The notes beneath the pieces are model-generated. The model saw only the letters and a program-made list of their open reading frames with translations. It did no database searches and was not told the origin of the DNA. The position numbers were made by a program, and so were the translations under genes. A DNA stretch of 60,537 nt, from assembly GCA_012032555.1 (NCBI GenBank), contig JAAUSR010000026.1:1-60537 (forward strand), written 5' to 3'. Positions 1 to 60,537 of the stretch are shown one piece after another. This DNA comes from Thioploca sp. (lineage in GTDB: Bacteria; Pseudomonadota; Gammaproteobacteria; Beggiatoales; Beggiatoaceae). The stretch's first letter is position 1. Every line of letters begins with the position of its first letter.

Positions 1-311
1 CGCTTTGTCAAACAAGCTATCTTAGAATTAAAAATTAACAATGCTCAAGCAGTCTGTACTCGCATAGAAGCATTTACCCCCCAAGGGGTTTTAACACGGT
101 TATCACTCGGGCTTATGCTAATTTGCATCACTTTTACGCGACAGCTAAACATTTAAGTATCCAAGGGGGGATTTTATTAGCCATGAAAGGCGTTTATCCT
201 GTGACTGAAATAGCGCAAATGGCTCAACTACCCATACCGTTGAAATGTCTACCAATATCAGTTCCACAATTACCGGCGCAGCGGCATCTGGTGTTAATTG
301 GTCCACTTTAA
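1..311 (+). pseudogene. rsmG: 16S rRNA (guanine-527-N7)-methyltransferase RsmG, 3' part, frameshifted
   Basis: The C-terminal half of RsmG (GidB), the SAM-dependent enzyme that methylates G527 of 16S rRNA. The 5' end lies outside the window. Frame 1 reads RFVKQAILEL and RIEAFTPQ. The match then continues two bases on, in frame 3, as VITRAYANLHHF, LLAMKGVYP and the family-typical ending LPAQRHLVLI. The switch falls at about 82-90, in a run of C, A, G and T homopolymers, and one added base there would restore the frame. No start codon is needed at the frame-3 TTG at 123, because the coding signal clearly runs through it. The gene is either broken or carries a sequencing deletion. I favour the latter because the same kind of error recurs in the window. 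Confidence 0.8.
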
Positions 312-415
312 AATCAGTTGAATCTCATGATTTAAAAAAATATACTAATTAAAATCCTATATTAAAATTTGAATCTATTGAAGAATTTCCTAACTGAACC
401 CTAATCTAAGATAAA

Positions 416-1555
416 ATGACTTTATTAACTCCAGCACAATGGGCTTATTTGTTGTTCTTATTTATCGTGATGGTACCAGCTAACTCATCAACTACTTTTG
501 TGATAGGTAAATATGCGCAAAATCAAACGGGTCACTATGCTAATAATCTTAGATTAAATAAGATATTAAGAATTCCGGGTGCAGATGAATTAGAAGTGAC
601 TATTCGGGGTAAAATTGAAAAGTGTTGTCAATCTAGGACGATTACCAAAAAATGTTGTGACTATTTAACTATTTATGATAGTAATGAGCAAGAAGTTGCT
701 AAATTGAGTGGCCTAATTAATAAACATCTTTATGTAACTGGCTCGGCTATCCGAGTGACTTTTCGTTCCGATGGACGAACTACCGATGAGGGAGTAAAAG
801 TAACCATTGCTACGCGGTTACCAGCCAGCATCTTTAATGAGATTAAAAGCCAACTTTTGGCGGTGATCGAACAATTTTTAACTTTTGGTACCACCGAAGC
901 TTATATTAAAATTCGTTACAATTTACAATCGATTAAAACGTTACACACGACTTTGATACAACGAGAAGAAATAGAAGGTATTGTCAATGAAATTGCCGAA
1001 GAATTATTAGCGATTGGCAGAAGTTACCAAGAAATTGCAGCGATGGCTCCGGATATTATGGCCAAGCATCAAGAACAATTTAATGTGCTTAAAGACCTCA
1101 AAAGTAAAACGCTTTACAATATAGAAAAAATCGAACAACAACAACAGAAATATCAGGGGTTACTTGAAAAAACTCAACAAGAAGTGAATTCAAATCAGTT
1201 AAATAACTCGCTTGAAGAACAAAAAAATCAATTTACTGTGGGTAGCTACGATAATATTTTACAAACGCTTTATGCCCAACAAGCGATTTGGAATAAATTT
1301 TATGAAGCACAGGAGATGTTGGCACAAAAGCTAAAAAACTATTCACATAAAATTAGTATTTTACTGTATATTTTAAATATTAATGCTCAACTTTATGAAC
1401 AAGCCGCGAATGTAGCCTTACTTCATAACACTACGATCGTTTCTTTAAATAATCTAAGTCACCTAACGGAATTACAAAAAATTATGACTGAAATTGAAGG
1501 CAGTGAAAATGAAATTACTCAGTGGCTAAGCAAAATTGAACAAACCCAACTTTAA
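416..1555 (+). CDS. secreted protein with CUB-like domain and coiled-coil C-terminus
   Basis: A 379-aa protein with a hydrophobic N-terminal segment (LLFLFIVMVPANSS, about residues 12-25) that looks like a signal peptide, so it is probably exported. Residues about 28-135 form a beta-rich domain with paired cysteines (KCC, KKCCDYLTIYDS) and the pattern CDYLTIYD, then VTFRSDGRTTDEGVKVT. This resembles the core of CUB domains (C-x-Y-D-x-L-x-I-x-D-G, then FxSD). Residues about 140-379 are alpha-helical, rich in E, Q and K, and likely coiled coil. It converges on hisD and has no co-directional neighbour. The function is unknown. CUB-like is an assignment by pattern only; the helical half has no family I recognise. 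Only a weak ribosome-binding site (ctaag) precedes the ATG. Confidence 0.6.
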   Translation: MTLLTPAQWAYLLFLFIVMVPANSSTTFVIGKYAQNQTGHYANNLRLNKILRIPGADELEVTIRGKIEKCCQSRTITKKCCDYLTIYDSNEQEVAKLSGLINKHLYVTGSAIRVTFRSDGRTTDEGVKVTIATRLPASIFNEIKSQLLAVIEQFLTFGTTEAYIKIRYNLQSIKTLHTTLIQREEIEGIVNEIAEELLAIGRSYQEIAAMAPDIMAKHQEQFNVLKDLKSKTLYNIEKIEQQQQKYQGLLEKTQQEVNSNQLNNSLEEQKNQFTVGSYDNILQTLYAQQAIWNKFYEAQEMLAQKLKNYSHKISILLYILNINAQLYEQAANVALLHNTTIVSLNNLSHLTELQKIMTEIEGSENEITQWLSKIEQTQL

Positions 1556-1676
1556 AACTAGTTCTACTCTTAGTCTATTGCAGTAGCATTCAGTGTGATC
1601 ACCTTTGTAGCAACCACTTTCACGGAAAAATCTTATTCGCTAATGTCACTCTCACGGCCAGACCAAAATTCTGCGG

Positions 1677-2981
1677 CTAATTGGAATACCTTTTACTAAT
1701 CGCATTAGCGTGAGAAGGAAAACCTTCATATTCAGCAAATTGGCGAGCAACCTCTTTAAGTTTATCGTAACCCGTTTGTGTAACATAGCCAATGGAAGAG
1801 CGCTTTAAGAAGTCATAAACGGTAACACAGGAAAACGTTTTCGCAAAACCACCGGTCGGTAAAATAGCATTAACACCTAGAGAAAAATTACCAAGAGTAA
1901 TTGGCGTGTGTGGGCCAAGTAATATTTCGCCGGCATTTACAATTTTATTCAGCACTGCAAATGGCTCTTTTACTAAGACTTCTAAGTGTTCCGGAGCAAA
2001 ATCATTCACGAATTGCAAAGAAGCGGCTAAACTAGAGGTAAGTACAATACCGCCATAGTTAGAAAGCACCGTTTGACAAAAACGTTGTCTTTCTTCGGGT
2101 AACTCACTAATTAAACTTGGTAAATATTCTTTTACTTGGTTAGCGATTTCGCGGGAGTGCGTGACAAGTAAGGCGGTAGAATCAGGACCATGCTCAGCCT
2201 CAATTAATAAATCTAATGCAGCTATTCGCGGGTTCACCGTTTCATCACATAAAATAATGGATTCACTGGGACCGGCGGGAGTTCCGACATCAATCGTACC
2301 ATATAACATCCGTTTCGCTGCTGACACGTAACTGTTACCGGGTCCAAGTACTTTGTGCATTTTAGGAATCGTTTCGGTACCGATAGCCATAGCAGCGATA
2401 GCTTGAGCCCCACCGACTTTGTAGACGGCTTTCACGCCACAAATTTCTGCCGTAAATAAAGAAGCATCATCAACTTTACCCGCTGCGGTTGGTGGCGTAC
2501 AGACAATGACATTAGGAACTTGAGCAATCACTGCGGGGATACATAGCATCAGCATAACTGAAGGAAATGAGCCTTTACCTCGCGGGACGTAAATACCCAC
2601 TGAAGCAATCGGGGTGATTTTCTCCCCCGCCATAATGCCTTCATCGATTTGAGTAAACCACAGATCCTCTGGCATTTGAGCTTGATGAAATTTCTTAATG
2701 TTAGCGGCGGAGATTTGAATGACTTCTTTAATTTTAGGATCAAGATTCTGCCGAGCTTGCTCAAATTCTGCCTCGGTTACTTTTAATTGCGTCATGGTCA
2801 TTTTAGCTTTATCAAATTCTTCATTGTATTTAATAAGCGCCGCATCGCCTTGGTCACGAACGGCTTGAATAATTGGTTGAACTGTTGGTTGTAATGCAGC
2901 GATATCTAATTCAGACCGTTTAAATAATTGAGCGGTTTCAGTGAGTGATAATTGTTCTAATTCATAAAAATTGATTTTCAT
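1677..2981 (-). CDS. hisD: histidinol dehydrogenase
   Basis: HisD, 434 aa, the usual full length. It catalyses the last two steps of histidine synthesis (histidinol to histidinal to histidine, NAD-dependent, Zn enzyme). Diagnostic stretches are GIYVPRGKGSFPS, VCTPP, KVGGAQAIAAMA, GPGNSYVSAAK, GPSES, the zinc-site segment AEHGPDS, the catalytic Glu-His pair in FAPEHLEVL, and the C-terminal GPHTPITLGNFS and LPTGGFAKTFS. A good ribosome-binding site (aagga) precedes the ATG. It lies 76 bp downstream of, and co-directional with, the HAD/IGPD-like fusion gene, so the two are probably co-transcribed. All expected motifs are intact. Confidence 0.95.
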   Translation of the reverse strand: MKINFYELEQLSLTETAQLFKRSELDIAALQPTVQPIIQAVRDQGDAALIKYNEEFDKAKMTMTQLKVTEAEFEQARQNLDPKIKEVIQISAANIKKFHQAQMPEDLWFTQIDEGIMAGEKITPIASVGIYVPRGKGSFPSVMLMLCIPAVIAQVPNVIVCTPPTAAGKVDDASLFTAEICGVKAVYKVGGAQAIAAMAIGTETIPKMHKVLGPGNSYVSAAKRMLYGTIDVGTPAGPSESIILCDETVNPRIAALDLLIEAEHGPDSTALLVTHSREIANQVKEYLPSLISELPEERQRFCQTVLSNYGGIVLTSSLAASLQFVNDFAPEHLEVLVKEPFAVLNKIVNAGEILLGPHTPITLGNFSLGVNAILPTGGFAKTFSCVTVYDFLKRSSIGYVTQTGYDKLKEVARQFAEYEGFPSHANAISKRYSN

Positions 2982-3057
2982 TGTGATTCCTTATGATGTG
3001 CGGTATTTAACTCGTCATAACAATATTATTCAGTGGGTGTTATCAGGCAGGATTTAG

Positions 3058-4995
3058 CTAAGAAAGAGTTGCTTTTACACCTGGCGGAACACCTTGACGA
3101 TAGGGGTTAAAAGCAAACACCTCTTGAAGTGCTTTGCCCAAATTCTGAAATAACAAGGGCCAACCATGTTGTGGATCAATGAGTTCGGCAAGATGAATCA
3201 TGATGCTACCAGCTAATCCACCGGCTAATCCATCTAAAAAATCATCCAGATCTTCAGAACGAAGTTGCTGATAAATTGTTTGCCCTAGAATAAATTCTTT
3301 TTTAACCCGTTCCAGTGAAACGGTAAATGGCACAAACTGCCAAAATTTGCGGCCCTCGACACTAACACCAACCCGAAGTGGTTGTTGTTCTAAATCTTGT
3401 AACGTGCGAATACTACTCCCGGCACCATTGATACCCCACTGTTGCATTCGTAAAATTAAAATTTCGAGTAAAGCTCTACCCAACACCAACGCTGTGTCTT
3501 CCAGTACCACATGGCTGGAACTCAACACGGTGGCATTAAATTTTACTTGTAAAGTAAAACCAGCTTCCTGAGCCAGTAATTCTAATAATTGTGATAATTC
3601 CGCTACGGCAATGCTGGGTGCGACCTTGAAGAGAAAAACATTCGGATTTTGTTGAGCAAAGTCAACGGTAACTTCCACATGACTTTCTGCGGTACCTCGA
3701 AATACTTTACTATAGTGTAACGATTTTGCTAACACCCGAATTTCACCAGGTTCCGTATTTTCTTCAATGAGATAATCAAAAGGTAAGGCTACTGGCTGTG
3801 GCGGTGCAAACAGTTTATTAAGCGCAATACCCAGCGCGCGGAATACGCCTTCCCAAGTATGATGCGGATCTTCAATACTACAAACCGTGATAGTCAAAGC
3901 CGCTCCCAATCCTTGCGCTAAACCTTGCGCTAACTCAACTAAAGGTTGTCCGGATGAGAGTTGTTCACAACGGAGTGATAAAAACCAAGCGCGCTCAATA
4001 TTGTCCACCGTGTGGAATTGCAAATTGGCCTTATCCGTGATTTTAATCACCACTTCGGCGCTACCATCATCAATCATCCCCAGCGCCACTGCTTCTGTCG
4101 TTTGTAGCGGCAAAGTACGGATTTTTTGTCCTAGCGTGATACCTAAAAGCAACCAATCATTGTGGTACCACTGAAGATTAATTTCGACACCCAAGCGCCA
4201 AGCGATATGTTCAATCATATGACTGACAAATTCATTGGGAGTTATTATCTGCTTTTGCCGTACATGACCAAATTGTAGCGATAATTGCGCTGGCTCAAAG
4301 GTAGTGTAAACTTGGTGAGTCCATGACGATTGTTCCAAAGTAGGAAAGTCAGCACTCCCCGTCGCTACGCCAACGGTAAAACACTGTGCACGATAACCGG
4401 CTTCTGCACCAACTAAAGAATCCTCAATCACCACACATTGGTATGGATTTACTTCGAGTAACCGCGCGGCGAATAAATAGGTGTCCGGTGCCGGTTTTTT
4501 CTGGAATTGCTGAATATCATTACCGATGATCTGAGTAAAATAATCATTGATCCCAGTACGACGGAGTATTTTCTCGACATCCGTAGTAGGATTGTTAGAA
4601 ACCACGGCCATTTTTAAAAATTGAGCGTGAGCCGCTTGGAGAATCTCTACAATCCCAGGATTTAAACTAAAATCCCATTCCAAGCGAGCTTGGTTAAAAG
4701 TCGCTAAAATCGCCTCAAAGGGTTTCATGACTTCGGGGATTGAGTAAGTCGTCTCAATAAAACTTAAAATCAGTTCCCAGAATTTAACGGGATCGTAGGC
4801 AAAAATAGAACGAATAAAAGCTTTTGATAAACTCACCTGCTCACCAAAGTAATGTTTAACCAGCTGATTACAAATAGTAAAATCTAGACTGAGCGAATCA
4901 ATTAAGACCCCATCCATATCCCAGAGAATAGCTTGGGTATCGTTGGGAACCCAGAGTCGCTGTGCCATTAAAATTGTTGGTGGTTGTGCCTGCAT
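3058..4995 (-). CDS. HAD-IA phosphatase fused to two degenerate imidazoleglycerol-phosphate dehydratase (HisB)-like domains
   Basis: A 645-aa fusion. Residues about 20-225 are a HAD subfamily IA phosphatase: motif I DMDGVLIDS (D26, D28), motif II VVSNN (S133), Lys in QKKPAPDTY (about 167), and motif IV VIEDSLVGAEAG (D192). Residues about 250-395 and 430-627 each resemble the IGPD fold of HisB. The first copy keeps the second metal motif (DPHHTWEG, H378, H379, E382) but lacks the usual HHTVED. The second copy keeps a near-version of the first motif (SSHVVLEDTALVLGRAL, H495, E499, D500) but has lost most of the second (DPQHGWPLLF). It sits just upstream of hisD, which suggests a role near histidine synthesis. 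Its HAD half is not the usual HisB-N type. HAD-IA/IGPD fusions have, as I recall, been noted in a few lineages. Activity is unproven. The start may also be the ATG at residue 10. Confidence 0.7.
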   Translation of the reverse strand: MQAQPPTILMAQRLWVPNDTQAILWDMDGVLIDSLSLDFTICNQLVKHYFGEQVSLSKAFIRSIFAYDPVKFWELILSFIETTYSIPEVMKPFEAILATFNQARLEWDFSLNPGIVEILQAAHAQFLKMAVVSNNPTTDVEKILRRTGINDYFTQIIGNDIQQFQKKPAPDTYLFAARLLEVNPYQCVVIEDSLVGAEAGYRAQCFTVGVATGSADFPTLEQSSWTHQVYTTFEPAQLSLQFGHVRQKQIITPNEFVSHMIEHIAWRLGVEINLQWYHNDWLLLGITLGQKIRTLPLQTTEAVALGMIDDGSAEVVIKITDKANLQFHTVDNIERAWFLSLRCEQLSSGQPLVELAQGLAQGLGAALTITVCSIEDPHHTWEGVFRALGIALNKLFAPPQPVALPFDYLIEENTEPGEIRVLAKSLHYSKVFRGTAESHVEVTVDFAQQNPNVFLFKVAPSIAVAELSQLLELLAQEAGFTLQVKFNATVLSSSHVVLEDTALVLGRALLEILILRMQQWGINGAGSSIRTLQDLEQQPLRVGVSVEGRKFWQFVPFTVSLERVKKEFILGQTIYQQLRSEDLDDFLDGLAGGLAGSIMIHLAELIDPQHGWPLLFQNLGKALQEVFAFNPYRQGVPPGVKATLS

Positions 4996-5127
4996 GTCAT
5001 GATGAACTGTTAAAATATAAAGATTGTATTATACCAAGAAATTGTTCTGAGTTTATAACCTACCTGACTTTGTTTGATGGCTAAGGGGTTATTGAATATG
5101 ACAAAGTAGAATTAACTACCCGTTAAA

Positions 5128-5775
5128 TTACAACCAACTCCCAATTAACAAAAAAGCCGCCCAGTAAGCTGGGTGACGAAAAGCGGGCATTTTAATTAAC
5201 TTCCGTTGTGCATTTTGGAGTGCCTGAGCACGCGAGAGTCCGGGTTTCTTCAGTTCTTGGTAAAACTCACTAATTAATACGGCGGTCGCTTCATCATTAA
5301 CAAACCATAAACTGGCTAAGGCACTTCTCGCACCGGCTTTAATGGCAATCCCGGCTAATCCAAGTGCTGATTGCTCGTCCCCAACGGCGGTTTGGCAAGC
5401 ACTTAAAGTTAATAATTCTACCGGCTCTCGGCGAGATTGGCTAAATGCTAAGAGGTTTTCGAGCCGATCCATTGTGAGTTTATCATCATAAGTTAATACA
5501 AAAGTTTTTTTCGGATTACGATCAAATTGACCATGAGAAGCAATGTGAACAATAGAATAAGGTGTTGTCTGTAAAGTATTTTTTACTTCAGAAAGTAAAT
5601 AAGTTTGATCGAGTAATACCGTACTGTCGGTAAATAGAGCATGTATATTTTCAATTTCTTGTGGAACATTCGGCAATGGTGCAAAATCTTGTACCGATTT
5701 AGATAACCCATTAAGCAAGACCTTGAGATTGTCTTTAGACAAAGGACGTGGTTCGGTTAAATCTAAACCTGGGGT
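5128..5775 (-). CDS. CHAT-domain protein, 3' part (catalytic end) of the frameshifted gene
   Basis: The C-terminal half of a CHAT (caspase-like, HetF-associated with TPRs) peptidase domain. The catalytic pair is visible: His in IVHIASHGQFD and Cys in LTLSACQTAVGD, followed by the family-typical AGARSALASLWFVND and a C-terminal HPAYWAAFLLIG. This frame opens with TPGLDLTEPRPLS, the natural continuation of the upstream half's IEDFAIA, so the halves at 5763-7403 and 5128-5775 are one gene. The junction is in a CCACCCC run at about 5771-5778, where one base is missing. A separate start (TTG at 5742) is not needed. Bacterial CHAT proteins act in signalling or programmed proteolysis; no partner protease substrate is evident here. 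Confidence 0.85.
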   Translation of the reverse strand, partial: TPGLDLTEPRPLSKDNLKVLLNGLSKSVQDFAPLPNVPQEIENIHALFTDSTVLLDQTYLLSEVKNTLQTTPYSIVHIASHGQFDRNPKKTFVLTYDDKLTMDRLENLLAFSQSRREPVELLTLSACQTAVGDEQSALGLAGIAIKAGARSALASLWFVNDEATAVLISEFYQELKKPGLSRAQALQNAQRKLIKMPAFRHPAYWAAFLLIGSWL

Positions 5776-7403
5776 GGTGCAATTGCAAAATCTTCAATTA
5801 AAAAGTGTTTATTTTCACTGTTATAAAGTGCTGCCATCGGTATCATCCGCAGCGGACCATCGGGTACAATGACCAAAGTATTAATGTGATAACGAAGTAA
5901 TTGTTCATAAATTGGGTGAATTAACCAACCATACAGTTGCTGCGCTTGTTGGATAAAACGGAAATGAGTTCGCGTTTGTAAATTTCTCTGAAATTCGACA
6001 ATCGTTTGTGTCAGAAAATCACTTTTGACTGGCATGACAAATTGATGAATGCCATCAGGTAAACTAATTAATAATTCAGTGCGATCCGTTAACAAAATCG
6101 GATAGATAACCGCTGTTTTTTTATCTAATTGATCGAGATTAGTTTTAGTTAATTCTGAGACACATTCATTTTGGAAGTAATTTTGTAATTCTGCTACTTT
6201 AAGTTGTTCAATCGTATTTCTGGCTTGATTGAGTAAATGAGTCTTCAATTGTGCTGAATCAGCAGTAGCTGCTTGTTGTAACAGCACATCCGCTAAACTG
6301 TAATACACCGGGCGAATTCGTTCATAAAAAGCCTCGGTAGTATCACGTTGTCCTATCATCAGGTGAGATCTAATGGGTTGGAGGTGATTCAGGGCTTGTT
6401 GGTAAATTTGACTCGCGGCGGGAAGTTGTTGTTGGGATTGCAAGAGGTGACCTTGTTGCGATTCCCAATAATAAAGTAGATCTGGAAACGCTTGGGATAC
6501 AAAGATAGCTTCGCGTGTCAGTTGCAGTGCCTCTTCATAACGTTGATTTTGTTCATAGATTTGTGCTAAATAACCTTTACTATAAGCTAATAAGCGCTTA
6601 TCTTGAAACTGGGTAGCCAGATGTTGCGCTTCTTCGAGTAGCGAATTAATCGGTAAGCGGAATGGCTCGGTTAATTTGTCTTTTGACTGTTCTTGAAGGG
6701 TTAATCCTAGTTTGGCTAAATTCAATAACTGAAAGCCTTTTTGGCGGGTATCTGGCTGTTGAGGTATTTGAGCTAAAGCCATTTCCAAGTAATTAAGACT
6801 GTCAGCAAAATTCTCTTGTTTCAGATAAACTTTAGCTTGATTGCTCAAAGCTTGAATCAAAATTGGCATAAGATTTTGCTGGCGAGCTAATTCAGTTGCC
6901 TTGGTAAAAGCCAGCAGTGCTTCGGAATAAGCTTGTTGAATACTGAGAATGTTACCTAAGTTATTCTGTAAATGCGCTAACAGTGAGGGATCTGGTAACT
7001 GTTGAGCTAACTGAATGCCCTCATTTAAATACGCCTCCGCTAGTTCAGGTTGTTGCATCGCGAGCAAAACATCGCCTAGATAACTTTGTATTAAAATTTG
7101 CTGAGAGATGGTATGGTGACTCTTAGCTAAAGATAAGGCTTGTCGTAAAATTTGAGAGGATAGCGGGTAATTACCGAGCTTCTGATAAGCCAGAGCCAGT
7201 TGAATCAGCGTATCAATATGGGATTGAGAATCCAGTTGTTTTGATTGTAAGACGGTTTCCCAAGCGTTAATGGCTTGTTCAAAATGACCCTGTTGAAAGG
7301 CGATATCCGCTTGTTGCAATAAGGTTGGGTTAGCTGTTGCTGTAACTCCTGACGATATTAAAATGAGGGAGATGATTAATAAGTGGTGAGACAGTTTCAT
7401 CAT
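5763..7403 (-). CDS. TPR-repeat CHAT-domain protein, 5' part of the frameshifted gene
   Basis: The N-terminal half of one TPR-CHAT protein (about 760 aa if joined to the frame at 5128-5775). A signal peptide is visible (LLIISLILISSGVTATANP), so it is exported. Residues about 30-370 hold tandem TPR-type helical repeats (ALAYQKLGNYPLSSQ, NLGNILSIQQAYSEALLAF, YLAQIYEQNQRYEEAL), a protein-interaction scaffold. Residues about 440-546 begin the CHAT domain (TLVIVPDGPLRMIPMAALY, FLIEDFAIA), which stops early at a frameshift. The start is the ATG beside a hydrophobic signal; glf is 43 bp upstream on the same strand. This architecture is common in cyanobacteria and giant sulfur bacteria, often near DUF928 genes, and one lies 3 kb away. 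Confidence 0.85.
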   Translation of the reverse strand: MMKLSHHLLIISLILISSGVTATANPTLLQQADIAFQQGHFEQAINAWETVLQSKQLDSQSHIDTLIQLALAYQKLGNYPLSSQILRQALSLAKSHHTISQQILIQSYLGDVLLAMQQPELAEAYLNEGIQLAQQLPDPSLLAHLQNNLGNILSIQQAYSEALLAFTKATELARQQNLMPILIQALSNQAKVYLKQENFADSLNYLEMALAQIPQQPDTRQKGFQLLNLAKLGLTLQEQSKDKLTEPFRLPINSLLEEAQHLATQFQDKRLLAYSKGYLAQIYEQNQRYEEALQLTREAIFVSQAFPDLLYYWESQQGHLLQSQQQLPAASQIYQQALNHLQPIRSHLMIGQRDTTEAFYERIRPVYYSLADVLLQQAATADSAQLKTHLLNQARNTIEQLKVAELQNYFQNECVSELTKTNLDQLDKKTAVIYPILLTDRTELLISLPDGIHQFVMPVKSDFLTQTIVEFQRNLQTRTHFRFIQQAQQLYGWLIHPIYEQLLRYHINTLVIVPDGPLRMIPMAALYNSENKHFLIEDFAIAPPQV

Positions 7404-7446
7404 GAGGACTCCATTGCTTTCGGTAAACTTTTAACCACAAGATAAA

Positions 7447-8574
7447 TTAAGTTTTGCTAATAATTCGTTCAAACAAACTTAAAGCCCTCGCTACCGCCTG
7501 ATCCATATTGTAATATTGATAGTCCGCCAACCGACCGGCAAATATGACTCGATCACTGAGTTTATCCGCTTCTTGTTGATATTTTTGATATAATTCTCGA
7601 TATTCGGTTTTGGGAATCGGATAGTAAGGAATATTTTTACCGGGCTGATACGGTTGAGGGTATTCTTCTATGTAAGTGCTACCATAAACGTATTGCCCAG
7701 TTAAATGTTTAAACTCCGTGGTGCGAGTATAATGATACTCGTTAGGATAATTGATCGTTCCTACTGGCTGAATTTGATTTTGGTGGGTGTAAATGGATTG
7801 AAATGCTAAACTACGGTAAGGTAATTCTCCATATTGGTATTCAAAAAATTCATCAATTGCACCGGTGAAAATCATTTTTTGATACTCAATTGCTGTTTTA
7901 ATTTCTTGGTAGGAAGTGTTGAGTAAAATTTTAATATTGGGATGAGTCAATAGCCGCTGAAATAAAACTGTATAACCTCGTTTTGGTAATCCTTGAAATT
8001 GATCTTGAAAATAACGATCATCACGGCTGATATAAATCGGTACCCGTGCGGTGACGGCTGGTGATAATTCTTCTGGGGTGAAATTCCATTGCTTCAGCGT
8101 GTAATTATAAAATACCTTTTTGTAAATATAATCCGCTAAAAAAGTTAAATCATCCCCCCGCGCTTCCTGACGAATTTTTAAAATGGGCACTTTAACATTA
8201 AAGCCATATTGCTCAAGCAACTGTTGCGCTAACTTATCGGCATAGTGGTGTGGAAATAGGGCATAAAGTGAATTAAGATTAAAAGGCAAAGGTATTTGGT
8301 TACCATCAACGACAGCTAAAACATGATGATAATAGCTATACCATTGAGTAAATTGACTTAAATAATCCCAGATCCGTTGAGCATTGGTATGAAAAATATG
8401 CGGACCATATTGATGAACTAATACACTGTGCTCATTATAATAATCATAAGCATTACCACCAATGTGATTGCGTTGTTCTACCACCAACACTTGTTGACCT
8501 AATTGAGAGGCAATCCGCTCTGCTAAGACACTCCCGGTAAAACCGGCACCCACAATTAGCCAATCTACTTTCAT
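7447..8574 (-). CDS. glf: UDP-galactopyranose mutase
   Basis: A flavoenzyme that converts UDP-galactopyranose to UDP-galactofuranose, the precursor of galactofuranose in surface polysaccharides. The N-terminus has the FAD-binding VGAGFTGSVLAERIA and VVEQRNHIGGNAYDYY, then QYGPHIFHTN, the family's substrate loop region VPIYISRDDRYFQDQFQGLP, YTRTTEFKH, and the C-terminal GRLADYQYYNMDQAV. At 375 aa the length is normal. I chose the ATG at 8574. A TTG six bases upstream abuts the stop of the preceding small gene, so translation may be coupled. No other glycan genes are adjacent, so its polysaccharide cluster must be elsewhere. Confidence 0.93.
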   Translation of the reverse strand: MKVDWLIVGAGFTGSVLAERIASQLGQQVLVVEQRNHIGGNAYDYYNEHSVLVHQYGPHIFHTNAQRIWDYLSQFTQWYSYYHHVLAVVDGNQIPLPFNLNSLYALFPHHYADKLAQQLLEQYGFNVKVPILKIRQEARGDDLTFLADYIYKKVFYNYTLKQWNFTPEELSPAVTARVPIYISRDDRYFQDQFQGLPKRGYTVLFQRLLTHPNIKILLNTSYQEIKTAIEYQKMIFTGAIDEFFEYQYGELPYRSLAFQSIYTHQNQIQPVGTINYPNEYHYTRTTEFKHLTGQYVYGSTYIEEYPQPYQPGKNIPYYPIPKTEYRELYQKYQQEADKLSDRVIFAGRLADYQYYNMDQAVARALSLFERIISKT

Positions 8575-8580
8575 ATTCAA

Positions 8581-8805
8581 TTACTTGTCTTTATTTTGTC
8601 GTTGTACTAATAATTTCTCGATTAACTTTTCGAGGCTTTGATTTTTAAACCATTGGTGTCTTTGAATGGAATAATCTCCTTCACCCAGGTTAAACTGTTG
8701 TAGAAAGCGGATCATTTTCACGGTACCTAATTCATGGCTTAGCGCTCTTAACCCAGTTTGACGAATCTCATTTAAACTCATCGGTTTCATTTCTTCCATT
8801 GTCAT
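8581..8805 (-). CDS. small protein paired with a PIN toxin, candidate antitoxin
   Basis: A 74-aa protein starting MTMEEMKPMSLNEIRQ. The start at 8805 is set by a near-perfect Shine-Dalgarno (ggaggtg) five bases upstream and by a 4-base ATGA overlap with the stop of the PIN-domain gene, which indicates translational coupling. The body has LGTVKMIRFLQQF and a charged tail (KLLVQRQNKDK). It is rich in basic and polar residues and lacks a recognisable DNA-binding motif. In toxin-antitoxin pairs the antitoxin usually precedes the toxin; here the order is reversed, which occurs in some families. The antitoxin role is inferred from position, size and coupling only. Confidence 0.6.
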   Translation of the reverse strand: MTMEEMKPMSLNEIRQTGLRALSHELGTVKMIRFLQQFNLGEGDYSIQRHQWFKNQSLEKLIEKLLVQRQNKDK

Positions 8806-9239
8806 ATCACCTCCAATAACCATAAAGGATTAACGATTGATAGGTTAAGTTTATCCGAAACTTGCGTCGTTTGTTCAAGCAATTTTTTGTCACAGGTTAA
8901 AAATATATCGACATTGCCACTTTCCGCACAAGCAATATGAAGTGCATCAAAGGCATTGAATCCCATTCGCTTGAGTTGTTGTGCTCGTTTAGCTTCTTTC
9001 TGCTGTAATCGCACCACATAATGAGCACGTGAAGCTAACAGCAACAGATGTTCTTTCATTTCCACTACCGGAAGATGTTCTAGTTCCAGTTGCAAAATTT
9101 CACTGCTAATCCATTCCCATTGCGGCAAATTAAAATTTTTTAAAATAAAAATAATGGTTTCTGATTCTAACCGAATTCGTAATTGCGTTTGATCGTCAAA
9201 CGGTCTATTTAAACAACTGATATCTAAATAGATTCTCAC
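8802..9239 (-). CDS. PIN-domain protein, VapC-like toxin candidate
   Basis: A 145-aa protein with the PIN-domain pattern: an early acidic residue in MRIYLDISCLNRPFDD (D6), a central acidic patch (E-rich helix LQLELEHLPV), and FDALHIACAES (D about 100) followed by FLTCDKKLL (D about 118). These match the acidic cluster that binds Mg2+ in PIN ribonucleases. VapC-type toxins cut RNA, often tRNA or rRNA. The gene overlaps the following small gene by four bases, so the two form a toxin-antitoxin-like unit. A strong palindrome lies about 95 bp upstream. It could be a lone PIN nuclease; the family call is firmer than the toxin role. Confidence 0.8.
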   Translation of the reverse strand: MRIYLDISCLNRPFDDQTQLRIRLESETIIFILKNFNLPQWEWISSEILQLELEHLPVVEMKEHLLLLASRAHYVVRLQQKEAKRAQQLKRMGFNAFDALHIACAESGNVDIFLTCDKKLLEQTTQVSDKLNLSIVNPLWLLEVI

Positions 9240-9331
9240 AGCAATATCCTAAAATTGTTTTTTGATCTGATAAGTTAGCTCACTGAATCACACTTTAAGC
9301 CTATTGAATTAGGGCTGATATTTTGCAAGTT

Positions 9332-9352
9332 GTTAGTATAGCCTATACTAAC
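9332..9352. promoter_or_regulatory. perfect interrupted palindrome upstream of the PIN gene pair
   Basis: The arms GTTAGTATAG and CTATACTAAC are exact reverse complements, separated by a single C. The site lies 93 bp upstream of the PIN start and about 280 bp upstream of plsC, in an otherwise featureless 395-bp gap (9240-9634). Toxin-antitoxin operons are commonly repressed by their own product binding such palindromes, so an operator is a fair inference, but a protein-free role cannot be excluded. The rest of the gap is AT-rich with no ORF. Confidence 0.45.
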
Positions 9353-9634
9353 TTACCAAGAAAATGATTGTATAATCCGTTATCAGTAAACAGTTATTAG
9401 TGAATGCTGAATCGTTAACTAATCCGATTGAAGTTATTGTTTCTTTCAGAATAGCCAGTAAATTACTCGGTTTATAGGCTATGCCAATCTATGAGCAATG
9501 AATCAAAAATATTTTCCTAATGCTTGTTTTGTAATAGTATTTAATTTTATAATTAAAATGTAAGCCATTTATATTATCTTCATTAAGATAACGCACTGAA
9601 TTATTGGACCTATCTTCATTACCGCAGAAAAATT

Positions 9635-10342
9635 ATGTACGAACTGTTATTAAGTCTCACAGTGGCTATTTTCATCATCGTTTTCTTCTGGTTACTTAGA
9701 AAAGGCTTACAAAATACTATAGCAGCTCAACAAGCTGATTGGGGAAAAGCTTGGTTAAATTATTTAGATGGCTTAAATCGACTTTTTTGTAAATATTACC
9801 ATCGACTACAGTATACGCCGATTGAGTTACCGCCACAGGGAGCAGCTATAGTCGTTGCTAATCATTTATCTGGATTGGATCCGCTCTTATTGGTAGCCGC
9901 TACCCGTCGTCCTTTACGCTTTTTAATTGCACGTGAGCAATACGAACGATTTGGATTAAAATGGTTATTCCAAGCGATTGGTTGTATTCCAGTTGATCGA
10001 GGTGGTCGCCCAGAAATTGCGTTGCGAGCAGCGTTACGTGCTTTAGAAGCTGGTGAGGTCATTGCGTTGTTTCCACAAGGCACTTTTGTGTTACCAGGAG
10101 AATCACACCAAATTAAAAAAGGAAGTCTCTGGCTAGCTGACCACACAAGTAGTCCGATTTATCCAGCGTATATTTCGGGTATTAGCGGCCAGGGCTATAT
10201 TTTTCTGAGTTTATTATGGCGTAGCAAAGCAGTTATTGTAAGTTATTCACCTTTAGCTAATTCTTCTAACCAACAACTGGAATATTTGCAAGCTTTATTA
10301 GAAGGGCGTATTTCATCTTCCTTAAATAAAAAAGGGGACTAG
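9635..10342 (+). CDS. lysophospholipid acyltransferase family protein (PlsC-like)
   Basis: A 235-aa membrane acyltransferase of the glycerophospholipid type, likely adding an acyl chain to 1-acylglycerol-3-phosphate or a related lipid. An N-terminal membrane segment (LLSLTVAIFIIVFFWLL) is followed by the four acyltransferase blocks: NHLSGLDPLL (catalytic H and D of NHxxxxD), PLRFLIAREQYERFG, IGCIPVDRGG, and FPQGTFVLPGE (the EGT-type block with Q for E), then YPAYISG. It stands alone on the plus strand. Substrate specificity cannot be read from the sequence. The EGTR block is altered to QGTF, which is unusual but tolerated in some subfamilies. Confidence 0.85.
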   Translation: MYELLLSLTVAIFIIVFFWLLRKGLQNTIAAQQADWGKAWLNYLDGLNRLFCKYYHRLQYTPIELPPQGAAIVVANHLSGLDPLLLVAATRRPLRFLIAREQYERFGLKWLFQAIGCIPVDRGGRPEIALRAALRALEAGEVIALFPQGTFVLPGESHQIKKGSLWLADHTSSPIYPAYISGISGQGYIFLSLLWRSKAVIVSYSPLANSSNQQLEYLQALLEGRISSSLNKKGD

Positions 10343-10619
10343 GGGAGAGCTGTTGGGGAATAGTTGAATAGCCATTCAATTCTGTGAATGCTGCCGTGTT
10401 AAAAATTTTAATTTAGACAGAGGGATAACTTCATTCTTTCTGCTCAATACTTGACTTTTACAGATAAATACTATTATAATTATTCTGTCCTTATTTTAGA
10501 ATGATAATAGTGACCAAACTTGAATACTTAGTTTTATTCATCTAAATAGTATAGAGCATTTTTAGGTAGGTAATTTTTGTAAAGTGTGCTTAACTTTCAT
10601 TAATTTGGGGAAGATTCAT

Positions 10620-11336
10620 ATGTGTAACTTTTCAATAAGCTTATCTAGTCTGATATCAGGGATATTCATGACTATATTCAGCTTTACGGTTCAGGCTAAT
10701 AGCGTTGTTTTCAATCCACCAGTAGAACTAGCTAGCATTTCTCTAGCAAAAACTAGCTCCCAAGCGAGTTCTTCTCGGGGTTCACGCGGCTCTCGTGGAC
10801 TGTGTAATACAGTAGATGAGGGTTTTTCTTTAAAAGTACTGGTACCCGGTGCCGGTTTTACCACGGTTGGACAACCCAATTTATATTGGTCAATTTCTAG
10901 CCCAGTATCAGCTAATCTTGTTTTTACTCTTATACCAGTTATGGCTCCTGGTTCATTTGATTATCCAGAACCGTTAATAGACACAACGGTAGGTCAAGCA
11001 ACCACAGCCGGTATTCATTCGCTATCGCTAGCTGATTATGGTGTCAGTTTAGAGGAAAATCGCGAATATGAATGGTCCGTTTCGATTATATGTGACTCGA
11101 AGAATCCTTCACTTAACATGAATGCAACGGGTAAAATTAAACGGATAAAAGCTACCGCTGATTTAGAAGCAAAGCTTAAATCAGCCAAACAAGAACAATT
11201 GGTTGCTGTTTATGCACAAAATGGAATATGGTATGATGCGCTTGACACCTTATCGCAACTCATTGCTCAAAACGGTAACAATGAGAATTTACGTAAAATA
11301 CAGGTCAGTTTATTAAAACAAGCCGGGATGAAATGA
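10620..11336 (+). CDS. DUF928 family secreted protein
   Basis: A 238-aa protein with a signal peptide (SSLISGIFMTIFSFTVQANS). The start at 10620 is chosen because GGGGAAG precedes it at good spacing; an upstream GTG at 10584 has none. The body matches the DUF928 pattern: PNLYWSISSPVSANLVFTLI, GIHSLSLADYGVSLEENREYEWSVSIIC, then a helical tail (LKSAKQEQLVAVYAQNGIWYDALDTLSQLI) with a TPR-like pair. A low-complexity SSRGSRGSRG stretch follows the signal. The family is common in cyanobacteria, often beside CHAT proteins, and its function is unknown. A terminator-like hairpin follows. Confidence 0.75.
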   Translation: MCNFSISLSSLISGIFMTIFSFTVQANSVVFNPPVELASISLAKTSSQASSSRGSRGSRGLCNTVDEGFSLKVLVPGAGFTTVGQPNLYWSISSPVSANLVFTLIPVMAPGSFDYPEPLIDTTVGQATTAGIHSLSLADYGVSLEENREYEWSVSIICDSKNPSLNMNATGKIKRIKATADLEAKLKSAKQEQLVAVYAQNGIWYDALDTLSQLIAQNGNNENLRKIQVSLLKQAGMK

Positions 11337-11341
11337 CGAAC

Positions 11342-11381
11342 TGGGAATTAAGATACTACCGTTTCATGACTCTTAATCCCA
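11342..11381 (+). terminator. stem-loop after the DUF928 gene
   Basis: TGGGAATTAAGA pairs with TCTTAATCCCA across a loop of about 17 bases, starting five bases after the stop codon. No clear U-tract follows, so this may stabilise the mRNA 3' end rather than act as a classical terminator. Confidence 0.5.
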
Positions 11382-11530
11382 ACCACTAGGTAACAAACTA
11401 AAACCGGGCATTAATAAAATGTAACGCATCATTCCTTGTTATTTTTCTAGGTTATTAAAGGATTGGTGCGCTACAACTGACATCTAAGCACCTGACTAAA
11501 CCATTTTAAGGTTTTGAGACAAGATCCTCT

Positions 11531-12568
11531 ATGAAATCGAGGTATTATCTAATAGGTCAATTATTAGTTCATTCCTTAACCTATTTATTAACCGTAATCA
11601 CTCTCTTGTTTATTTTATTAGCGCTGATTGGTCAAATCGTTCGCGATCGGACTGTCGAGTTAGGGTTACTTATGTACATTCCCATGCTACCGCTGGGAAT
11701 CTGGACGGTCACCTTAGATTTATGGCAAGCAGGTTATAGTCTCCCTGGTTTCCGCTTTGGTCTCACTTTAATTGGATTGGGTATGATGACGTGGGGAGAA
11801 ATAAGCATGATAGGACAAGGTGCCACCCCAGGTCACTTTAATTATGATACCCGACTATCTGTCTTACATTGGAATATTTCTTGGGGTGGTCGGGGTGGTC
11901 GAACCGGGTGGACATCAATTAGCCATGAGATTATACAACGACATCCCGATATTGCTATTCTGACAGAAACACCACCTAAATTTAAACTTAATCGCTTTCT
12001 GAATAGACCAATGGGATGGTCTATGGTCATGTACGAAGAAAGCTGGAGTAATCCATTAGCCGTTTGTTCTTCATGGCCAATTCAATTTGAACAGTTTGTC
12101 AAAATCCGTGATGGGGTAGCGATGACTGTTTTAGTCAAGGTAAAAAATCGCTCTCTACGAATATTAGCTGTGGATGGCAAACGGAATATGTCGAAGCGAA
12201 TGACGATCCTATCTCATCAAATATTACCTCGATGGCGGACCCCCTTATTAAGCGATATTGCTCAGTTTGTTGCTCATAGTAACCAACAAGGGAAACCGAT
12301 TGATATTATTGCCGGTGATTTTAATACCATTAGTCGTAGTTTAGGTTTTGATATTTTTGCTCAACTTGGGGGTGGATATCACTTGGCTTCTAGATACTCT
12401 TCTCGGTGGCGAGGTACCTGGATGTCCATTTTACCTTTATATGATATTGACCACATTTGGGTACATAAACGGTTTCTAGGACTCAGTACTGACATTTTTA
12501 CTAACTTGGCTACCGATCATCGAGGACAATTGGTTAATTTTCATTTGTCACCCACCACTTCTCTTTAG
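11531..12568 (+). CDS. membrane-anchored endonuclease/exonuclease/phosphatase (EEP) family protein
   Basis: A 345-aa protein. Three hydrophobic segments lie near the N-terminus (LTYLLTVITLLFILLALIGQIV, about residues 14-38; a second at about 48-68; a third at about 80-98), then a catalytic domain of about 240 residues facing one side of the membrane. EEP motifs are visible: LHWNISWGG (metal-site N), ILTETPP (E), GDFNTISRS (D and N), IDHIWV (D, H) and ATDHRGQLVNFHL (terminal D-H pair). The family cleaves phosphodiester bonds in nucleic acids, inositol phosphates or sphingomyelin, and the substrate here is unknown. It has its own promoter region and converges on the GH31 gene. Confidence 0.82.
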   Translation: MKSRYYLIGQLLVHSLTYLLTVITLLFILLALIGQIVRDRTVELGLLMYIPMLPLGIWTVTLDLWQAGYSLPGFRFGLTLIGLGMMTWGEISMIGQGATPGHFNYDTRLSVLHWNISWGGRGGRTGWTSISHEIIQRHPDIAILTETPPKFKLNRFLNRPMGWSMVMYEESWSNPLAVCSSWPIQFEQFVKIRDGVAMTVLVKVKNRSLRILAVDGKRNMSKRMTILSHQILPRWRTPLLSDIAQFVAHSNQQGKPIDIIAGDFNTISRSLGFDIFAQLGGGYHLASRYSSRWRGTWMSILPLYDIDHIWVHKRFLGLSTDIFTNLATDHRGQLVNFHLSPTTSL

Positions 12569-12649
12569 GCCAAATTTAATTCGGTTATGGCTTTCTCCGG
12601 TGATACAACCATCTGAGGGTTTTCCTGAAGTTCATTTCATTGTTATGTA

Positions 12650-12679
12650 AGTAGGCAAACGTATTCTGGTTTGCCTACT
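12650..12679. terminator. bidirectional terminator hairpin between convergent genes
   Basis: AGTAGGCAAAC and GTTTGCCTACT form a perfect 11-bp stem with an 8-base loop, midway between the converging EEP gene (ends 12568) and the GH31 gene (ends 12713). It probably terminates both transcripts. Confidence 0.6.
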
Positions 12680-12712
12680 GTGGATGCCCATGTTATGTTA
12701 TCATCTTAGTTT

Positions 12713-14995
12713 CTAAGGTCTAAAATCGCCTTCAGTAGTACCACCATCACATGGTTTGGCAAGGACATTATTACCATCGGGTTCCCACTCAATCACTGAG
12801 CGCTCACCATCCTCAAGACGCTTGATACATTTCCATTCTATTGGTGTGCCACACGGCAGACCACTTATATCACCAGTCCAGGTGGGATAAGGTCCATTGG
12901 GTTCTAGTTTTACTCCTTTATTGGGGTCCCACCAACCGAGTTTTAGAGTATTACCCACCACATAAACACTGCTACCAAAGGTGGTATCGCCGTGTTTGCA
13001 ACTAAACTTAACCGCGTTGGAATCGAGAGGGCAATCGGCAACTGCAGTCATTGTGCCTTTGTCATTTAAGGTAAACACCAGTTTTTTAGCATCATTAACA
13101 CTCATAACACCAGATTTAACGATAACTGTATTATCTTTATCCTTGAACCAACCGGTGCTGGCTTGCTCGAACTGGGTTGCGTCGATGAACTCGGTTAACT
13201 TCTGGTCGTTGAGGGTAACTTGGCTGGTAGGGCGGTCAGCAATTAGTTTAATCACGTTATTTCTAGCATCAGGCGCACCGGCATAAGTTCCGGTCGCTTG
13301 ACCAATTTCTACAGTAACTTCGTTGCCTTGCCGCTGTTGCGAAATGTCAGTCGTTCGCATGGCGCCGGTCTGGTAAGCAATGGTTTCGCCATCGTCTTCG
13401 TAGAGGGTGAATGAATTTTGAGCCGGCGGGGTTGGATCTTTACAATCATTTACTGTTTCCCCTTCGCCAAAAGCGAAGATTTTCGTCACTAACTCATTAT
13501 GGAGGTTACCCTCTTGACGTTTACCCAAGGCATTCATCGTGTTGTCATCAATAAAGGCTAACGGAATAATCGCACCTTCACGAGCATATAACGGTAATCT
13601 AAATAATTGGTCACAACCCCGTTCAGGTACTTGACTTAGATATTCACCATTACTGACGATTTTCTGATGGGTATACCAATCGAACCAAGTCCCGGCAGGC
13701 AAGTAAACATCCTGTTTCGTTTCACCTGCTTGAGTTACTGCCACTGCTAATAAACTTTGCCCCAACATCTTCTCATTCCCAATATTCCGCACGTTGCTGT
13801 CAGTTTGATAATACATGACTAAGGGTGGCATCACCGGTTCTCCATAACGATGAGCACGGTGAGCTAATGAATAGAGATAAGGAATCAGTTCATAACGTTG
13901 TTGAGTATTCTTCAAGTTACTTGACTCTTCTCCAACTCTATCAGGGGCAGTTTCCTTGCAGTTACATAGATTTTCGGTGTGAGGTCTGACCGGCACATCA
14001 AACATGGCTCCAAAGGCATACCATTCGGTGTAGAGTTCTTTAAGTTTATCACCATTGACACCATTGCGATGAAATCCACCAATGTCAGCACCATAATAAT
14101 CAATGCCAGAAAAAGACATATTAGCTTGGTTAGCAGCGTGGGCTGCCAAATTTTTCCAATCTGCGCCGATATCTCCAGACCACATCACTGCCCCAAAACG
14201 TTGGATGCCAGCTGCCCCAGAACGCGAAAGCATAAAAGGTCTCTGCTGAACTTGATGAGTGGTATAGCCACGATAAATGCTGCGAACCCACTTAAGATTA
14301 AATACATTATGAGCATCAGCTTCGGTCCCCTCCGCATACTTACCATTGGGGTCATACATTTCCGGTTCGCCCAAGTCAGTCCAGTGACCCATCACTCCGT
14401 CGTTAATTAAAGCTTGGCGTTTTTCATCGTACCAATAATCACCACAAGCATCATTGGTGTAGTCGAGCATGCCACCTTTACCCCACCAGGGATTACTAGT
14501 TAAATAAACCGGGGTACCGTCTGCTTGCTTGACTAGACAACCCTTATCATTGAGTTTGCTGTGTTCAGGACGATTTTTACCAATATAGGCTTCCTCGATA
14601 GTAATAACACCTACTCCTTGCGTATCTTTCAATTCTGCAATTTTTTGCTGGGCATTGGGAAATTGACTGTCGTCCCAAGTAAGCGAACCCATCCGAGTAT
14701 CATCCGAATTCGCACTGATGCCGCCAAACCATTGTAAATCAAGCACCAATCCATCCACCGGAAAGTGCTGATCGCGCAGGGTTGTTAATTTATTGTCGAG
14801 TTCTTGCCAATTATCATAACCGTACTCAGATACCCACAAACCAAACATTTTTTTAGGTGGTACGAGAGGTTTACCAACTAATTCCATGAAATCTTTGCGC
14901 AAATCTAATAAATTTGGGCCAGTTAACACATAAAACCGCAGTTTTCCCCCAAATAGGTCAACTTTCCAAGTGGGTGATTGCTGGGAAAATCCCAA
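12713..14995 (-). CDS. GH31 family alpha-glucosidase with C-terminal CBM20, 3' part of the frameshifted gene
   Basis: The catalytic and C-terminal part of a GH31 glycoside hydrolase, joined in sense to the frame at 14923-15663. The catalytic nucleophile Asp is in HWTDLGEPEMY, and the probable acid/base Asp in MWSGDIGADW. PFMLSRSGAAGIQRF and QRYELIPYLYSLAHRAH are also family-typical. A GH31 C-terminal beta domain follows (VYLPAGTWFDWYTHQKI). Residues about 660-745 form a starch-binding CBM20: SVYVVGNTLKLGWWDPNKGV, YPTWTGDI, IEWKCIKR, IEWEPDGNNVL. It probably cuts alpha-linked glucans outside the cell. The protein is about 980 aa when joined, normal for GH31 plus CBM20. The N-terminal TTG at 14995 is a frameshift artefact. 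Confidence 0.9.
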   Translation of the reverse strand: MGFSQQSPTWKVDLFGGKLRFYVLTGPNLLDLRKDFMELVGKPLVPPKKMFGLWVSEYGYDNWQELDNKLTTLRDQHFPVDGLVLDLQWFGGISANSDDTRMGSLTWDDSQFPNAQQKIAELKDTQGVGVITIEEAYIGKNRPEHSKLNDKGCLVKQADGTPVYLTSNPWWGKGGMLDYTNDACGDYWYDEKRQALINDGVMGHWTDLGEPEMYDPNGKYAEGTEADAHNVFNLKWVRSIYRGYTTHQVQQRPFMLSRSGAAGIQRFGAVMWSGDIGADWKNLAAHAANQANMSFSGIDYYGADIGGFHRNGVNGDKLKELYTEWYAFGAMFDVPVRPHTENLCNCKETAPDRVGEESSNLKNTQQRYELIPYLYSLAHRAHRYGEPVMPPLVMYYQTDSNVRNIGNEKMLGQSLLAVAVTQAGETKQDVYLPAGTWFDWYTHQKIVSNGEYLSQVPERGCDQLFRLPLYAREGAIIPLAFIDDNTMNALGKRQEGNLHNELVTKIFAFGEGETVNDCKDPTPPAQNSFTLYEDDGETIAYQTGAMRTTDISQQRQGNEVTVEIGQATGTYAGAPDARNNVIKLIADRPTSQVTLNDQKLTEFIDATQFEQASTGWFKDKDNTVIVKSGVMSVNDAKKLVFTLNDKGTMTAVADCPLDSNAVKFSCKHGDTTFGSSVYVVGNTLKLGWWDPNKGVKLEPNGPYPTWTGDISGLPCGTPIEWKCIKRLEDGERSVIEWEPDGNNVLAKPCDGGTTEGDFRP

Positions 14996-15663
14996 CGCTG
15001 TTTGTACTGGTTATCCAGAAAAATAGCGTAATTTTGTTGAGTACCCCGCTTAACCACATAGGCTATAGGAATTTGGGTATTACCATTAGCACCGCCATTG
15101 AATCCTTCCATGACATTCCCAAAGTCGCCGCTTTCACGAATTCTATTATCCCAATCAACGCTCACCTCTCCCCGAAACTGCTGTCCTAGACCATAAACAT
15201 CTAGCTCTGGGGGACGGGTAAATGCCAGACCTTTTTTGGGTTGGTCTAAATCTAACGGGCTGATGGTAGTTAATTGGACGTTGTTTTTAGTTTTATCGAT
15301 GACCGTCACATATAAATTATCAAGGTTAATTTGTAGCTGTAGGTCTTGAGTTTCTAATTTATTGCCGTCTTGGGTAAACTGGGTGGCACCAGCATAATTC
15401 GTTTTGCAAACACCCATCGGAACATTATCGGTGGTTTTGCAAACCATATCAGTGGTTTCAATGAATTTATCCAGAGCGGGAGCTGTTCCGGTACCATATT
15501 CGAAATGGACTAAGTCATCTTTGAGTACTTCAATGATTAAATAATTCCCATTGGCTTCATATTGAGTACGTTGAATTTCTGCTTGAACTAAATTGGAGGT
15601 GGGTAAAGACACCAAGCTTGCTATTATAACTAAAGTCAAGTTAGGTTTTATTTTTCTTTGCAT
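14923..15663 (-). CDS. GH31 family alpha-glucosidase, 5' part of the frameshifted gene (signal peptide and N-terminal domain)
   Basis: The N-terminal part of the GH31 enzyme. It has a clear signal peptide (LTLVIIASLVSLPTSNLVQA), so the enzyme is exported. The GH31 N-terminal beta domain follows, with LDVYGLGQQF and IPIAYVVKR, and it ends in NQYKQRWDF. The reading then jumps to the frame of the 3' part (SQQSPTWKVDLFGGKL) at a run of four A on the plus strand, at about 14986-14989, where one base is missing. Read as drawn, this frame ends at a stop near 14923 and would give a truncated protein. A GH31 secreted enzyme is an unexpected carbon-use function for a presumed chemolithotroph. Confidence 0.88.
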   Translation of the reverse strand: MQRKIKPNLTLVIIASLVSLPTSNLVQAEIQRTQYEANGNYLIIEVLKDDLVHFEYGTGTAPALDKFIETTDMVCKTTDNVPMGVCKTNYAGATQFTQDGNKLETQDLQLQINLDNLYVTVIDKTKNNVQLTTISPLDLDQPKKGLAFTRPPELDVYGLGQQFRGEVSVDWDNRIRESGDFGNVMEGFNGGANGNTQIPIAYVVKRGTQQNYAIFLDNQYKQRWDFPSNHPLGKLTYLGENCGFMC

Positions 15664-15830
15664 ATAGACTCCTGAAAAGGTAATCTAAACTAAGAGTTAA
15701 ATAGCCTATTCTCCACTAGAGAATAAGTCATAAGGATAGGAACATTGATTATTTACCGAGTTAGTGTAACTTGAAATAAATAAACTTCAACACAGTAAAA
15801 GATAGTTTTAAAATTATCTAGAGGGGAAAA

Positions 15831-15960
15831 TACCGATGTACCTGGGATAGATAGGTAATTTTGGGGTTAACGACCGGAAATTTTCCGGTAATCATCGGTA
15901 AGATTCCTATAGAGACGGGAAAATTACGCTATTTTTTAATAAAAAATGGCTAATTTTCCC
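15831..15960. other. strongly structured intergenic DNA between GH31 and the D-2-hydroxyacid dehydrogenase
   Basis: The 458-bp gap 15664-16121 has no ORF. It holds nested inverted repeats. TACCGATG (15831-15838) pairs with CATCGGTA (15893-15900) around the near-palindrome CCGGAAATTTTCCGG (15874-15888). Downstream, GGGAAAATT (15917-15925) pairs with AATTTTCCC (15952-15960) around ATTTTTT/AAAAAAT. GGGAAAA-like and TTTTCCC-like elements recur several times. It could be a structured transcript leader, a regulator-binding region or a decayed MITE. No protein function is implied. Confidence 0.5.
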
Positions 15961-16121
15961 GGGTAATTCAGCCATTTTCCCATATAAATATTCTCTTATT
16001 TTTGATAAAATCAAAAAAGTAGATCTCTGTAGGTTAAAATAAAAAAATCAACCCTAACCTAGCTTGTTTTCAACGGGTTATTTTGACCACTTAACTAATT
16101 GATTGCAACTATTAACTTATT

Positions 16122-17093
16122 ATGTTATCGGTGTTTTTCTACGAAGCTTTTCAAGAGGAAGAACAGGCGCTCAAACGTTATTTGAGTCCCAAACTGAAAG
16201 TCGGATTTACTTGGCAAACTATCCAAGAAGTCGGTGAAATAAATCCACCCGCTGATTTAATTAGTATTCGCACCCAATCGATTATTCCACCCGCTTGGGA
16301 GACAAAACTGTCCGGTCTACTGACTCGTAGTACCGGTTATGATCACCTTCATCATTATTTAGCTCAAGCTCAATGCAACTTACCTTGTGGTTACCTACCA
16401 CGGTATTGCCATCGTGCGGTTGCTGAACAAACTTTGTTACTTTGGCTAACTTTATTAAGAAAACTGCCGCAACAATTACATCAATTTCATACTTTTAACC
16501 GAGATGGTTTAACCGGTCAGGAGTGCCAGCAAAAAACGTTATTGGTAGTCGGTGTTGGTCATATTGGTTATGAAGTAATCAAAATAGGGCAAGGTTTAGG
16601 AATGCTCGTATTTGGCGTTGATATTGAGAAAAAATACCCCGATGTGGCTTATGTTACTTTGGCAGAAGGGTTACCTCAAGCTGATATTGTTGTTTGTGCT
16701 ATGAATTTAACGACGGATAATCGAAATTACTTTAATTATTCTACCTTGAAACGTAGCAAACCCGGGATGATTTTCATCAATATTGCCCGGGGTGAAATGT
16801 CACCATCGGCAGATTTACTACAGTTGTTGGATGAACAGTTCTTAGGTGGAGTCGCATTGGATGTTTATGATCGAGAAAGTGAATTAGCGACTTCATTACG
16901 GCGTGGTCAAGTGATTGATCATCATGCCGATCTCGGTGCTATCCTCGAATTAGCAAAACGTCCCAATGTTATTTTAACTCCGCATAATGCCTTTAACACT
17001 CAAGAAGCCATTGCTCGAAAAGCCGAGCAGAGTATTCAACAAGTCAATGCTTTTTTAGCGACCGGTCAATTTATTTGGTCAGTTCCGGTTTAA
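16122..17093 (+). CDS. D-isomer-specific 2-hydroxyacid dehydrogenase
   Basis: A 323-aa NAD(P)-dependent dehydrogenase of the D-lactate/phosphoglycerate type. The nucleotide-binding fold has VVGVGHIGYEV (GxGxxG) followed by an acidic end (GVDIEKK), which favours NAD. The catalytic Arg is in NIARGEM, and the catalytic His in LTPHNAFNT. ALDVYDRES is the third family block. The substrate (lactate, glycerate or similar) is not readable. It is followed immediately by the methyltransferase gene, with the stop at 17093 and the next start at 17112, so the two likely form an operon. The ATG lacks a strong ribosome-binding site. Confidence 0.88.
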   Translation: MLSVFFYEAFQEEEQALKRYLSPKLKVGFTWQTIQEVGEINPPADLISIRTQSIIPPAWETKLSGLLTRSTGYDHLHHYLAQAQCNLPCGYLPRYCHRAVAEQTLLLWLTLLRKLPQQLHQFHTFNRDGLTGQECQQKTLLVVGVGHIGYEVIKIGQGLGMLVFGVDIEKKYPDVAYVTLAEGLPQADIVVCAMNLTTDNRNYFNYSTLKRSKPGMIFINIARGEMSPSADLLQLLDEQFLGGVALDVYDRESELATSLRRGQVIDHHADLGAILELAKRPNVILTPHNAFNTQEAIARKAEQSIQQVNAFLATGQFIWSVPV

Positions 17094-17111
17094 TTGAAAA
17101 TAATTGAAAAG

Positions 17112-18623
17112 ATGACTAACCTAACTTATGATGAAATCCCTTATGAATCACTTGCTTACGCAGATACTCATCCAAATAAACTGGCTACTTTAGCGACACT
17201 ATTTGGGTTAACTCCCCCAGCGGTCAAAACCAGTCGTATTTTAGAACTCGGTTGTGGTGACGGTACCAATTTGATAGCGATAGCGCAAACTCTACCACAA
17301 GCACAATGTTGGGGAGTAGATGCTTCGATTAAGCAAATTCAAGCGGGGCAAAACCAGGCAAAACAGTTGGGATTGTTCAATATTAATTTTACACAACTCC
17401 ATTTAAGTGAAATAGATGAATCGCTTGGGATATTTGATTACATTGTTGCGCATGGGCTGTATTCCTGGATAACGCCGGCTTTACAAGATACCCTATTAAG
17501 ACTTTGCCAACAGTTGTTAGCACCACAGGGTATTGTTTATATTAGTTATAATGTTTATCCCGGTTGGCATATGGAAAATGTGGTACGAGACCTGATGAGA
17601 TACCATACCCAACAACTCCCGCAAGTTCCTTTTGAAATCAGCATGAAGCAAGCTAAAGGTATCATCAACTTCATTGCCCATTTGCGTCAACAAGGCAACA
17701 CGGCTTTTGATTTATTATTACAAGAAAAAATGCAATTATTTAAAATTGCTACCGATAATTACTTATATCATGACTTTCTTGAACTCGATAATCATCCAGT
17801 TTATTTTCATCAATTTATTCAAAATGCCACTCAACATCAATTAGCCTACGTGACGGATATTGAATTTCGGCATTATTTGATGCTGTCTTTTCCTGACCAA
17901 GTGGTTGAAGCACTAGAAGAATTATTTCAGGGTGATTTTTTTAGACAAGAACAATACCTGGATTTTTTTTATAATCGAACGTTACGCCGCTCGTTGTTGT
18001 GTCATCAAACGGTTCCCGTTCAGCGTAACCTTCACTGGGAAAATATTACCCAATGCTATATCGCTAACGCTTCGCAACCGGTTAATTCCAATTTTTTTCA
18101 AACCCGAGCGGGTGAAACGATTACCGTCAAACAACCGCTGACTCAACTTGCTATGGCTTATTTGGCTGCTCATTATCCACGCAGTCTACCTTTTGAAGAA
18201 TTATTTCAGTATGCCTATCAACAACATTCTACCACTGAACCTAATTTACCCACTTTACGCGCTAACTTTGCTCAAGAGTTACTGCATCTTTATTGTTTAG
18301 AAGCGATTGAATTCCATATTGAGCTACCCGCTTTTGTCACCACGCTAAATTCCTATCCTACAGCTAGTCCTTTAGCTCGCTATATGGTATCTCAAGGACA
18401 ACAACCGGTAATTAATTTACGTTGTGAATTTATCTATCTCGATGAAGTGGCAACGGCTTTACTTCCTCATTTAAATGGTCAAAAAGATAAATCGACCCTG
18501 CTTATTGTGTTAAAAAACTTAGTCAAGCAACGAAAAATTAAATTAGCTCCCCAAGAGGATATTAAATTAGTTTTAGAAAAAACTTTATTTGAACTACTCC
18601 AAAATGCTTTGTTAATGGCTTGA
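17112..18623 (+). CDS. class I SAM-dependent methyltransferase with methyltransferase regulatory domain
   Basis: A 503-aa protein. Residues about 30-160 are a class I methyltransferase (motif I ILELGCGDGTNLIAIAQ, the acidic motif II in WGVDASIKQI, then FDYIVAHGLYSWI). The C-terminal two thirds contain the 'methyltransferase regulatory domain' pattern (HRNL-type segment RNLHWENITQ, FFQTRAGE) followed by a helical C-terminus. The target is unknown. I place the start at the ATG at 17112 (MTNLTYDEIPYES); a TTG at 17094 would extend it by six residues. It probably belongs to the operon of the upstream dehydrogenase. A weak stem (CCAGC/GCTGG, 18641-18656) follows the stop. Confidence 0.85.
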   Translation: MTNLTYDEIPYESLAYADTHPNKLATLATLFGLTPPAVKTSRILELGCGDGTNLIAIAQTLPQAQCWGVDASIKQIQAGQNQAKQLGLFNINFTQLHLSEIDESLGIFDYIVAHGLYSWITPALQDTLLRLCQQLLAPQGIVYISYNVYPGWHMENVVRDLMRYHTQQLPQVPFEISMKQAKGIINFIAHLRQQGNTAFDLLLQEKMQLFKIATDNYLYHDFLELDNHPVYFHQFIQNATQHQLAYVTDIEFRHYLMLSFPDQVVEALEELFQGDFFRQEQYLDFFYNRTLRRSLLCHQTVPVQRNLHWENITQCYIANASQPVNSNFFQTRAGETITVKQPLTQLAMAYLAAHYPRSLPFEELFQYAYQQHSTTEPNLPTLRANFAQELLHLYCLEAIEFHIELPAFVTTLNSYPTASPLARYMVSQGQQPVINLRCEFIYLDEVATALLPHLNGQKDKSTLLIVLKNLVKQRKIKLAPQEDIKLVLEKTLFELLQNALLMA

Positions 18624-18778
18624 TGAAAGAACGAGGAAACCCAGCAATGAAGCTGGTGCTACCAAAAATTTATTGGTGAAACGAATATTAACTTCACGCC
18701 AACTTACTATAATATAAAGTAGAGTGAAATATTTTCTAACAACCCGTTATATCGATTTTGTTCATATGGGAGGAAGTT

Positions 18779-21700
18779 ATGAGGTTACTTGGTGAGGATA
18801 CTATTCACGACCATTTTGTTATCAAGACTGATCAATTAATGTTATCCAATTTAAATTCTTGGCTTCGGTTTATCCTCGTTTTAAGTATTTTATTGTGGTT
18901 TTCTACAAGTGATGTCGCCGCTATTACTGTGGACACATCGCTTGATGATTTAACAACTAATGATAATTGTACGCTACGAGAAGCCATTTCAGCAGCTGAA
19001 ACAACTAGTAATGTGGATGGTTGTGTTTATGATAATAATATCATTGACTTTGATAGCCGGTTAGCCGGGAGAACTATTAACCTGACAAGTACATTGACCA
19101 TAAGTAAAAGTTTAGATATTAAAGCCCAAAACATAATAGTAAATGGTGGTAATAATAAGCAAGTATTTAATATTGGAAGTAATATCGTAGTCACTATAGA
19201 GGGAATAACTATTACGGGTGGTAGTTCTGCTGGCGGTGGTGGTATTTCTAATCAAGGTGATTTAACCATTATTAATAGCACATTAAGAAATAATCAATCT
19301 AATACTAGAGGAGGAGCTATTTACAATGCAAATAGTGGGACATTGAAATTAGATAAGAGTTTGGTTTATAGCAATACAACTTCAGGTACTGCTAGTGGAG
19401 GGGGTATTTATAATGAGGGAAATATGACTATTCGCAATAGTACTATCAGCAGCAATGCAACCAGTAGTAATAATGGTGGAGGAATTTATAATAATGGTAA
19501 TTTAACAATAAGTAGCAGTACAATTACTAATAATAAGGCTCTTCCTACTAATAATAAACAAGGTGGAGGAATATCCAACGCTACCAGTGGTACTGTTACA
19601 GTTAAAAATAGTATTATTGCCGGTAATATAGCTCAGGTAGGGTCTCAAGATTGCAGAGGTACTATCACTTCTGCTGGTTATAATTTAATGGGCAAAGGCT
19701 GTACCCCGCTCACCGGCACTGATATCGATTTCATCCTCCCACCCACCAACGGCATTATCGATAATGTATTTTACTCATCTACCACCCCGAGTGGTGGTGT
19801 TCACCTATTAAAGGCAACAACAAGTAATCCAACAGTTAACGCTATTCCTAACAATGTTAACGATTGTGGTATTACTCTTACACAAGATCAATTAGGTACT
19901 CCTCGTCCTTATCCTTCACCAGATGCCACTCCCGTGAATAATTGTGACATCGGTGCCTACGAAATAGCACCTATCATTTATCACCAAATTGAAGTCAATC
20001 CAAACGCTAAAGAAGAAAATTTTGCGGGAGAGAAAGCCTTTGTTATTACGCGCTATGGTGGAGCAATCAACTGTGCAACCGATATTGACTACCTCGTTAC
20101 CGGTACAGCTACCTATGATACTGATTATCAAATCAGTCTTCTTCGTGGTACTTCAATAGATACTATTAGTGGTTTTTTTAATTTGGTAGGTCAAGATATT
20201 GGCATCCTTAAAACAACTATATCTCCAGATAATGATCCTGAAAACGATGAAAATATCGTCGTAACGCTTTCTAATCCCCGATTGAGTAGTAACGTTTCTT
20301 CGGAGTGCCAAAATATCTTAAATTTTTTTGGTGGCACCAGTGCTCTTCAATTTTTATTAAGTGATAGTAGCCCATTCGATAACATCAGTGACACCTTCAC
20401 GATTGTCAACGATGAGATTGACAATATCGCTCCATCAATCAACAGCATCACTATTACCGATCCGAATCCCCATACTTTATCGGACGTTGTTAATGGCATC
20501 ACGATTGAGTTTAGTGAAACAGTAATTAATTTCGATCTCAGCGAACTGACGTTGACTCGTGATAGCACTGCCATTCCACTCACCTCTGCTCAAACACTCA
20601 CGACAAGTGATGGTGGTAAAACATGGGTATTAGGTAATCTCACCACGTTAACAGCAACGAATGGCGATTATCAACTCACGGTGATACCTGGAGATATTAC
20701 CGATCTCGCGGGTAACTTATTAAGCAGTGATAAGAACATAATTTGGCAAAAGTCTTTGCCGACATTCTCACTGACTGTCACTAAATCCGGTAGCGGTAAC
20801 GGCACGATTACTGTTAATGGAATTGACTGTGGAGCAACTTGTACTAATTCCTATTCATCCGGAACGAGCATCAACTTAACCGTAACGCCAGATAGTCATT
20901 CTATTTTTACTGGCTGGTCAGGAACGGATTGTAGTTCGTCTGTTACTATCAACGCGGATATGACTTGTACCGCCACTTTTGATCCTAAACCACCACCTGG
21001 CACTGTAGCACTCACTATTCTCAAAACGGGCACCGGCGGTGGCACTGTTAGTATCAATGGCTCAGCTTGTGGAAATCCGTGTAGTCAAACTTATCCCATG
21101 GGTAGTGTGATTACCCTAACTGCAACACCAGATACTAATTCAGTTTTCACCGGCTGGTCAGGAACTAACTGCGGTTCGTCTGTTACTATCAACGCAGATA
21201 TGACTTGTACCGCCATTTTCAATTCCAAGCCCACTTCACCCAGTACCACGATTCTCACTATCACCAAAGCCGGCATGGGGAATGGTACCATTAGCGGCAG
21301 TGGCATTAATTGCGGAAACACTTGTAGCTACACTTATTCCCAAGGAACGGCGGTTACTTTAACTGCGACCCCAGACGGTAATTCTACTTTTACCGGTTGG
21401 TCAGGAACTCATTGTGGTTCAACTTTTACTATCACCACCTCGATAAATTGTACCGCTACGTTTGCGAAAAAAGTCGCCGATACCCTACCAACCCCACCGC
21501 TTCCCCAAACCATGACCCTCACTTTAAGCCGACAAGGCAGTGGTCAAGGTGAATTTGAATTTAGCCAAAATCCGCAACAAACTACCTGCGACGACTTAGA
21601 AACAGCTCAATGTACTTATCAATTTCCCACTGCCACCTGGGTAACTGTGACTGCGAAAGTAGATAGCCATTCGACTTTTAAGGGCTGGCGCGGTCTTAAT

Positions 21701-24700
21701 CCTAAATGCTATCAAAATCATGGGGAACAATTGGAATTCTTCATGAGTGAGAATTACAGTTGTGATGCTGAATTTGAACACCAACCGCCGGTATTAACTT
21801 TAGTTATCGTTGGTAATGGACAAATACTGACTTCACCAACGAGTTACTCAATTCCTTGCGAAACCGGTCAGTGTTCCCAGTTTGCGATTGATACTGAAGT
21901 GACTTTAACACCTCAAGCCGGTAATGGGTTTCATTTTGACAAGTGGTCTGGTGATCCGGATTGTCAAGCCGGTCAAGTGAAAATGGATAGTGATAAAACC
22001 TGCGTAGCAACCTTTAGCGATACGCCACTGGTTCAGTTAATCCTCTCTTATGATCACAACCAAGGTCAAATTGAGATCATACCGACCGGTGAAGATTGCG
22101 GAGAGAATTGTCAGCGTTACTACAGTGGTACACCGGTTACGTTGACAGTTCAACCTCAACCCGGATTTCAATTAGCCGGTTGGACTGGTAATTGTGGTAA
22201 TCAAATGCAAACCACTTTGGGAATGACTTTAGATAAAGATTTTCATTGTGGAGTTAATTTTACAACGGTATCATCTACTAGCCCATCTCCGCCGGCTTTA
22301 TCAACTTTAATCATTACCTTAGCTGGCAATGAACTGGGTACCGTTACAAGTATACCGCCGGGGATTAACTGCGGTATAGATTGCATGGAAAGTTATCAGA
22401 CCGGAACGAGGGTAACCCTGATTGCAACACCCACTTCCAGTTCTACGGTGGTCAACTGGAGTGACTCTTGTTTATCCGGTCAAGTTTCTGTAGAAGCCAA
22501 TAAAACTTGTGAAGTAACCTTTGAATCGACTCCAGAAAAAATACTTTCATCGAGCACCATACAATTGGCTATGCCCCAGTATCAAATCAATGAAAATGGT
22601 CAAGGGAAAGTACCGGTACTGGTGACTCGCTCTGGCAGTGAAGTTGGAACAGTCCATGTTAGCTTTACCACAGTTAATGGTACTGCACTCGCTAATAGCG
22701 ATTATACGCCGCTTAGCGGCGAGTTAACTTGGTTAAATGGCGATACCACCCCGAAGACAATTACCGTGCCGATTTTACCAGACAATTTAAATGAGGGCTC
22801 TGAAACTTTTGTTATCCAGTTATCTAACTTAACTGGGGAGGCACAGTTTGGTACTTATTCTCAAACCCGGGTTACCATTGTAGACGCACCTCAGGCAAGC
22901 AACTCAGTGTCTACTGCACCAACAGAATCGACCGGTAATGACAATGTCTTACCTTCACCTTATCTTCCGCCAGCAACGTCAGCGGGTCGGATCCAATTTG
23001 GAGTACCGGTATATGAAGTTATGGAACAAGAAGCACTTTATCCACTGGAAGGATTTATCAAGATTCCTGTGTTTCGTTTAGAAGGTAGTCAAGGAGAAGT
23101 GGCTATTAACTACATGACTCAAGATGAAACCGCCATAGCCGGTAAATATTATCAGCAAAGTAAAGGTCAAATCGTGTGGGCTGACGGCGAAATCGGTGAA
23201 AAAGAAATTATAGTTGATGATTGGGATAATAAATTACCGGAAGAAGCTAGAAGCTTTCGGTTAATGTTGTCTAATCCGACCAATGGTGCAATACTTGGAG
23301 AATATCCTGATATCACCGTATTGATTAAAGACGATGAGGGTAGTGTGGTGGGATTTTCACCTCACAATACTTATTTAGCCTTTGAAGAGAATCAGCAAGC
23401 CCAAATCACAGTTAGCCGCTCAAATAGTCGTTTAGGTGAGGTAACGCTTCGCTATACTACAATCGATGGCACGGCTAAAGCGGGTGAAAATTACGTGGCA
23501 ACGAGCGGTACCTTGACGTGGGGTGATGGTGAATCCCAAGAACAAACCATTCATATTCCGTTACTATCCAGTCTCAATAAAGTCGGTAATAAAACTTTCC
23601 AATTAAGCTTATTTGAACCGACTGGTCAGGTCACCTTAGCGACCCCAAGTACCGTATCAGTGACTATAATGACCAGTCAACCTAATCTTTGTGAGATAAT
23701 TAACAATATCGTTAATTGTTTAATTATTCGGGAGAAAGACTCACCCATTTTAGAGAATATCCACATTACCTCCCGAGGTGCACTGATAGGCAGCCGCTTA
23801 GCTGGACAAATCCACAATGCCGGCTGGTTACAAAATACCTTACTCCTGCCCAATACAACCGTGACGGGTGGATATATCAGTGGTAGTCTCAGTGGTCAAC
23901 CGGAGCAACCGGTAACGACTTTGCTTCGTCAGGTCGAAGTAATTGCTGGAACGAACCTCAAATATGTCGGGATTGGTGAAGGTACCCAAGTTAATGACCA
24001 AACTCATTTAGGTGAAGGCGTCTGTTTTGAAGCCAATGATCTGATCCCTAATCAAAATCTCTCCAACCTATTAGGTCATACTGAACAAACGGTGTTAGGA
24101 CAATCGGCAGTGAAACTCAAGCGGGATGTGCTTTGTCAAAGTGCCATCGATGGATTATTAGGCGCTATCAATGACTTACCGCAACTTAAAAACGTCGGTT
24201 GGGAATTAACCCAAGATCCGAGCACCGGATTGCTTAACTTAGCCATGGAAAATCTTCATTTTGCGACACTACCACTGCAAGTTGAACAGGTTTTAACGGA
24301 AGAAATGGTTGACGAATTGCCTTTAGGAATAACCTTTCCTGCCAGTGGTCAAGTTATTTTTTACACTCACACCGGCAGAAAAATCATTACTTATCCCGTT
24401 ATCCAAGCTCCGCTTGCTCTCCAAGCTCAGTTGCACCAATTAGGATTAAATACAGTTAACTTGTTAGCTAATGGTAATATCGAAGTACCTTTAGCGAATG
24501 GCTCGTACTTTGTTGCTCGTGCTGATTTAGTAGCTAAGCGAGTTTCTCCAGAAAGACCAATTGGGTTAAATTACACCACTAGACCGATATCCTTAGTTTT
24601 TGCTGATGAAACGGGTAACCCTTGGCAACAAATGCTTTATCCTGTTGCCGCTTATCCAGAGGAATTGGATAAGTTAGCTGCTTCTTCACCGTCAACAACC

Positions 24701-24916
24701 CGGTTAACATCTACCGGACAAATAAAGATACATTATAAAGGCTATTGGTATGAAGGAACACTTGATTATCTCGTGACTCCCAACCAGCAATCTAAAGCAA
24801 GTGATTTGCAATGGATCAATACAGATGACCTCAATGGTGACGGTTGTAATGATAGTTGGATTTATTACTCTACTGGAGAAAAGCAAGCATTGTTGAAAGT
24901 TTGTCCTAGACGTTAA
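18779..24916 (+). CDS. giant secreted repeat protein (beta-helix, seven InlB-type repeats, three Calx-beta, bactofilin-like, novel C-terminal module)
   Basis: A 2045-aa exported protein. The start at 18779 follows GGAGGAA; a TTG at 18758 lacks one. A hydrophobic segment (FILVLSILLWFSTS) acts as the signal. In order: a CSLREA-like segment (TLREAISAA) and right-handed beta-helix with NGG/GGGIYN repeats (about 45-390); a beta region with Calx-beta-like traits (400-545); an SbsA-type Ig domain (about 555-660); seven divergent InlB-type repeats with conserved CG..C..YSSG and TGWSGT (661-1247); three Calx-beta domains (about 1260-1370, 1400-1515, 1525-1630); a bactofilin-like helix (1640-1740); and a C-terminal module ending DLNGDGCND. 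It is probably a surface adhesin or matrix protein. It has no LPXTG. Confidence 0.8.
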   Translation: MRLLGEDTIHDHFVIKTDQLMLSNLNSWLRFILVLSILLWFSTSDVAAITVDTSLDDLTTNDNCTLREAISAAETTSNVDGCVYDNNIIDFDSRLAGRTINLTSTLTISKSLDIKAQNIIVNGGNNKQVFNIGSNIVVTIEGITITGGSSAGGGGISNQGDLTIINSTLRNNQSNTRGGAIYNANSGTLKLDKSLVYSNTTSGTASGGGIYNEGNMTIRNSTISSNATSSNNGGGIYNNGNLTISSSTITNNKALPTNNKQGGGISNATSGTVTVKNSIIAGNIAQVGSQDCRGTITSAGYNLMGKGCTPLTGTDIDFILPPTNGIIDNVFYSSTTPSGGVHLLKATTSNPTVNAIPNNVNDCGITLTQDQLGTPRPYPSPDATPVNNCDIGAYEIAPIIYHQIEVNPNAKEENFAGEKAFVITRYGGAINCATDIDYLVTGTATYDTDYQISLLRGTSIDTISGFFNLVGQDIGILKTTISPDNDPENDENIVVTLSNPRLSSNVSSECQNILNFFGGTSALQFLLSDSSPFDNISDTFTIVNDEIDNIAPSINSITITDPNPHTLSDVVNGITIEFSETVINFDLSELTLTRDSTAIPLTSAQTLTTSDGGKTWVLGNLTTLTATNGDYQLTVIPGDITDLAGNLLSSDKNIIWQKSLPTFSLTVTKSGSGNGTITVNGIDCGATCTNSYSSGTSINLTVTPDSHSIFTGWSGTDCSSSVTINADMTCTATFDPKPPPGTVALTILKTGTGGGTVSINGSACGNPCSQTYPMGSVITLTATPDTNSVFTGWSGTNCGSSVTINADMTCTAIFNSKPTSPSTTILTITKAGMGNGTISGSGINCGNTCSYTYSQGTAVTLTATPDGNSTFTGWSGTHCGSTFTITTSINCTATFAKKVADTLPTPPLPQTMTLTLSRQGSGQGEFEFSQNPQQTTCDDLETAQCTYQFPTATWVTVTAKVDSHSTFKGWRGLNPKCYQNHGEQLEFFMSENYSCDAEFEHQPPVLTLVIVGNGQILTSPTSYSIPCETGQCSQFAIDTEVTLTPQAGNGFHFDKWSGDPDCQAGQVKMDSDKTCVATFSDTPLVQLILSYDHNQGQIEIIPTGEDCGENCQRYYSGTPVTLTVQPQPGFQLAGWTGNCGNQMQTTLGMTLDKDFHCGVNFTTVSSTSPSPPALSTLIITLAGNELGTVTSIPPGINCGIDCMESYQTGTRVTLIATPTSSSTVVNWSDSCLSGQVSVEANKTCEVTFESTPEKILSSSTIQLAMPQYQINENGQGKVPVLVTRSGSEVGTVHVSFTTVNGTALANSDYTPLSGELTWLNGDTTPKTITVPILPDNLNEGSETFVIQLSNLTGEAQFGTYSQTRVTIVDAPQASNSVSTAPTESTGNDNVLPSPYLPPATSAGRIQFGVPVYEVMEQEALYPLEGFIKIPVFRLEGSQGEVAINYMTQDETAIAGKYYQQSKGQIVWADGEIGEKEIIVDDWDNKLPEEARSFRLMLSNPTNGAILGEYPDITVLIKDDEGSVVGFSPHNTYLAFEENQQAQITVSRSNSRLGEVTLRYTTIDGTAKAGENYVATSGTLTWGDGESQEQTIHIPLLSSLNKVGNKTFQLSLFEPTGQVTLATPSTVSVTIMTSQPNLCEIINNIVNCLIIREKDSPILENIHITSRGALIGSRLAGQIHNAGWLQNTLLLPNTTVTGGYISGSLSGQPEQPVTTLLRQVEVIAGTNLKYVGIGEGTQVNDQTHLGEGVCFEANDLIPNQNLSNLLGHTEQTVLGQSAVKLKRDVLCQSAIDGLLGAINDLPQLKNVGWELTQDPSTGLLNLAMENLHFATLPLQVEQVLTEEMVDELPLGITFPASGQVIFYTHTGRKIITYPVIQAPLALQAQLHQLGLNTVNLLANGNIEVPLANGSYFVARADLVAKRVSPERPIGLNYTTRPISLVFADETGNPWQQMLYPVAAYPEELDKLAASSPSTTRLTSTGQIKIHYKGYWYEGTLDYLVTPNQQSKASDLQWINTDDLNGDGCNDSWIYYSTGEKQALLKVCPRR

Positions 24917-24930
24917 TTGAGAGTGGATTG

Positions 24931-24961
24931 AGGTTGGGTTTCGCTTCACTCTACCCAACCT
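24931..24961 (+). terminator. stem-loop after the giant surface protein gene
   Basis: AGGTTGGGT and ACCCAACCT pair exactly with a 13-base loop, 15 bases after the stop at 24916. A related but different hairpin (GGCTGGGTT/AACCCAGCC) lies at 25164-25190. No U-tract is obvious, so these may be repeated palindromic elements as well as terminators. Confidence 0.5.
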
Positions 24962-24967
24962 ACGCAC

Positions 24968-25120
24968 CACTGCTATTAAGTTAAGAAAAATTTCTCCCCT
25001 CCTTGAGAAGAAGGTGCCGGGGGGTGGTTAAAAAAGTTGATTTTATTCAATTTCTTAGTCACACCCCCTCACCCCCTCCTTGGTAAGGAGGGGGGAATTC
25101 GGCTTAACTTAATGGCATTG
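24968..25120. mobile_element. probable MITE, 153 bp, with 18-bp terminal inverted repeats and an 11-bp direct repeat
   Basis: The left end CACTGCTATTAAGTTAAG and the right end, read on the opposite strand as CAATGCCATTAAGTTAAG, match in 16 of 18 bases. AACCTACGCAC stands on both sides, at 24957-24967 and 25121-25131, as a target-site duplication would. Inside there is no ORF, only short inverted, G/C-run motifs. The same terminal sequence occurs at 59500, 60136 and 60267 beside transposase remnants, so this is likely a nonautonomous element of that IS family. Confidence 0.7.
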
Positions 25121-25147
25121 AACCTACGCACTACGCACTTGTTATCA

Positions 25148-25198
25148 AGCACGAGCACGAGTAGGCTGGGTTGAGGAACGAAACCCAGCCGACGTGCT
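25148..25198 (-). terminator. stem-loop after the sortase-system histidine kinase gene
   Basis: GGCTGGGTT (25164-25172) pairs with AACCCAGCC (25182-25190). The outer bases AGCACG/CGTGCT extend the stem. It lies just past the 3' end of the minus-strand kinase gene (25219) and probably terminates it. It differs from the hairpin at 24931-24961. Confidence 0.5.
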
Positions 25199-25218
25199 AT
25201 TAAAAAAATAACCTCAGG

Positions 25219-27336
25219 TTAATTAGCCAGAACCATTTCAGTGGATCGAATAGGTAATATTACGGTAAACAGAGCCCCTGCTCCTTCTGGATTGTTATCA
25301 GCACGAACTTGTCCACCATGATAACCAACGATGAGACGTACCATATATAAACCGAGTCCCAGATGAGGTTCTCTTTTTCCCATACTTTGGGGACGTAAAG
25401 AAATCATCGACTCAAATAAACGTTCTGGCATTTCTGCTGGTAAAGTTTGACCGCGATTGAGAATATCGAGATGCGCTTGTTTACCCTCAGAAAACAATTT
25501 TACTTTTATGGGTACCTGTGGTTCAGAAAAGTCTACTGCATTAGAAACGAGTTTGTCGAGCATTTGAGCAATTAAGTCAGGCGCACCTTCTAAAGTAAGC
25601 GGTGTTGAGCTAATTTCCGCTTGAAAATCTTGCTCCGGATAAGCTAAGCGATATCCTTCAACACAGCTACTCACTAATTCTGTTAAATCAAATACTTCGC
25701 GTTCGACTGTTTGTAAAGCTTGTTCCAAGCGAGTGGCTTCACTTAAACGGGTAATAATCGTATTAAGACGAGCAATTCCTTGTTTAGCGCGTTCAATATA
25801 GATATGCGATTCCCTAGCGGTACCGGTTTGTTCAAATTCTTGTTCAAGGTTTTCTAATGAGGAACGCACGACTGCTATTGGGGTACGTAGTTCATGGGAT
25901 AAACGACTAGCCATTCCTTCTAAGTAAGTATTGTATTGACTTAGTTTTTCTAAAATAAGAGAAAAACTTCGTGACAAGTCACCAATTTCATCTTTGGAAA
26001 AGAAGCCAATTTTGGTAGTTGTCACGCGCCCATTGATATCAATAGCGGTTTCAGCTTGATTACGCAACGAACGTAGACGGACTGATAATCGAGTCGCAAA
26101 AGCGAGTAGCAGTACTGTTATAATTGAAAAAACAATTAAGGTTTTATTAAAGAGATTAGCAATTGCTTGGCGTTGTACCGATTGGATCCGGTTACTGGTT
26201 TCTTCCACGACTACTGCACCAATCACTTGGCGTTGATTCCAAACGGGATGCGCTGCAGAAACAATGACCGCTTGCCCATCTAAAGTAGAACGCCAACGGG
26301 TTCGTGCCTTACCTTCTAAAGCACTATTCACTTCTTCACCTTCCAGGCGAGAAGCTCGGGCGAGATCATCTTTGAAATCTTCTGAGACCGGTGGCAGTAA
26401 TAAACTGTATAAGGCATTAAGTGGATGATGCGCAATTTCCCGTTGCAATTCACCACTGGTTGCCAAAACACGTCGTTGTTTATCTAACACCCAAACACGA
26501 CGTCCCGGCGTATCACTTAATGAGCGAATAATACGCTCAATTTCGGGTGAAGGGATAAATACTTTACCTACTGTTTCCAAGTTTTGAATAGCAGAAGTAC
26601 CTATCACTGTTTTAATTTGGTGAGAAGGACCATCCACATCGGCGATAGCGAAACCCAAACGATCACCTATTTTTGATAAGGGAATTCGTAGTTCCAATAG
26701 GTAACCGGTAGAGGTTTCTTGCCACATTCCTTGAATACGCGTTTCAGGTTGCGCTTGTACATAGGAACCACGGGTTGACACTTTATAAGCACTGACCCAA
26801 CCTGGTGCTTGTGGTGCAATGATATAACGATAAAATTGTCGATTAGGATCTTGCATAACGATCTGTAGATGGTCACTACGATCCAAATGTAAACTAGAAG
26901 CACTACGATACACACGTTTATCATCATGAACAATAAATAGGGCATACAGGTGATTGCGATATTTACCTAAAATATGTTTAAAAGAAAGTGAAGTTGGTGA
27001 ATAAGTTCCACTATTTTTAAGAATGTGTTTCTCAGCATAATCGCCAGCTTGTTCTAAATACTCAGTCCAATCGTCAATATTCCCGTCTAATTTAATCGGT
27101 GTGTTAAAAACATGGGCATTAAGTCCTTCTTCTCGCACGATATCAACTAATTTACGACTAAATAAAGCCGGACGATCATTTAAAACATTAGCCAGAGCAC
27201 GCGCAGTATCCTCTAATGAGGTTTCAAGATTATCACGTAGATATTTTTCCATTTCTCGGACATATTCATAACCGACATAGGGAATACTAAAGAGAGTTAA
27301 TGAGAGTAATAAGACTTTGCTTCGAATCGTTAACAT
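25219..27336 (-). CDS. sensor histidine kinase of the proteobacterial dedicated sortase system
   Basis: A 705-aa kinase, the length of the family dedicated to class GN sortase systems. It has an N-terminal membrane segment (VLLLSLTLFSIPYVGY), a large periplasmic region (about 20-390), a second membrane segment (TLIVFSIITVLLLAFATRLSV, about 395-415), a HAMP linker, HisKA with the phospho-accepting His in SRLSHELRTPIAVVRSS, and HATPase_c with NAVDFS (N box) and HLGLGLYMVRLIVGYHGG (G box). It lies downstream of its response regulator on the minus strand (110-bp gap), back to back with the sortase. It presumably phosphorylates that regulator. The start codon overlaps a 13-bp tandem palindrome. 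Confidence 0.88.
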   Translation of the reverse strand: MLTIRSKVLLLSLTLFSIPYVGYEYVREMEKYLRDNLETSLEDTARALANVLNDRPALFSRKLVDIVREEGLNAHVFNTPIKLDGNIDDWTEYLEQAGDYAEKHILKNSGTYSPTSLSFKHILGKYRNHLYALFIVHDDKRVYRSASSLHLDRSDHLQIVMQDPNRQFYRYIIAPQAPGWVSAYKVSTRGSYVQAQPETRIQGMWQETSTGYLLELRIPLSKIGDRLGFAIADVDGPSHQIKTVIGTSAIQNLETVGKVFIPSPEIERIIRSLSDTPGRRVWVLDKQRRVLATSGELQREIAHHPLNALYSLLLPPVSEDFKDDLARASRLEGEEVNSALEGKARTRWRSTLDGQAVIVSAAHPVWNQRQVIGAVVVEETSNRIQSVQRQAIANLFNKTLIVFSIITVLLLAFATRLSVRLRSLRNQAETAIDINGRVTTTKIGFFSKDEIGDLSRSFSLILEKLSQYNTYLEGMASRLSHELRTPIAVVRSSLENLEQEFEQTGTARESHIYIERAKQGIARLNTIITRLSEATRLEQALQTVEREVFDLTELVSSCVEGYRLAYPEQDFQAEISSTPLTLEGAPDLIAQMLDKLVSNAVDFSEPQVPIKVKLFSEGKQAHLDILNRGQTLPAEMPERLFESMISLRPQSMGKREPHLGLGLYMVRLIVGYHGGQVRADNNPEGAGALFTVILPIRSTEMVLAN

Positions 27337-27356
27337 GGTGTTATAACATGGTGTTA
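27331..27356. repeat. tandem 13-bp palindrome at the histidine kinase start
   Basis: TAACATGGTGTTA occurs twice in direct tandem (27331-27343 and 27344-27356). Each unit is itself palindromic (TAACA/TGTTA around TGG). The kinase start codon lies inside the first copy (27334-27336). It may be an operator or a recent duplication; the ATG in the second copy is followed by a stop. Confidence 0.6.
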
Positions 27357-27446
27357 TCAGTGTTTTTCAGTTAACCGCTATTAGAGATCAATTTTTGTTA
27401 TGATTTATTCTTTATTTAATAATGGGTTAACCTTGATTGATCACTG

Positions 27447-28157
27447 TTAACTGTTAACTATATCAATGTTCCACCGATAACCCATTCCATAAACAGTTTC
27501 AATGGCCGCAAATTTAGGATCAATATGTGCAAATTTTTTACGAATTCGCTTAATATGTGAGGTAATAGTACTATCGTCTACCAAAACATTAGCTTCCTGC
27601 ATTAATTGTTCCCGATGTTTAACATGTCCCGGAAAACGGGCTAAAGCATGCACAATCCAAAATTCGGTTAGAGTTAAATCAACAGCCATACCATGCCAAG
27701 TGGCTGTTAAGCGATAACTATCTATTAGTAAGGAACCTCTGGTTATGACATTTTCAGCCGACGGGGGAGTACGAAGCGCTTCTATCCGGCGAAATAAAGC
27801 GGCTATCCTGGCCAAGAGATGAGGCATACTGATATCTTTAGTTAAATAATCATCTGCTCCTAAACGCAAGCCAGAGACAGTATCAAATTCACTATCACGT
27901 GCGGTTAAAAAAATAATGGGTAAATAATGCGATAATGTGCGCAAGTCTCGACACAAATCAAATCCACCTTCCACTTCATCTTCAAGACCGATATCTAACA
28001 AAACGAGCTCCGGTAAGCGGATATGGAAAGCTTGCATTGCTTCCGCACGGTTAGTATAAGTATTAACTTCATACCCTTGACGACGTAGCACCGCCGCATA
28101 ATTTTCTCGAATAGCCGGTTCATCTTCAACAATTGCAATACGACGACCCATCACCAT
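27447..28157 (-). CDS. response regulator of the proteobacterial dedicated sortase system
   Basis: A 236-aa OmpR/PhoB-type regulator. The receiver domain (about 1-125) has the acidic pair EDEP, phospho-acceptor Asp in LVLLDIGLEDEVEGGFD, a TARD switch segment and LTKD (Lys switch). The C-terminal winged helix (about 140-235) has LTLTEFWIVHAL and the recognition-helix region DSTITSHIKRIRKKFA, then VYGMGYRW. AAGGGG precedes the ATG. It probably forms an operon with the kinase and may control the divergently placed sortase. Downstream targets are unknown. Confidence 0.9.
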   Translation of the reverse strand: MVMGRRIAIVEDEPAIRENYAAVLRRQGYEVNTYTNRAEAMQAFHIRLPELVLLDIGLEDEVEGGFDLCRDLRTLSHYLPIIFLTARDSEFDTVSGLRLGADDYLTKDISMPHLLARIAALFRRIEALRTPPSAENVITRGSLLIDSYRLTATWHGMAVDLTLTEFWIVHALARFPGHVKHREQLMQEANVLVDDSTITSHIKRIRKKFAHIDPKFAAIETVYGMGYRWNIDIVNS

Positions 28158-28582
28158 TATCCCCTTAATAAAAAGCCAAACGAGCTAAAACAGATTATAA
28201 TATGCGATTAGACACTAACAGCGTCAATTCCATTTTTTTGCCATATTTTGCCTTGGTATTGTCAGAACAGGTTCTTACAATAAGTTAAATATGAGACGAC
28301 AATATTAGTTTAGCTTTAATATGTCAACATGCTCATATTGATACGGAAAAAAGATCAGTTGATACGATATTAACAAAAGGTTGCTTATTGGTTTTTCACC
28401 ATAAGTGATTGTCATATTAAATTGATATTGATCCCCAGTTAGTGTTATTAATTAAAATTTGATGTGATACTGAGTTGGGTTACCAATCTGTACTCATCAG
28501 TATAGATATTGGCAAGACTCTTGCCCAAGCAAGTTTACATTAATTGATATTGAAATGAATTTTTGATATATGGGAGTTATCT
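28158..28582. promoter_or_regulatory. divergent intergenic region between the response regulator and the sortase operon
   Basis: A 425-bp AT-rich gap without an ORF, shared by the minus-strand regulator/kinase genes and the plus-strand microprotein/sortase genes. It must contain both promoters. Several TGATA- and GATAT-type repeats (TTGATACGG, GTTGATACGATATTAAC, TTGATATTGAT) are visible around 28330-28440 and could be regulator-binding sites. No clear -35/-10 box can be assigned. Divergent sortase and two-component genes suggest control of one by the other, but this is not proven. Confidence 0.4.
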
Positions 28583-28753
28583 ATGAATACGGTTAAGCCA
28601 AATACACCCTCTTCAATATTAAGCAACTTGCTTAATTTATTAGGTGTCAGTTTATTGGCTTCGGCTGGGGTTTCCGTAATACTGGTAGGGATTGTACTTT
28701 TACTATCATTGCAAGTTAACAACAGATCTATTTGTTTGGTAGTGACTCTATGA
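28583..28753 (+). CDS. 56-aa single-pass membrane microprotein upstream of the sortase
   Basis: A small ORF starting MNTVKPNTPSSILSNLLN, with one hydrophobic stretch (LLGVSLLASAGVSVILVG) and a short polar tail (LQVNNRSICLVVTL). A GGGAG ribosome-binding site sits seven bases before the ATG. Its TGA overlaps the sortase start as ATGA, so the two are likely translationally coupled. In class GN sortase systems this position usually holds the VIT/VWA target protein. This ORF might be a reduced substrate, an assembly partner or a regulator. I do not recognise the family, and the function is unknown. Confidence 0.65.
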   Translation: MNTVKPNTPSSILSNLLNLLGVSLLASAGVSVILVGIVLLLSLQVNNRSICLVVTL

Positions 28754-29331
28754 AAACACAATTGAGATGGGGCTACTTAGCTCTCGTAATTGTCGTGACG
28801 ATGACAGCATGGCAATTTAGTCAGGGTAATGTAGTATACGCTCAAGCATGGTTAGCACAAGGGTTACTTCACACGGCTTGGGTACGTACTCAAGCCAGTG
28901 GTCGGCAAGTTAAACCATGGCCTTGGGCAAGAACGTGGCCATTGGCTCTTTTATCTGTGCCACGCATTAATACAGAACAGATTATTCTGTCACATGCCGG
29001 TGAAGGGATATCACCTTTTGCATTGCGGCATGCAGAAAACAGTGTATTACCTGGTGAAATTGGTAACAGTGTACTTAATGTCCATCGTGGTAATTATTTT
29101 AGCTTTTTAAGAATGTTAAAACCCGGTGATATGATTATTCTTGAATCGCTACGTAATGGACGTTGGTATTATCAAATTTCGGCTATTTATATTGTTTATA
29201 AAACCGATACTTCGTTGATTGAACCTAGTTTAAATCGACGTTTAACTTTAATTAGTTGTTATCCATGTACAATTGAAGATGATCGACGCTATGTCGTCGT
29301 GGCTGAAGAAGTAAAAAGAATAACTTCCTAA
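28750..29331 (+). CDS. class GN sortase
   Basis: A 193-aa sortase of the proteobacterial class GN. Membrane anchor MKTQLRWGYLALVIVV is near the N-terminus. The catalytic His is in LNVHRGNYF, the catalytic Cys in LISCYPC and the assisting Arg in DDRRYVVVAEE. It transpeptidates a surface protein at a sorting motif, on the periplasmic side. The start is the ATG at 28750, which overlaps the microprotein stop; an in-frame TTG at 28732 is less likely. The usual companion target gene is missing from the window. Confidence 0.9.
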   Translation: MKTQLRWGYLALVIVVTMTAWQFSQGNVVYAQAWLAQGLLHTAWVRTQASGRQVKPWPWARTWPLALLSVPRINTEQIILSHAGEGISPFALRHAENSVLPGEIGNSVLNVHRGNYFSFLRMLKPGDMIILESLRNGRWYYQISAIYIVYKTDTSLIEPSLNRRLTLISCYPCTIEDDRRYVVVAEEVKRITS

Positions 29332-29352
29332 AGGAAGTAAAATGAAACGGCT

Positions 29353-30636
29353 TCACTTTCTTAAGCCATTATTAATGAGGGGTTTGCCATTGACTTGTAA
29401 TACCCCTTTTTCTAACTGTAGTTGTATAGAAAAATAATCTGGGTTGGTTTCCAATGCGATCAACTTATCCCAGCGCATCCCTGGTTCTGGTAGCTGGGGT
29501 AAGGTAGCTTCAGCCCAGGTTGTTATGGTTTTTAATAATGGTTTAGGTAGGTGTATTTGAGCTTGTACCTGAAGACGATTGAATAACTCGACCGGATTGA
29601 GTAAAGCCCAATAACTGAGTTGAGTTGATTCAAATTTAAGTTGCATTGTACCCTGTAATTCGCCGGCAGCAGTATTAATTTTTAAGTTAGTAACAGCCAC
29701 TTCCGGATGATGTTGGAGTAAGGTTATTCCATAAGGCATTATTTTTAGAAGTGTTAAGTAATTATGGGGTGAAGGTAGCCAATTTTGTGGTTCAGTCGCT
29801 ATAAAATTCGTTATTGCACTCAAGCTAGGTACATGCCAATGACGTAATTCCAATTTACCCTGGTTTGGTCCATAAGAATCCGTTCCTATCCCAACATGTT
29901 GTAAATCTACTTTGAGGTCGGTTGTTAAATAGTCACTAAGAATATTGTTATGACCCACTAATTTGATTTTTTGAAATTGTAGCGGGATTACGGGCTGTTT
30001 CCGAGGTAAGAACTCACTTTGCTCAACCGTTAGATACCCCCCCCCTTGCAAAATTTCAGACGAAGTTGCTGGTAATTCCATATTTAAAGTCACACCCTGC
30101 ATTAAGAGTTGGTATATTTCTGTCGTTAATTGTATTTGTGGGTTATGCAGTTCTACTTGAACCCTTGCTGAAGGAAACTTAATGCGTACTTGTCCTTGTA
30201 GATTTTGTAATTGTAAATGAGTTCCGGTTTCTTGAAAGGTGAGTGGTATCATTTCAAATGTACTGATACTTTCTCCATGACCTGATACCACGGTACTTAT
30301 TTTTAGAAGGGTTGTTTCATGATCATCTGTCTGTAATTGGGTATGAATTAAGGTTGGTTTTACGGGTAACAAACCATGATTAATTTCATGTGTTAAAATT
30401 AATCGCTGAGGTGGAAAAGAAAAAACTAAAGTTTTGGGAATTTCTAAAGTAGATTGTGCCCGGGAATGAAACCAACCGCGTTGGTAATGGTTTTCTACGG
30501 GTTGGAGATTCATGGTGGGATAAAAAACGCGGTTAAGGTGGTGAAGTTGCTTTTCTGCTTCAATACCGGTCCAATAGGGAATCAACAGAATTAATATCAG
30601 CAGGAGGCCAATAACGAGAGTCACTTTTATCATCAT
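29353..30636 (-). CDS. DUF945 family protein (YdgA-like)
   Basis: A 427-aa protein with an N-terminal membrane segment (KVTLVIGLLLILILLIPYWTGIEAE), then YHQRGWF-type family text (HYQRGWFHSRAQSTLEI) and a long beta-rich periplasmic region with a DUF945-like C-terminus (KLIALETNPDYFSIQLQLEKGVLQVNGKPL). The function is not established for the family. It converges on the sortase gene (21-bp gap) and may not be co-regulated with it. Confidence 0.78.
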   Translation of the reverse strand: MMIKVTLVIGLLLILILLIPYWTGIEAEKQLHHLNRVFYPTMNLQPVENHYQRGWFHSRAQSTLEIPKTLVFSFPPQRLILTHEINHGLLPVKPTLIHTQLQTDDHETTLLKISTVVSGHGESISTFEMIPLTFQETGTHLQLQNLQGQVRIKFPSARVQVELHNPQIQLTTEIYQLLMQGVTLNMELPATSSEILQGGGYLTVEQSEFLPRKQPVIPLQFQKIKLVGHNNILSDYLTTDLKVDLQHVGIGTDSYGPNQGKLELRHWHVPSLSAITNFIATEPQNWLPSPHNYLTLLKIMPYGITLLQHHPEVAVTNLKINTAAGELQGTMQLKFESTQLSYWALLNPVELFNRLQVQAQIHLPKPLLKTITTWAEATLPQLPEPGMRWDKLIALETNPDYFSIQLQLEKGVLQVNGKPLINNGLRK

Positions 30637-30812
30637 ATGATTTAACTAAAATCTTTCGTTTGAGCAATGAAATAAAAATTAGAAATATTTAAAGCTGTAA
30701 AATATTAACTTTGTTGCTATACTAATTTTTGGTGTTGTAACCGTTTATTGTTGAATTAGAAAACGATGAGATAATCAACTTATAGCCTACTTATTTTCCA
30801 AGGAGAAAAACC

Positions 30813-32270
30813 ATGATTAGCGATAAACTCAATATATTAACATTGATCGCACGTTATTTCCGAATTGTCACGATAGGCTATCTCATATCGATATCTATTC
30901 TGGGCGTTCGTTTTTCAATCAATCAGGCGAATGCCGAAGAATTATTCACTGAGGCGACAGCAGCAGTGGGAACCACTGAAACACTTCCAGGATTAACACC
31001 GATTACCACTATTCCACTAGGAGAAAATCAAAGTAGAAATGTGGTTCGATCTCCGGTACCGGTTTTAACCAACCGATTGATTTACCGACTAAAAGGTAAT
31101 GCTAACTTATTAGGTGCATTATCTACTGCTCAGATGGCTGATTTACTTGCTAATTCTAATAGCCGAGTAGAAAAAATTAGCGCCTTACTCACATCAGAAT
31201 TATTAGCTAATTCAGCGGAAATAAGAACTACTCCATTAGCAAGAACTTTTGTAATGACGCTGTCTTCATCAACTAACATTGAAAATACTATTAAAACACT
31301 TTCTCAGTTACCTTTTATTGATTATGTTGAACCGGATCAAATTGTTCAAGTTGAATCCACCACCCCGAATGATACCTACTTTGGAGAACAATGGAATTTA
31401 AATAATGCCAATGATGCGGATATCGACGCCCCAGAAGCCTGGGATATTGATACGGCGAGTAAGTGGATAAATATTGCTATTCTGGATACAGGAGTAGAAA
31501 GACAACATAGTGAATTCTATAAAGAGTTAATTAAAGGAAGCAACTTTACTTCTAATGATAGTACGCTATGGGATGATGGGTACGGACATGGAACCCATGT
31601 TGCCGGTATCGCTGCTGCTAGAACTAATAATAATATGGGTATCGCGGGCGTGTGTTGGGGAAACTGTAGAATTATACCCGTTAAAGTGTTGACTGATGAT
31701 GGGTGGGGTTACTATTCGTGGATTGCTAATGGTGTTGTTTATGCCGCACAAAATTCTGCTAAAGTGATTAATTTAAGTTTAGGCAGTACAACTGATTCAC
31801 AAACGCTTCACGAGGCTATTCAGTATGCTTATAAAAAAGGGGTTACTGTCGTAGCAGCGGCTGGAAACAATGGAGGTGCTGTTCTCTATCCGGCAGCTTA
31901 TCCGGAGACTATTGCAGTAGCGGCTACTGATAGCAATGATGGCATTCCTTGGTGGTCAAATCGGGGGAGTGAAATAGATTTAGCTGCGCCGGGCGTTGAT
32001 ATTTTAAGCACTTACTTAGATAACTCTTTAGCCTGGATGAGTGGAACTTCAATGGCCACCCCACATGTCGCTGGGGTAGCCGCTGCATTACAATCATTTT
32101 ATCGACAACGTTATGGCAAATTTCTTAAACCGGAATCAGTGCGTTGCTATTTGCAGTTATCGGCAGATGATTTGGGCTTAGCGCTTAATAAGCAAGGGGC
32201 TGGTCGTTTAAATCTGCAGAAATTACTCCAATTAGTTGCCGATCCTAATTTTGTGGATTGCAACATTTAA
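30813..32270 (+). CDS. secreted S8 family serine protease (subtilase)
   Basis: A 485-aa extracellular subtilase. Signal peptide about 10-40 (IVTIGYLISISILGVRF), then a propeptide with an I9-like inhibitor domain (about 85-180, LARTFVMTLSSST, LPFIDYVEPDQIV). The catalytic triad is intact: Asp in IAILDTGVERQH, His in GHGTHVAGIAAA, Ser in SGTSMATPHVAG. The oxyanion Asn is in VVAAAGNNGG. Strong AAGGAGAA ribosome-binding site. Activity is likely. A terminator hairpin follows (32305-32350). Confidence 0.93.
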   Translation: MISDKLNILTLIARYFRIVTIGYLISISILGVRFSINQANAEELFTEATAAVGTTETLPGLTPITTIPLGENQSRNVVRSPVPVLTNRLIYRLKGNANLLGALSTAQMADLLANSNSRVEKISALLTSELLANSAEIRTTPLARTFVMTLSSSTNIENTIKTLSQLPFIDYVEPDQIVQVESTTPNDTYFGEQWNLNNANDADIDAPEAWDIDTASKWINIAILDTGVERQHSEFYKELIKGSNFTSNDSTLWDDGYGHGTHVAGIAAARTNNNMGIAGVCWGNCRIIPVKVLTDDGWGYYSWIANGVVYAAQNSAKVINLSLGSTTDSQTLHEAIQYAYKKGVTVVAAAGNNGGAVLYPAAYPETIAVAATDSNDGIPWWSNRGSEIDLAAPGVDILSTYLDNSLAWMSGTSMATPHVAGVAAALQSFYRQRYGKFLKPESVRCYLQLSADDLGLALNKQGAGRLNLQKLLQLVADPNFVDCNI

Positions 32271-32304
32271 GCGAGTTAATAACCGATTGCTAACTCAACA
32301 CCGG

Positions 32305-32350
32305 GCCGTTTTCATCTGCTTGAAATCAAATCTATCGTTTTGAAAACGGC
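32305..32350. terminator. bidirectional terminator hairpin between subtilase and secreted protein gene
   Basis: GCCGTTTTCA (32305-32314) pairs with TGAAAACGGC (32341-32350), a perfect 10-bp stem. It lies between two convergent genes ending at 32270 and 32376. Confidence 0.55.
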
Positions 32351-32375
32351 TCGAATAAATAGAAACAGCGATAGT

Positions 32376-34634
32376 TTAGTGGCCTAAACAAGCACTTTGT
32401 GGTAATGCAATTCCTTCGATATCATTAAAAGGAGTCAAAATATCAAAACCTGCAATAACTGAACAACTTTCCAGATCAAAGGCATGTATGCTAAGCGTCT
32501 TATCTTGGTGAGTACCAAAAAGTAAGCGATTATCGGGCATCATTTCGAGCGCTTCTGTCTCATGAGGTAATTGGCCTGCACAAATGATTTCTAACGGGGG
32601 ATATTTCCACAAATCCGTTTTGACCGCACCGTAGAAAAGCGTGTCAGTATTCTTGCTTAAAGTTAAATCTTCTACTTTTACCGGAGAGGGTAATTCTAAA
32701 TGCCCTTGACCGGTATTGGTGTCGATAGTGATCAAACCATCACCTTTCGCCCAACCCCATAAAGTGCCAGTATTATCAAATGCTAAACTATCTACTTCAT
32801 CAAAACCGGTACTGCCTATTGAAAATAGTTGGCCCGTTTGACCATCTACTAAATAAAGATGTCCTTTCAGTTGATGAGGTGCTACTCGATTACCAGAGCT
32901 GGCATAGATTAGATTAGTCTGTGGATGAATAGCGAGTCCTTCAATATCATAGCCTGGGTAATTTATTCCTAATTGTTTAACTTGATGATTATCTAAATCA
33001 ACCGTAAAAAATTGTGATTCATTCAGCCCCTTGTCGTTTACCGCATAAAGTTGACACGAAGCCGGTGCCGCTTTAAATGGAAATTGATTGGCTAAAAAAG
33101 TCGGTGTTTCGCCCACCTTTTCCACGACCTCAAAAATAGAAGGTCCTTGAATAATTAAATCGGTTAATAGATAGGGTCCATCTATACCTAGATTTCCTAT
33201 TGTTAACCCATCAAAATCGACTACCAGATAATTAATCCCGGGTGTATTAAAATACTTAAATCCGGCCGCAATCGTAATTCGTTTCCCATTTTGAGCAGTG
33301 AGTTTTAAAGTCCACGAATAAGTACCTCGATTAACAATATCCAGTGCTACTGAGACGTGTAGTTTTTCAAAACGACCATCACCGTTTTGATCGACTCCTT
33401 GAGTAGAAGTTTGCCCTGTCAAGGAAAACAGCGGTTTTTCAAATTGTTGTAACTGATAAGCCGGTGTCGAACCCACTTCTCTTAATTGGTCGGAATTAAT
33501 AACCCCCTGCTCACCATAGTAAATTAAATCAATTAATTTTATTTGATAAGGTCCAACTTCCCCTAGTCCTCGTAAGGCGTCTATTTCAAAATTGACGGGG
33601 ATATTACTAATACCGGCTGTTAAAGTAGCGGCAGTGGTGCGAAATAAGCTCTTGCCTTGAGACGTTTCTAAATGAACAAAAACACGGTATTCGCCAGCTT
33701 TAATCGTATTCGTTTCTACCTTAATAACTAATTGATCAATAAGATTATTACCATTTAAGTCGATGCCTTGAACCGTGGTTTTACCGGTTAAACGACTCGT
33801 TGGTTCAAAAACAGTCAACTGGGTACCCACTTCTCGAAAACAAGGCGTACCGTTTAAATTTTTACCCTGAATGTGGATAGCAATTCGATAAGTGCCGGTT
33901 GCTGGGGGTGTGAATTGAGCGCTATAGAAACCATCCCCTGCTTGGGCATCATCGCTGCCACCTTCATCAAGTAATTGTAATTCCTGTAATTGTCCTAATT
34001 CATTGCTCAAAGTCGCTATTACCTTAGCATTGGGTACGGGTTGTTGCCCATCAAAAAAAGGTACCGTTATAATAGTAGATTCACCTAAGTTCAGTTGTTG
34101 GGGTAATACCATGACATTGGCAGCAGCAGGACTATCAGTAATCACCTGAGTGATCACCGCTGCTTCTTGAGTTAAAGCCGATTGAGCTTCAAATTCAACT
34201 CGATACTTGCCTATACCCAGATCCGGAAATCTAAACAAGTAGTGAAAGCCAGGAAGAGTAAAGGGTAACAGGGGTAAATTCTTGTTAGTTATTTGTTGTT
34301 CTCCAAAAAGTACAAATTCGCCACCAAAAAAGTCTATGGTATCAGGTGTTAACACTTCTCTATTGGGGCCTTGAATTTGAATAGCGAGATCATTCACCGT
34401 TGAAATAATCTCTATTTGAATCGTGTTGGCTTCATCAAGAAAAAAAGTGGCTTCTTCAAAATTTTGTTGAGTCGTTAAGCGATCTAATTCAATTTGAGTT
34501 GCCAATAAAGCAATTGTTCCTAATGGTTCTTGAGTATTTCCTATCAGCGGTAAGCTTAATAAGAAAATAGTGATATAATAAAAATATTGTCGGTGAAAAC
34601 AGTGAGTTATTCTATTCTTATTTTGCCACAACAT
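32376..34634 (-). CDS. secreted protein with beta-sandwich repeats and a C-terminal propeller-like region
   Basis: A 752-aa protein with a signal segment (YYITIFLLSLPLIGN). Residues about 40-290 are a beta-rich, 'choice-of-anchor X'-like region (AGDGFYSAQFTPPATGTYRI). Two similar domains follow, each opening with a calcium-type loop (IDLNGNNLID and VDQNGDGRFE), at about 295-400 and 415-520. The C-terminal about 530-750 has propeller-like repeats (YDIEGLAIHPQTNLIYASS, EVDSLAFDNTGTLWGW, NDIEGIALP). It is probably exported and binds calcium. Function unknown. A ribosome-binding site (aaggtg) supports the ATG. Confidence 0.7.
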   Translation of the reverse strand: MLWQNKNRITHCFHRQYFYYITIFLLSLPLIGNTQEPLGTIALLATQIELDRLTTQQNFEEATFFLDEANTIQIEIISTVNDLAIQIQGPNREVLTPDTIDFFGGEFVLFGEQQITNKNLPLLPFTLPGFHYLFRFPDLGIGKYRVEFEAQSALTQEAAVITQVITDSPAAANVMVLPQQLNLGESTIITVPFFDGQQPVPNAKVIATLSNELGQLQELQLLDEGGSDDAQAGDGFYSAQFTPPATGTYRIAIHIQGKNLNGTPCFREVGTQLTVFEPTSRLTGKTTVQGIDLNGNNLIDQLVIKVETNTIKAGEYRVFVHLETSQGKSLFRTTAATLTAGISNIPVNFEIDALRGLGEVGPYQIKLIDLIYYGEQGVINSDQLREVGSTPAYQLQQFEKPLFSLTGQTSTQGVDQNGDGRFEKLHVSVALDIVNRGTYSWTLKLTAQNGKRITIAAGFKYFNTPGINYLVVDFDGLTIGNLGIDGPYLLTDLIIQGPSIFEVVEKVGETPTFLANQFPFKAAPASCQLYAVNDKGLNESQFFTVDLDNHQVKQLGINYPGYDIEGLAIHPQTNLIYASSGNRVAPHQLKGHLYLVDGQTGQLFSIGSTGFDEVDSLAFDNTGTLWGWAKGDGLITIDTNTGQGHLELPSPVKVEDLTLSKNTDTLFYGAVKTDLWKYPPLEIICAGQLPHETEALEMMPDNRLLFGTHQDKTLSIHAFDLESCSVIAGFDILTPFNDIEGIALPQSACLGH

Positions 34635-34943
34635 AATAATTACACCTTAATTAATAAATAGTAAATTGTTATCCGGTTTAGGACTTACACAGTTGAGTTT
34701 ATCACCCATCTATTTTATAGAGTTATATTGTAATTCTATATTATAAGTATATGAAATAATTAATTTATATATTTAAACAGCGTAAATTTTACCGGTTAAT
34801 AACTTGTTAATATTGTTGATACGACACCACGACTATTTTTCACCTTAATCTAACTCACTTTATCACTATTGTTATCACTTATTTTTCAATCCACTTCAAC
34901 TGGAGAAGAATGACCATTAATTCACAATGGAAATTAAGTTAAA
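34635..34943. other. AT-rich gap between two minus-strand secreted-protein genes
   Basis: A 309-bp intergenic stretch, very rich in A and T. I see no ORF, hairpin or recognisable promoter. It separates the two genes enough that the 32376-34634 gene probably has its own promoter. Confidence 0.5.
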
Positions 34944-36584
34944 TCATTGTAGATCCCCGGTATTTTTTTCAAGTTCAATCAGCCAGGTTATCACTGTTTT
35001 CGCCACATCAATATCAGCTATACTCGCGTGATTTTTACTGCTCCCGCCGGTAAAAGAGGCGGTATGGGTGGTGTAATGAGTAATGGCATCTTGTCCTTGG
35101 GCACTGGGAAAAGTTACCCATACATCATTTTTTAAAGGAACGGGATTAGGAATATCAACGAGCGTGGCGAGCCAGTGCCGGGATTGATTGGGAGCAGATA
35201 GTTGGTATTTATAGCTTATTTTTGCTTGGGTGGTATGACGTAGTAACTGATACGGGACATCGACAACAAAACGACTATGTTCAGTTTGATTGTCTATATT
35301 TTCTAAGGGTTGATTCTCTTCTCTCAATTCAAAATATTCGTCTGGTTGGTCACGGTCGATTTGACCATTATTGTTGCTATCCGCATCAGCAGCGACAGTA
35401 TTAATAATGGAATTGGAAGGTAACCGTGGTATATTTATGAAATTAAACAATGCAGTAGCAGAGGTAGTTAAGTCGGGTATTTGCTTATTTAATCCACTGA
35501 CTTGAATCGCTGTCTCCATGAAAGCAGGAGAATCTTGAAACTGGTGCCGATCATTTTCTATAACCATAGCACGATGCATAACAATATCGGCAAGTACTGA
35601 GCCATTATGAGGTGTTCCTAAACTAGTATAAGAAAGTACCGTGAGCTTTTCATTATGCTGATGTTGATAGTTAGCTAAGTATTCACGGGCGTCTAAGCCA
35701 CTTTGGCTATGTGTAATTAAGTGAATACTATCAACACCAAAACTCTCAATTAGTTGATTAATATAGCTATTTAATGTCATCCCATTATCTTTAATGGTAT
35801 TCACCGCCATATTAATTGAGTTATCAAATAATAAGTGTTTTTGTTGAAGAAGATCGGTAAAACCATACCGGCTAAAGAAATCCTCATCTAAATAAGCATC
35901 TTGGATTAAAATAATGGGAGACATGGTTTTAAAACTGAGAGCAGCCCAATCGACCGAAGTACACCAAGTTGGCTCTATTGACATCGTATCAATTTTGATA
36001 ATGATAGTGTTGATAGCCGGTTGTGGTGCGCCAAGGTGATGACGTTGAGGAAATTTAACTTGTTCAATGGGAATTTCAAACCGATTTAATTCCCATATAC
36101 CATCACCTCCCATTAAATTACCTTGGCGGATACCATTGAACCATACTTCGTCAATTTCTTTGGGCTGATCAACATCGTAAATCGGTATTCCCAAACTTGC
36201 TGTGGGAGAAAGTAAACCAGACTGAATTAGTTTTTGTGCCGAAATAAGTTTGCCGTTACTATCTACTTCCCCCACGACTCTATTGATAGGAATTTCTATT
36301 TCAATTTGACCCTCATTGCGAAATCGGCAGTGGGTGTCAAGCGTAGCGCCTCTATCTGCAATAAATTTGACATCACTCGCTTGACCTTGCCAAATTGGAC
36401 CACTACCACTGTGTATTTTACTCAAATAGGTATAAGGAATGTCAATTATTACTGGGGGTATTTCTGGGTGGGCTTCATCGAAAAAAGGCGGTTGACGTTG
36501 GGTTTGCGCTAAAATAACTCCGGTGTTTAAAGTAATCCAAACAAGGAGTGTTATTTGAACGGTTTGCATTGATATTCTTAGCAT
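34944..36584 (-). CDS. secreted alpha/beta hydrolase, lipase-like
   Basis: A 546-aa protein with a signal peptide (VQITLLVWITLNTGVILAQ). The hydrolase core has a nucleophile elbow, SIHLITHSQSGLDAREYL (Ser in THSQSG), near residue 290, then a segment SYTSLGTPHNGSVLADIV that fits the class 2/PGAP1-like lipases. A possible catalytic His is in the C-terminus (GGSSKNHASIADIDVAKTVI), with SKNH as the likely site. DADSNNNGQIDRDQPDEYFE is a Ca-binding-like loop. It likely acts on extracellular esters, but the substrate is unknown. AGGAGAA precedes the ATG. The next gene on the strand is 309 bp downstream. Confidence 0.75.
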   Translation of the reverse strand: MLRISMQTVQITLLVWITLNTGVILAQTQRQPPFFDEAHPEIPPVIIDIPYTYLSKIHSGSGPIWQGQASDVKFIADRGATLDTHCRFRNEGQIEIEIPINRVVGEVDSNGKLISAQKLIQSGLLSPTASLGIPIYDVDQPKEIDEVWFNGIRQGNLMGGDGIWELNRFEIPIEQVKFPQRHHLGAPQPAINTIIIKIDTMSIEPTWCTSVDWAALSFKTMSPIILIQDAYLDEDFFSRYGFTDLLQQKHLLFDNSINMAVNTIKDNGMTLNSYINQLIESFGVDSIHLITHSQSGLDAREYLANYQHQHNEKLTVLSYTSLGTPHNGSVLADIVMHRAMVIENDRHQFQDSPAFMETAIQVSGLNKQIPDLTTSATALFNFINIPRLPSNSIINTVAADADSNNNGQIDRDQPDEYFELREENQPLENIDNQTEHSRFVVDVPYQLLRHTTQAKISYKYQLSAPNQSRHWLATLVDIPNPVPLKNDVWVTFPSAQGQDAITHYTTHTASFTGGSSKNHASIADIDVAKTVITWLIELEKNTGDLQ

Positions 36585-36866
36585 AATGGTTCTCCTGATA
36601 AACGAATAAACAACGGGTGGTATTTTTTATAAATATAATTTTGAATCTGAATGATTTTATGCTGACTTAATATCAATAACTATAGTTTAAACCGGACCAG
36701 TTTCTGGCTATTAAAGTCAACTATAAAGGGATTTTATTTATATTTTTTATTTTTATTAACAATCTTTATTGCTATTTATTTAAATTGCAAAAATGAATTT
36801 TTGCAAAATGCAACTCATCAATTGCGTATAACGAAATAATAGGTTAACTAAAATGAGTCTTTCAGT

Positions 36867-37238
36867 TTAGAGAGAAAGGTTTATTATTTTTTGAATAATA
36901 GCGCCAATTAATTTTTTACTATGTTGTTGCAAAGCTATGCTTATTTCTTGTGCTATCGTTGTTTCTCCATCACCGGTTGATAGGGTATCTAATATTTTAA
37001 GTCCCTTGATCGTTAAAGTAACACCAGTAAAAGTATCATAGTTAAGTATCTGATAACTTATAAATCCTTCTCGTTGTAAAAAACGGATAGTGGCAAAATA
37101 GTTGTCAGTCATCTCTTCATTAGACGAATCAACGAATTCATCTACCGTAATATTAGTTTCTTTAGGAAATTCTTGGTAAAGCCGATCAAATACCAATGCA
37201 ACACATTGATTAAAATCATCACGATTGTTGGTTATCAT
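36867..37238 (-). CDS. hypothetical protein with winged-helix-like layout
   Basis: A 123-aa protein. The N-terminal half is helical (FDRLYQEFP, TVDEFVDSS), followed by a segment that resembles a winged helix (YFATIRFLQREGFISYQ, TFTGVTLTIKGLKIL). The C-terminus is hydrophobic-helical (IGAIIQKIINLSL). Its neighbours give no clue. I do not recognise the family. It stands alone between the lipase-like gene and the PAS gene, with AT-rich DNA on both sides. Confidence 0.6.
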   Translation of the reverse strand: MITNNRDDFNQCVALVFDRLYQEFPKETNITVDEFVDSSNEEMTDNYFATIRFLQREGFISYQILNYDTFTGVTLTIKGLKILDTLSTGDGETTIAQEISIALQQHSKKLIGAIIQKIINLSL

Positions 37239-37460
37239 CTGAATCAGTTCTCTATATTGTTTCTAAATGGTTTAGACAAAGTTTATGCCAATATTTTTGT
37301 AAAATAACACTGGGCCGATCAAAAAACAGATTTAATCAGATACAATGATAACAGAATTCATTCTCGTATTAAGTTATTCCTATTGTATTATTGTAAGTGC
37401 AAGTGGCATGATGCTTGCCATTTTTTGTATAATTTGTATTAATTTACAAGGAGTTTTAAC

Positions 37461-38066
37461 ATGGTTAGTCCTAACTTAGAAGACTTACCACATTTGCAAT
37501 GTCTATTAGATTTTCAAGGTCATATCAAACAAGTTAATACCGCCTGGCAACAACAACTGGGCATTATGGTTCAACACTTATTAGTTACTACCTTTACTCA
37601 TTGGGTACATTCTGAGGATTTAGCTCACACTCAAGAATCGCTTACCCAACTCTCTCAAGGCAAGACCGACCGAATTGTATTTGAAAATCGGGTACGTGAT
37701 ATTACTGGCAAATATCGCTGGCTCATTTGGGTCATGACAGCTTCCTTAACTAAGGGCTTTATTTATGCCATTGGATTAGAAATGCCGGCCCGAGAGCAAA
37801 ATGAGGTGCGATTGCGTGAAACTGAACAACGATATCAAACCATTATTAACCAATTACTACAAGGTCTTCTCATTTATGGAGTAGATGGAAAAATAACGGC
37901 TTGTAATCCCAGCACTGAAAAAATCTTGGGTCTCAAAGCGGAAAAGTTATTAGGCAGATCGACTTGGGATATCATGACAATACATGAGGATAATTCTGAT
38001 TTCCCTAAAGAATCGCATCCCGCTGCGGTCACCTCCGTACGGGTAAAATTTGTATTGGTGAGGTGA
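37461..38066 (+). CDS. PAS-domain sensor protein, 5' part of the frameshifted PAS/GGDEF gene
   Basis: The 5' part of one gene continuing at 38063-40174. Two PAS domains are visible: residues about 10-110 (LDFQGHIKQVNTAWQQQLG, YRWLIWVMTA) and 125-200 (YQTIINQLLQGLLIYGVDGKI). The second stops mid-domain at ESHPAAVTSVR; the continuation TGKICIGEVMGIYK is in the next frame, at about 38031-38040, where one base is missing. GGAG precedes the ATG. Joined, the protein is about 905 aa with no membrane segment, so it is probably a cytosolic sensor. Confidence 0.85.
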   Translation: MVSPNLEDLPHLQCLLDFQGHIKQVNTAWQQQLGIMVQHLLVTTFTHWVHSEDLAHTQESLTQLSQGKTDRIVFENRVRDITGKYRWLIWVMTASLTKGFIYAIGLEMPAREQNEVRLRETEQRYQTIINQLLQGLLIYGVDGKITACNPSTEKILGLKAEKLLGRSTWDIMTIHEDNSDFPKESHPAAVTSVRVKFVLVR

Positions 38067-40174
38067 TGGGCATTTATAAAAACGATAATACAATAACTTG
38101 GCTTAGTATTAACTCGTTACCACTACCGTCCACCAGCAAATTACCTCCCTTTCCAGTGGTAAGTTCCTTAACTGATATTTCCGAATATAAAGAAAGACAA
38201 GATACTTTAGGGGAACAAGTCAAGTTACTTTCAGCTATTTTAAATATCATCAAAACCGGGATTGCAGTTACAGATGCACAAGGTTGTTTTGTGCAGGTCA
38301 ATTTAGCTTATTGTCAAATGTATGGATATCGTCCTGAAGAACTATTAGGTCAATCATTTACTCTGTTCTTACCACCACCGCTTCGACAAGAATCAATACA
38401 AGCTCACCGTGATTTTTTAGCAGATAATGCGACTCATAGTGGTCAGTGGTCTATGCAACACCGAGATGGGCGAATTCTTAATTATCCGGTAACTGAAAAT
38501 AAATTGCTTATAGATGAAAGTAAACGATTTAAAGTCATGGTAGTTACCCAGTTAAGTGAAGAAGTAGAAGAATTACCACAACTATTTGATTTAACTAATA
38601 ATGATTCCTGGTTAAGGTTGTTACTTCGACAATTACCCGTAACGGTATTAAGTTTAGATCGTAAGGGACGTTTAACTTTTATCGAGGGTCAGCATATTGA
38701 ATTATTGTTGGGGTTACCGGTTGAAAAGTGTTTGGGGCAATCTGTTTTTGAAGTCAGTCCACGTTTAACGCCGCTTATTCCTGATTTTAAAAGGGCATTA
38801 GGCGGAGAAACTTTTAATAAAGTCATTGTTTATGCTGGTGTCAGTTTTAAAACTAAATATATGCCTTTACTCAAAACCAACGAATGGGTTGGCATTTTGA
38901 TGGTATTTCATGATATTACTGAACAACGTATACTCAAATTACGCTTAGAAAGGTCGATGCAAGAACTAGAATTATTAGCTTCTCATACTTCAATAGGACT
39001 CATGTACTTAGAACAACAACAAAAAATTGTGCGTGTTAATAAAGAATGTGCTGATTTATTAGGTTACACTCAAACTGAATTATTGAAACTTTCTGCTGAA
39101 AGATTATTTCGGACCCTAGATGATTACATTCATTTTCAACAACAAGCTGGTATTCATTTAAGAAAAGAAGAGTCTTATGATACGTTATTATGGTTGCGTA
39201 AAAAAGAAGGTACTTATGTTTATAGCAGAATAACGGTTAAAGCTTTAAGTCAATCTAATCGAACGCTTTGGTTGCTTGAAGAAACGAATAAACCCGAGCA
39301 CCGTCCAAGCAACACGACCATGAGTTTGCAGACTGCTTTCTGGAGCACAACTAACGATGCTATTTTGATAATGGATCCCTTATTGCGAATTTTACAAGCT
39401 AACCCGGCTAGTAGCAAATTGACCGGTTATACACCAGAGGAATTAGTTAATAAATCGCTTCCCGAACTTAATTCGGGTCAACAAAATCCACAATTTTATC
39501 AAAGTATGATGGATTCAATTATACAACAAGGACAATGGCAGGGTCATCTCTGGCAACGTCATAAAAATAATATGGCTTATCTATGTGAATTGAAACTCCA
39601 AGCTTTTGATAGCGCTACTGGGGTAGCCAGCCGCTACTTAGCAATACTGAGTTACAATCACAATCATAACACAGCTTTTGCTGACCCACTAACGGGCTTA
39701 CCTAGTAGGCAGCTTTTCTTACATAAACTATCTAAAACTCATGCCTTATGTCAACGGAATAAAAAATTTTTTGCGATATTACTGATTGGGATAGACAATA
39801 TGTCTGCTATTAATATTAAATATGGATGTATTACTGGCGATCAGTTTTTGTACACGATTGGACAAATTTTGAAATCTTCTGTACGTGATAGCGACACGGT
39901 TGCTCGATATGGAGGAGATAGGTTTAGTGTTAATTTAGATGAAATTAGTAAACCTGAGGATGCTTGTTTAGTTAGCCAAGTTATGTTATTTAAATTAACT
40001 CAACCTTTTGTATTACAGGAACAATCGGTACAAGCATCGGTCAGTATAGGCGTGGTGGTGTATCCTGAGGATGGGACTCAAGTTGATATTTTACTTGAAC
40101 GGGCTAAACAAGTGTTGGAACAAATTCAAACTCAAGGAGGAGGACAATGTGGTTTTTATAATTCTAGGTTTTAA
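38063..40174 (+). CDS. PAS/GGDEF-like protein, 3' part of the frameshifted gene (degenerate diguanylate cyclase)
   Basis: The 3' part of the PAS protein. It holds the rest of the second PAS domain (TWLSINSLPLPSTS) and four more (about residues 50-150, 190-290, 300-400, 410-530, e.g. AVTDAQGCFVQVNLAYCQMYG and ILQANPASSKLTGYTPEELV). A GGDEF-type domain follows (DPLTGLPSRQLFLHKL, GIDNMSAINIKYGCITGDQFL). The signature reads ARYGGDRFSV, so the Glu of GGDEF is an Arg. That Glu is needed for metal and catalysis in active cyclases, so this copy is likely inactive and may bind c-di-GMP or GTP, or only transmit signals. No EAL domain is present. Confidence 0.85.
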   Translation: MMGIYKNDNTITWLSINSLPLPSTSKLPPFPVVSSLTDISEYKERQDTLGEQVKLLSAILNIIKTGIAVTDAQGCFVQVNLAYCQMYGYRPEELLGQSFTLFLPPPLRQESIQAHRDFLADNATHSGQWSMQHRDGRILNYPVTENKLLIDESKRFKVMVVTQLSEEVEELPQLFDLTNNDSWLRLLLRQLPVTVLSLDRKGRLTFIEGQHIELLLGLPVEKCLGQSVFEVSPRLTPLIPDFKRALGGETFNKVIVYAGVSFKTKYMPLLKTNEWVGILMVFHDITEQRILKLRLERSMQELELLASHTSIGLMYLEQQQKIVRVNKECADLLGYTQTELLKLSAERLFRTLDDYIHFQQQAGIHLRKEESYDTLLWLRKKEGTYVYSRITVKALSQSNRTLWLLEETNKPEHRPSNTTMSLQTAFWSTTNDAILIMDPLLRILQANPASSKLTGYTPEELVNKSLPELNSGQQNPQFYQSMMDSIIQQGQWQGHLWQRHKNNMAYLCELKLQAFDSATGVASRYLAILSYNHNHNTAFADPLTGLPSRQLFLHKLSKTHALCQRNKKFFAILLIGIDNMSAINIKYGCITGDQFLYTIGQILKSSVRDSDTVARYGGDRFSVNLDEISKPEDACLVSQVMLFKLTQPFVLQEQSVQASVSIGVVVYPEDGTQVDILLERAKQVLEQIQTQGGGQCGFYNSRF

Positions 40175-40270
40175 TGATAAGTGAGTTATAATTCTGTAAA
40201 ACTTATTATTTGACCAGAAAATTTTTAACTGCTATAGCTATCTTTTCTGAGCTTCAATTGGAGAAACAAT

Positions 40271-40882
40271 ATGACAACTTACATCTTGAGATCCGGGGAT
40301 ACGCTGTCACAAATAGCTAATTATTATCATATTTCATTAGAACAATTATTGGAAATCAATCCACAATTGGGAAATAGCGATGAAATACAACCAGGACAGT
40401 CTATTTATGTGCCTTCGTTACCTGACATAGCGCCGTCAATCCATGCTGTAGCTGTAACACTTAGTGAGATAATTTGGTTTGAAATTGCTAAAAGAGAAAT
40501 GGCTGCGGGTGTTAAAGAAATTCCCGGTCCACAAGATAACCCGCGAATAGTTGAATATCATCAAAGTACCACTTTGCATGCTACCGATGATGAAACACCT
40601 TGGTGTTCAGCTTTTGTTAACTGGTGTATTGAACAGGCGGGACTTAAAGGGACTCAATCGGCTTCTTCTCGTTCATGGCTTGCTTGGGGACAAGAAATCA
40701 ATCAACCTCGTCTTGGTTGTATTGTTATTTGTAAAGGACATGTTGGTTTCTATTACCAAGAAGAAAAAGGACGTATTTTGTTATTGGGTGGTAACCAAAG
40801 CAATCAAGTTAAGATTAGTCCTTATTCTAAAAACAAAATCCTAGGTTATCGGTGGCCTTTAGAAATACCATTAATAATCTAA
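40271..40882 (+). CDS. LysM-domain peptidoglycan amidase/CHAP-like protein (TIGR02594 type)
   Basis: A 203-aa protein. An N-terminal LysM domain (YILRSGDTLSQIANYYHISL, LLEINPQL, IQPGQSIYVP, about 4-50) binds peptidoglycan. The C-terminal domain (about 65-198) has the family pattern TPWCSAFVNWC (catalytic Cys), SSRSWLAWGQ, CKGHVGFY (His), LLGGNQSNQV and ILGYRWP. It is probably a cysteine amidase/peptidase acting on the cell wall. No signal peptide is present, which suggests export through another route or a phage-type origin. It has no lysis genes around it. Confidence 0.82.
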   Translation: MTTYILRSGDTLSQIANYYHISLEQLLEINPQLGNSDEIQPGQSIYVPSLPDIAPSIHAVAVTLSEIIWFEIAKREMAAGVKEIPGPQDNPRIVEYHQSTTLHATDDETPWCSAFVNWCIEQAGLKGTQSASSRSWLAWGQEINQPRLGCIVICKGHVGFYYQEEKGRILLLGGNQSNQVKISPYSKNKILGYRWPLEIPLII

Positions 40883-41125
40883 ATAAACTGCTATAGTCAT
40901 CAATAGCCGTTAAAAACCTTGTCCATTAATATAGTTAAAGAACTATATTCACCCTAACTTTTCCCGCTGATAACTGACAATGGCACGAAACTTGACTGTA
41001 ATCTGGGTACTTGCCCGGATGAAAATCATTTCAATGACAACCTAAAAAATGTCATCGTAGGGCAATAGAATGAAACTATTAATATACCCAAGACCTATTG
41101 TTCCTATTTTTTGTGTATTAATACC

Positions 41126-43393
41126 ATGTCAATACCCATTGTTAACTTATTTTCTTGCCAGTCGTTATCCTGTCAGCAAATACGGCTAGCTTTATTTACA
41201 ACGTTAGGGTTAGCTATTTTTTTTAGCCTGATACTCTTATTTGGAGAACGTTCGCAGTTTCAAAAAGAATTTAATAATGATATCAATAAATTACTTAACA
41301 TTATTCAACAACCGGTTGCACAAGCGGTTTATACAGCTAATCCTATTTCGCTCCAAGAAATAATCAGAGGATTATTTGATTATCAACCCATTTACTTAGT
41401 CAAGTTATTTGATAACAATGGAGTATCCTTAATTAAACAGGAAAAACCATCTTATCTTACTTCTAGAAATGGGCTTGCTGATTGGATTTTCCAGACGCGT
41501 TATCAATATTATAAAACTGATTTATATATTAATAATCAAGTCATTGGCACTTTAAATATCACGATTGATACTCACTTATTAGTTACTCCTTTTTTTGAGC
41601 AAGTGCGAATGCACTTATTTTTAGAACTCGGACATAATTTACTCTTAGTTATTTTATTGTCGTTGGGAATTTACTATAAAATTATTTATCCGTTGCATAA
41701 AGTCGCTTATTTTTTAAATCATATTGATTTCTCTCATCCTCAAAATACTCGATTACCCTTGTTATCTCAACATATTTCAGATGAATTAGGGCAAATCGTT
41801 AGTTCAACTAATCAACTACTACAAGCGGTTGAGAAACGTTCAGTTGAAACTCAAACCATGTTGCAAGAAATGGAACAAGCGAAACAAGCCGCTGAATCTG
41901 CTAATTTGGCTAAAAGTCAATTTATTGCCAATATGAGTCATGAGTTGCGTACACCACTTAATGCCATTATTGGCTACAGTGAAATGTTAAAAGAAGAGGC
42001 CGAAGATCTCGATCTAGTCGATATTGTACCGGATCTAACTAAAATTCATTCTGCCGGAAGACATTTATTAGGTTTAATTAATGATGTGTTAGATATTTCT
42101 AAAATTGAAGCCGGTAAAATGGAAATCTACAATGAGACTTTTGATATCTCTCATATGATTCAAGAAGTAGCTACTACCATTCAACCCCTTATAGATAGAA
42201 ATCACAATTGTTTAGAAATTAGTAGTGCAGAGAAGTTGGGAAGCATTTATGCGGATTTGACTAAAGTTCGGCAAAGTTTATTGAATTTATTAAGTAATGC
42301 TTGTAAATTTACTGAAAATGGATTAATTAAGTTAGAAGTATCTAAAAATAAGACTGATGATACTCATTGGATCATTTTTAAAATCAGTGATAATGGCATT
42401 GGCATGACTCCTCAACAACAGCAGAAAATTTTCCAAGCTTTTACACAAGCAGACGCTTCCACAACACGTAAATATGGCGGTACTGGTTTAGGTTTAGTCA
42501 TTACCCAACGATTCATAGAAATGATGGGTGGTATGGTAACAGTAGAAAGCCAATTTGGCTATGGTAGCACCTTTACTGTTCAGATACCCGCCGAATTAAT
42601 TAATGAAGGAACTGCTACGTCCACTAAACCAATTGAAACCCCAATTCCACCTAAAGGAACAGTCTTAGTCATTGATGACGACCCAGTCGCACGAGATTTA
42701 CTCCAAGTCCATATTAAAAAATTAGGCTATGAAGTAAGTTTAGCCGCTAATGGCGACCAAGGATTAAGATTAGCTCGCCAATTACATCCAACTGCCATTA
42801 TATTAGATGTAATGATGCCAAGTATGGATGGTTGGATGGTTTTATCTGCGTTAAAAACCGATCCGGAATTAGCACCCATTCCAGTCACAATGTTAACCAT
42901 GATAGATGAGAAAAATATGGGATATTCACTGGGTGCAGCAGAATATTTAGTCAAACCAGTTAATCGTGATCAGATCGCTAAGGTACTAGAAAAGTATTCA
43001 ACTAATGAAAAACCACCTTTAGTTATGATCGTTGAGGATGATAGAGTGAGTCGTGATATGATGGCGACCATATTAACAAAAGCCGGTTGGCGAGTAACGC
43101 AAGCTGAAAATGGACAACAAGGGTTAGAATTAATTTGTCAACATCAACCTGATCTGGTTTTGCTTGATTTGATGATGCCAGAAATGGATGGTTTTGAATT
43201 TGCGACTCAGTTGTTTCATAATCCAACTTATAATTCTATTCCAGTAGTTGTTCTGACTGCTAAAGACATTACTTTGGAAGATCGGCTTAATTTAGATAAA
43301 GAAGGCGTTAAAGCCATTTTTCAGAAAGGTGCATTTAACCGAGAAGAATTACTGACCGAGATTAGTAAGCTATTAAAAAAATTTGAATTATAA
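41126..43393 (+). CDS. hybrid sensor histidine kinase with two receiver domains
   Basis: A 755-aa membrane kinase. Two transmembrane segments (about 20-40 and 175-195) bound a periplasmic region of about 130 aa. The cytoplasmic part has HisKA ([20 protein letters not shown], phospho-His) and HATPase ([28 protein letters not shown]). Two receiver domains follow: REC1 from about 520 ([25 protein letters not shown]), REC2 from about 640 ([27 protein letters not shown]). No HPt is fused. The ATG at 41126 is preferred over the TTG at 41111. The signal is unknown. Confidence 0.9.
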
Positions 43394-43549
43394 TTAAAGT
43401 AGCGCTATCAATAATAAATGAATATAACCCTAAATTATATTAGTAATCGACCGTACTTGAACTGACTTTATTAGTTAAACATTATAAATGCCAGAATATT
43501 ATTAAGTAGATATTCTTGAGTAAACTAGATTATATTTGGGGAAGAAAAC

Positions 43550-43900
43550 ATGATGATTAAGAAAATCTTTACCATAATTATAATAATTAGTTTAAGTTTA
43601 GGATTAAACACATTAGCTAAACCAGAATATGCAATTGATTTAGAGTCACCTGATGAATTTACTTTGATTGGTAAAGTGATCTATATACCGTTAGAAGGTG
43701 GCTTTTATGGCATAGAAGAACGTGCCACTGGCAATAAATATTTGCCACTCAATTTACCAGAGGCTTTTCAACAAACCGGTATTGAAGTGCAGATACAGGC
43801 AAAAAAGGTTAAGGACATCAGTGGGATAGCTATGTGGGGTAAATATATTCATATTCAAACCCTTGAACTTATTCCACCCCGGTCAACTCAAACTCAGTAA
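43550..43900 (+). CDS. small secreted protein, OB-fold-like
   Basis: A 116-aa protein with a strong N-terminal signal (FTIIIIISLSLGLNTLA). The mature part is beta-rich and has GKVIYIPLEGGFYGIEERATG, then AMWGKYIHI. The compact beta pattern suggests an OB-like fold, an inference only. GGGGAAG precedes the ATG. It is probably periplasmic; the function is unknown. The lipoprotein gene 75 bp downstream may be co-transcribed. Confidence 0.65.
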   Translation: MMIKKIFTIIIIISLSLGLNTLAKPEYAIDLESPDEFTLIGKVIYIPLEGGFYGIEERATGNKYLPLNLPEAFQQTGIEVQIQAKKVKDISGIAMWGKYIHIQTLELIPPRSTQTQ

Positions 43901-43974
43901 CTAAACAAAATTCTAAAAATGAAGTAAAATTTCAATACATATTGGCGAGTACCATTGATCTCGCAATTAAGATA

Positions 43975-45024
43975 ATGTTGAAACTGCATTTACTCATTTT
44001 GGTTAGCTTGATTTTCACGGGATGTACTCATTTCGCTTATTATGCTCAAGCTGTTCGTGGGCAATGGAACATCCTCAGCCATATGCAGCCGATTACCAAA
44101 ATTGTTACTCAAAGTAGCTTTTCAATCCAACTTCAACAGCGATTAAGAGATATTCTTAAAATTCGTCGCTTTGCTAGTCAGGTATTACACCTCCCGGATA
44201 ACCAGAGTTATACTTATTACGCTGATTTAGATCGACCTTATGCAGTCTGGACTGTATTTGCTGCTCCCCATTTCGCTTTACAACTTAAACAGTGGTGTTT
44301 TCCAATGATTGGTTGTGTCAGTTATCGCGGTTATTTTAACGCCGAATCAGCGCAAGCTTTAGCTCAACAGTTACGTGCCGAAGGTTATGATGTCTATGTT
44401 GCTGGTGTGGCAGCCTATTCAACACTCGGTTGGTTTAATGATCCGGTACTTAATACTATGCTGACTTGGTCAAAAGTACAAATTGCTGGCTTAATATTCC
44501 ATGAATTAGCTCATCAACAGCTTTACATCAAAGATGATACTGCTTTTAATGAAAGTTTTGCTTCAACAGTCGAGGAATTCGGTGTTGAGCGCTGGTTAGC
44601 GCAATATGGTACTCCAGAGGAAATTATTGAGTATCAGCACGCGTGCCAACAACATAAAGCTTTTGTAAATTTAATCTTAGCTACTCGTTATCAATTACAA
44701 CAGCTTTATCAGCAACCCGGATCACCTAAACAACTCACAGCGGCTAAAATAAATACCTTTAATACTTTACGAACACGATATACTGTTTTGAAGAATGAAC
44801 GTTGGCCAAGTTATACCGGTTACGATAGCTGGTTTGCTCATGATCTCAATAATGCCAAATTATTATCAGTCGCCACTTATCAGGATTGGGTGCCTGCTTT
44901 CCAAGAATTACTGGCTCAATTAGACGGTAATCTGAGCCAATTTTATCAACAAGTTACTCAAATTAGCCAATTACCGGTTGAACAACGACAGGCTTATTTA
45001 CAGCAGTTAATGATAACTCATTGA
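43975..45024 (+). CDS. predicted zinc aminopeptidase lipoprotein (COG4324-like)
   Basis: A 349-aa lipoprotein. The start at 43975 is preferred over the TTG at 43942 because it puts a lipobox (LIFTGC, Cys 17) at normal distance. The catalytic zincin motif HELAHQ is in LIFHELAHQQLY, followed by FNESFASTVEEFG (Glu, the third metal ligand). The fold and the GYFNAESA and GVAAYSTLGWFNDPVL segments match the bacterial 'predicted aminopeptidase' family. It is probably anchored in the outer membrane. The substrate is unknown. Confidence 0.85.
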   Translation: MLKLHLLILVSLIFTGCTHFAYYAQAVRGQWNILSHMQPITKIVTQSSFSIQLQQRLRDILKIRRFASQVLHLPDNQSYTYYADLDRPYAVWTVFAAPHFALQLKQWCFPMIGCVSYRGYFNAESAQALAQQLRAEGYDVYVAGVAAYSTLGWFNDPVLNTMLTWSKVQIAGLIFHELAHQQLYIKDDTAFNESFASTVEEFGVERWLAQYGTPEEIIEYQHACQQHKAFVNLILATRYQLQQLYQQPGSPKQLTAAKINTFNTLRTRYTVLKNERWPSYTGYDSWFAHDLNNAKLLSVATYQDWVPAFQELLAQLDGNLSQFYQQVTQISQLPVEQRQAYLQQLMITH

Positions 45025-45033
45025 TAAATATCG

Positions 45034-45993
45034 CTATGGCTTAGATCCGGTTGCTGCAATTATCTTAGTTTCTAAACGTTCTATCGCTTTTTTCTCACGT
45101 TCTAAAGCACCTTCTGCTTTAATCATGCGATTTCGTACTTGTGAAGCTTCTGCTTTAACAATTTCTAATTCTTTTTCCAGTTTGGCTATCATTTCCTTAT
45201 ACCCCCATTCTTGAGACTCTAAACGGGCAGTGACAGTTGCTAACCGTTTTTCTAAATCAATCCTGGTTTTCGCTTCCGCTTCGACGGCATCTTTTAATTC
45301 TTGTTTTTCTTGTTTTAACAGCTTTATTTCAACTTCATATTTTTTAGTGGCTTCTTTCATTTCTTGAACTAAAGCTTCTGCTGTCGCCGCTTTGGACTGT
45401 TCACGTTTAAGTTGTTTCCAAACTTCTTCTGATTCTTGCATAGCGGTTTTAAGATTTTTCTCTAACCGTTCACGAATATGGATATTAACGGCTGATTCTT
45501 CACGTATTTCCTTAAGTACAACCTGATCTTGTTCAGCTTGGCGACTCACTTCATACAACCGTTTTTTTAGATTTTCTGCATTTTCACGAACTCGTCCGCT
45601 CTCTTCGCTTGCCTGTTTGATTTCATGTTCTTGTTGTACCAATTTTTCTTGAAAAAACACAATTTGATCAGCAGCACTTTTTAATTCACCTAATTTGCGA
45701 TTAATATCTACCTGTAATGATTTGTTTTCTCTGGTGAGAGAATCCATATTGGCGTGAGTTGTTGTTAGCTCATGACTCATTTGCTCGACTTTATCTAAAG
45801 TTTCCTGATACTGTTGTGTTAACTCCCCTTCTCTTTGTCGAGATTGCTTTTTAATACTTTCAATTTCTTGCTGAGCTATCTGTTGCGAAACTTGCCAGAG
45901 AATTTGTAATGCTTCTCTGCCCATACGTTGAATCTCTTCAGGTATTTCAACCGGATTTCCTTCAATAATTGATAAATTAATTTGTCGAGACAT
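45034..45993 (-). CDS. long coiled-coil protein
   Basis: A 319-aa protein. Apart from about 50 N-terminal residues (INLSIIEGNPVEIPEEIQ, LQILWQVSQQIAQQ) it is almost all heptad-like, rich in E, K, Q and L (from about residue 60 to 315). No transmembrane segment or signal is visible. It may be a cytoskeletal or DNA-associated protein; KfrA-like proteins share such a tail, but I see no KfrA N-terminal domain. The function is unknown. It converges on the lipoprotein gene. Confidence 0.75.
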   Translation of the reverse strand: MSRQINLSIIEGNPVEIPEEIQRMGREALQILWQVSQQIAQQEIESIKKQSRQREGELTQQYQETLDKVEQMSHELTTTHANMDSLTRENKSLQVDINRKLGELKSAADQIVFFQEKLVQQEHEIKQASEESGRVRENAENLKKRLYEVSRQAEQDQVVLKEIREESAVNIHIRERLEKNLKTAMQESEEVWKQLKREQSKAATAEALVQEMKEATKKYEVEIKLLKQEKQELKDAVEAEAKTRIDLEKRLATVTARLESQEWGYKEMIAKLEKELEIVKAEASQVRNRMIKAEGALEREKKAIERLETKIIAATGSKP

Positions 45994-46555
45994 AGTTAAA
46001 GTGACACCATCATGTTTTATATAAATACCAACCTAACTCACTTAAGTGTACTGTGAGTTTTAGCTTGATAACTTAGATTTGATAAATAAAGTTAAATTTT
46101 ATATTTTTATCAGGAAATATGGGTTGTTGCCACATCCTATTTTATTTCCCTTCTATTCTAGAATAGTAATAAAAGCATTATATGTTTTTTTTTTAAAAAC
46201 GTAACTACCTATCCCTTCAAGCCAAGACAATAGGATGGCGCAAAAACAAGTTGCGCAACAGAGCGGGTTCAATGGCATCAGCAGTTTTTTTCTAGCACAA
46301 AACTGATCAAATTCCTATCTTTATAGGATGAGTAGCGGTGAAACCAAAACGCATCATCGTAATATCTAATTAGGTATGTTTGATAGGTTTTGCAAAGTTT
46401 AAGCGTCTACACAGGTGATTAGTGTACGTGTGGCTACGGCTAGAGGCACCAAGCGCTTAATTTGCATTGTTATCTTATTCTATTCAGCTTATAATTACTA
46501 CTGGTCGGTACAGTGGAAAGACAAAGTAACTACTTGTAACATAAGGAGAAAAACT
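45994..46555. other. 562-bp intergenic region
   Basis: It lies between the coiled-coil gene (minus) and the TerB gene (plus). It contains a perfect 14-bp palindrome CTATTCTAGAATAG at 46153-46166 and a long T/A run near 46190. The N-terminal extension of the TerB frame from 46415 has no ribosome-binding site and looks spurious. Both promoters must lie here; I cannot place them. Confidence 0.5.
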
Positions 46556-46996
46556 ATGGGTTGGTTTAATTCCCCAAAAGCACCCTCTTCAGCGGACACT
46601 TTTAATAAACAAGAAGCTTTTTTGGCTATTGCATTAGCTACCTCTGCCGCTGATGGGCAAATTGTCGAATCAGAAGTCAAAGGCATTTTTGCTTATTTAT
46701 TACAAATGAGAATGTTTGAGAGTTATAACGAAAGACAAATGTCTGACCTGTTGAAAAAGTTAGTTGCAATCCTCAATAATGAGGGAGTTGGTGGTTTAGT
46801 TGCTATTGCTAAAAGTAGCTTACCAGATGAATTGCGGGAAACGGCTTTTGCTTGTGCTACTGATATTGCTTTAGCAGATGGTGTTATTGAGGATAATGAA
46901 AAGAAGTTATTAGAAGAACTACAACAGGTTTTAGGAATCTCGGATGAGATTGGTCAGAAAATCTTACAAGTTATGATGATAAAAAATCGCGGCTAA
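46556..46996 (+). CDS. TerB-family protein
   Basis: A 146-aa protein with the TerB pattern: two related halves with the acidic, metal-binding-like AIALATSAADGQIVESEVKG and ATDIALADGVIEDNEKKLLEEL. The start at 46556 follows AAGGAG; the longer frame from 46415 lacks one. TerB proteins are linked to tellurite or phage-stress response, but many are unlinked stand-alone proteins. Function here is unknown. A terminator hairpin follows. Confidence 0.8.
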   Translation: MGWFNSPKAPSSADTFNKQEAFLAIALATSAADGQIVESEVKGIFAYLLQMRMFESYNERQMSDLLKKLVAILNNEGVGGLVAIAKSSLPDELRETAFACATDIALADGVIEDNEKKLLEELQQVLGISDEIGQKILQVMMIKNRG

Positions 46997-47062
46997 ACTT
47001 AAATCCATTAATAAGCTATCTTCATTTGGTCATTTAGAATTAATTCAATTCGTCTTAACTAG

Positions 47063-47089
47063 CCCGGTCATCTTGATGATACGACCGGG
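47063..47089 (+). terminator. terminator hairpin after the TerB gene
   Basis: CCCGGTC pairs with GACCGGG around an inner partly paired loop (ATCttgatGAT), followed by TTCCTTT. A good intrinsic terminator candidate 66 bases after the TerB stop. Confidence 0.6.
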
Positions 47090-47211
47090 TTCCTTTGTAG
47101 TGAAATAATTATAATAAAATTATTTTGTCATCATTTGGCAAAAATAAGGATCTATTCTAAAAACATCGCTATTTATTGCCTATTTCTACGAGTTAACCGA
47201 GGAGATATCTC

Positions 47212-47519
47212 ATGAAACATATTATTTTTTTATTTATTGGTTTGTTTTTACTGGTTATTGCTGCTTTTCATGAACCACTTTATGCTATTTTTCCGAGTAT
47301 GTTTGAACCGGTCATCAAATTTACTAGCCATGTGGGTGTACAGATTTTATATTTATCGGCAGTCTAGCCCTCATTATCGCCCTGTTTTCTTGGCTACCCA
47401 CTTGGTTTAGTTTAGCGATTTTCGTAATAGCTATGTTTATGGGCGGTTATTACCTCAGTGACAAAAATGTTTCTATCAGCATCGCGAGTAGAACCAATTT
47501 TAGTTATCAACATAACTGA
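47212..47519 (+). CDS. small membrane protein, frameshifted
   Basis: A gene too short for ordinary calls. AGGAGA precedes the ATG. The first frame reads MKHIIFLFIGLFLLVIAAFH, then HEPLYAIFPSMFEP and stops after VQILYLSAV. The next frame continues as DFIFIGSLALIIALFSWLP, IAMFMGGYYLSDKNVS and ends SYQHN. The shift is at about 47341-47348 (one base missing). The restored protein is about 102 aa with two to three membrane segments. It is 47 bp upstream of hypD and may share its operon. Function unknown. Confidence 0.6.
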
Positions 47520-47566
47520 ACTGATATCTAATTGAGTTAACTATGAATTGGATGACCCTATAAAAT

Positions 47567-48646
47567 ATGTCTTTAACTGCACCACAATGGTTAGAAAAAA
47601 TTCGTGTTTTACCACTCCCCACTAAAGTCAAAATTATGAATGTGTGTGGTGGACATGAACGAACCATTACGATGGCTGGTTTGCGAAGTGTTTTACCGGC
47701 TCAAATTGAACTAATTCCCGGACCTGGCTGTCCGGTTTGTATTTGTCCAGAAGAAGATGTTTATACGGCTATCCAATTAGCGTTAAAAGAAAAGATTACC
47801 TTAGTCGCATTTGGTGACATGCTTAGAGTGCCAGTCAATGTCAGTAAAAAATCGGCCCGTTCACTTGAACAAGCCAAAGCAATGGGTGCTGACATTCGCC
47901 CCGTTGCTTCACCCTTAGAAGTATTACAAATCGCTCAACAACAACCCAAGCAAACCATTGTCTTTTTTGCGGCTGGTTTTGAAACGACGATTGCCCCAGT
48001 AGCAGCCTTAATTGCTCAGGGTATTCCGAATAACTTATTGATTTTACTATCAGGGCGCTTGACTTGGCCAGCAGTCGCTTTATTATTAGAAACGGGAGCA
48101 GCGGCATTTGATGCTTTAATTGCACCTGGTCATGTGGCAACTATTATGGGAGCAGAAGAATGGCAATTTGTCGTAGAAAAATACCATATTCCTACTGCTA
48201 TTGCTGGTTTTACACCAGCTAGTTTACTGGCTGCTCTCTATTCGATTTTGCGCCAATTAATCGAACAAAATTATTTTCTTGATAATTGTTATCCTCAAGT
48301 TGTTAAGCCCAAAGGAAATCCAACTGCACAACGTTATTTATCCACAACCATGAAGATTATTGATGCTAATTGGCGTGGTATTGGTGTGATTCCAACTTCT
48401 GGCTTTTCCTTAAAGGAATCTCAACTCGATGCGGGAGTGCAATTTCCTGATTATGGCCAGGAAAATCGGCAACATCGTGGTGAAATGCCACCTGGTTGTG
48501 ATTGTGCCCAAGTTTTATTAGGTCATATTTATCCTAATCAATGTCGCTTATACGGTAACGCTTGCATACCTCGAAGTCCAGTTGGTCCTTGTATGGTTTC
48601 TGAAGAAGGCGCTTGCCGAATTTGGTGGGCTGGTAGGGTAAGGTAA
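47567..48646 (+). CDS. hypD: hydrogenase maturation protein HypD-like
   Basis: A 359-aa protein. HypD signatures: NVCGGHERTITMAGL (first Cys), IPGPGCPVCICPEED (Cys pair), FGDMLRVP, AAGFETT, IAPGHV, and the C-terminal 4Fe-4S region PGCDCAQVLLG, PNQCRLYGNAC and VSEEGAC. HypD, with HypC, builds the Fe(CN)2CO group of [NiFe] hydrogenase. The N-terminus is about 25 residues shorter than in E. coli. No hypA, B, C, E or F lies nearby, which is unusual but common in large-genome sulfur bacteria with dispersed hyp genes. Confidence 0.88.
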   Translation: MSLTAPQWLEKIRVLPLPTKVKIMNVCGGHERTITMAGLRSVLPAQIELIPGPGCPVCICPEEDVYTAIQLALKEKITLVAFGDMLRVPVNVSKKSARSLEQAKAMGADIRPVASPLEVLQIAQQQPKQTIVFFAAGFETTIAPVAALIAQGIPNNLLILLSGRLTWPAVALLLETGAAAFDALIAPGHVATIMGAEEWQFVVEKYHIPTAIAGFTPASLLAALYSILRQLIEQNYFLDNCYPQVVKPKGNPTAQRYLSTTMKIIDANWRGIGVIPTSGFSLKESQLDAGVQFPDYGQENRQHRGEMPPGCDCAQVLLGHIYPNQCRLYGNACIPRSPVGPCMVSEEGACRIWWAGRVR

Positions 48647-48725
48647 GTAATTTTTATATAACTAACAAATAGTTGTAACCAGTTATTGCGACGTAGTTAG
48701 CCTGATTATCCGTTTAGTTAAGCGG

Positions 48726-48792
48726 GTAAAGTAGGCACTGCCTATTTCACCTTGAAAAGAGACAATAAATAGTAAGGTAGGCATAACCTACC
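48726..48792 (+). terminator. two hairpins between hypD and the FmdB-like gene
   Basis: GTAAAGTAGGC and GCCTATTTCAC form an imperfect stem (48726-48750). GGTAGG and CCTACC form another (48776-48792). They lie between convergent genes ending at 48646 and 48841 and probably stop both. Confidence 0.45.
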
Positions 48793-48840
48793 CTACCTCT
48801 AAATGATTGCTGGTTTAGCACCTAGGTTGACATTGGGTTC

Positions 48841-49095
48841 CTAATTGAAGCCACACATCCCACTGGGACAACAACTTCCTGATGCACAACTCGGTTCGGC
48901 GTTTTTTAAGGCACTACTGCGAACAAATTGTCCACCGGTAATTAAACGTTCTACTGGGCTATCAGCGGGTATATTACCTAATTCTATACCAGCATGACTG
49001 CAAACCTCACCCCAAGTGGTCAGTGTCTCACTCATCGCGTGTTTCACTTCAACAACTTGACCATTGCTGGTACAGCGATAATCATAAGTTGGCAT
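48841..49095 (-). CDS. FmdB-like zinc-ribbon protein with altered Cys pattern
   Basis: An 84-aa protein that starts MPTYDYRC like FmdB-type zinc ribbons and has the family SPVERLITGG. The usual second Cys of each CxxC knuckle is missing (YRCTSNG and EVCSHAG), so the standard ribbon may not form. The C-terminus is Cys-rich (CASGSCCPSGMCGFN), which might give alternative metal sites. Function unknown. The start is preceded by AGGAG in the gene sense (ccagaaggagac). Confidence 0.7.
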   Translation of the reverse strand: MPTYDYRCTSNGQVVEVKHAMSETLTTWGEVCSHAGIELGNIPADSPVERLITGGQFVRSSALKNAEPSCASGSCCPSGMCGFN

Positions 49096-49506
49096 ATTAA
49101 TGTCTCCTTCTGGTTTTCAAGAAATGAAATTATTCGCAATTAATTTGCTTTGATAATCTTTAAAAAAGATAAAGGATATAAGATAGGGTAATTTTATAAT
49201 ATTTCAATTCTACCGACTAGCTTGCTTAAGCAAATGTAACTTCACCACTATCAATTTAAATAGCTATCGATAACATGACCATTGGGCTTTACAACACATC
49301 ATCTGCATTGGTTGGAAACAATATCCGGATTGCATCACCGAACATCAACGAGTTGGGTGGGATAACGGCTACCGAGAAGGACTCCTCAAGCTGGCAGTCC
49401 GAGCAAGGTAGCGTGATTGCCCGGCTATAAAATACTTGCTCATACCAGCTAACTACAATACAATTCAAAATTAAAGAATTATCTTCTATTTCGGAGGAAA
49501 TCAATT
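49096..49506. other. 411-bp intergenic region with a GC-richer segment
   Basis: Between FmdB-like (minus) and transglutaminase-like (plus) genes. It holds the palindrome TTGCTTAAGCAA (49222-49233). From about 49275 to 49430 the base composition rises and a 52-codon plus-strand frame (MTIGLYNTSSALVGNN...) opens, and a minus-strand frame opens too. Neither has a ribosome-binding site or a known match, so I do not call either a gene. Confidence 0.4.
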
Positions 49507-50241
49507 ATGATTATGGATGCCAATTTTTGGAATAATAAATGGCAACAAGCTCCCGTCACCTATACGGGTAGAACTTTAAAAGGTAGCTCAGAACGAATTG
49601 TTTGTGATGTCAAATGTTTTATTACTCCCAATGATGCCATTCTAGCTGAGCTTGTTCATGACTACCAATTGAAAAAACCAACACCCAATTCTATTGCTCA
49701 ATCAACACAACAGTTTGTCGTTAAATTTTTAGATTATGCTGATGACGAGGAAGCGAGTAAGTGTCCTGAATACTGGCAATTTCCTTTTGAAACCTTGCAA
49801 ACTAACGTTGGTGATTGCGAAGACGGTGCTATTTTAATGGCCAGTTTAATGATTCAATCTGGTATTCCGGCTTATCGAGTTAAAGTCTGTGCCGGTTATG
49901 TACGAGAATCTCCCACTGCTCCAGAGGGTGGACATGCTTACTGTATTTATTTAGCCGATAGAAGAGGAGATACTCAAGATTGGGTTGTCATGGATTGGTG
50001 TTATTACGAAGATTCTCATCTTGCTCCTGAAGATAAGCCATTAGCCAAAGCTGGGGGTTATAAGGGTTTTTATAAAGATCTTTGGTTTACTTTTAACAAC
50101 GAATATTCTTGGAACCAAGAAAGTTTAGAAATCGAAGCCCGTCGCATTAGTCGAAGTCAAGCAACTGCCGCTAGAGCAGAAATCTTAGGTACAGCAACAT
50201 TGAAAAGCGTTATAGATAAAATTAAGAACAAAGTTAAATAA
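49507..50241 (+). CDS. transglutaminase-like cysteine protease-fold protein
   Basis: A 244-aa protein with the transglutaminase-like triad: Cys in VGDCEDGAILMASLM, His in EGGHAYCIYLAD, Asp in VVMDWCYYED. The N-terminus (FWNNKWQQAPVTYTGR) and the conserved DWCYYED are typical of bacterial transglutaminase-like proteins, which may be proteases, peptidoglycan enzymes or non-catalytic. The start has CGGAGGA upstream. No signal peptide is present, so it is cytosolic. Two hairpins follow (50258-50277 and 50373-50390). Confidence 0.8.
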   Translation: MIMDANFWNNKWQQAPVTYTGRTLKGSSERIVCDVKCFITPNDAILAELVHDYQLKKPTPNSIAQSTQQFVVKFLDYADDEEASKCPEYWQFPFETLQTNVGDCEDGAILMASLMIQSGIPAYRVKVCAGYVRESPTAPEGGHAYCIYLADRRGDTQDWVVMDWCYYEDSHLAPEDKPLAKAGGYKGFYKDLWFTFNNEYSWNQESLEIEARRISRSQATAARAEILGTATLKSVIDKIKNKVK

Positions 50242-50257
50242 TTGGATTGATTTTGGT

Positions 50258-50277
50258 GTCGGCAAATGGTTGCCGAC
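50258..50277 (+). terminator. terminator hairpin after the transglutaminase-like gene
   Basis: GTCGGCAA and TTGCCGAC pair perfectly around a 4-base loop, 17 bases after the stop at 50241. A compact intrinsic-terminator candidate. Confidence 0.55.
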
Positions 50278-50372
50278 CTCGGTTTATTGTTGAACCCCAG
50301 TGAATATAATCAAAAAGCAAAATATCTTATCATATTGAATTTATAATCAATAGCTTATTAAACTAATTCCAG

Positions 50373-50390
50373 TTGGCAATCCTTTGCCAA
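50373..50390 (-). terminator. hairpin at the 3' end of the secreted repeat protein
   Basis: TTGGCAA and TTGCCAA pair around a 4-base loop just before the 3' end of the minus-strand gene (50404). It shares the GGCAA/TTGCC core with the hairpin at 50258-50277. Confidence 0.5.
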
Positions 50391-50403
50391 CATGAGAATG
50401 GAT

Positions 50404-51642
50404 TTAATTCCCATCAACCACATTATCCACCGCTAATTCAAATTGATTATTACTCATGCCATTCACTTCAACGGTATAAACGCCGGCTTTTAGCCCCTGA
50501 ACATTCAGTGGAATAGTTTTCTCAAAAGGAACCAGTGCCATAGTGCAAGCAATTTCTGGAGGAGGTGGCGGTGTAGTCGTCATAGTCACCTTGAAAACAT
50601 TATCTGTTTGTGTCGTATTGATTTGGTCAATTTGCTGACAACCATTTGAAAACTTTCCTTTAACTTTAGCATTAACTTTTACAGGGATAGATTCAAGTAC
50701 CTGAATATTAACATCATTAATAAGCGCCTTAAAAAGAATATTATCTACGGCTAATTCAAAAGTATCACTGATACCATTAACATTCACTGTATAAATACCG
50801 GCTTTCAGTTGGGTAACATCAAGCGAAACAATTTCTTTAAACGGAACGAGTATATCAGGACAATCTATATCTGGAAGTGATGAATTTATAGTGGTGATAG
50901 TGATATTGAAGGTATTATCTTCACGTACTACCTGAATCTGATCAATTTTTTGGCAGGGATTCGCCAATTGTCCGGTGATAACCGCCCTAACTGTTACTGG
51001 CAAAGATCCAAGAATCTGAATATCAAGTTGTTCAATATAAACCGGTTGTTGAATGGTGAATGGCTGTTGTAGTTGGACACTATCGACAGCAAACCGGAGT
51101 GATTCACTGGATTCTAACGACAAATCTGCTGAATAAATACCGCCGATACCATGATCCATTGCTAGACAAGGAACATGTACTTTACCTTGTTCTGGGTGAT
51201 AAATAGCCATACAATCAATATTAGCCGTGATTTTAGTAATGATTTCTGGAGAAACCGGTTGAATTAGAATGAGTTCTTGATTGGTGATGATTGAAGGTGC
51301 ACTTTGTTTAACATCTGTTTTAATGAAGAAAATAGCTTCTTGACCGGTGGCTATTTGTTCTCCACAATTTTCGTCCAGTTGAGTTACCGTCACGGTACTT
51401 GGACCATTGCCTTTAAAATATTGAGAAACCTGAATAACTAATTGAGATAAATTAAGTTCTTTTATAGTACCTTGAAATACATAGGATGCTGTTTTGACTG
51501 TATTAGCCATACTAGTTTGACCATCTAACTCTAACGTACACGCTGACAATATGGTTGAGGAAAGAAAATTTAATACCATTCCTAGCGTGATGATGGTCAG
51601 AAACCATTGTCGTAAATAATATAGCCGATGGCTATTTTTCAT
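50404..51642 (-). CDS. secreted protein with two tandem beta-sandwich repeats
   Basis: A 412-aa protein with a signal segment (FLTIITLGMVLNFLSSTILS), ending with a Cys (SAC) that could be lipidated. Residues about 40-175 form a first domain (VTQLDENCGEQIATGQEAIF). Two related repeats of about 110 residues follow (about 185-300 and 305-410), each with a 'PVTVRAVITGQ' or 'PVKVNAKVKG' strand, a CQ-IDQI motif (QKIDQIQVV, QQIDQINTT), an AC/DC and 'GIYTVNVNG/GVYTVEVNG' then FELAVDN. It is exported and probably disulphide-linked. I do not recognise the family. A PPPPP stretch separates parts of the second repeat. Confidence 0.7.
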   Translation of the reverse strand: MKNSHRLYYLRQWFLTIITLGMVLNFLSSTILSACTLELDGQTSMANTVKTASYVFQGTIKELNLSQLVIQVSQYFKGNGPSTVTVTQLDENCGEQIATGQEAIFFIKTDVKQSAPSIITNQELILIQPVSPEIITKITANIDCMAIYHPEQGKVHVPCLAMDHGIGGIYSADLSLESSESLRFAVDSVQLQQPFTIQQPVYIEQLDIQILGSLPVTVRAVITGQLANPCQKIDQIQVVREDNTFNITITTINSSLPDIDCPDILVPFKEIVSLDVTQLKAGIYTVNVNGISDTFELAVDNILFKALINDVNIQVLESIPVKVNAKVKGKFSNGCQQIDQINTTQTDNVFKVTMTTTPPPPPEIACTMALVPFEKTIPLNVQGLKAGVYTVEVNGMSNNQFELAVDNVVDGN

Positions 51643-52126
51643 GATTTTTCTCCTAAAATTTAGGGTTTTAATATCACGTTAACAATTTAATAAATAGGTA
51701 ATAAACTCAGAAAAAGCAAGTAGGATGTAGTAATTTTTCTAGGTTGGCTTAAAGTGAAACTTTACTTGGTAAGTTTAGCGTTGATCTTAATTAAATTAAG
51801 GAAAACTTTTCCGCTCTCACCGGGAGAGATCCCCCTTGGAAAATCAACCCTTACCAATGCAACCAAAAATCAGTTTATCACCTCTCAACTTATTCCTGAA
51901 TATAAATTAAGATTAACAGCATTTGTCATTATTTCATATAGTAATATATAAATTAACATTATGAAACAATTAATTATAAAAGATAGTTTTATAGTATATT
52001 AATAAACTATCATAATACCTTGAAAATTTAGTATTATAAAAATAATGTCAGAATTATTTTATCGGTCTATACTATTTATAATTTGACGCATAAGCGTTAC
52101 ATCGATATTTGTAAGGAGATTTAGGT
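51643..52126. other. 484-bp divergent intergenic region
   Basis: It separates the minus-strand secreted repeat protein from the giant DUF11 gene, and holds both promoters. A plus-strand frame at 51754-51951 (GTG start, no ribosome-binding site) is not called. The remainder is AT-rich with no recognisable site; the last 12 bases before 52127 contain AAGGAGAT, the giant gene's ribosome-binding site. Confidence 0.5.
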
Positions 52127-54343
52127 ATGACATTGTTTACCTCTCGCATTGAGGTTTATTGGAGCATTCGGTACACCAACTTCAAAGGCATTTTAGGATT
52201 ATTTCTGCTGCTAAGCAATTTGCTTCCAGTCGCGTGGAGTGAAGAATCAACTCCCATTAACTTGACCTTAATTGATACCAAAATAAATAATTCTGATAAT
52301 GTTACTGGACTTAACCAAGTTAATTCAGTCGCTATGAGTTCTGATGGTAGACACCTTTATACGACTAGTTTCGATGGTGTTGTAACTGTTTTTAGTCGTG
52401 ATAATGGTAGTGGTAAATTATCATGGGTTCAAACAATCAATAATAGTGATTTAGATAATAATGGCTTGAACGGTGCCAGTGCGGTACTGGTTAGTCCTGA
52501 TAATAAACATGTTTATGTGGCTAGCTTTTTTGACAATGCGGTTGTCGTATTTACACGAGATCAGACCACGGGTAAATTAACATTAGTCGAAATTCAACAA
52601 GATGGCAGTAGTGGCGGGGATGGTTTAGCGGGTGCTAATGCTTTAGCTATGAGTGCTGATAATTCACGTCTTTATGTGACGGCTGCTAATGATAATGCGC
52701 TAACAGTATTTGCCAGAAATGTAAATAGCGGTGGCTTAACTTTTCTGAATAAGCAACAACAAGGTTTGAGTACACCAACACATGTCGCGGTAAGTCGAGA
52801 TAATATTTTTATTTATGTTACCAATAGTAATTCGGTTAGCCGTTTTACTCGTAACCCCAATCAAGGTGAAATCGCTTATGTCGATACTTTAGGTAGCGGG
52901 GTTGATGGTGTTGCGGATCTCAATGGTGCTCAAAGTATAACGATTAGTCCTGATAATAATCAAGCTTATATAGTGAGTAGTGATAATAGTGCTCTACTAG
53001 CTTTTAATAAGGATGTCAGTGGTCAACTCGCTTTTTTACAAACTTATCGAAATGGTGATAGTGGGATCAATGGATTAGGTGGAGCAAGTGCTGTTGTGGT
53101 TAGTCCAGATGGTCGTTTGGTTTATGTAGCTGGTATGAATAATAAAGCGATTGCCATATTCAATCGTGATGCAACTACCGGTTTACTGAGTTTCAACAAT
53201 CTCGTCCAGAATAGCAGTAGTTTAGATGGTGTTAAAGCGGTAATAATCAGTCCAGATGGCAATCATATTTATGCTGCCGCAACTTCTAGCAAGGCAATTA
53301 GTGCATTTACGACCAAGTCGACTGATTTAGAAATTACCTTAACCACCTCTGCAAAAGTACCTATCAATAGTCCTTTAACTTACAGCATTACAGTCAATAA
53401 TAAAGGTAGTGAACCCGCAACTGGTATCACCTTAGTTGATACTTTGCCCACTGGTGTTACCTTTGCGCCGGCACAGTCGAACCCAGGTTGTAGCTACGAT
53501 ACTAATACTAATCAAGTGACTTGTTCATTAGGAGAACTACAACCTAATATAACCGCTTCGGCTCTGGTAACGGTAATAACGCCGGCAACGGTTACCATGA
53601 GTACCCTAACCAATCAAGTCACCGTAACGGCTAATCAAGCGGATAGCAATTTAGCTAACAATACGGCTGAAAAAAGTACCCAATTATCTGAAACCGTCTC
53701 TAAAGTTGATTTAAAAGCAGAGATTTCAACTAATTTAGAAACGGCTAGTATTAATAGTGCGCTAATTTATACGGTTACGGTCACTAATCAAGGAGCCGAT
53801 TTGGCTAATAATGTGGTATTAACTAGTACCTTACCAACCGATGTGATTTATGACATTGTTGAAAGTGATTCGCGTTGTATCAATAATACCGGCACTGTCA
53901 CTTGCCAATTAGGTACCCTGACGATCAATCAACCTAATTCAGTGCTTATTTATGTTACCACACCTCAAACCATAGGAACAGTTACTTTTACTGCTGAAGT
54001 AAAAAGCGACGATTTTGATCCAACACCAACTAATAATATGGCGAGTAAGTCAATCAATGTTGACAATCTTCAATTCGATTTGGAGATTATCGATGCAGTA
54101 GCAAACCCTTTTACTGGTATTGATATTAATAGTGAGATAATCTATACCGCAACTATCAATAACAATGGTCCAACTCAAGCCAGTGGAGTTATTTTAACCA
54201 CCACTTTGCCGTCGTCAGTGGAATATATTTCTAGCACCCCTAATTGTGGCGATGATGTTGAAGGGCAAGTAACTTGTTTTCTCGGTAATTTAAATGCCGT
54301 GGTAATCAAAAAGTTGAGCTTAAAGCTAAGGCTGTTCAAGTAG
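52127..54343 (+). CDS. giant secreted propeller/DUF11 protein, 5' part of the frameshifted gene
   Basis: The 5' part of one gene of about 2437 aa continuing to 59439. Strong ribosome-binding site (AAGGAGAT) and a signal segment (GILGLFLLLSNLLPVAWS). Residues about 45-395 form a seven-bladed beta-propeller of the YVTN/lactonase kind (repeated SVAMSSDGRHLYTT, VLVSPDNKHVYVAS, VVVSPDGRLVYVAG). Three DUF11 domains follow (about 400-520, 525-645, 650-738), e.g. VPINSPLTYSITVNNKGSEP, LPTGVTF. The frame ends early after CFLGNLNAVV; the correct continuation is in the next frame at about 54296-54303, where one base is missing. Confidence 0.88.
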   Translation: MTLFTSRIEVYWSIRYTNFKGILGLFLLLSNLLPVAWSEESTPINLTLIDTKINNSDNVTGLNQVNSVAMSSDGRHLYTTSFDGVVTVFSRDNGSGKLSWVQTINNSDLDNNGLNGASAVLVSPDNKHVYVASFFDNAVVVFTRDQTTGKLTLVEIQQDGSSGGDGLAGANALAMSADNSRLYVTAANDNALTVFARNVNSGGLTFLNKQQQGLSTPTHVAVSRDNIFIYVTNSNSVSRFTRNPNQGEIAYVDTLGSGVDGVADLNGAQSITISPDNNQAYIVSSDNSALLAFNKDVSGQLAFLQTYRNGDSGINGLGGASAVVVSPDGRLVYVAGMNNKAIAIFNRDATTGLLSFNNLVQNSSSLDGVKAVIISPDGNHIYAAATSSKAISAFTTKSTDLEITLTTSAKVPINSPLTYSITVNNKGSEPATGITLVDTLPTGVTFAPAQSNPGCSYDTNTNQVTCSLGELQPNITASALVTVITPATVTMSTLTNQVTVTANQADSNLANNTAEKSTQLSETVSKVDLKAEISTNLETASINSALIYTVTVTNQGADLANNVVLTSTLPTDVIYDIVESDSRCINNTGTVTCQLGTLTINQPNSVLIYVTTPQTIGTVTFTAEVKSDDFDPTPTNNMASKSINVDNLQFDLEIIDAVANPFTGIDINSEIIYTATINNNGPTQASGVILTTTLPSSVEYISSTPNCGDDVEGQVTCFLGNLNAVVIKKLSLKLRLFK

Positions 54344-57300
54344 GAACCAATATTTCTAATAAGTTCGAGGTCAAGGCGAGTGGTATCGATACCAATGATA
54401 ACAATAATTCTAAAGAAGTAACTCTAGGTAGCATTATAGGTAAAACCACTGATTTAAGTGTTACTGTAAATGATGGTAGTAAAACCGTATTAGTAGGTAG
54501 TCCGGTCACCTATACGATAACGGTTGCTAATAACGGAAATACCGATAATTCAGCTGATCTCGACGTCAATTTAACTGGTAAAAATCTCACCATTGGAAAG
54601 ATCAGCGGTGATAACTGTGGCACCGGTTTGAGTTTCACTTGTCAATTAACGGTTCCAGCCGGGAAAGATAACCAGATCACGGTTGAGGTCACACCCAATG
54701 AATTAGGCAATATCACTTTAACTGCTAAAGCCAAAAACAATAATGATATCTTTGACCCCAACCCATCAAATAACACCGTCACTAAAGAAACTGCCGTTTC
54801 TGACAAACAAATTGATTTAGGTGTGACATTAGAGGCTGTGCCTAATCCAGCTTTCTTAGCCAAAAATTTTACCTATACTATTACCGTTACTAATACGGAT
54901 GCGAACAACCAAGCCACTGAAGTCACCGTAACACAGGAATTACCGCCCGGGGTAACTTTTGTGTCTGCTACGACAACTCAAGGTCAGTGCACTCAAGCGA
55001 ATAACCTCGTGACTTGTCCACTTGGACCAGTCGATCCGAACGGGAATGCTAAAATCTTGACCGAAGTGACACCGCAATCCACCGGTAAATTAAAAAGTAC
55101 GGTTACTGTCAACAGTGCGGTTTTTGATCCACAACCGACTAATGATACCGCGAGTATTGAAGTAGAAGTGGGTCAATTTAAAGCGGACCTGGCTTTAAGT
55201 ATCGCTGATACCCCAGATCCAGCTACTATTAATGATCCGCTTACTTATACTTTCACTGTCACGAATAATGGTCCGGATCCGGTAACCAATATCGAATTAG
55301 TGAATACTTTACCTCAAAGTGTTACGCTTAAAACGCCTGCCCAATTAACTCCCGCAGAGGTTGGTGGTAATTGTCTTGATATGAATGCCGCCAGAGAAAT
55401 TCATTGTATAATTCCTACTTTACCCAATCAAGGCACCGCTACGATGACTTTAGTGGTTACACCTACCGTGTTAGGTGAATTAACTCACATCGCTTACGTC
55501 AAAGGTAAAGAATTTGATGACAATGAAGAAAACAACAAAATCACTGCTATAACTCAGATTAACAACTCCACGACCCTATTTTTAATTGAAACTAAAAAGA
55601 ATGAAGAGGCTGGCATCCAAGGCTTGGAAGGAGTAAATGCCCTTACCGTAAGTCCAGATGGTCAATATGTTTATGCCGCTAGTTTTACTAACAATGCCTT
55701 AGTTGTTTTTCAACGTCAAGAAAGCGATGGACGCCTCAAATTTTTCCAAGTCATTCAAGATGATTCTAATGATGTTGATGGTTTAGCCAATGCAAGTAGT
55801 GTTAGCGTCAGTCCTGATAATGCTTTTGTTTATGTGACTGGTTTTAGTGATACCGCGGTAGCGGTGTTCAGTCGAGATGCGGTGAGTGGCGTATTAAATT
55901 TTGTTGAAGTTCATAAAAATGGTGTTGCTGGTGTACAAGGTTTAGGGGGCGCCTTTGCAATTCTAGCTACGACTAAGCAAGTTTATGTTGCTGGAAGTAG
56001 TGATGATGCTATTGCCATCTTCAATCGAGATTCCAAAACTGGCAAACTAAGCTTCCAAGAAGCGATTAGCTTTGCTGATGTTTCGCAAAATTTAGATGCG
56101 GTTAATGCGTTAGCCGTCAGTCCCGATGGCTCATATTTATTTGCCGCTAGCCTCAATAGTAATCGTTTATCCGTATTTCGGCGTGATCCGGATAGTGGAG
56201 CACTGAGTTTAATTCAAACACTTACCAACAACTTGGCTGGTGTACAAGGCTTAGAACAAGCGAGTGGAGTTATTGTCAGTCCCGATGGTAAACAAATTTA
56301 TACGATTGGTAAAGGCAACGATAATGCTGTCGCTGTTTTCCAACAAGATCCGCAAACGGGTGTGCTGGGTTTTGTGGAAGTTCATCGCAATGGTATAGAA
56401 GGCGTAACCGGGCTCAATGGTGCGGAAGATTTAGCAATTAGCCCGCGTGGTGATTATGTTTATGTGGTCAGCAGCACTGAGAATGCCATAGCGGCCTTTC
56501 GCCGGGATTTAACCACTGGACGACTCACTTTTGTCGATAGACGAATTGATGGTATTGATGGCGTAGACGGATTAGCAAGTGCTCGTGCGGTTGCAGTCAG
56601 TCCTTCAGGTGCTCATATTTATGTCGCTGGTTTTGGAGATAATGCTATTGCGGTTCTGAGTGTGGCCACCGCCGATTTGAATCTCGTGATGAGTGATGGT
56701 GAAGATCCGGTCAATATTGGTGATAACGTCGCTTATATTTTAACTTTAACTAATGATGGTCCTCATCCAGCAACTGGAATCGTTCTAACAGAACAACTCC
56801 CAGAAAATCTTAATTTAATGTCATCAAGCCCCAGTCAGGGTCAATGTTTAACTGCCGAAAAGCAGTTACAATGTAGTTTAGGCAGCTTAAAAGTGGGTAG
56901 CAAACTGACCCTATCACTCGTAGTAGCTGTCGCTGAACCCGGTGAATTAAGTCAAACCGTGACGGTCACGGCGAATGAGTTTGATCCGACTCCAGTAACC
57001 GTTACTGAAACCACTCAAGTCACGGCAAAAGCGGATTTATGGATCAATATTGATGTCACACCAACTATCGCTCGGATTCAAATGCCGGTAACTTATAGCA
57101 TAACCATTACTAATGATGGACCCCACCCGGCAAAAGACATCGCTGTTCAAACTGAAATTCCTAATGGCGTACAATTTAACTCAGCACAACTTAGCCCAGA
57201 GTCAACGCCTTGTGATTTTGATATTGATAAACGTACGGTTAATTGTACTCTCACTGAGCTAGCTACTGGGGCAAATCGGATAGTAATTTTGATGGTTACC

Positions 57301-59439
57301 CCCACCCAAGAAGGCGCGACGCTCGAAAACACAGCCACGGTAAATGCTTCAACCTTTGATCCTAATTTACTGAATAACACCGCCAAACAGGCGATGGAGG
57401 TTTTAGTCAATATTATCGAGGAAACCTATGATAATAATGGGAAAAAGTTAGAAAATTATATTATTGGCCCAACTGGTGCGGTGATTGGTGGTTCTATTGC
57501 GGGTACGATTGATAACCAAGGTTTGATATCCAACGCTTGGATTTTACCGAATACCATCATCAGCGGTGGTAAATTATCTAAAATGATTACCAATGAAGGT
57601 ATCATTGAAAACGTACAATTACTGAGCGGCACTACCATCAATGGTGGAATTTTACGTGGTACGATTACTGGGTTTCCAACTGATCCGGCTATTATTAATA
57701 CGCAAATTGCCGCAAACGCTCAATTGAGTCATGTTATTATTGGAAGCAATAGCCAAGTTGATCCCCAAGTAAAACTTGGTGAAGGGGTTGCGTTTAAATC
57801 CAGCGCTAATATTCCAGAAGGAATTGATTTAACTTCACTTTTTCCGTTTATTATTGAACCCATTACCCAGAGTAAAGCGATTAACTTAGCCATGGATGTG
57901 GTTGTTGGTGAAGGCTTAACTTTACTAGCTGCCATCAATACTATCCCCGAACTGCGAGAAAATGATTTAACCTTTTCCCAATCGTTAACAATGGGTTATT
58001 TATCATTATCTTTGGCTGATGCTGAGCAAATGATATTAATCCCGCTACGCATTTCACAAATGGCTGCGACAACTCCACCCCAGATGACAACGCATTCTGA
58101 TGGAAGTGTCAGTTTTGTCGTTCAGGGTGGACGACTTATTTTAGCTTACCCAGCACCACAAAGTCCTACTGACTTACAGACTGTCTTAGAAAATCTTGGC
58201 TTAAATCAAGTTCAAGCTGAAGCGGATGGCAATTTAACTATTTTTGCCCAAAATCACTTCCAAACGCGTCCAGATTTACATACCCAGCAAATTAGTCCGT
58301 TACTACCATTGGGCTTAGAAGCCACACCTTCACCACTAGTACAAGGTTTAAGCCTATTTGTCCTAAGATTTGTTGATACCGAGAATAAACGCCGGCAACA
58401 ATTTTTTTATCCGACTCCTGCTCATCAAGCAGAATTGTATCAGGCATTACAAGGCTTTCCGGGTGCCACTACTGTGGAATTTTATAATACAGGTAAAGTT
58501 TCAGTCAAAATTGGGGCACGTACTTATTCTGGCGTATTTGACTACCAAGTCAAAACCGGAAACACGAATACCGTGACGCAATTACTACCGGTACCCGATA
58601 AAAATGGCGATGGTAGTGAAGACATCCGCGTGATTTATGCGAATGGCGATCAACAACTTGTTTATCTTTTACCTTTCCCAGAGATTGCTGAAGAAATTCA
58701 AGCCATTCCTGCGGTTCAAGCAGCAGACTATGTCGTATCTCAAGATATTCAGGGTAACTTACTCTTAATTCAAGGTAATAATCATTTGTTAATGACCACG
58801 ACGAATCTGAAACAACTAGATAAAGCAATCCCGGCTCAAATGAAGATTAATTCAGACGGCAGTGCTGAATTTATTACTAATTTTGGATTACAAGCTTTGA
58901 CTCAACCGGTTGTGCAAGAAATGACCACTCTAAAAAATGCGGTACGTGGTCTAGGGATAACAACTGTCATCACCGAACCGAATGGTAACCTCAGCTTACC
59001 AGTAACGACAACTCGCAGCTTTAACGCACGTCCAGCACTGAAATCAACACCGACGTGGTTAGCCATGCCGCTGGGATTAAATACAGTACCAACTTCTTTA
59101 CCGGGTGTATTAACCACCATGCTAGTTTTTAGAGATGAAACGGGTACTAAACGCCAACAATTGATTTATCCTGCCGCGAAATATCCGGATAATCTTTATC
59201 AATTCTTCGCTCGTCAACCCTCGGTTGAAACGGTTACTTTCGATAATGACGGTACTGTATTAGTCAAGGGTGGTAGCTTTAATTTACATGGCATATTTGA
59301 TTACGTCGTGACTAACACGGGTACACCAACCGGCGGTATTCAATTTAGTTCTACCAAAGATGTTAATGGTGATGGTATTGCTGATTTTGCAGTTGTTTAT
59401 GCCAATGGGGAAAAGCAAGTGATTTATCAACTGCCATAA
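54301..59439 (+). CDS. giant secreted propeller/DUF11 protein, 3' part (second propeller, DUF11 domains, bactofilin-like region, novel C-terminal module twice)
   Basis: The rest of the giant gene. In order from 54301: the remaining DUF11 domains (e.g. 54470-54790, 54800-55170, 55180-55560); a second YVTN-type propeller (about 55590-56670); two more DUF11 domains (56680-57020, 57030-57400); a bactofilin-like beta-helix (57410-57800, IIGPTGAVIGGSIAGTIDNQ); and two tandem C-terminal modules (about 57880-58670 and 58690-59436), each ending in a calcium-type loop (PDKNGDGSEDI, DVNGDGIAD) and a YANG-E/D-QxxY tail. The 'propeller plus DUF11' block occurs twice. No LPXTG. In-frame TTG at 54628 is not the real start. 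It is probably a surface or matrix protein. Confidence 0.85.
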   Translation, partial: GNQKVELKAKAVQVGTNISNKFEVKASGIDTNDNNNSKEVTLGSIIGKTTDLSVTVNDGSKTVLVGSPVTYTITVANNGNTDNSADLDVNLTGKNLTIGKISGDNCGTGLSFTCQLTVPAGKDNQITVEVTPNELGNITLTAKAKNNNDIFDPNPSNNTVTKETAVSDKQIDLGVTLEAVPNPAFLAKNFTYTITVTNTDANNQATEVTVTQELPPGVTFVSATTTQGQCTQANNLVTCPLGPVDPNGNAKILTEVTPQSTGKLKSTVTVNSAVFDPQPTNDTASIEVEVGQFKADLALSIADTPDPATINDPLTYTFTVTNNGPDPVTNIELVNTLPQSVTLKTPAQLTPAEVGGNCLDMNAAREIHCIIPTLPNQGTATMTLVVTPTVLGELTHIAYVKGKEFDDNEENNKITAITQINNSTTLFLIETKKNEEAGIQGLEGVNALTVSPDGQYVYAASFTNNALVVFQRQESDGRLKFFQVIQDDSNDVDGLANASSVSVSPDNAFVYVTGFSDTAVAVFSRDAVSGVLNFVEVHKNGVAGVQGLGGAFAILATTKQVYVAGSSDDAIAIFNRDSKTGKLSFQEAISFADVSQNLDAVNALAVSPDGSYLFAASLNSNRLSVFRRDPDSGALSLIQTLTNNLAGVQGLEQASGVIVSPDGKQIYTIGKGNDNAVAVFQQDPQTGVLGFVEVHRNGIEGVTGLNGAEDLAISPRGDYVYVVSSTENAIAAFRRDLTTGRLTFVDRRIDGIDGVDGLASARAVAVSPSGAHIYVAGFGDNAIAVLSVATADLNLVMSDGEDPVNIGDNVAYILTLTNDGPHPATGIVLTEQLPENLNLMSSSPSQGQCLTAEKQLQCSLGSLKVGSKLTLSLVVAVAEPGELSQTVTVTANEFDPTPVTVTETTQVTAKADLWINIDVTPTIARIQMPVTYSITITNDGPHPAKDIAVQTEIPNGVQFNSAQLSPESTPCDFDIDKRTVNCTLTELATGANRIVILMVTPTQEGATLENTATVNASTFDPNLLNNTAKQAMEVLVNIIEETYDNNGKKLENYIIGPTGAVIGGSIAGTIDNQGLISNAWILPNTIISGGKLSKMITNEGIIENVQLLSGTTINGGILRGTITGFPTDPAIINTQIAANAQLSHVIIGSNSQVDPQVKLGEGVAFKSSANIPEGIDLTSLFPFIIEPITQSKAINLAMDVVVGEGLTLLAAINTIPELRENDLTFSQSLTMGYLSLSLADAEQMILIPLRISQMAATTPPQMTTHSDGSVSFVVQGGRLILAYPAPQSPTDLQTVLENLGLNQVQAEADGNLTIFAQNHFQTRPDLHTQQISPLLPLGLEATPSPLVQGLSLFVLRFVDTENKRRQQFFYPTPAHQAELYQALQGFPGATTVEFYNTGKVSVKIGARTYSGVFDYQVKTGNTNTVTQLLPVPDKNGDGSEDIRVIYANGDQQLVYLLPFPEIAEEIQAIPAVQAADYVVSQDIQGNLLLIQGNNHLLMTTTNLKQLDKAIPAQMKINSDGSAEFITNFGLQALTQPVVQEMTTLKNAVRGLGITTVITEPNGNLSLPVTTTRSFNARPALKSTPTWLAMPLGLNTVPTSLPGVLTTMLVFRDETGTKRQQLIYPAAKYPDNLYQFFARQPSVETVTFDNDGTVLVKGGSFNLHGIFDYVVTNTGTPTGGIQFSSTKDVNGDGIADFAVVYANGEKQVIYQLP

Positions 59440-59518
59440 TTTAGATGATATACAACTAAATCCGGGAAAGCTAGAATACGCATTCCTACATGCTAGCGTC
59501 ACTGCCATTAAGTTAAGC

Positions 59519-60133
59519 CTAAAAGCATATCTGGCACTGTCGTTTAGCATAATGAAGTAGCTGTCGAGCCAAACGTTTGTTTCTCGGTACATGAGGATTG
59601 TTTCTAACGGCGGTAGGAATTGTTAAAAACAATTTCTCTAATTGTTTGATTATAGAGTCAGTATCATCATCACTGTACAAAATTTCTATGGCATAGTCTT
59701 TGAGAGCATGGAATGATACTGCTCGGTTCACTGGCGGTAGTTTTTGAGTCGGCTTTGAAGCTAAGAACGCATCACCCTGAGCGGTTAAAACCGACTCAAG
59801 GCCCGGTATACACCGTCGCCTAACAGTCTTGATACTACACCAATTGGGTGGTGTTACCAGTAAAGTTCTCTAAGTGGAGTCGGGTTTGGAATATTCCATC
59901 AAAGGTTTCTTCACTCCACCGCAGTGCCTAAAGGGATTTGAACTCAGCCGTTTGGTACTCCTGCTCATCAAGTCAACTGGTCACCACAACCTCAGATTCA
60001 CCGGTCTTGAAGAGCACATGCACCAAGCGAACGGTTATCGCTGGCGGTAAACCGGTTCTGTTAATCTCTTTAAAGTTGACGGTGATGCGGTTTCCGGGTG
60101 ACGATTTAGCTGTCATCACCCTCACCCTTAAGC
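59519..60133 (-). pseudogene. IS4-like DDE transposase pseudogene
   Basis: A minus-strand transposase remnant that matches the C-terminal half of the IS4 family. Readable pieces: RITVNFKEINRTG, ITVRLVHVLFKTGESEVVVTS, DEQEYQTAEFKSL, the YREK-type segment ALRWSEETFDGIF (the Tyr is now a TAG stop), RLHLENFTGNTTQLV, SVLTAQGDAFLASK and FHALKDYAIEILYSDDD. Several in-frame stops and a frame change break it, and the N-terminus is lost. The stop at 59519 is just inside the terminal repeat, as expected. It cannot make active transposase. Confidence 0.7.
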
Positions 60134-60135
60134 AC

Positions 60136-60153
60136 TACTGCCATTAAGTTAAG
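60136..60153 (+). repeat. IS terminal repeat copy
   Basis: TACTGCCATTAAGTTAAG, matching the end at 59500-59517 in 17 of 18 bases and in the same orientation. It marks a second insertion and probably the point where the minus-strand transposase was truncated. Confidence 0.55.
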
Positions 60154-60266
60154 AGAGAGAGGTGTAATAATAAAAAATACCCTAGAAAAATTGAGTATCA
60201 TTTCTACAGGTAACTATTATAACAACCGTGAAGGACTTAACGATCCCTCGTTCCCACGCCGAGCGT

Positions 60267-60284
60267 CACTGCCATGAAGTTAAG
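60267..60284 (+). repeat. IS terminal repeat copy at the 5' end of the last transposase
   Basis: CACTGCCATGAAGTTAAG, one base different from the 59500 copy. It lies 56 bases before a transposase start on the plus strand, so it is likely the left end of an insertion sequence running off the window. Confidence 0.6.
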
Positions 60285-60339
60285 TCCAAAAGGGAACTAT
60301 TCTGCTATAGTACCAAGAGTACACTGAACTGAGGATGAT

Positions 60340-60537
60340 ATGATGGAAAAAACAACCAACGCTAGAAATGAGCAGACCATTAATAAACGATAATCATAAT
60401 GATAATGGTCCTGCTAAGTGGATATACTGGACTTCGGGCCATAGCGAGATTTGCCAAAGCCAACCGAGAAGTACTCAAAGACTACCTCCCCTTACCGAGA
60501 GGAAAAACGCCGTCATTCCCAACGCGGTATCGGATTA
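60340..60537 (+). pseudogene. transposase N-terminal fragment, frameshifted and cut by the window end
   Basis: Starts MMEKTTNARNEQTINKR and stops at 60391-60393. The next frame carries on as IIIMIMVLLSGYTGLRAIAR, FAKANREVLKDYLPLPRGK and PSFPTRYRI, the N-terminal region of a DDE transposase ('DDE_Tnp_1-associated' type). The two join if one base is missing at about 60388-60393. The 3' end is off the window. The IS begins at about 60267. Confidence 0.65.

Follow-up and report, generated by a model that had tools for sequence, protein, structure and literature searches.

A C-terminal domain shared by giant exported proteins of Beggiatoaceae: a candidate lineage-specific module for surface targeting or attachment

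Two giant proteins encoded in the window (the whole 60,537-nucleotide stretch of Thioploca sp. DNA that was analysed) end in the same domain of about 260 residues, here called the core, which stands singly at the end of giant A and as a tandem double at the end of giant B. We favour, with moderate confidence, the interpretation that the core is a lineage-specific C-terminal surface-targeting or attachment module of Beggiatoaceae. In the giant sulfur bacteria (Beggiatoa, Thioploca, Thiomargarita and their relatives), this tail is carried by many very large exported proteins, and, judging from its sequence context, it probably delivers them to the cell surface or fastens them there. To our knowledge, sheath building, gliding, sticking in mats and carriage of epibionts by Beggiatoa, Thioploca and Thiomargarita are little explained at the protein level. 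The core, which reaches 23 matches in a single genome (pieces and tandem copies counted), marks a large set of exported giants at once. The main features are the following.

18779..24916, + strand: giant A, 2045 aa, with a Sec-like signal, InlB-like (Flg_new_2) and Calx-beta repeats, and a C-terminal beta-helix and core
52127..54343, + strand: giant B, first piece, 738 aa, with a Sec-like signal, a Lactonase-type beta-propeller and DUF11 repeats
54289..59439, + strand: giant B, second piece, 1716 codons open, with DUF11, propeller, DUF11, beta-helix and two cores
54289..54343, + strand: overlap of the open frames of giant B and site of the frame break, from the ORF list and translations, the orthologue being intact
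23681..24106, + strand: beta-helix (bactofilin/hexapeptide-like) and linker before the core of giant A, with AlphaFold2 strands at residues 14-94 of a 411-residue model
57397..57876, + strand: beta-helix before the first core of giant B, from the translation and helix profile matches, with an approximate start set by eye
24107..24913, + strand: core copy 1, 269 aa, directly before the stop codon of giant A
57877..58668, + strand: core copy 2, first of the tandem pair of giant B, from pairwise alignment
58681..59436, + strand: core copy 3, second of the tandem pair and followed by the stop codon, from pairwise alignment

The homology of the three copies, which the original prediction had proposed, is borne out by pairwise local alignment far above chance. 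The scores were 295, 276 and 316, with Z values of 48.0, 42.4 and 47.7, when 300 shuffles for each pair gave means of 35-37, standard deviations of 5.4-5.9 and maxima of 56-67. All the short motifs that had been quoted for these regions are present in the translations. The beta-helix parts preceding copies 1 and 2 can also be aligned (Z 21.2). Thus, the proposed order of a beta-helix followed by the core stands for copies 1 and 2 and fails for copy 3, which follows directly after copy 2 and has no helix of its own. The reading of 52127-59439 as one protein has to be amended as well, as a stop codon ends the frame 52127-54343 and the remainder lies in another one, 54289-59439. In the other genome of the genus (G001), the orthologue of giant B is a single ORF of 2436 codons that matches the two pieces with 81% and 88% identity, the matches overlapping at orthologue residues 721-734. 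Since this orthologue is intact, the split of giant B is a frame break, and on the sequences at hand either a sequencing error or a real mutation is possible. The break falls within a DUF11 repeat. A second core protein of the window's genome (G000, contig C175, L022 4415-7177 and 7177-8616) is also apparently split, its counterpart in G001 being one ORF of 1398 aa. On the minus strand of the window, two overlapping ORFs of 246 and 760 aa at 12713-15663 look by eye like one protein split by a frame break, which we take, also by eye, to be a glycoside hydrolase of the family 31 type.

The position of the core at the end of the protein is its most constant property. In 98 of 98 distinct ORFs, the core ends 1-17 residues before the stop codon; this set comprises ORFs covering at least 150 of the 268 core positions with a stop codon in view, from a sample of the matches that included the best ones of many genomes and then others further down. 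Ninety-seven of them extend to the last positions of the model, and the remaining one looks broken. The other end of these proteins is consistent with export. A Sec-like signal, here meaning small residues after a hydrophobic stretch in roughly the first 60 positions, was recognised by a simple hydropathy scan in all 20 readable N-termini (20 of 21 rows, the last being cut by the end of the locus), although one of them (L080) has no basic residue just ahead of the hydrophobic stretch. There is little sign of a terminal membrane helix, with a hydrophobic 19-mer above 1.6 within the last 300 aa in 5 of the 98 ORFs.

BLAST searches of 57 genomes found the core in 30, every one of them belonging to the 36 Beggiatoaceae (the window's own genome included), and in none of the 21 from other families of the class. 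With a profile, 36 of 42 Beggiatoaceae genomes were positive at E <= 0.01, one of them (G017) being counted on a weak match of 8e-11. These 42 genomes represent 25 genera, and 25 is also the number of genera given for GTDB Beggiatoaceae in PMC11172852. The 17 core loci with names belong to Candidatus Parabeggiatoa, Thiomargarita, Thioploca, Candidatus Marithrix, 'Thiotrichaceae bacterium' and one 'Gammaproteobacteria bacterium'. The family genomes without the core (G012, G029, G023, G034, G031 and G062) come from three genera, and two of these genomes are incomplete (59% for G034, 52% for G062). Among 369 genomes drawn from the class, with the best six candidates at most scored per genome, clear matches appeared in four family members and in G257, i.e., in 1 of 365 genomes outside the family. 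A draw of 398 genomes from the phylum, which overlaps the class draw, gave the window's own genome alone at E <= 1e-6 and none of the 397 others. A match in G134 (E 5e-4) was discarded as due to chance, as it comes from proteins that have an NGDG motif and a PEP-CTERM-like tail. The protein of G257, a genome of another family of the class, has 438 aa (L153 7392-8705), with a signal-like start and WAENxGWI-type repeats, and it ends in a full core (E 7.8e-42) that stops 1 residue from the stop codon behind a different N-terminal half; this core was possibly acquired by lateral transfer. On the genomes compared, we consider the core to be lineage-specific to Beggiatoaceae.

The domain family appears to be undescribed, in agreement with the original suggestion of an unnamed family. 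Pfam and NCBIfam scans of the window proteins gave no family match to the core; below threshold, Hexapep matched the beta-helix, and FG-GAP and XAC2610_fam the last ~25 residues of the core. When 20 core members were scanned singly against Pfam and NCBIfam, the matches were weak (best E 4e-4) and pointed to no common named family. The three copies gave one match in PHROGs, with an E of 0.04, and no viral or plasmid copy of the core was found. No description of the domain was encountered in the titles and abstract openings of the literature searched. A core profile would annotate the unnamed tails of many exported giants in the giant sulfur bacteria.

Structure prediction gives a confident fold for core copy 1. 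The AlphaFold2 model of beta-helix plus core has a mean pLDDT of 88.8 and a pTM of 0.85, and that of the core alone 85.6 and 0.83. After the beta-helix, the core is predicted as three alpha/beta repeats of ~82 residues, each formed by a helix and then five strands, the helices spanning residues 158-170, 244-253 and 326-335 in the 411-residue model. The units and the closing loop were assigned as follows.

24152..24409, + strand: repeat unit 1 of core copy 1, from AlphaFold2 secondary structure (helix, five strands), with no repeat signal at the sequence level
24410..24655, + strand: repeat unit 2 of core copy 1, from AlphaFold2 and hhalign against unit 3
24656..24913, + strand: repeat unit 3 of core copy 1, from AlphaFold2 and hhalign; also found alone in a few other Beggiatoaceae proteins
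24827..24853, + strand: calcium-binding-like closing loop, D-x-N-x-D-G-x-x-D, from motif conservation in 116 copies

Comparison of profiles with hhalign relates units 2 and 3 (E 2e-4), their score of 25.7 standing above the highest value of 40 column shuffles, 18.3. Unit 1 scored 14.1 and 12.9 against the others, inside the range of the shuffles, and was not recognised as a repeat at the sequence level. Thus, the threefold repeat comes from structure prediction and only partly from sequence. Among 116 core copies, Q175 and Q260 are invariant, and the closing loop columns D241, N243, D245 and D249 are kept in 96, 96, 91 and 90%, the exact D-x-N-x-D-G-x-x-D motif being present in 79. From this pattern of residues we infer that the loop may bind calcium. 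Foldseek found nothing among solved structures at E <= 0.001, either for the model of helix plus core or for that of the core alone. With VIA-align, the beta-helix part reached Z values up to 5.8, with tailspikes first, and the core alone a best Z of 3.9 spanning 38 residues. Likewise, the core sequence profile reached E <= 0.001 among PDB chains for designed 'Cake' propellers alone, over 25 residues of one hairpin. The lack of a convincing structural match for the core does not demonstrate a new fold.

Shorter versions of the domain also exist. In the window's genome, L144 1498-2991 and L145 1135-2004 contain units 2-3, again at the very end. Unit 3 occurs alone in four further ORFs, near the end in L150 and L149 (5 and 28 residues), with 111 residues after it in L152 and at an internal position in L151. 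Moreover, three Marithrix loci have an internal partial core besides the terminal one. Because of these internal and single-unit occurrences, a strict end-signal is not the whole story.

The proteins preceding the core are diverse. In Pfam and NCBIfam searches, the passenger of giant A matched Calx-beta in 3 stretches and Flg_new_2 in 7, and that of giant B matched DUF11 and a Lactonase-type propeller. The wider set confirms that unlike N-terminal halves share the tail, with passengers of Calx-beta/InlB-like, DUF11/beta-propeller and unnamed types. Two adjacent cores are present in 26 of the 98 ORFs, 25 of them with DUF11-like sequence upstream (the exception is L120). Tandem cores thus go with DUF11/propeller passengers (25/26), and single cores with Calx-beta (32/32); the other single-core ORFs comprise 20 with neither Calx-beta nor DUF11, 1 with DUF11 and 19 with too little upstream sequence. 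In a FastTree phylogeny built from 116 copies, the second tandem copies group in a single clade (21/21 of those included, local support 0.997, a further 5 being too short for inclusion) and the first ones in another, with 25 of 26 plus one single copy (support 0.918). These separate clades indicate that the duplication probably predates the spread of the family and that both copies were retained. The tandem pair is therefore, as far as the sequences tell, probably an old, family-wide feature of DUF11/propeller proteins and not a peculiarity of giant B.

This history bears on the idea that the core is a structural cap and folding nucleus, which would close the open end of the beta-helix and aid folding or protease resistance without addressing the protein anywhere. 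The beta-helix profile lies directly upstream of the core in 82 of the 98 ORFs, as a cap would require, and a calcium-loop-like motif suits extracellular stabilisation. Yet 16 ORFs (some of them from truncated loci) show no helix immediately upstream, and the second core of the tandem pairs, which has no helix of its own and which a cap would not need, has long been kept (21/21 in one clade). We consider this explanation improbable.

Selection on the core was estimated from orthologues in G000 and G001. The identity of the cores is 82-93% and their dN/dS 0.076-0.254, which indicates purifying selection. The two tandem copies have similar values of 0.076 and 0.091; as both are kept and similarly constrained, both are probably functional. 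The core is more identical than the rest of the passenger in 5/5 orthologue pairs and has the lower dN/dS in 4/5 (the exception being 0.209 against 0.200), two of these pairs offering little comparable passenger (273 and 64 columns). The beta-helix is conserved about as much as the core, and this, like the one pair with the higher dN/dS, speaks against a surface-targeting module. The identity values weigh against another reading, in which the core would be the business end of the protein, a distal adhesive or ligand-binding head held off by the beta-helix and passenger, with the N-terminal side at the cell. A rigid stalk with a compact head is a common adhesin layout, which these proteins would fit, and the internal and single-unit occurrences of the core together with its weakly FG-GAP-like closing loop would be natural for such a head. 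However, heads of this kind often diversify, whereas here the core exceeds the passenger in identity in every pair, and no N-terminal anchor was seen besides the signal-like stretch. We think that a head of this type is unlikely.

We now return to the surface-targeting or attachment module, which has in its favour the terminal position, the Sec-like signals, the unlike passengers, the purifying selection on the core, its confident predicted fold and the scarcity of terminal membrane helices. We envisage that the precursor would be exported to the periplasm via Sec, and that the core would fold there or outside the cell, probably with calcium in the DxNxDGxxD loop, which might stabilise the last unit. 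The folded core would then be recognised by, or stick to, a common partner at the outer surface encoded elsewhere in the genome; candidates are an outer-membrane export or attachment machine, or an LPS or sheath polymer. The long passenger would thereby be displayed outward, with the beta-helix as a putative rigid stalk between passenger and core. A more specific version, possible in our opinion but doubtful, would make the core an address tag for an as yet undescribed system of outer-surface export or attachment in Beggiatoaceae. A dedicated partner would read the folded, calcium-bound C-terminal domain of three or six repeats, and these filamentous or giant cells would thereby display very large adhesive proteins as a coat.

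The surroundings of the core genes provide no obvious partner. Among the gene neighbours of 22 core loci (proteins of at least 1400 aa left out), no transporter or outer-membrane gene is recurrent. Core proteins aside, the commonest neighbour cluster occurs at 4 loci, made up of the first piece of giant B and genes from three Marithrix loci, two of them overlapping on a single contig, and the next commonest at 3. The combination of many core genes per genome with no recurrent neighbour is what one would expect of clients that share one machine or surface. The role of anchor, assembly or export signal that had been proposed is thus consistent with the terminal position, the restriction to one lineage and the unlike N-termini, while the transporter or outer-membrane gene that might have accompanied it is not recurrently adjacent; the role is deduced from position. 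Position alone is unable to separate a surface module from an adhesive head, a cap or the tag of a known machine. With 6 of 42 Beggiatoaceae genomes lacking the core, two of them only 52% and 59% complete, a partner can be sought by phyletic profiling.

The last of these alternatives, that the core tags substrates for a known machine (two-partner TpsB/ShlB transporter, neighbouring class GN sortase or T9SS), seems to us quite improbable, even if the two-partner system gave the closest co-distribution found, which is a reason not to dismiss it. Its TPS domain has matches in 35 of 42 family genomes, being absent from the six core-less ones and from G006, so that it agrees with the core in 41/42. 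ShlB/TpsB was found at E <= 1e-10 in 33/42 genomes, namely 33/36 with the core and 0/6 without it, the core-bearing genomes that lack it being G006, G008 and G057. Nevertheless, G006, which is 99% complete, has 3 core matches but, at the limits applied, no match to either the TPS domain or ShlB. None of the core proteins scanned, including giant A and both pieces of giant B, matched the TPS domain (PF05860), and ShlB has substrates of its own with this domain. No core gene lies in 15 ShlB neighbourhoods from 14 genomes (~6 kb on each side where the contig allowed); in G009, one core is located ~20 kb from ShlB on the same contig. Moreover, the genomes without the core fall into three genera and include two incomplete ones, so a shared loss of surface proteins explains much of the concordance. 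For these reasons, we do not prefer the two-partner route. Genomes with ShlB have 1-2 matches to it and 1-39 to the TPS domain, many of the latter on other contigs, and from these counts the two-partner system in Beggiatoaceae looks like a many-to-one system.

The sortase owes its candidacy to its place beside giant A. The block at 25219-29331 comprises genes for a dedicated kinase (TIGR03785, 754 bits) and regulator (TIGR03787, 391 bits), both over the cut-off, and a diverged class GN sortase-like gene (28732-29328) whose 122 bits fall below the cut-off of 158; a subtilisin is encoded nearby. Sortase matches occur in 30/42 family genomes, none over the cut-off, and they are absent from 9/36 genomes with the core and present in 3/6 without it. 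In G001, the block is kept at 96, 95 and 96% identity, and it lies at 2.92 Mb, with the cores listed at 0.30-0.79 Mb. Giants A and B have no match to the sortase-target model marine_srt_targ (TIGR03788) and no LPXTG-like tail; the best match to this model in the genome is another gene (G000:C5:70075-71841), with 541.7 bits against a cut-off of 551.65. As distribution and synteny disagree and a likely target is encoded elsewhere, the sortase was set aside as a partner, and its adjacency to giant A looks coincidental.

Other export routes were also considered. T9SS was rejected as the machine, as no NCBIfam match to its CTD model was obtained in the window proteins or in 20 members (E up to 1), and SprA (TIGR04189) was found in 1 of 42 family genomes (G030, with 5% contamination, and perhaps a contaminant) and is absent from G000. 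The secretin TIGR02517 is present in 41/42 genomes; it is therefore uninformative and was discarded. No Pfam match to type Va autotransporters was obtained in the window proteins or 20 members, and the predicted core has helices and short strands. For type I (RTX) substrates, which have no Sec signal, the window proteins gave no RTX Pfam match, and the 20 readable N-termini of core proteins look Sec-like in the hydropathy scan.

Comparison with known systems helps to place the core. The T9SS CTD of Bacteroidota is a conserved end domain on many unlike Sec-exported proteins, whose genes are unlinked to the machine, and it consists of one beta-sandwich of ~80 aa. The core resembles it as a terminal domain on unlike Sec-type proteins of one lineage, and is a candidate for working in a similar way; it differs in its length of ~260 aa, in its three alpha/beta repeats, in the lack of a CTD match and in the absence of SprA from the window's genome. 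LPXTG, PEP-CTERM and GlyGly-CTERM are described in PMC3237569 as many-to-one C-terminal signals that go together with an N-terminal signal peptide. The core shares this C-terminal logic and the N-terminal signal, but it is a folded domain of ~260 aa instead of a short tail of motif, helix and basic residues; no NCBIfam match to these tails was obtained, and the combination of motif, membrane helix and basic cluster is not found at the end. With bactofilins and hexapeptide proteins, the likeness lies in the repeated short strands forming a beta-helix ahead of the core, and it is one of shape only: there is no bactofilin Pfam match up to E 10 in the window proteins or E 1 in 20 members, Hexapep stays below threshold, and core proteins are of the exported type, whereas bactofilins are cytoplasmic. 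With FG-GAP and EF-hand-like calcium loops, and with XAC2610_fam (NF047539), the core has in common the D-x-N-x-D-G-x-x-D loop followed by a strand, although the FG-GAP and XAC2610_fam matches are below threshold and cover only the last ~25 residues. Thus, while it is filed under no tested system, the core may, by analogy, work like a C-terminal sorting or attachment domain.
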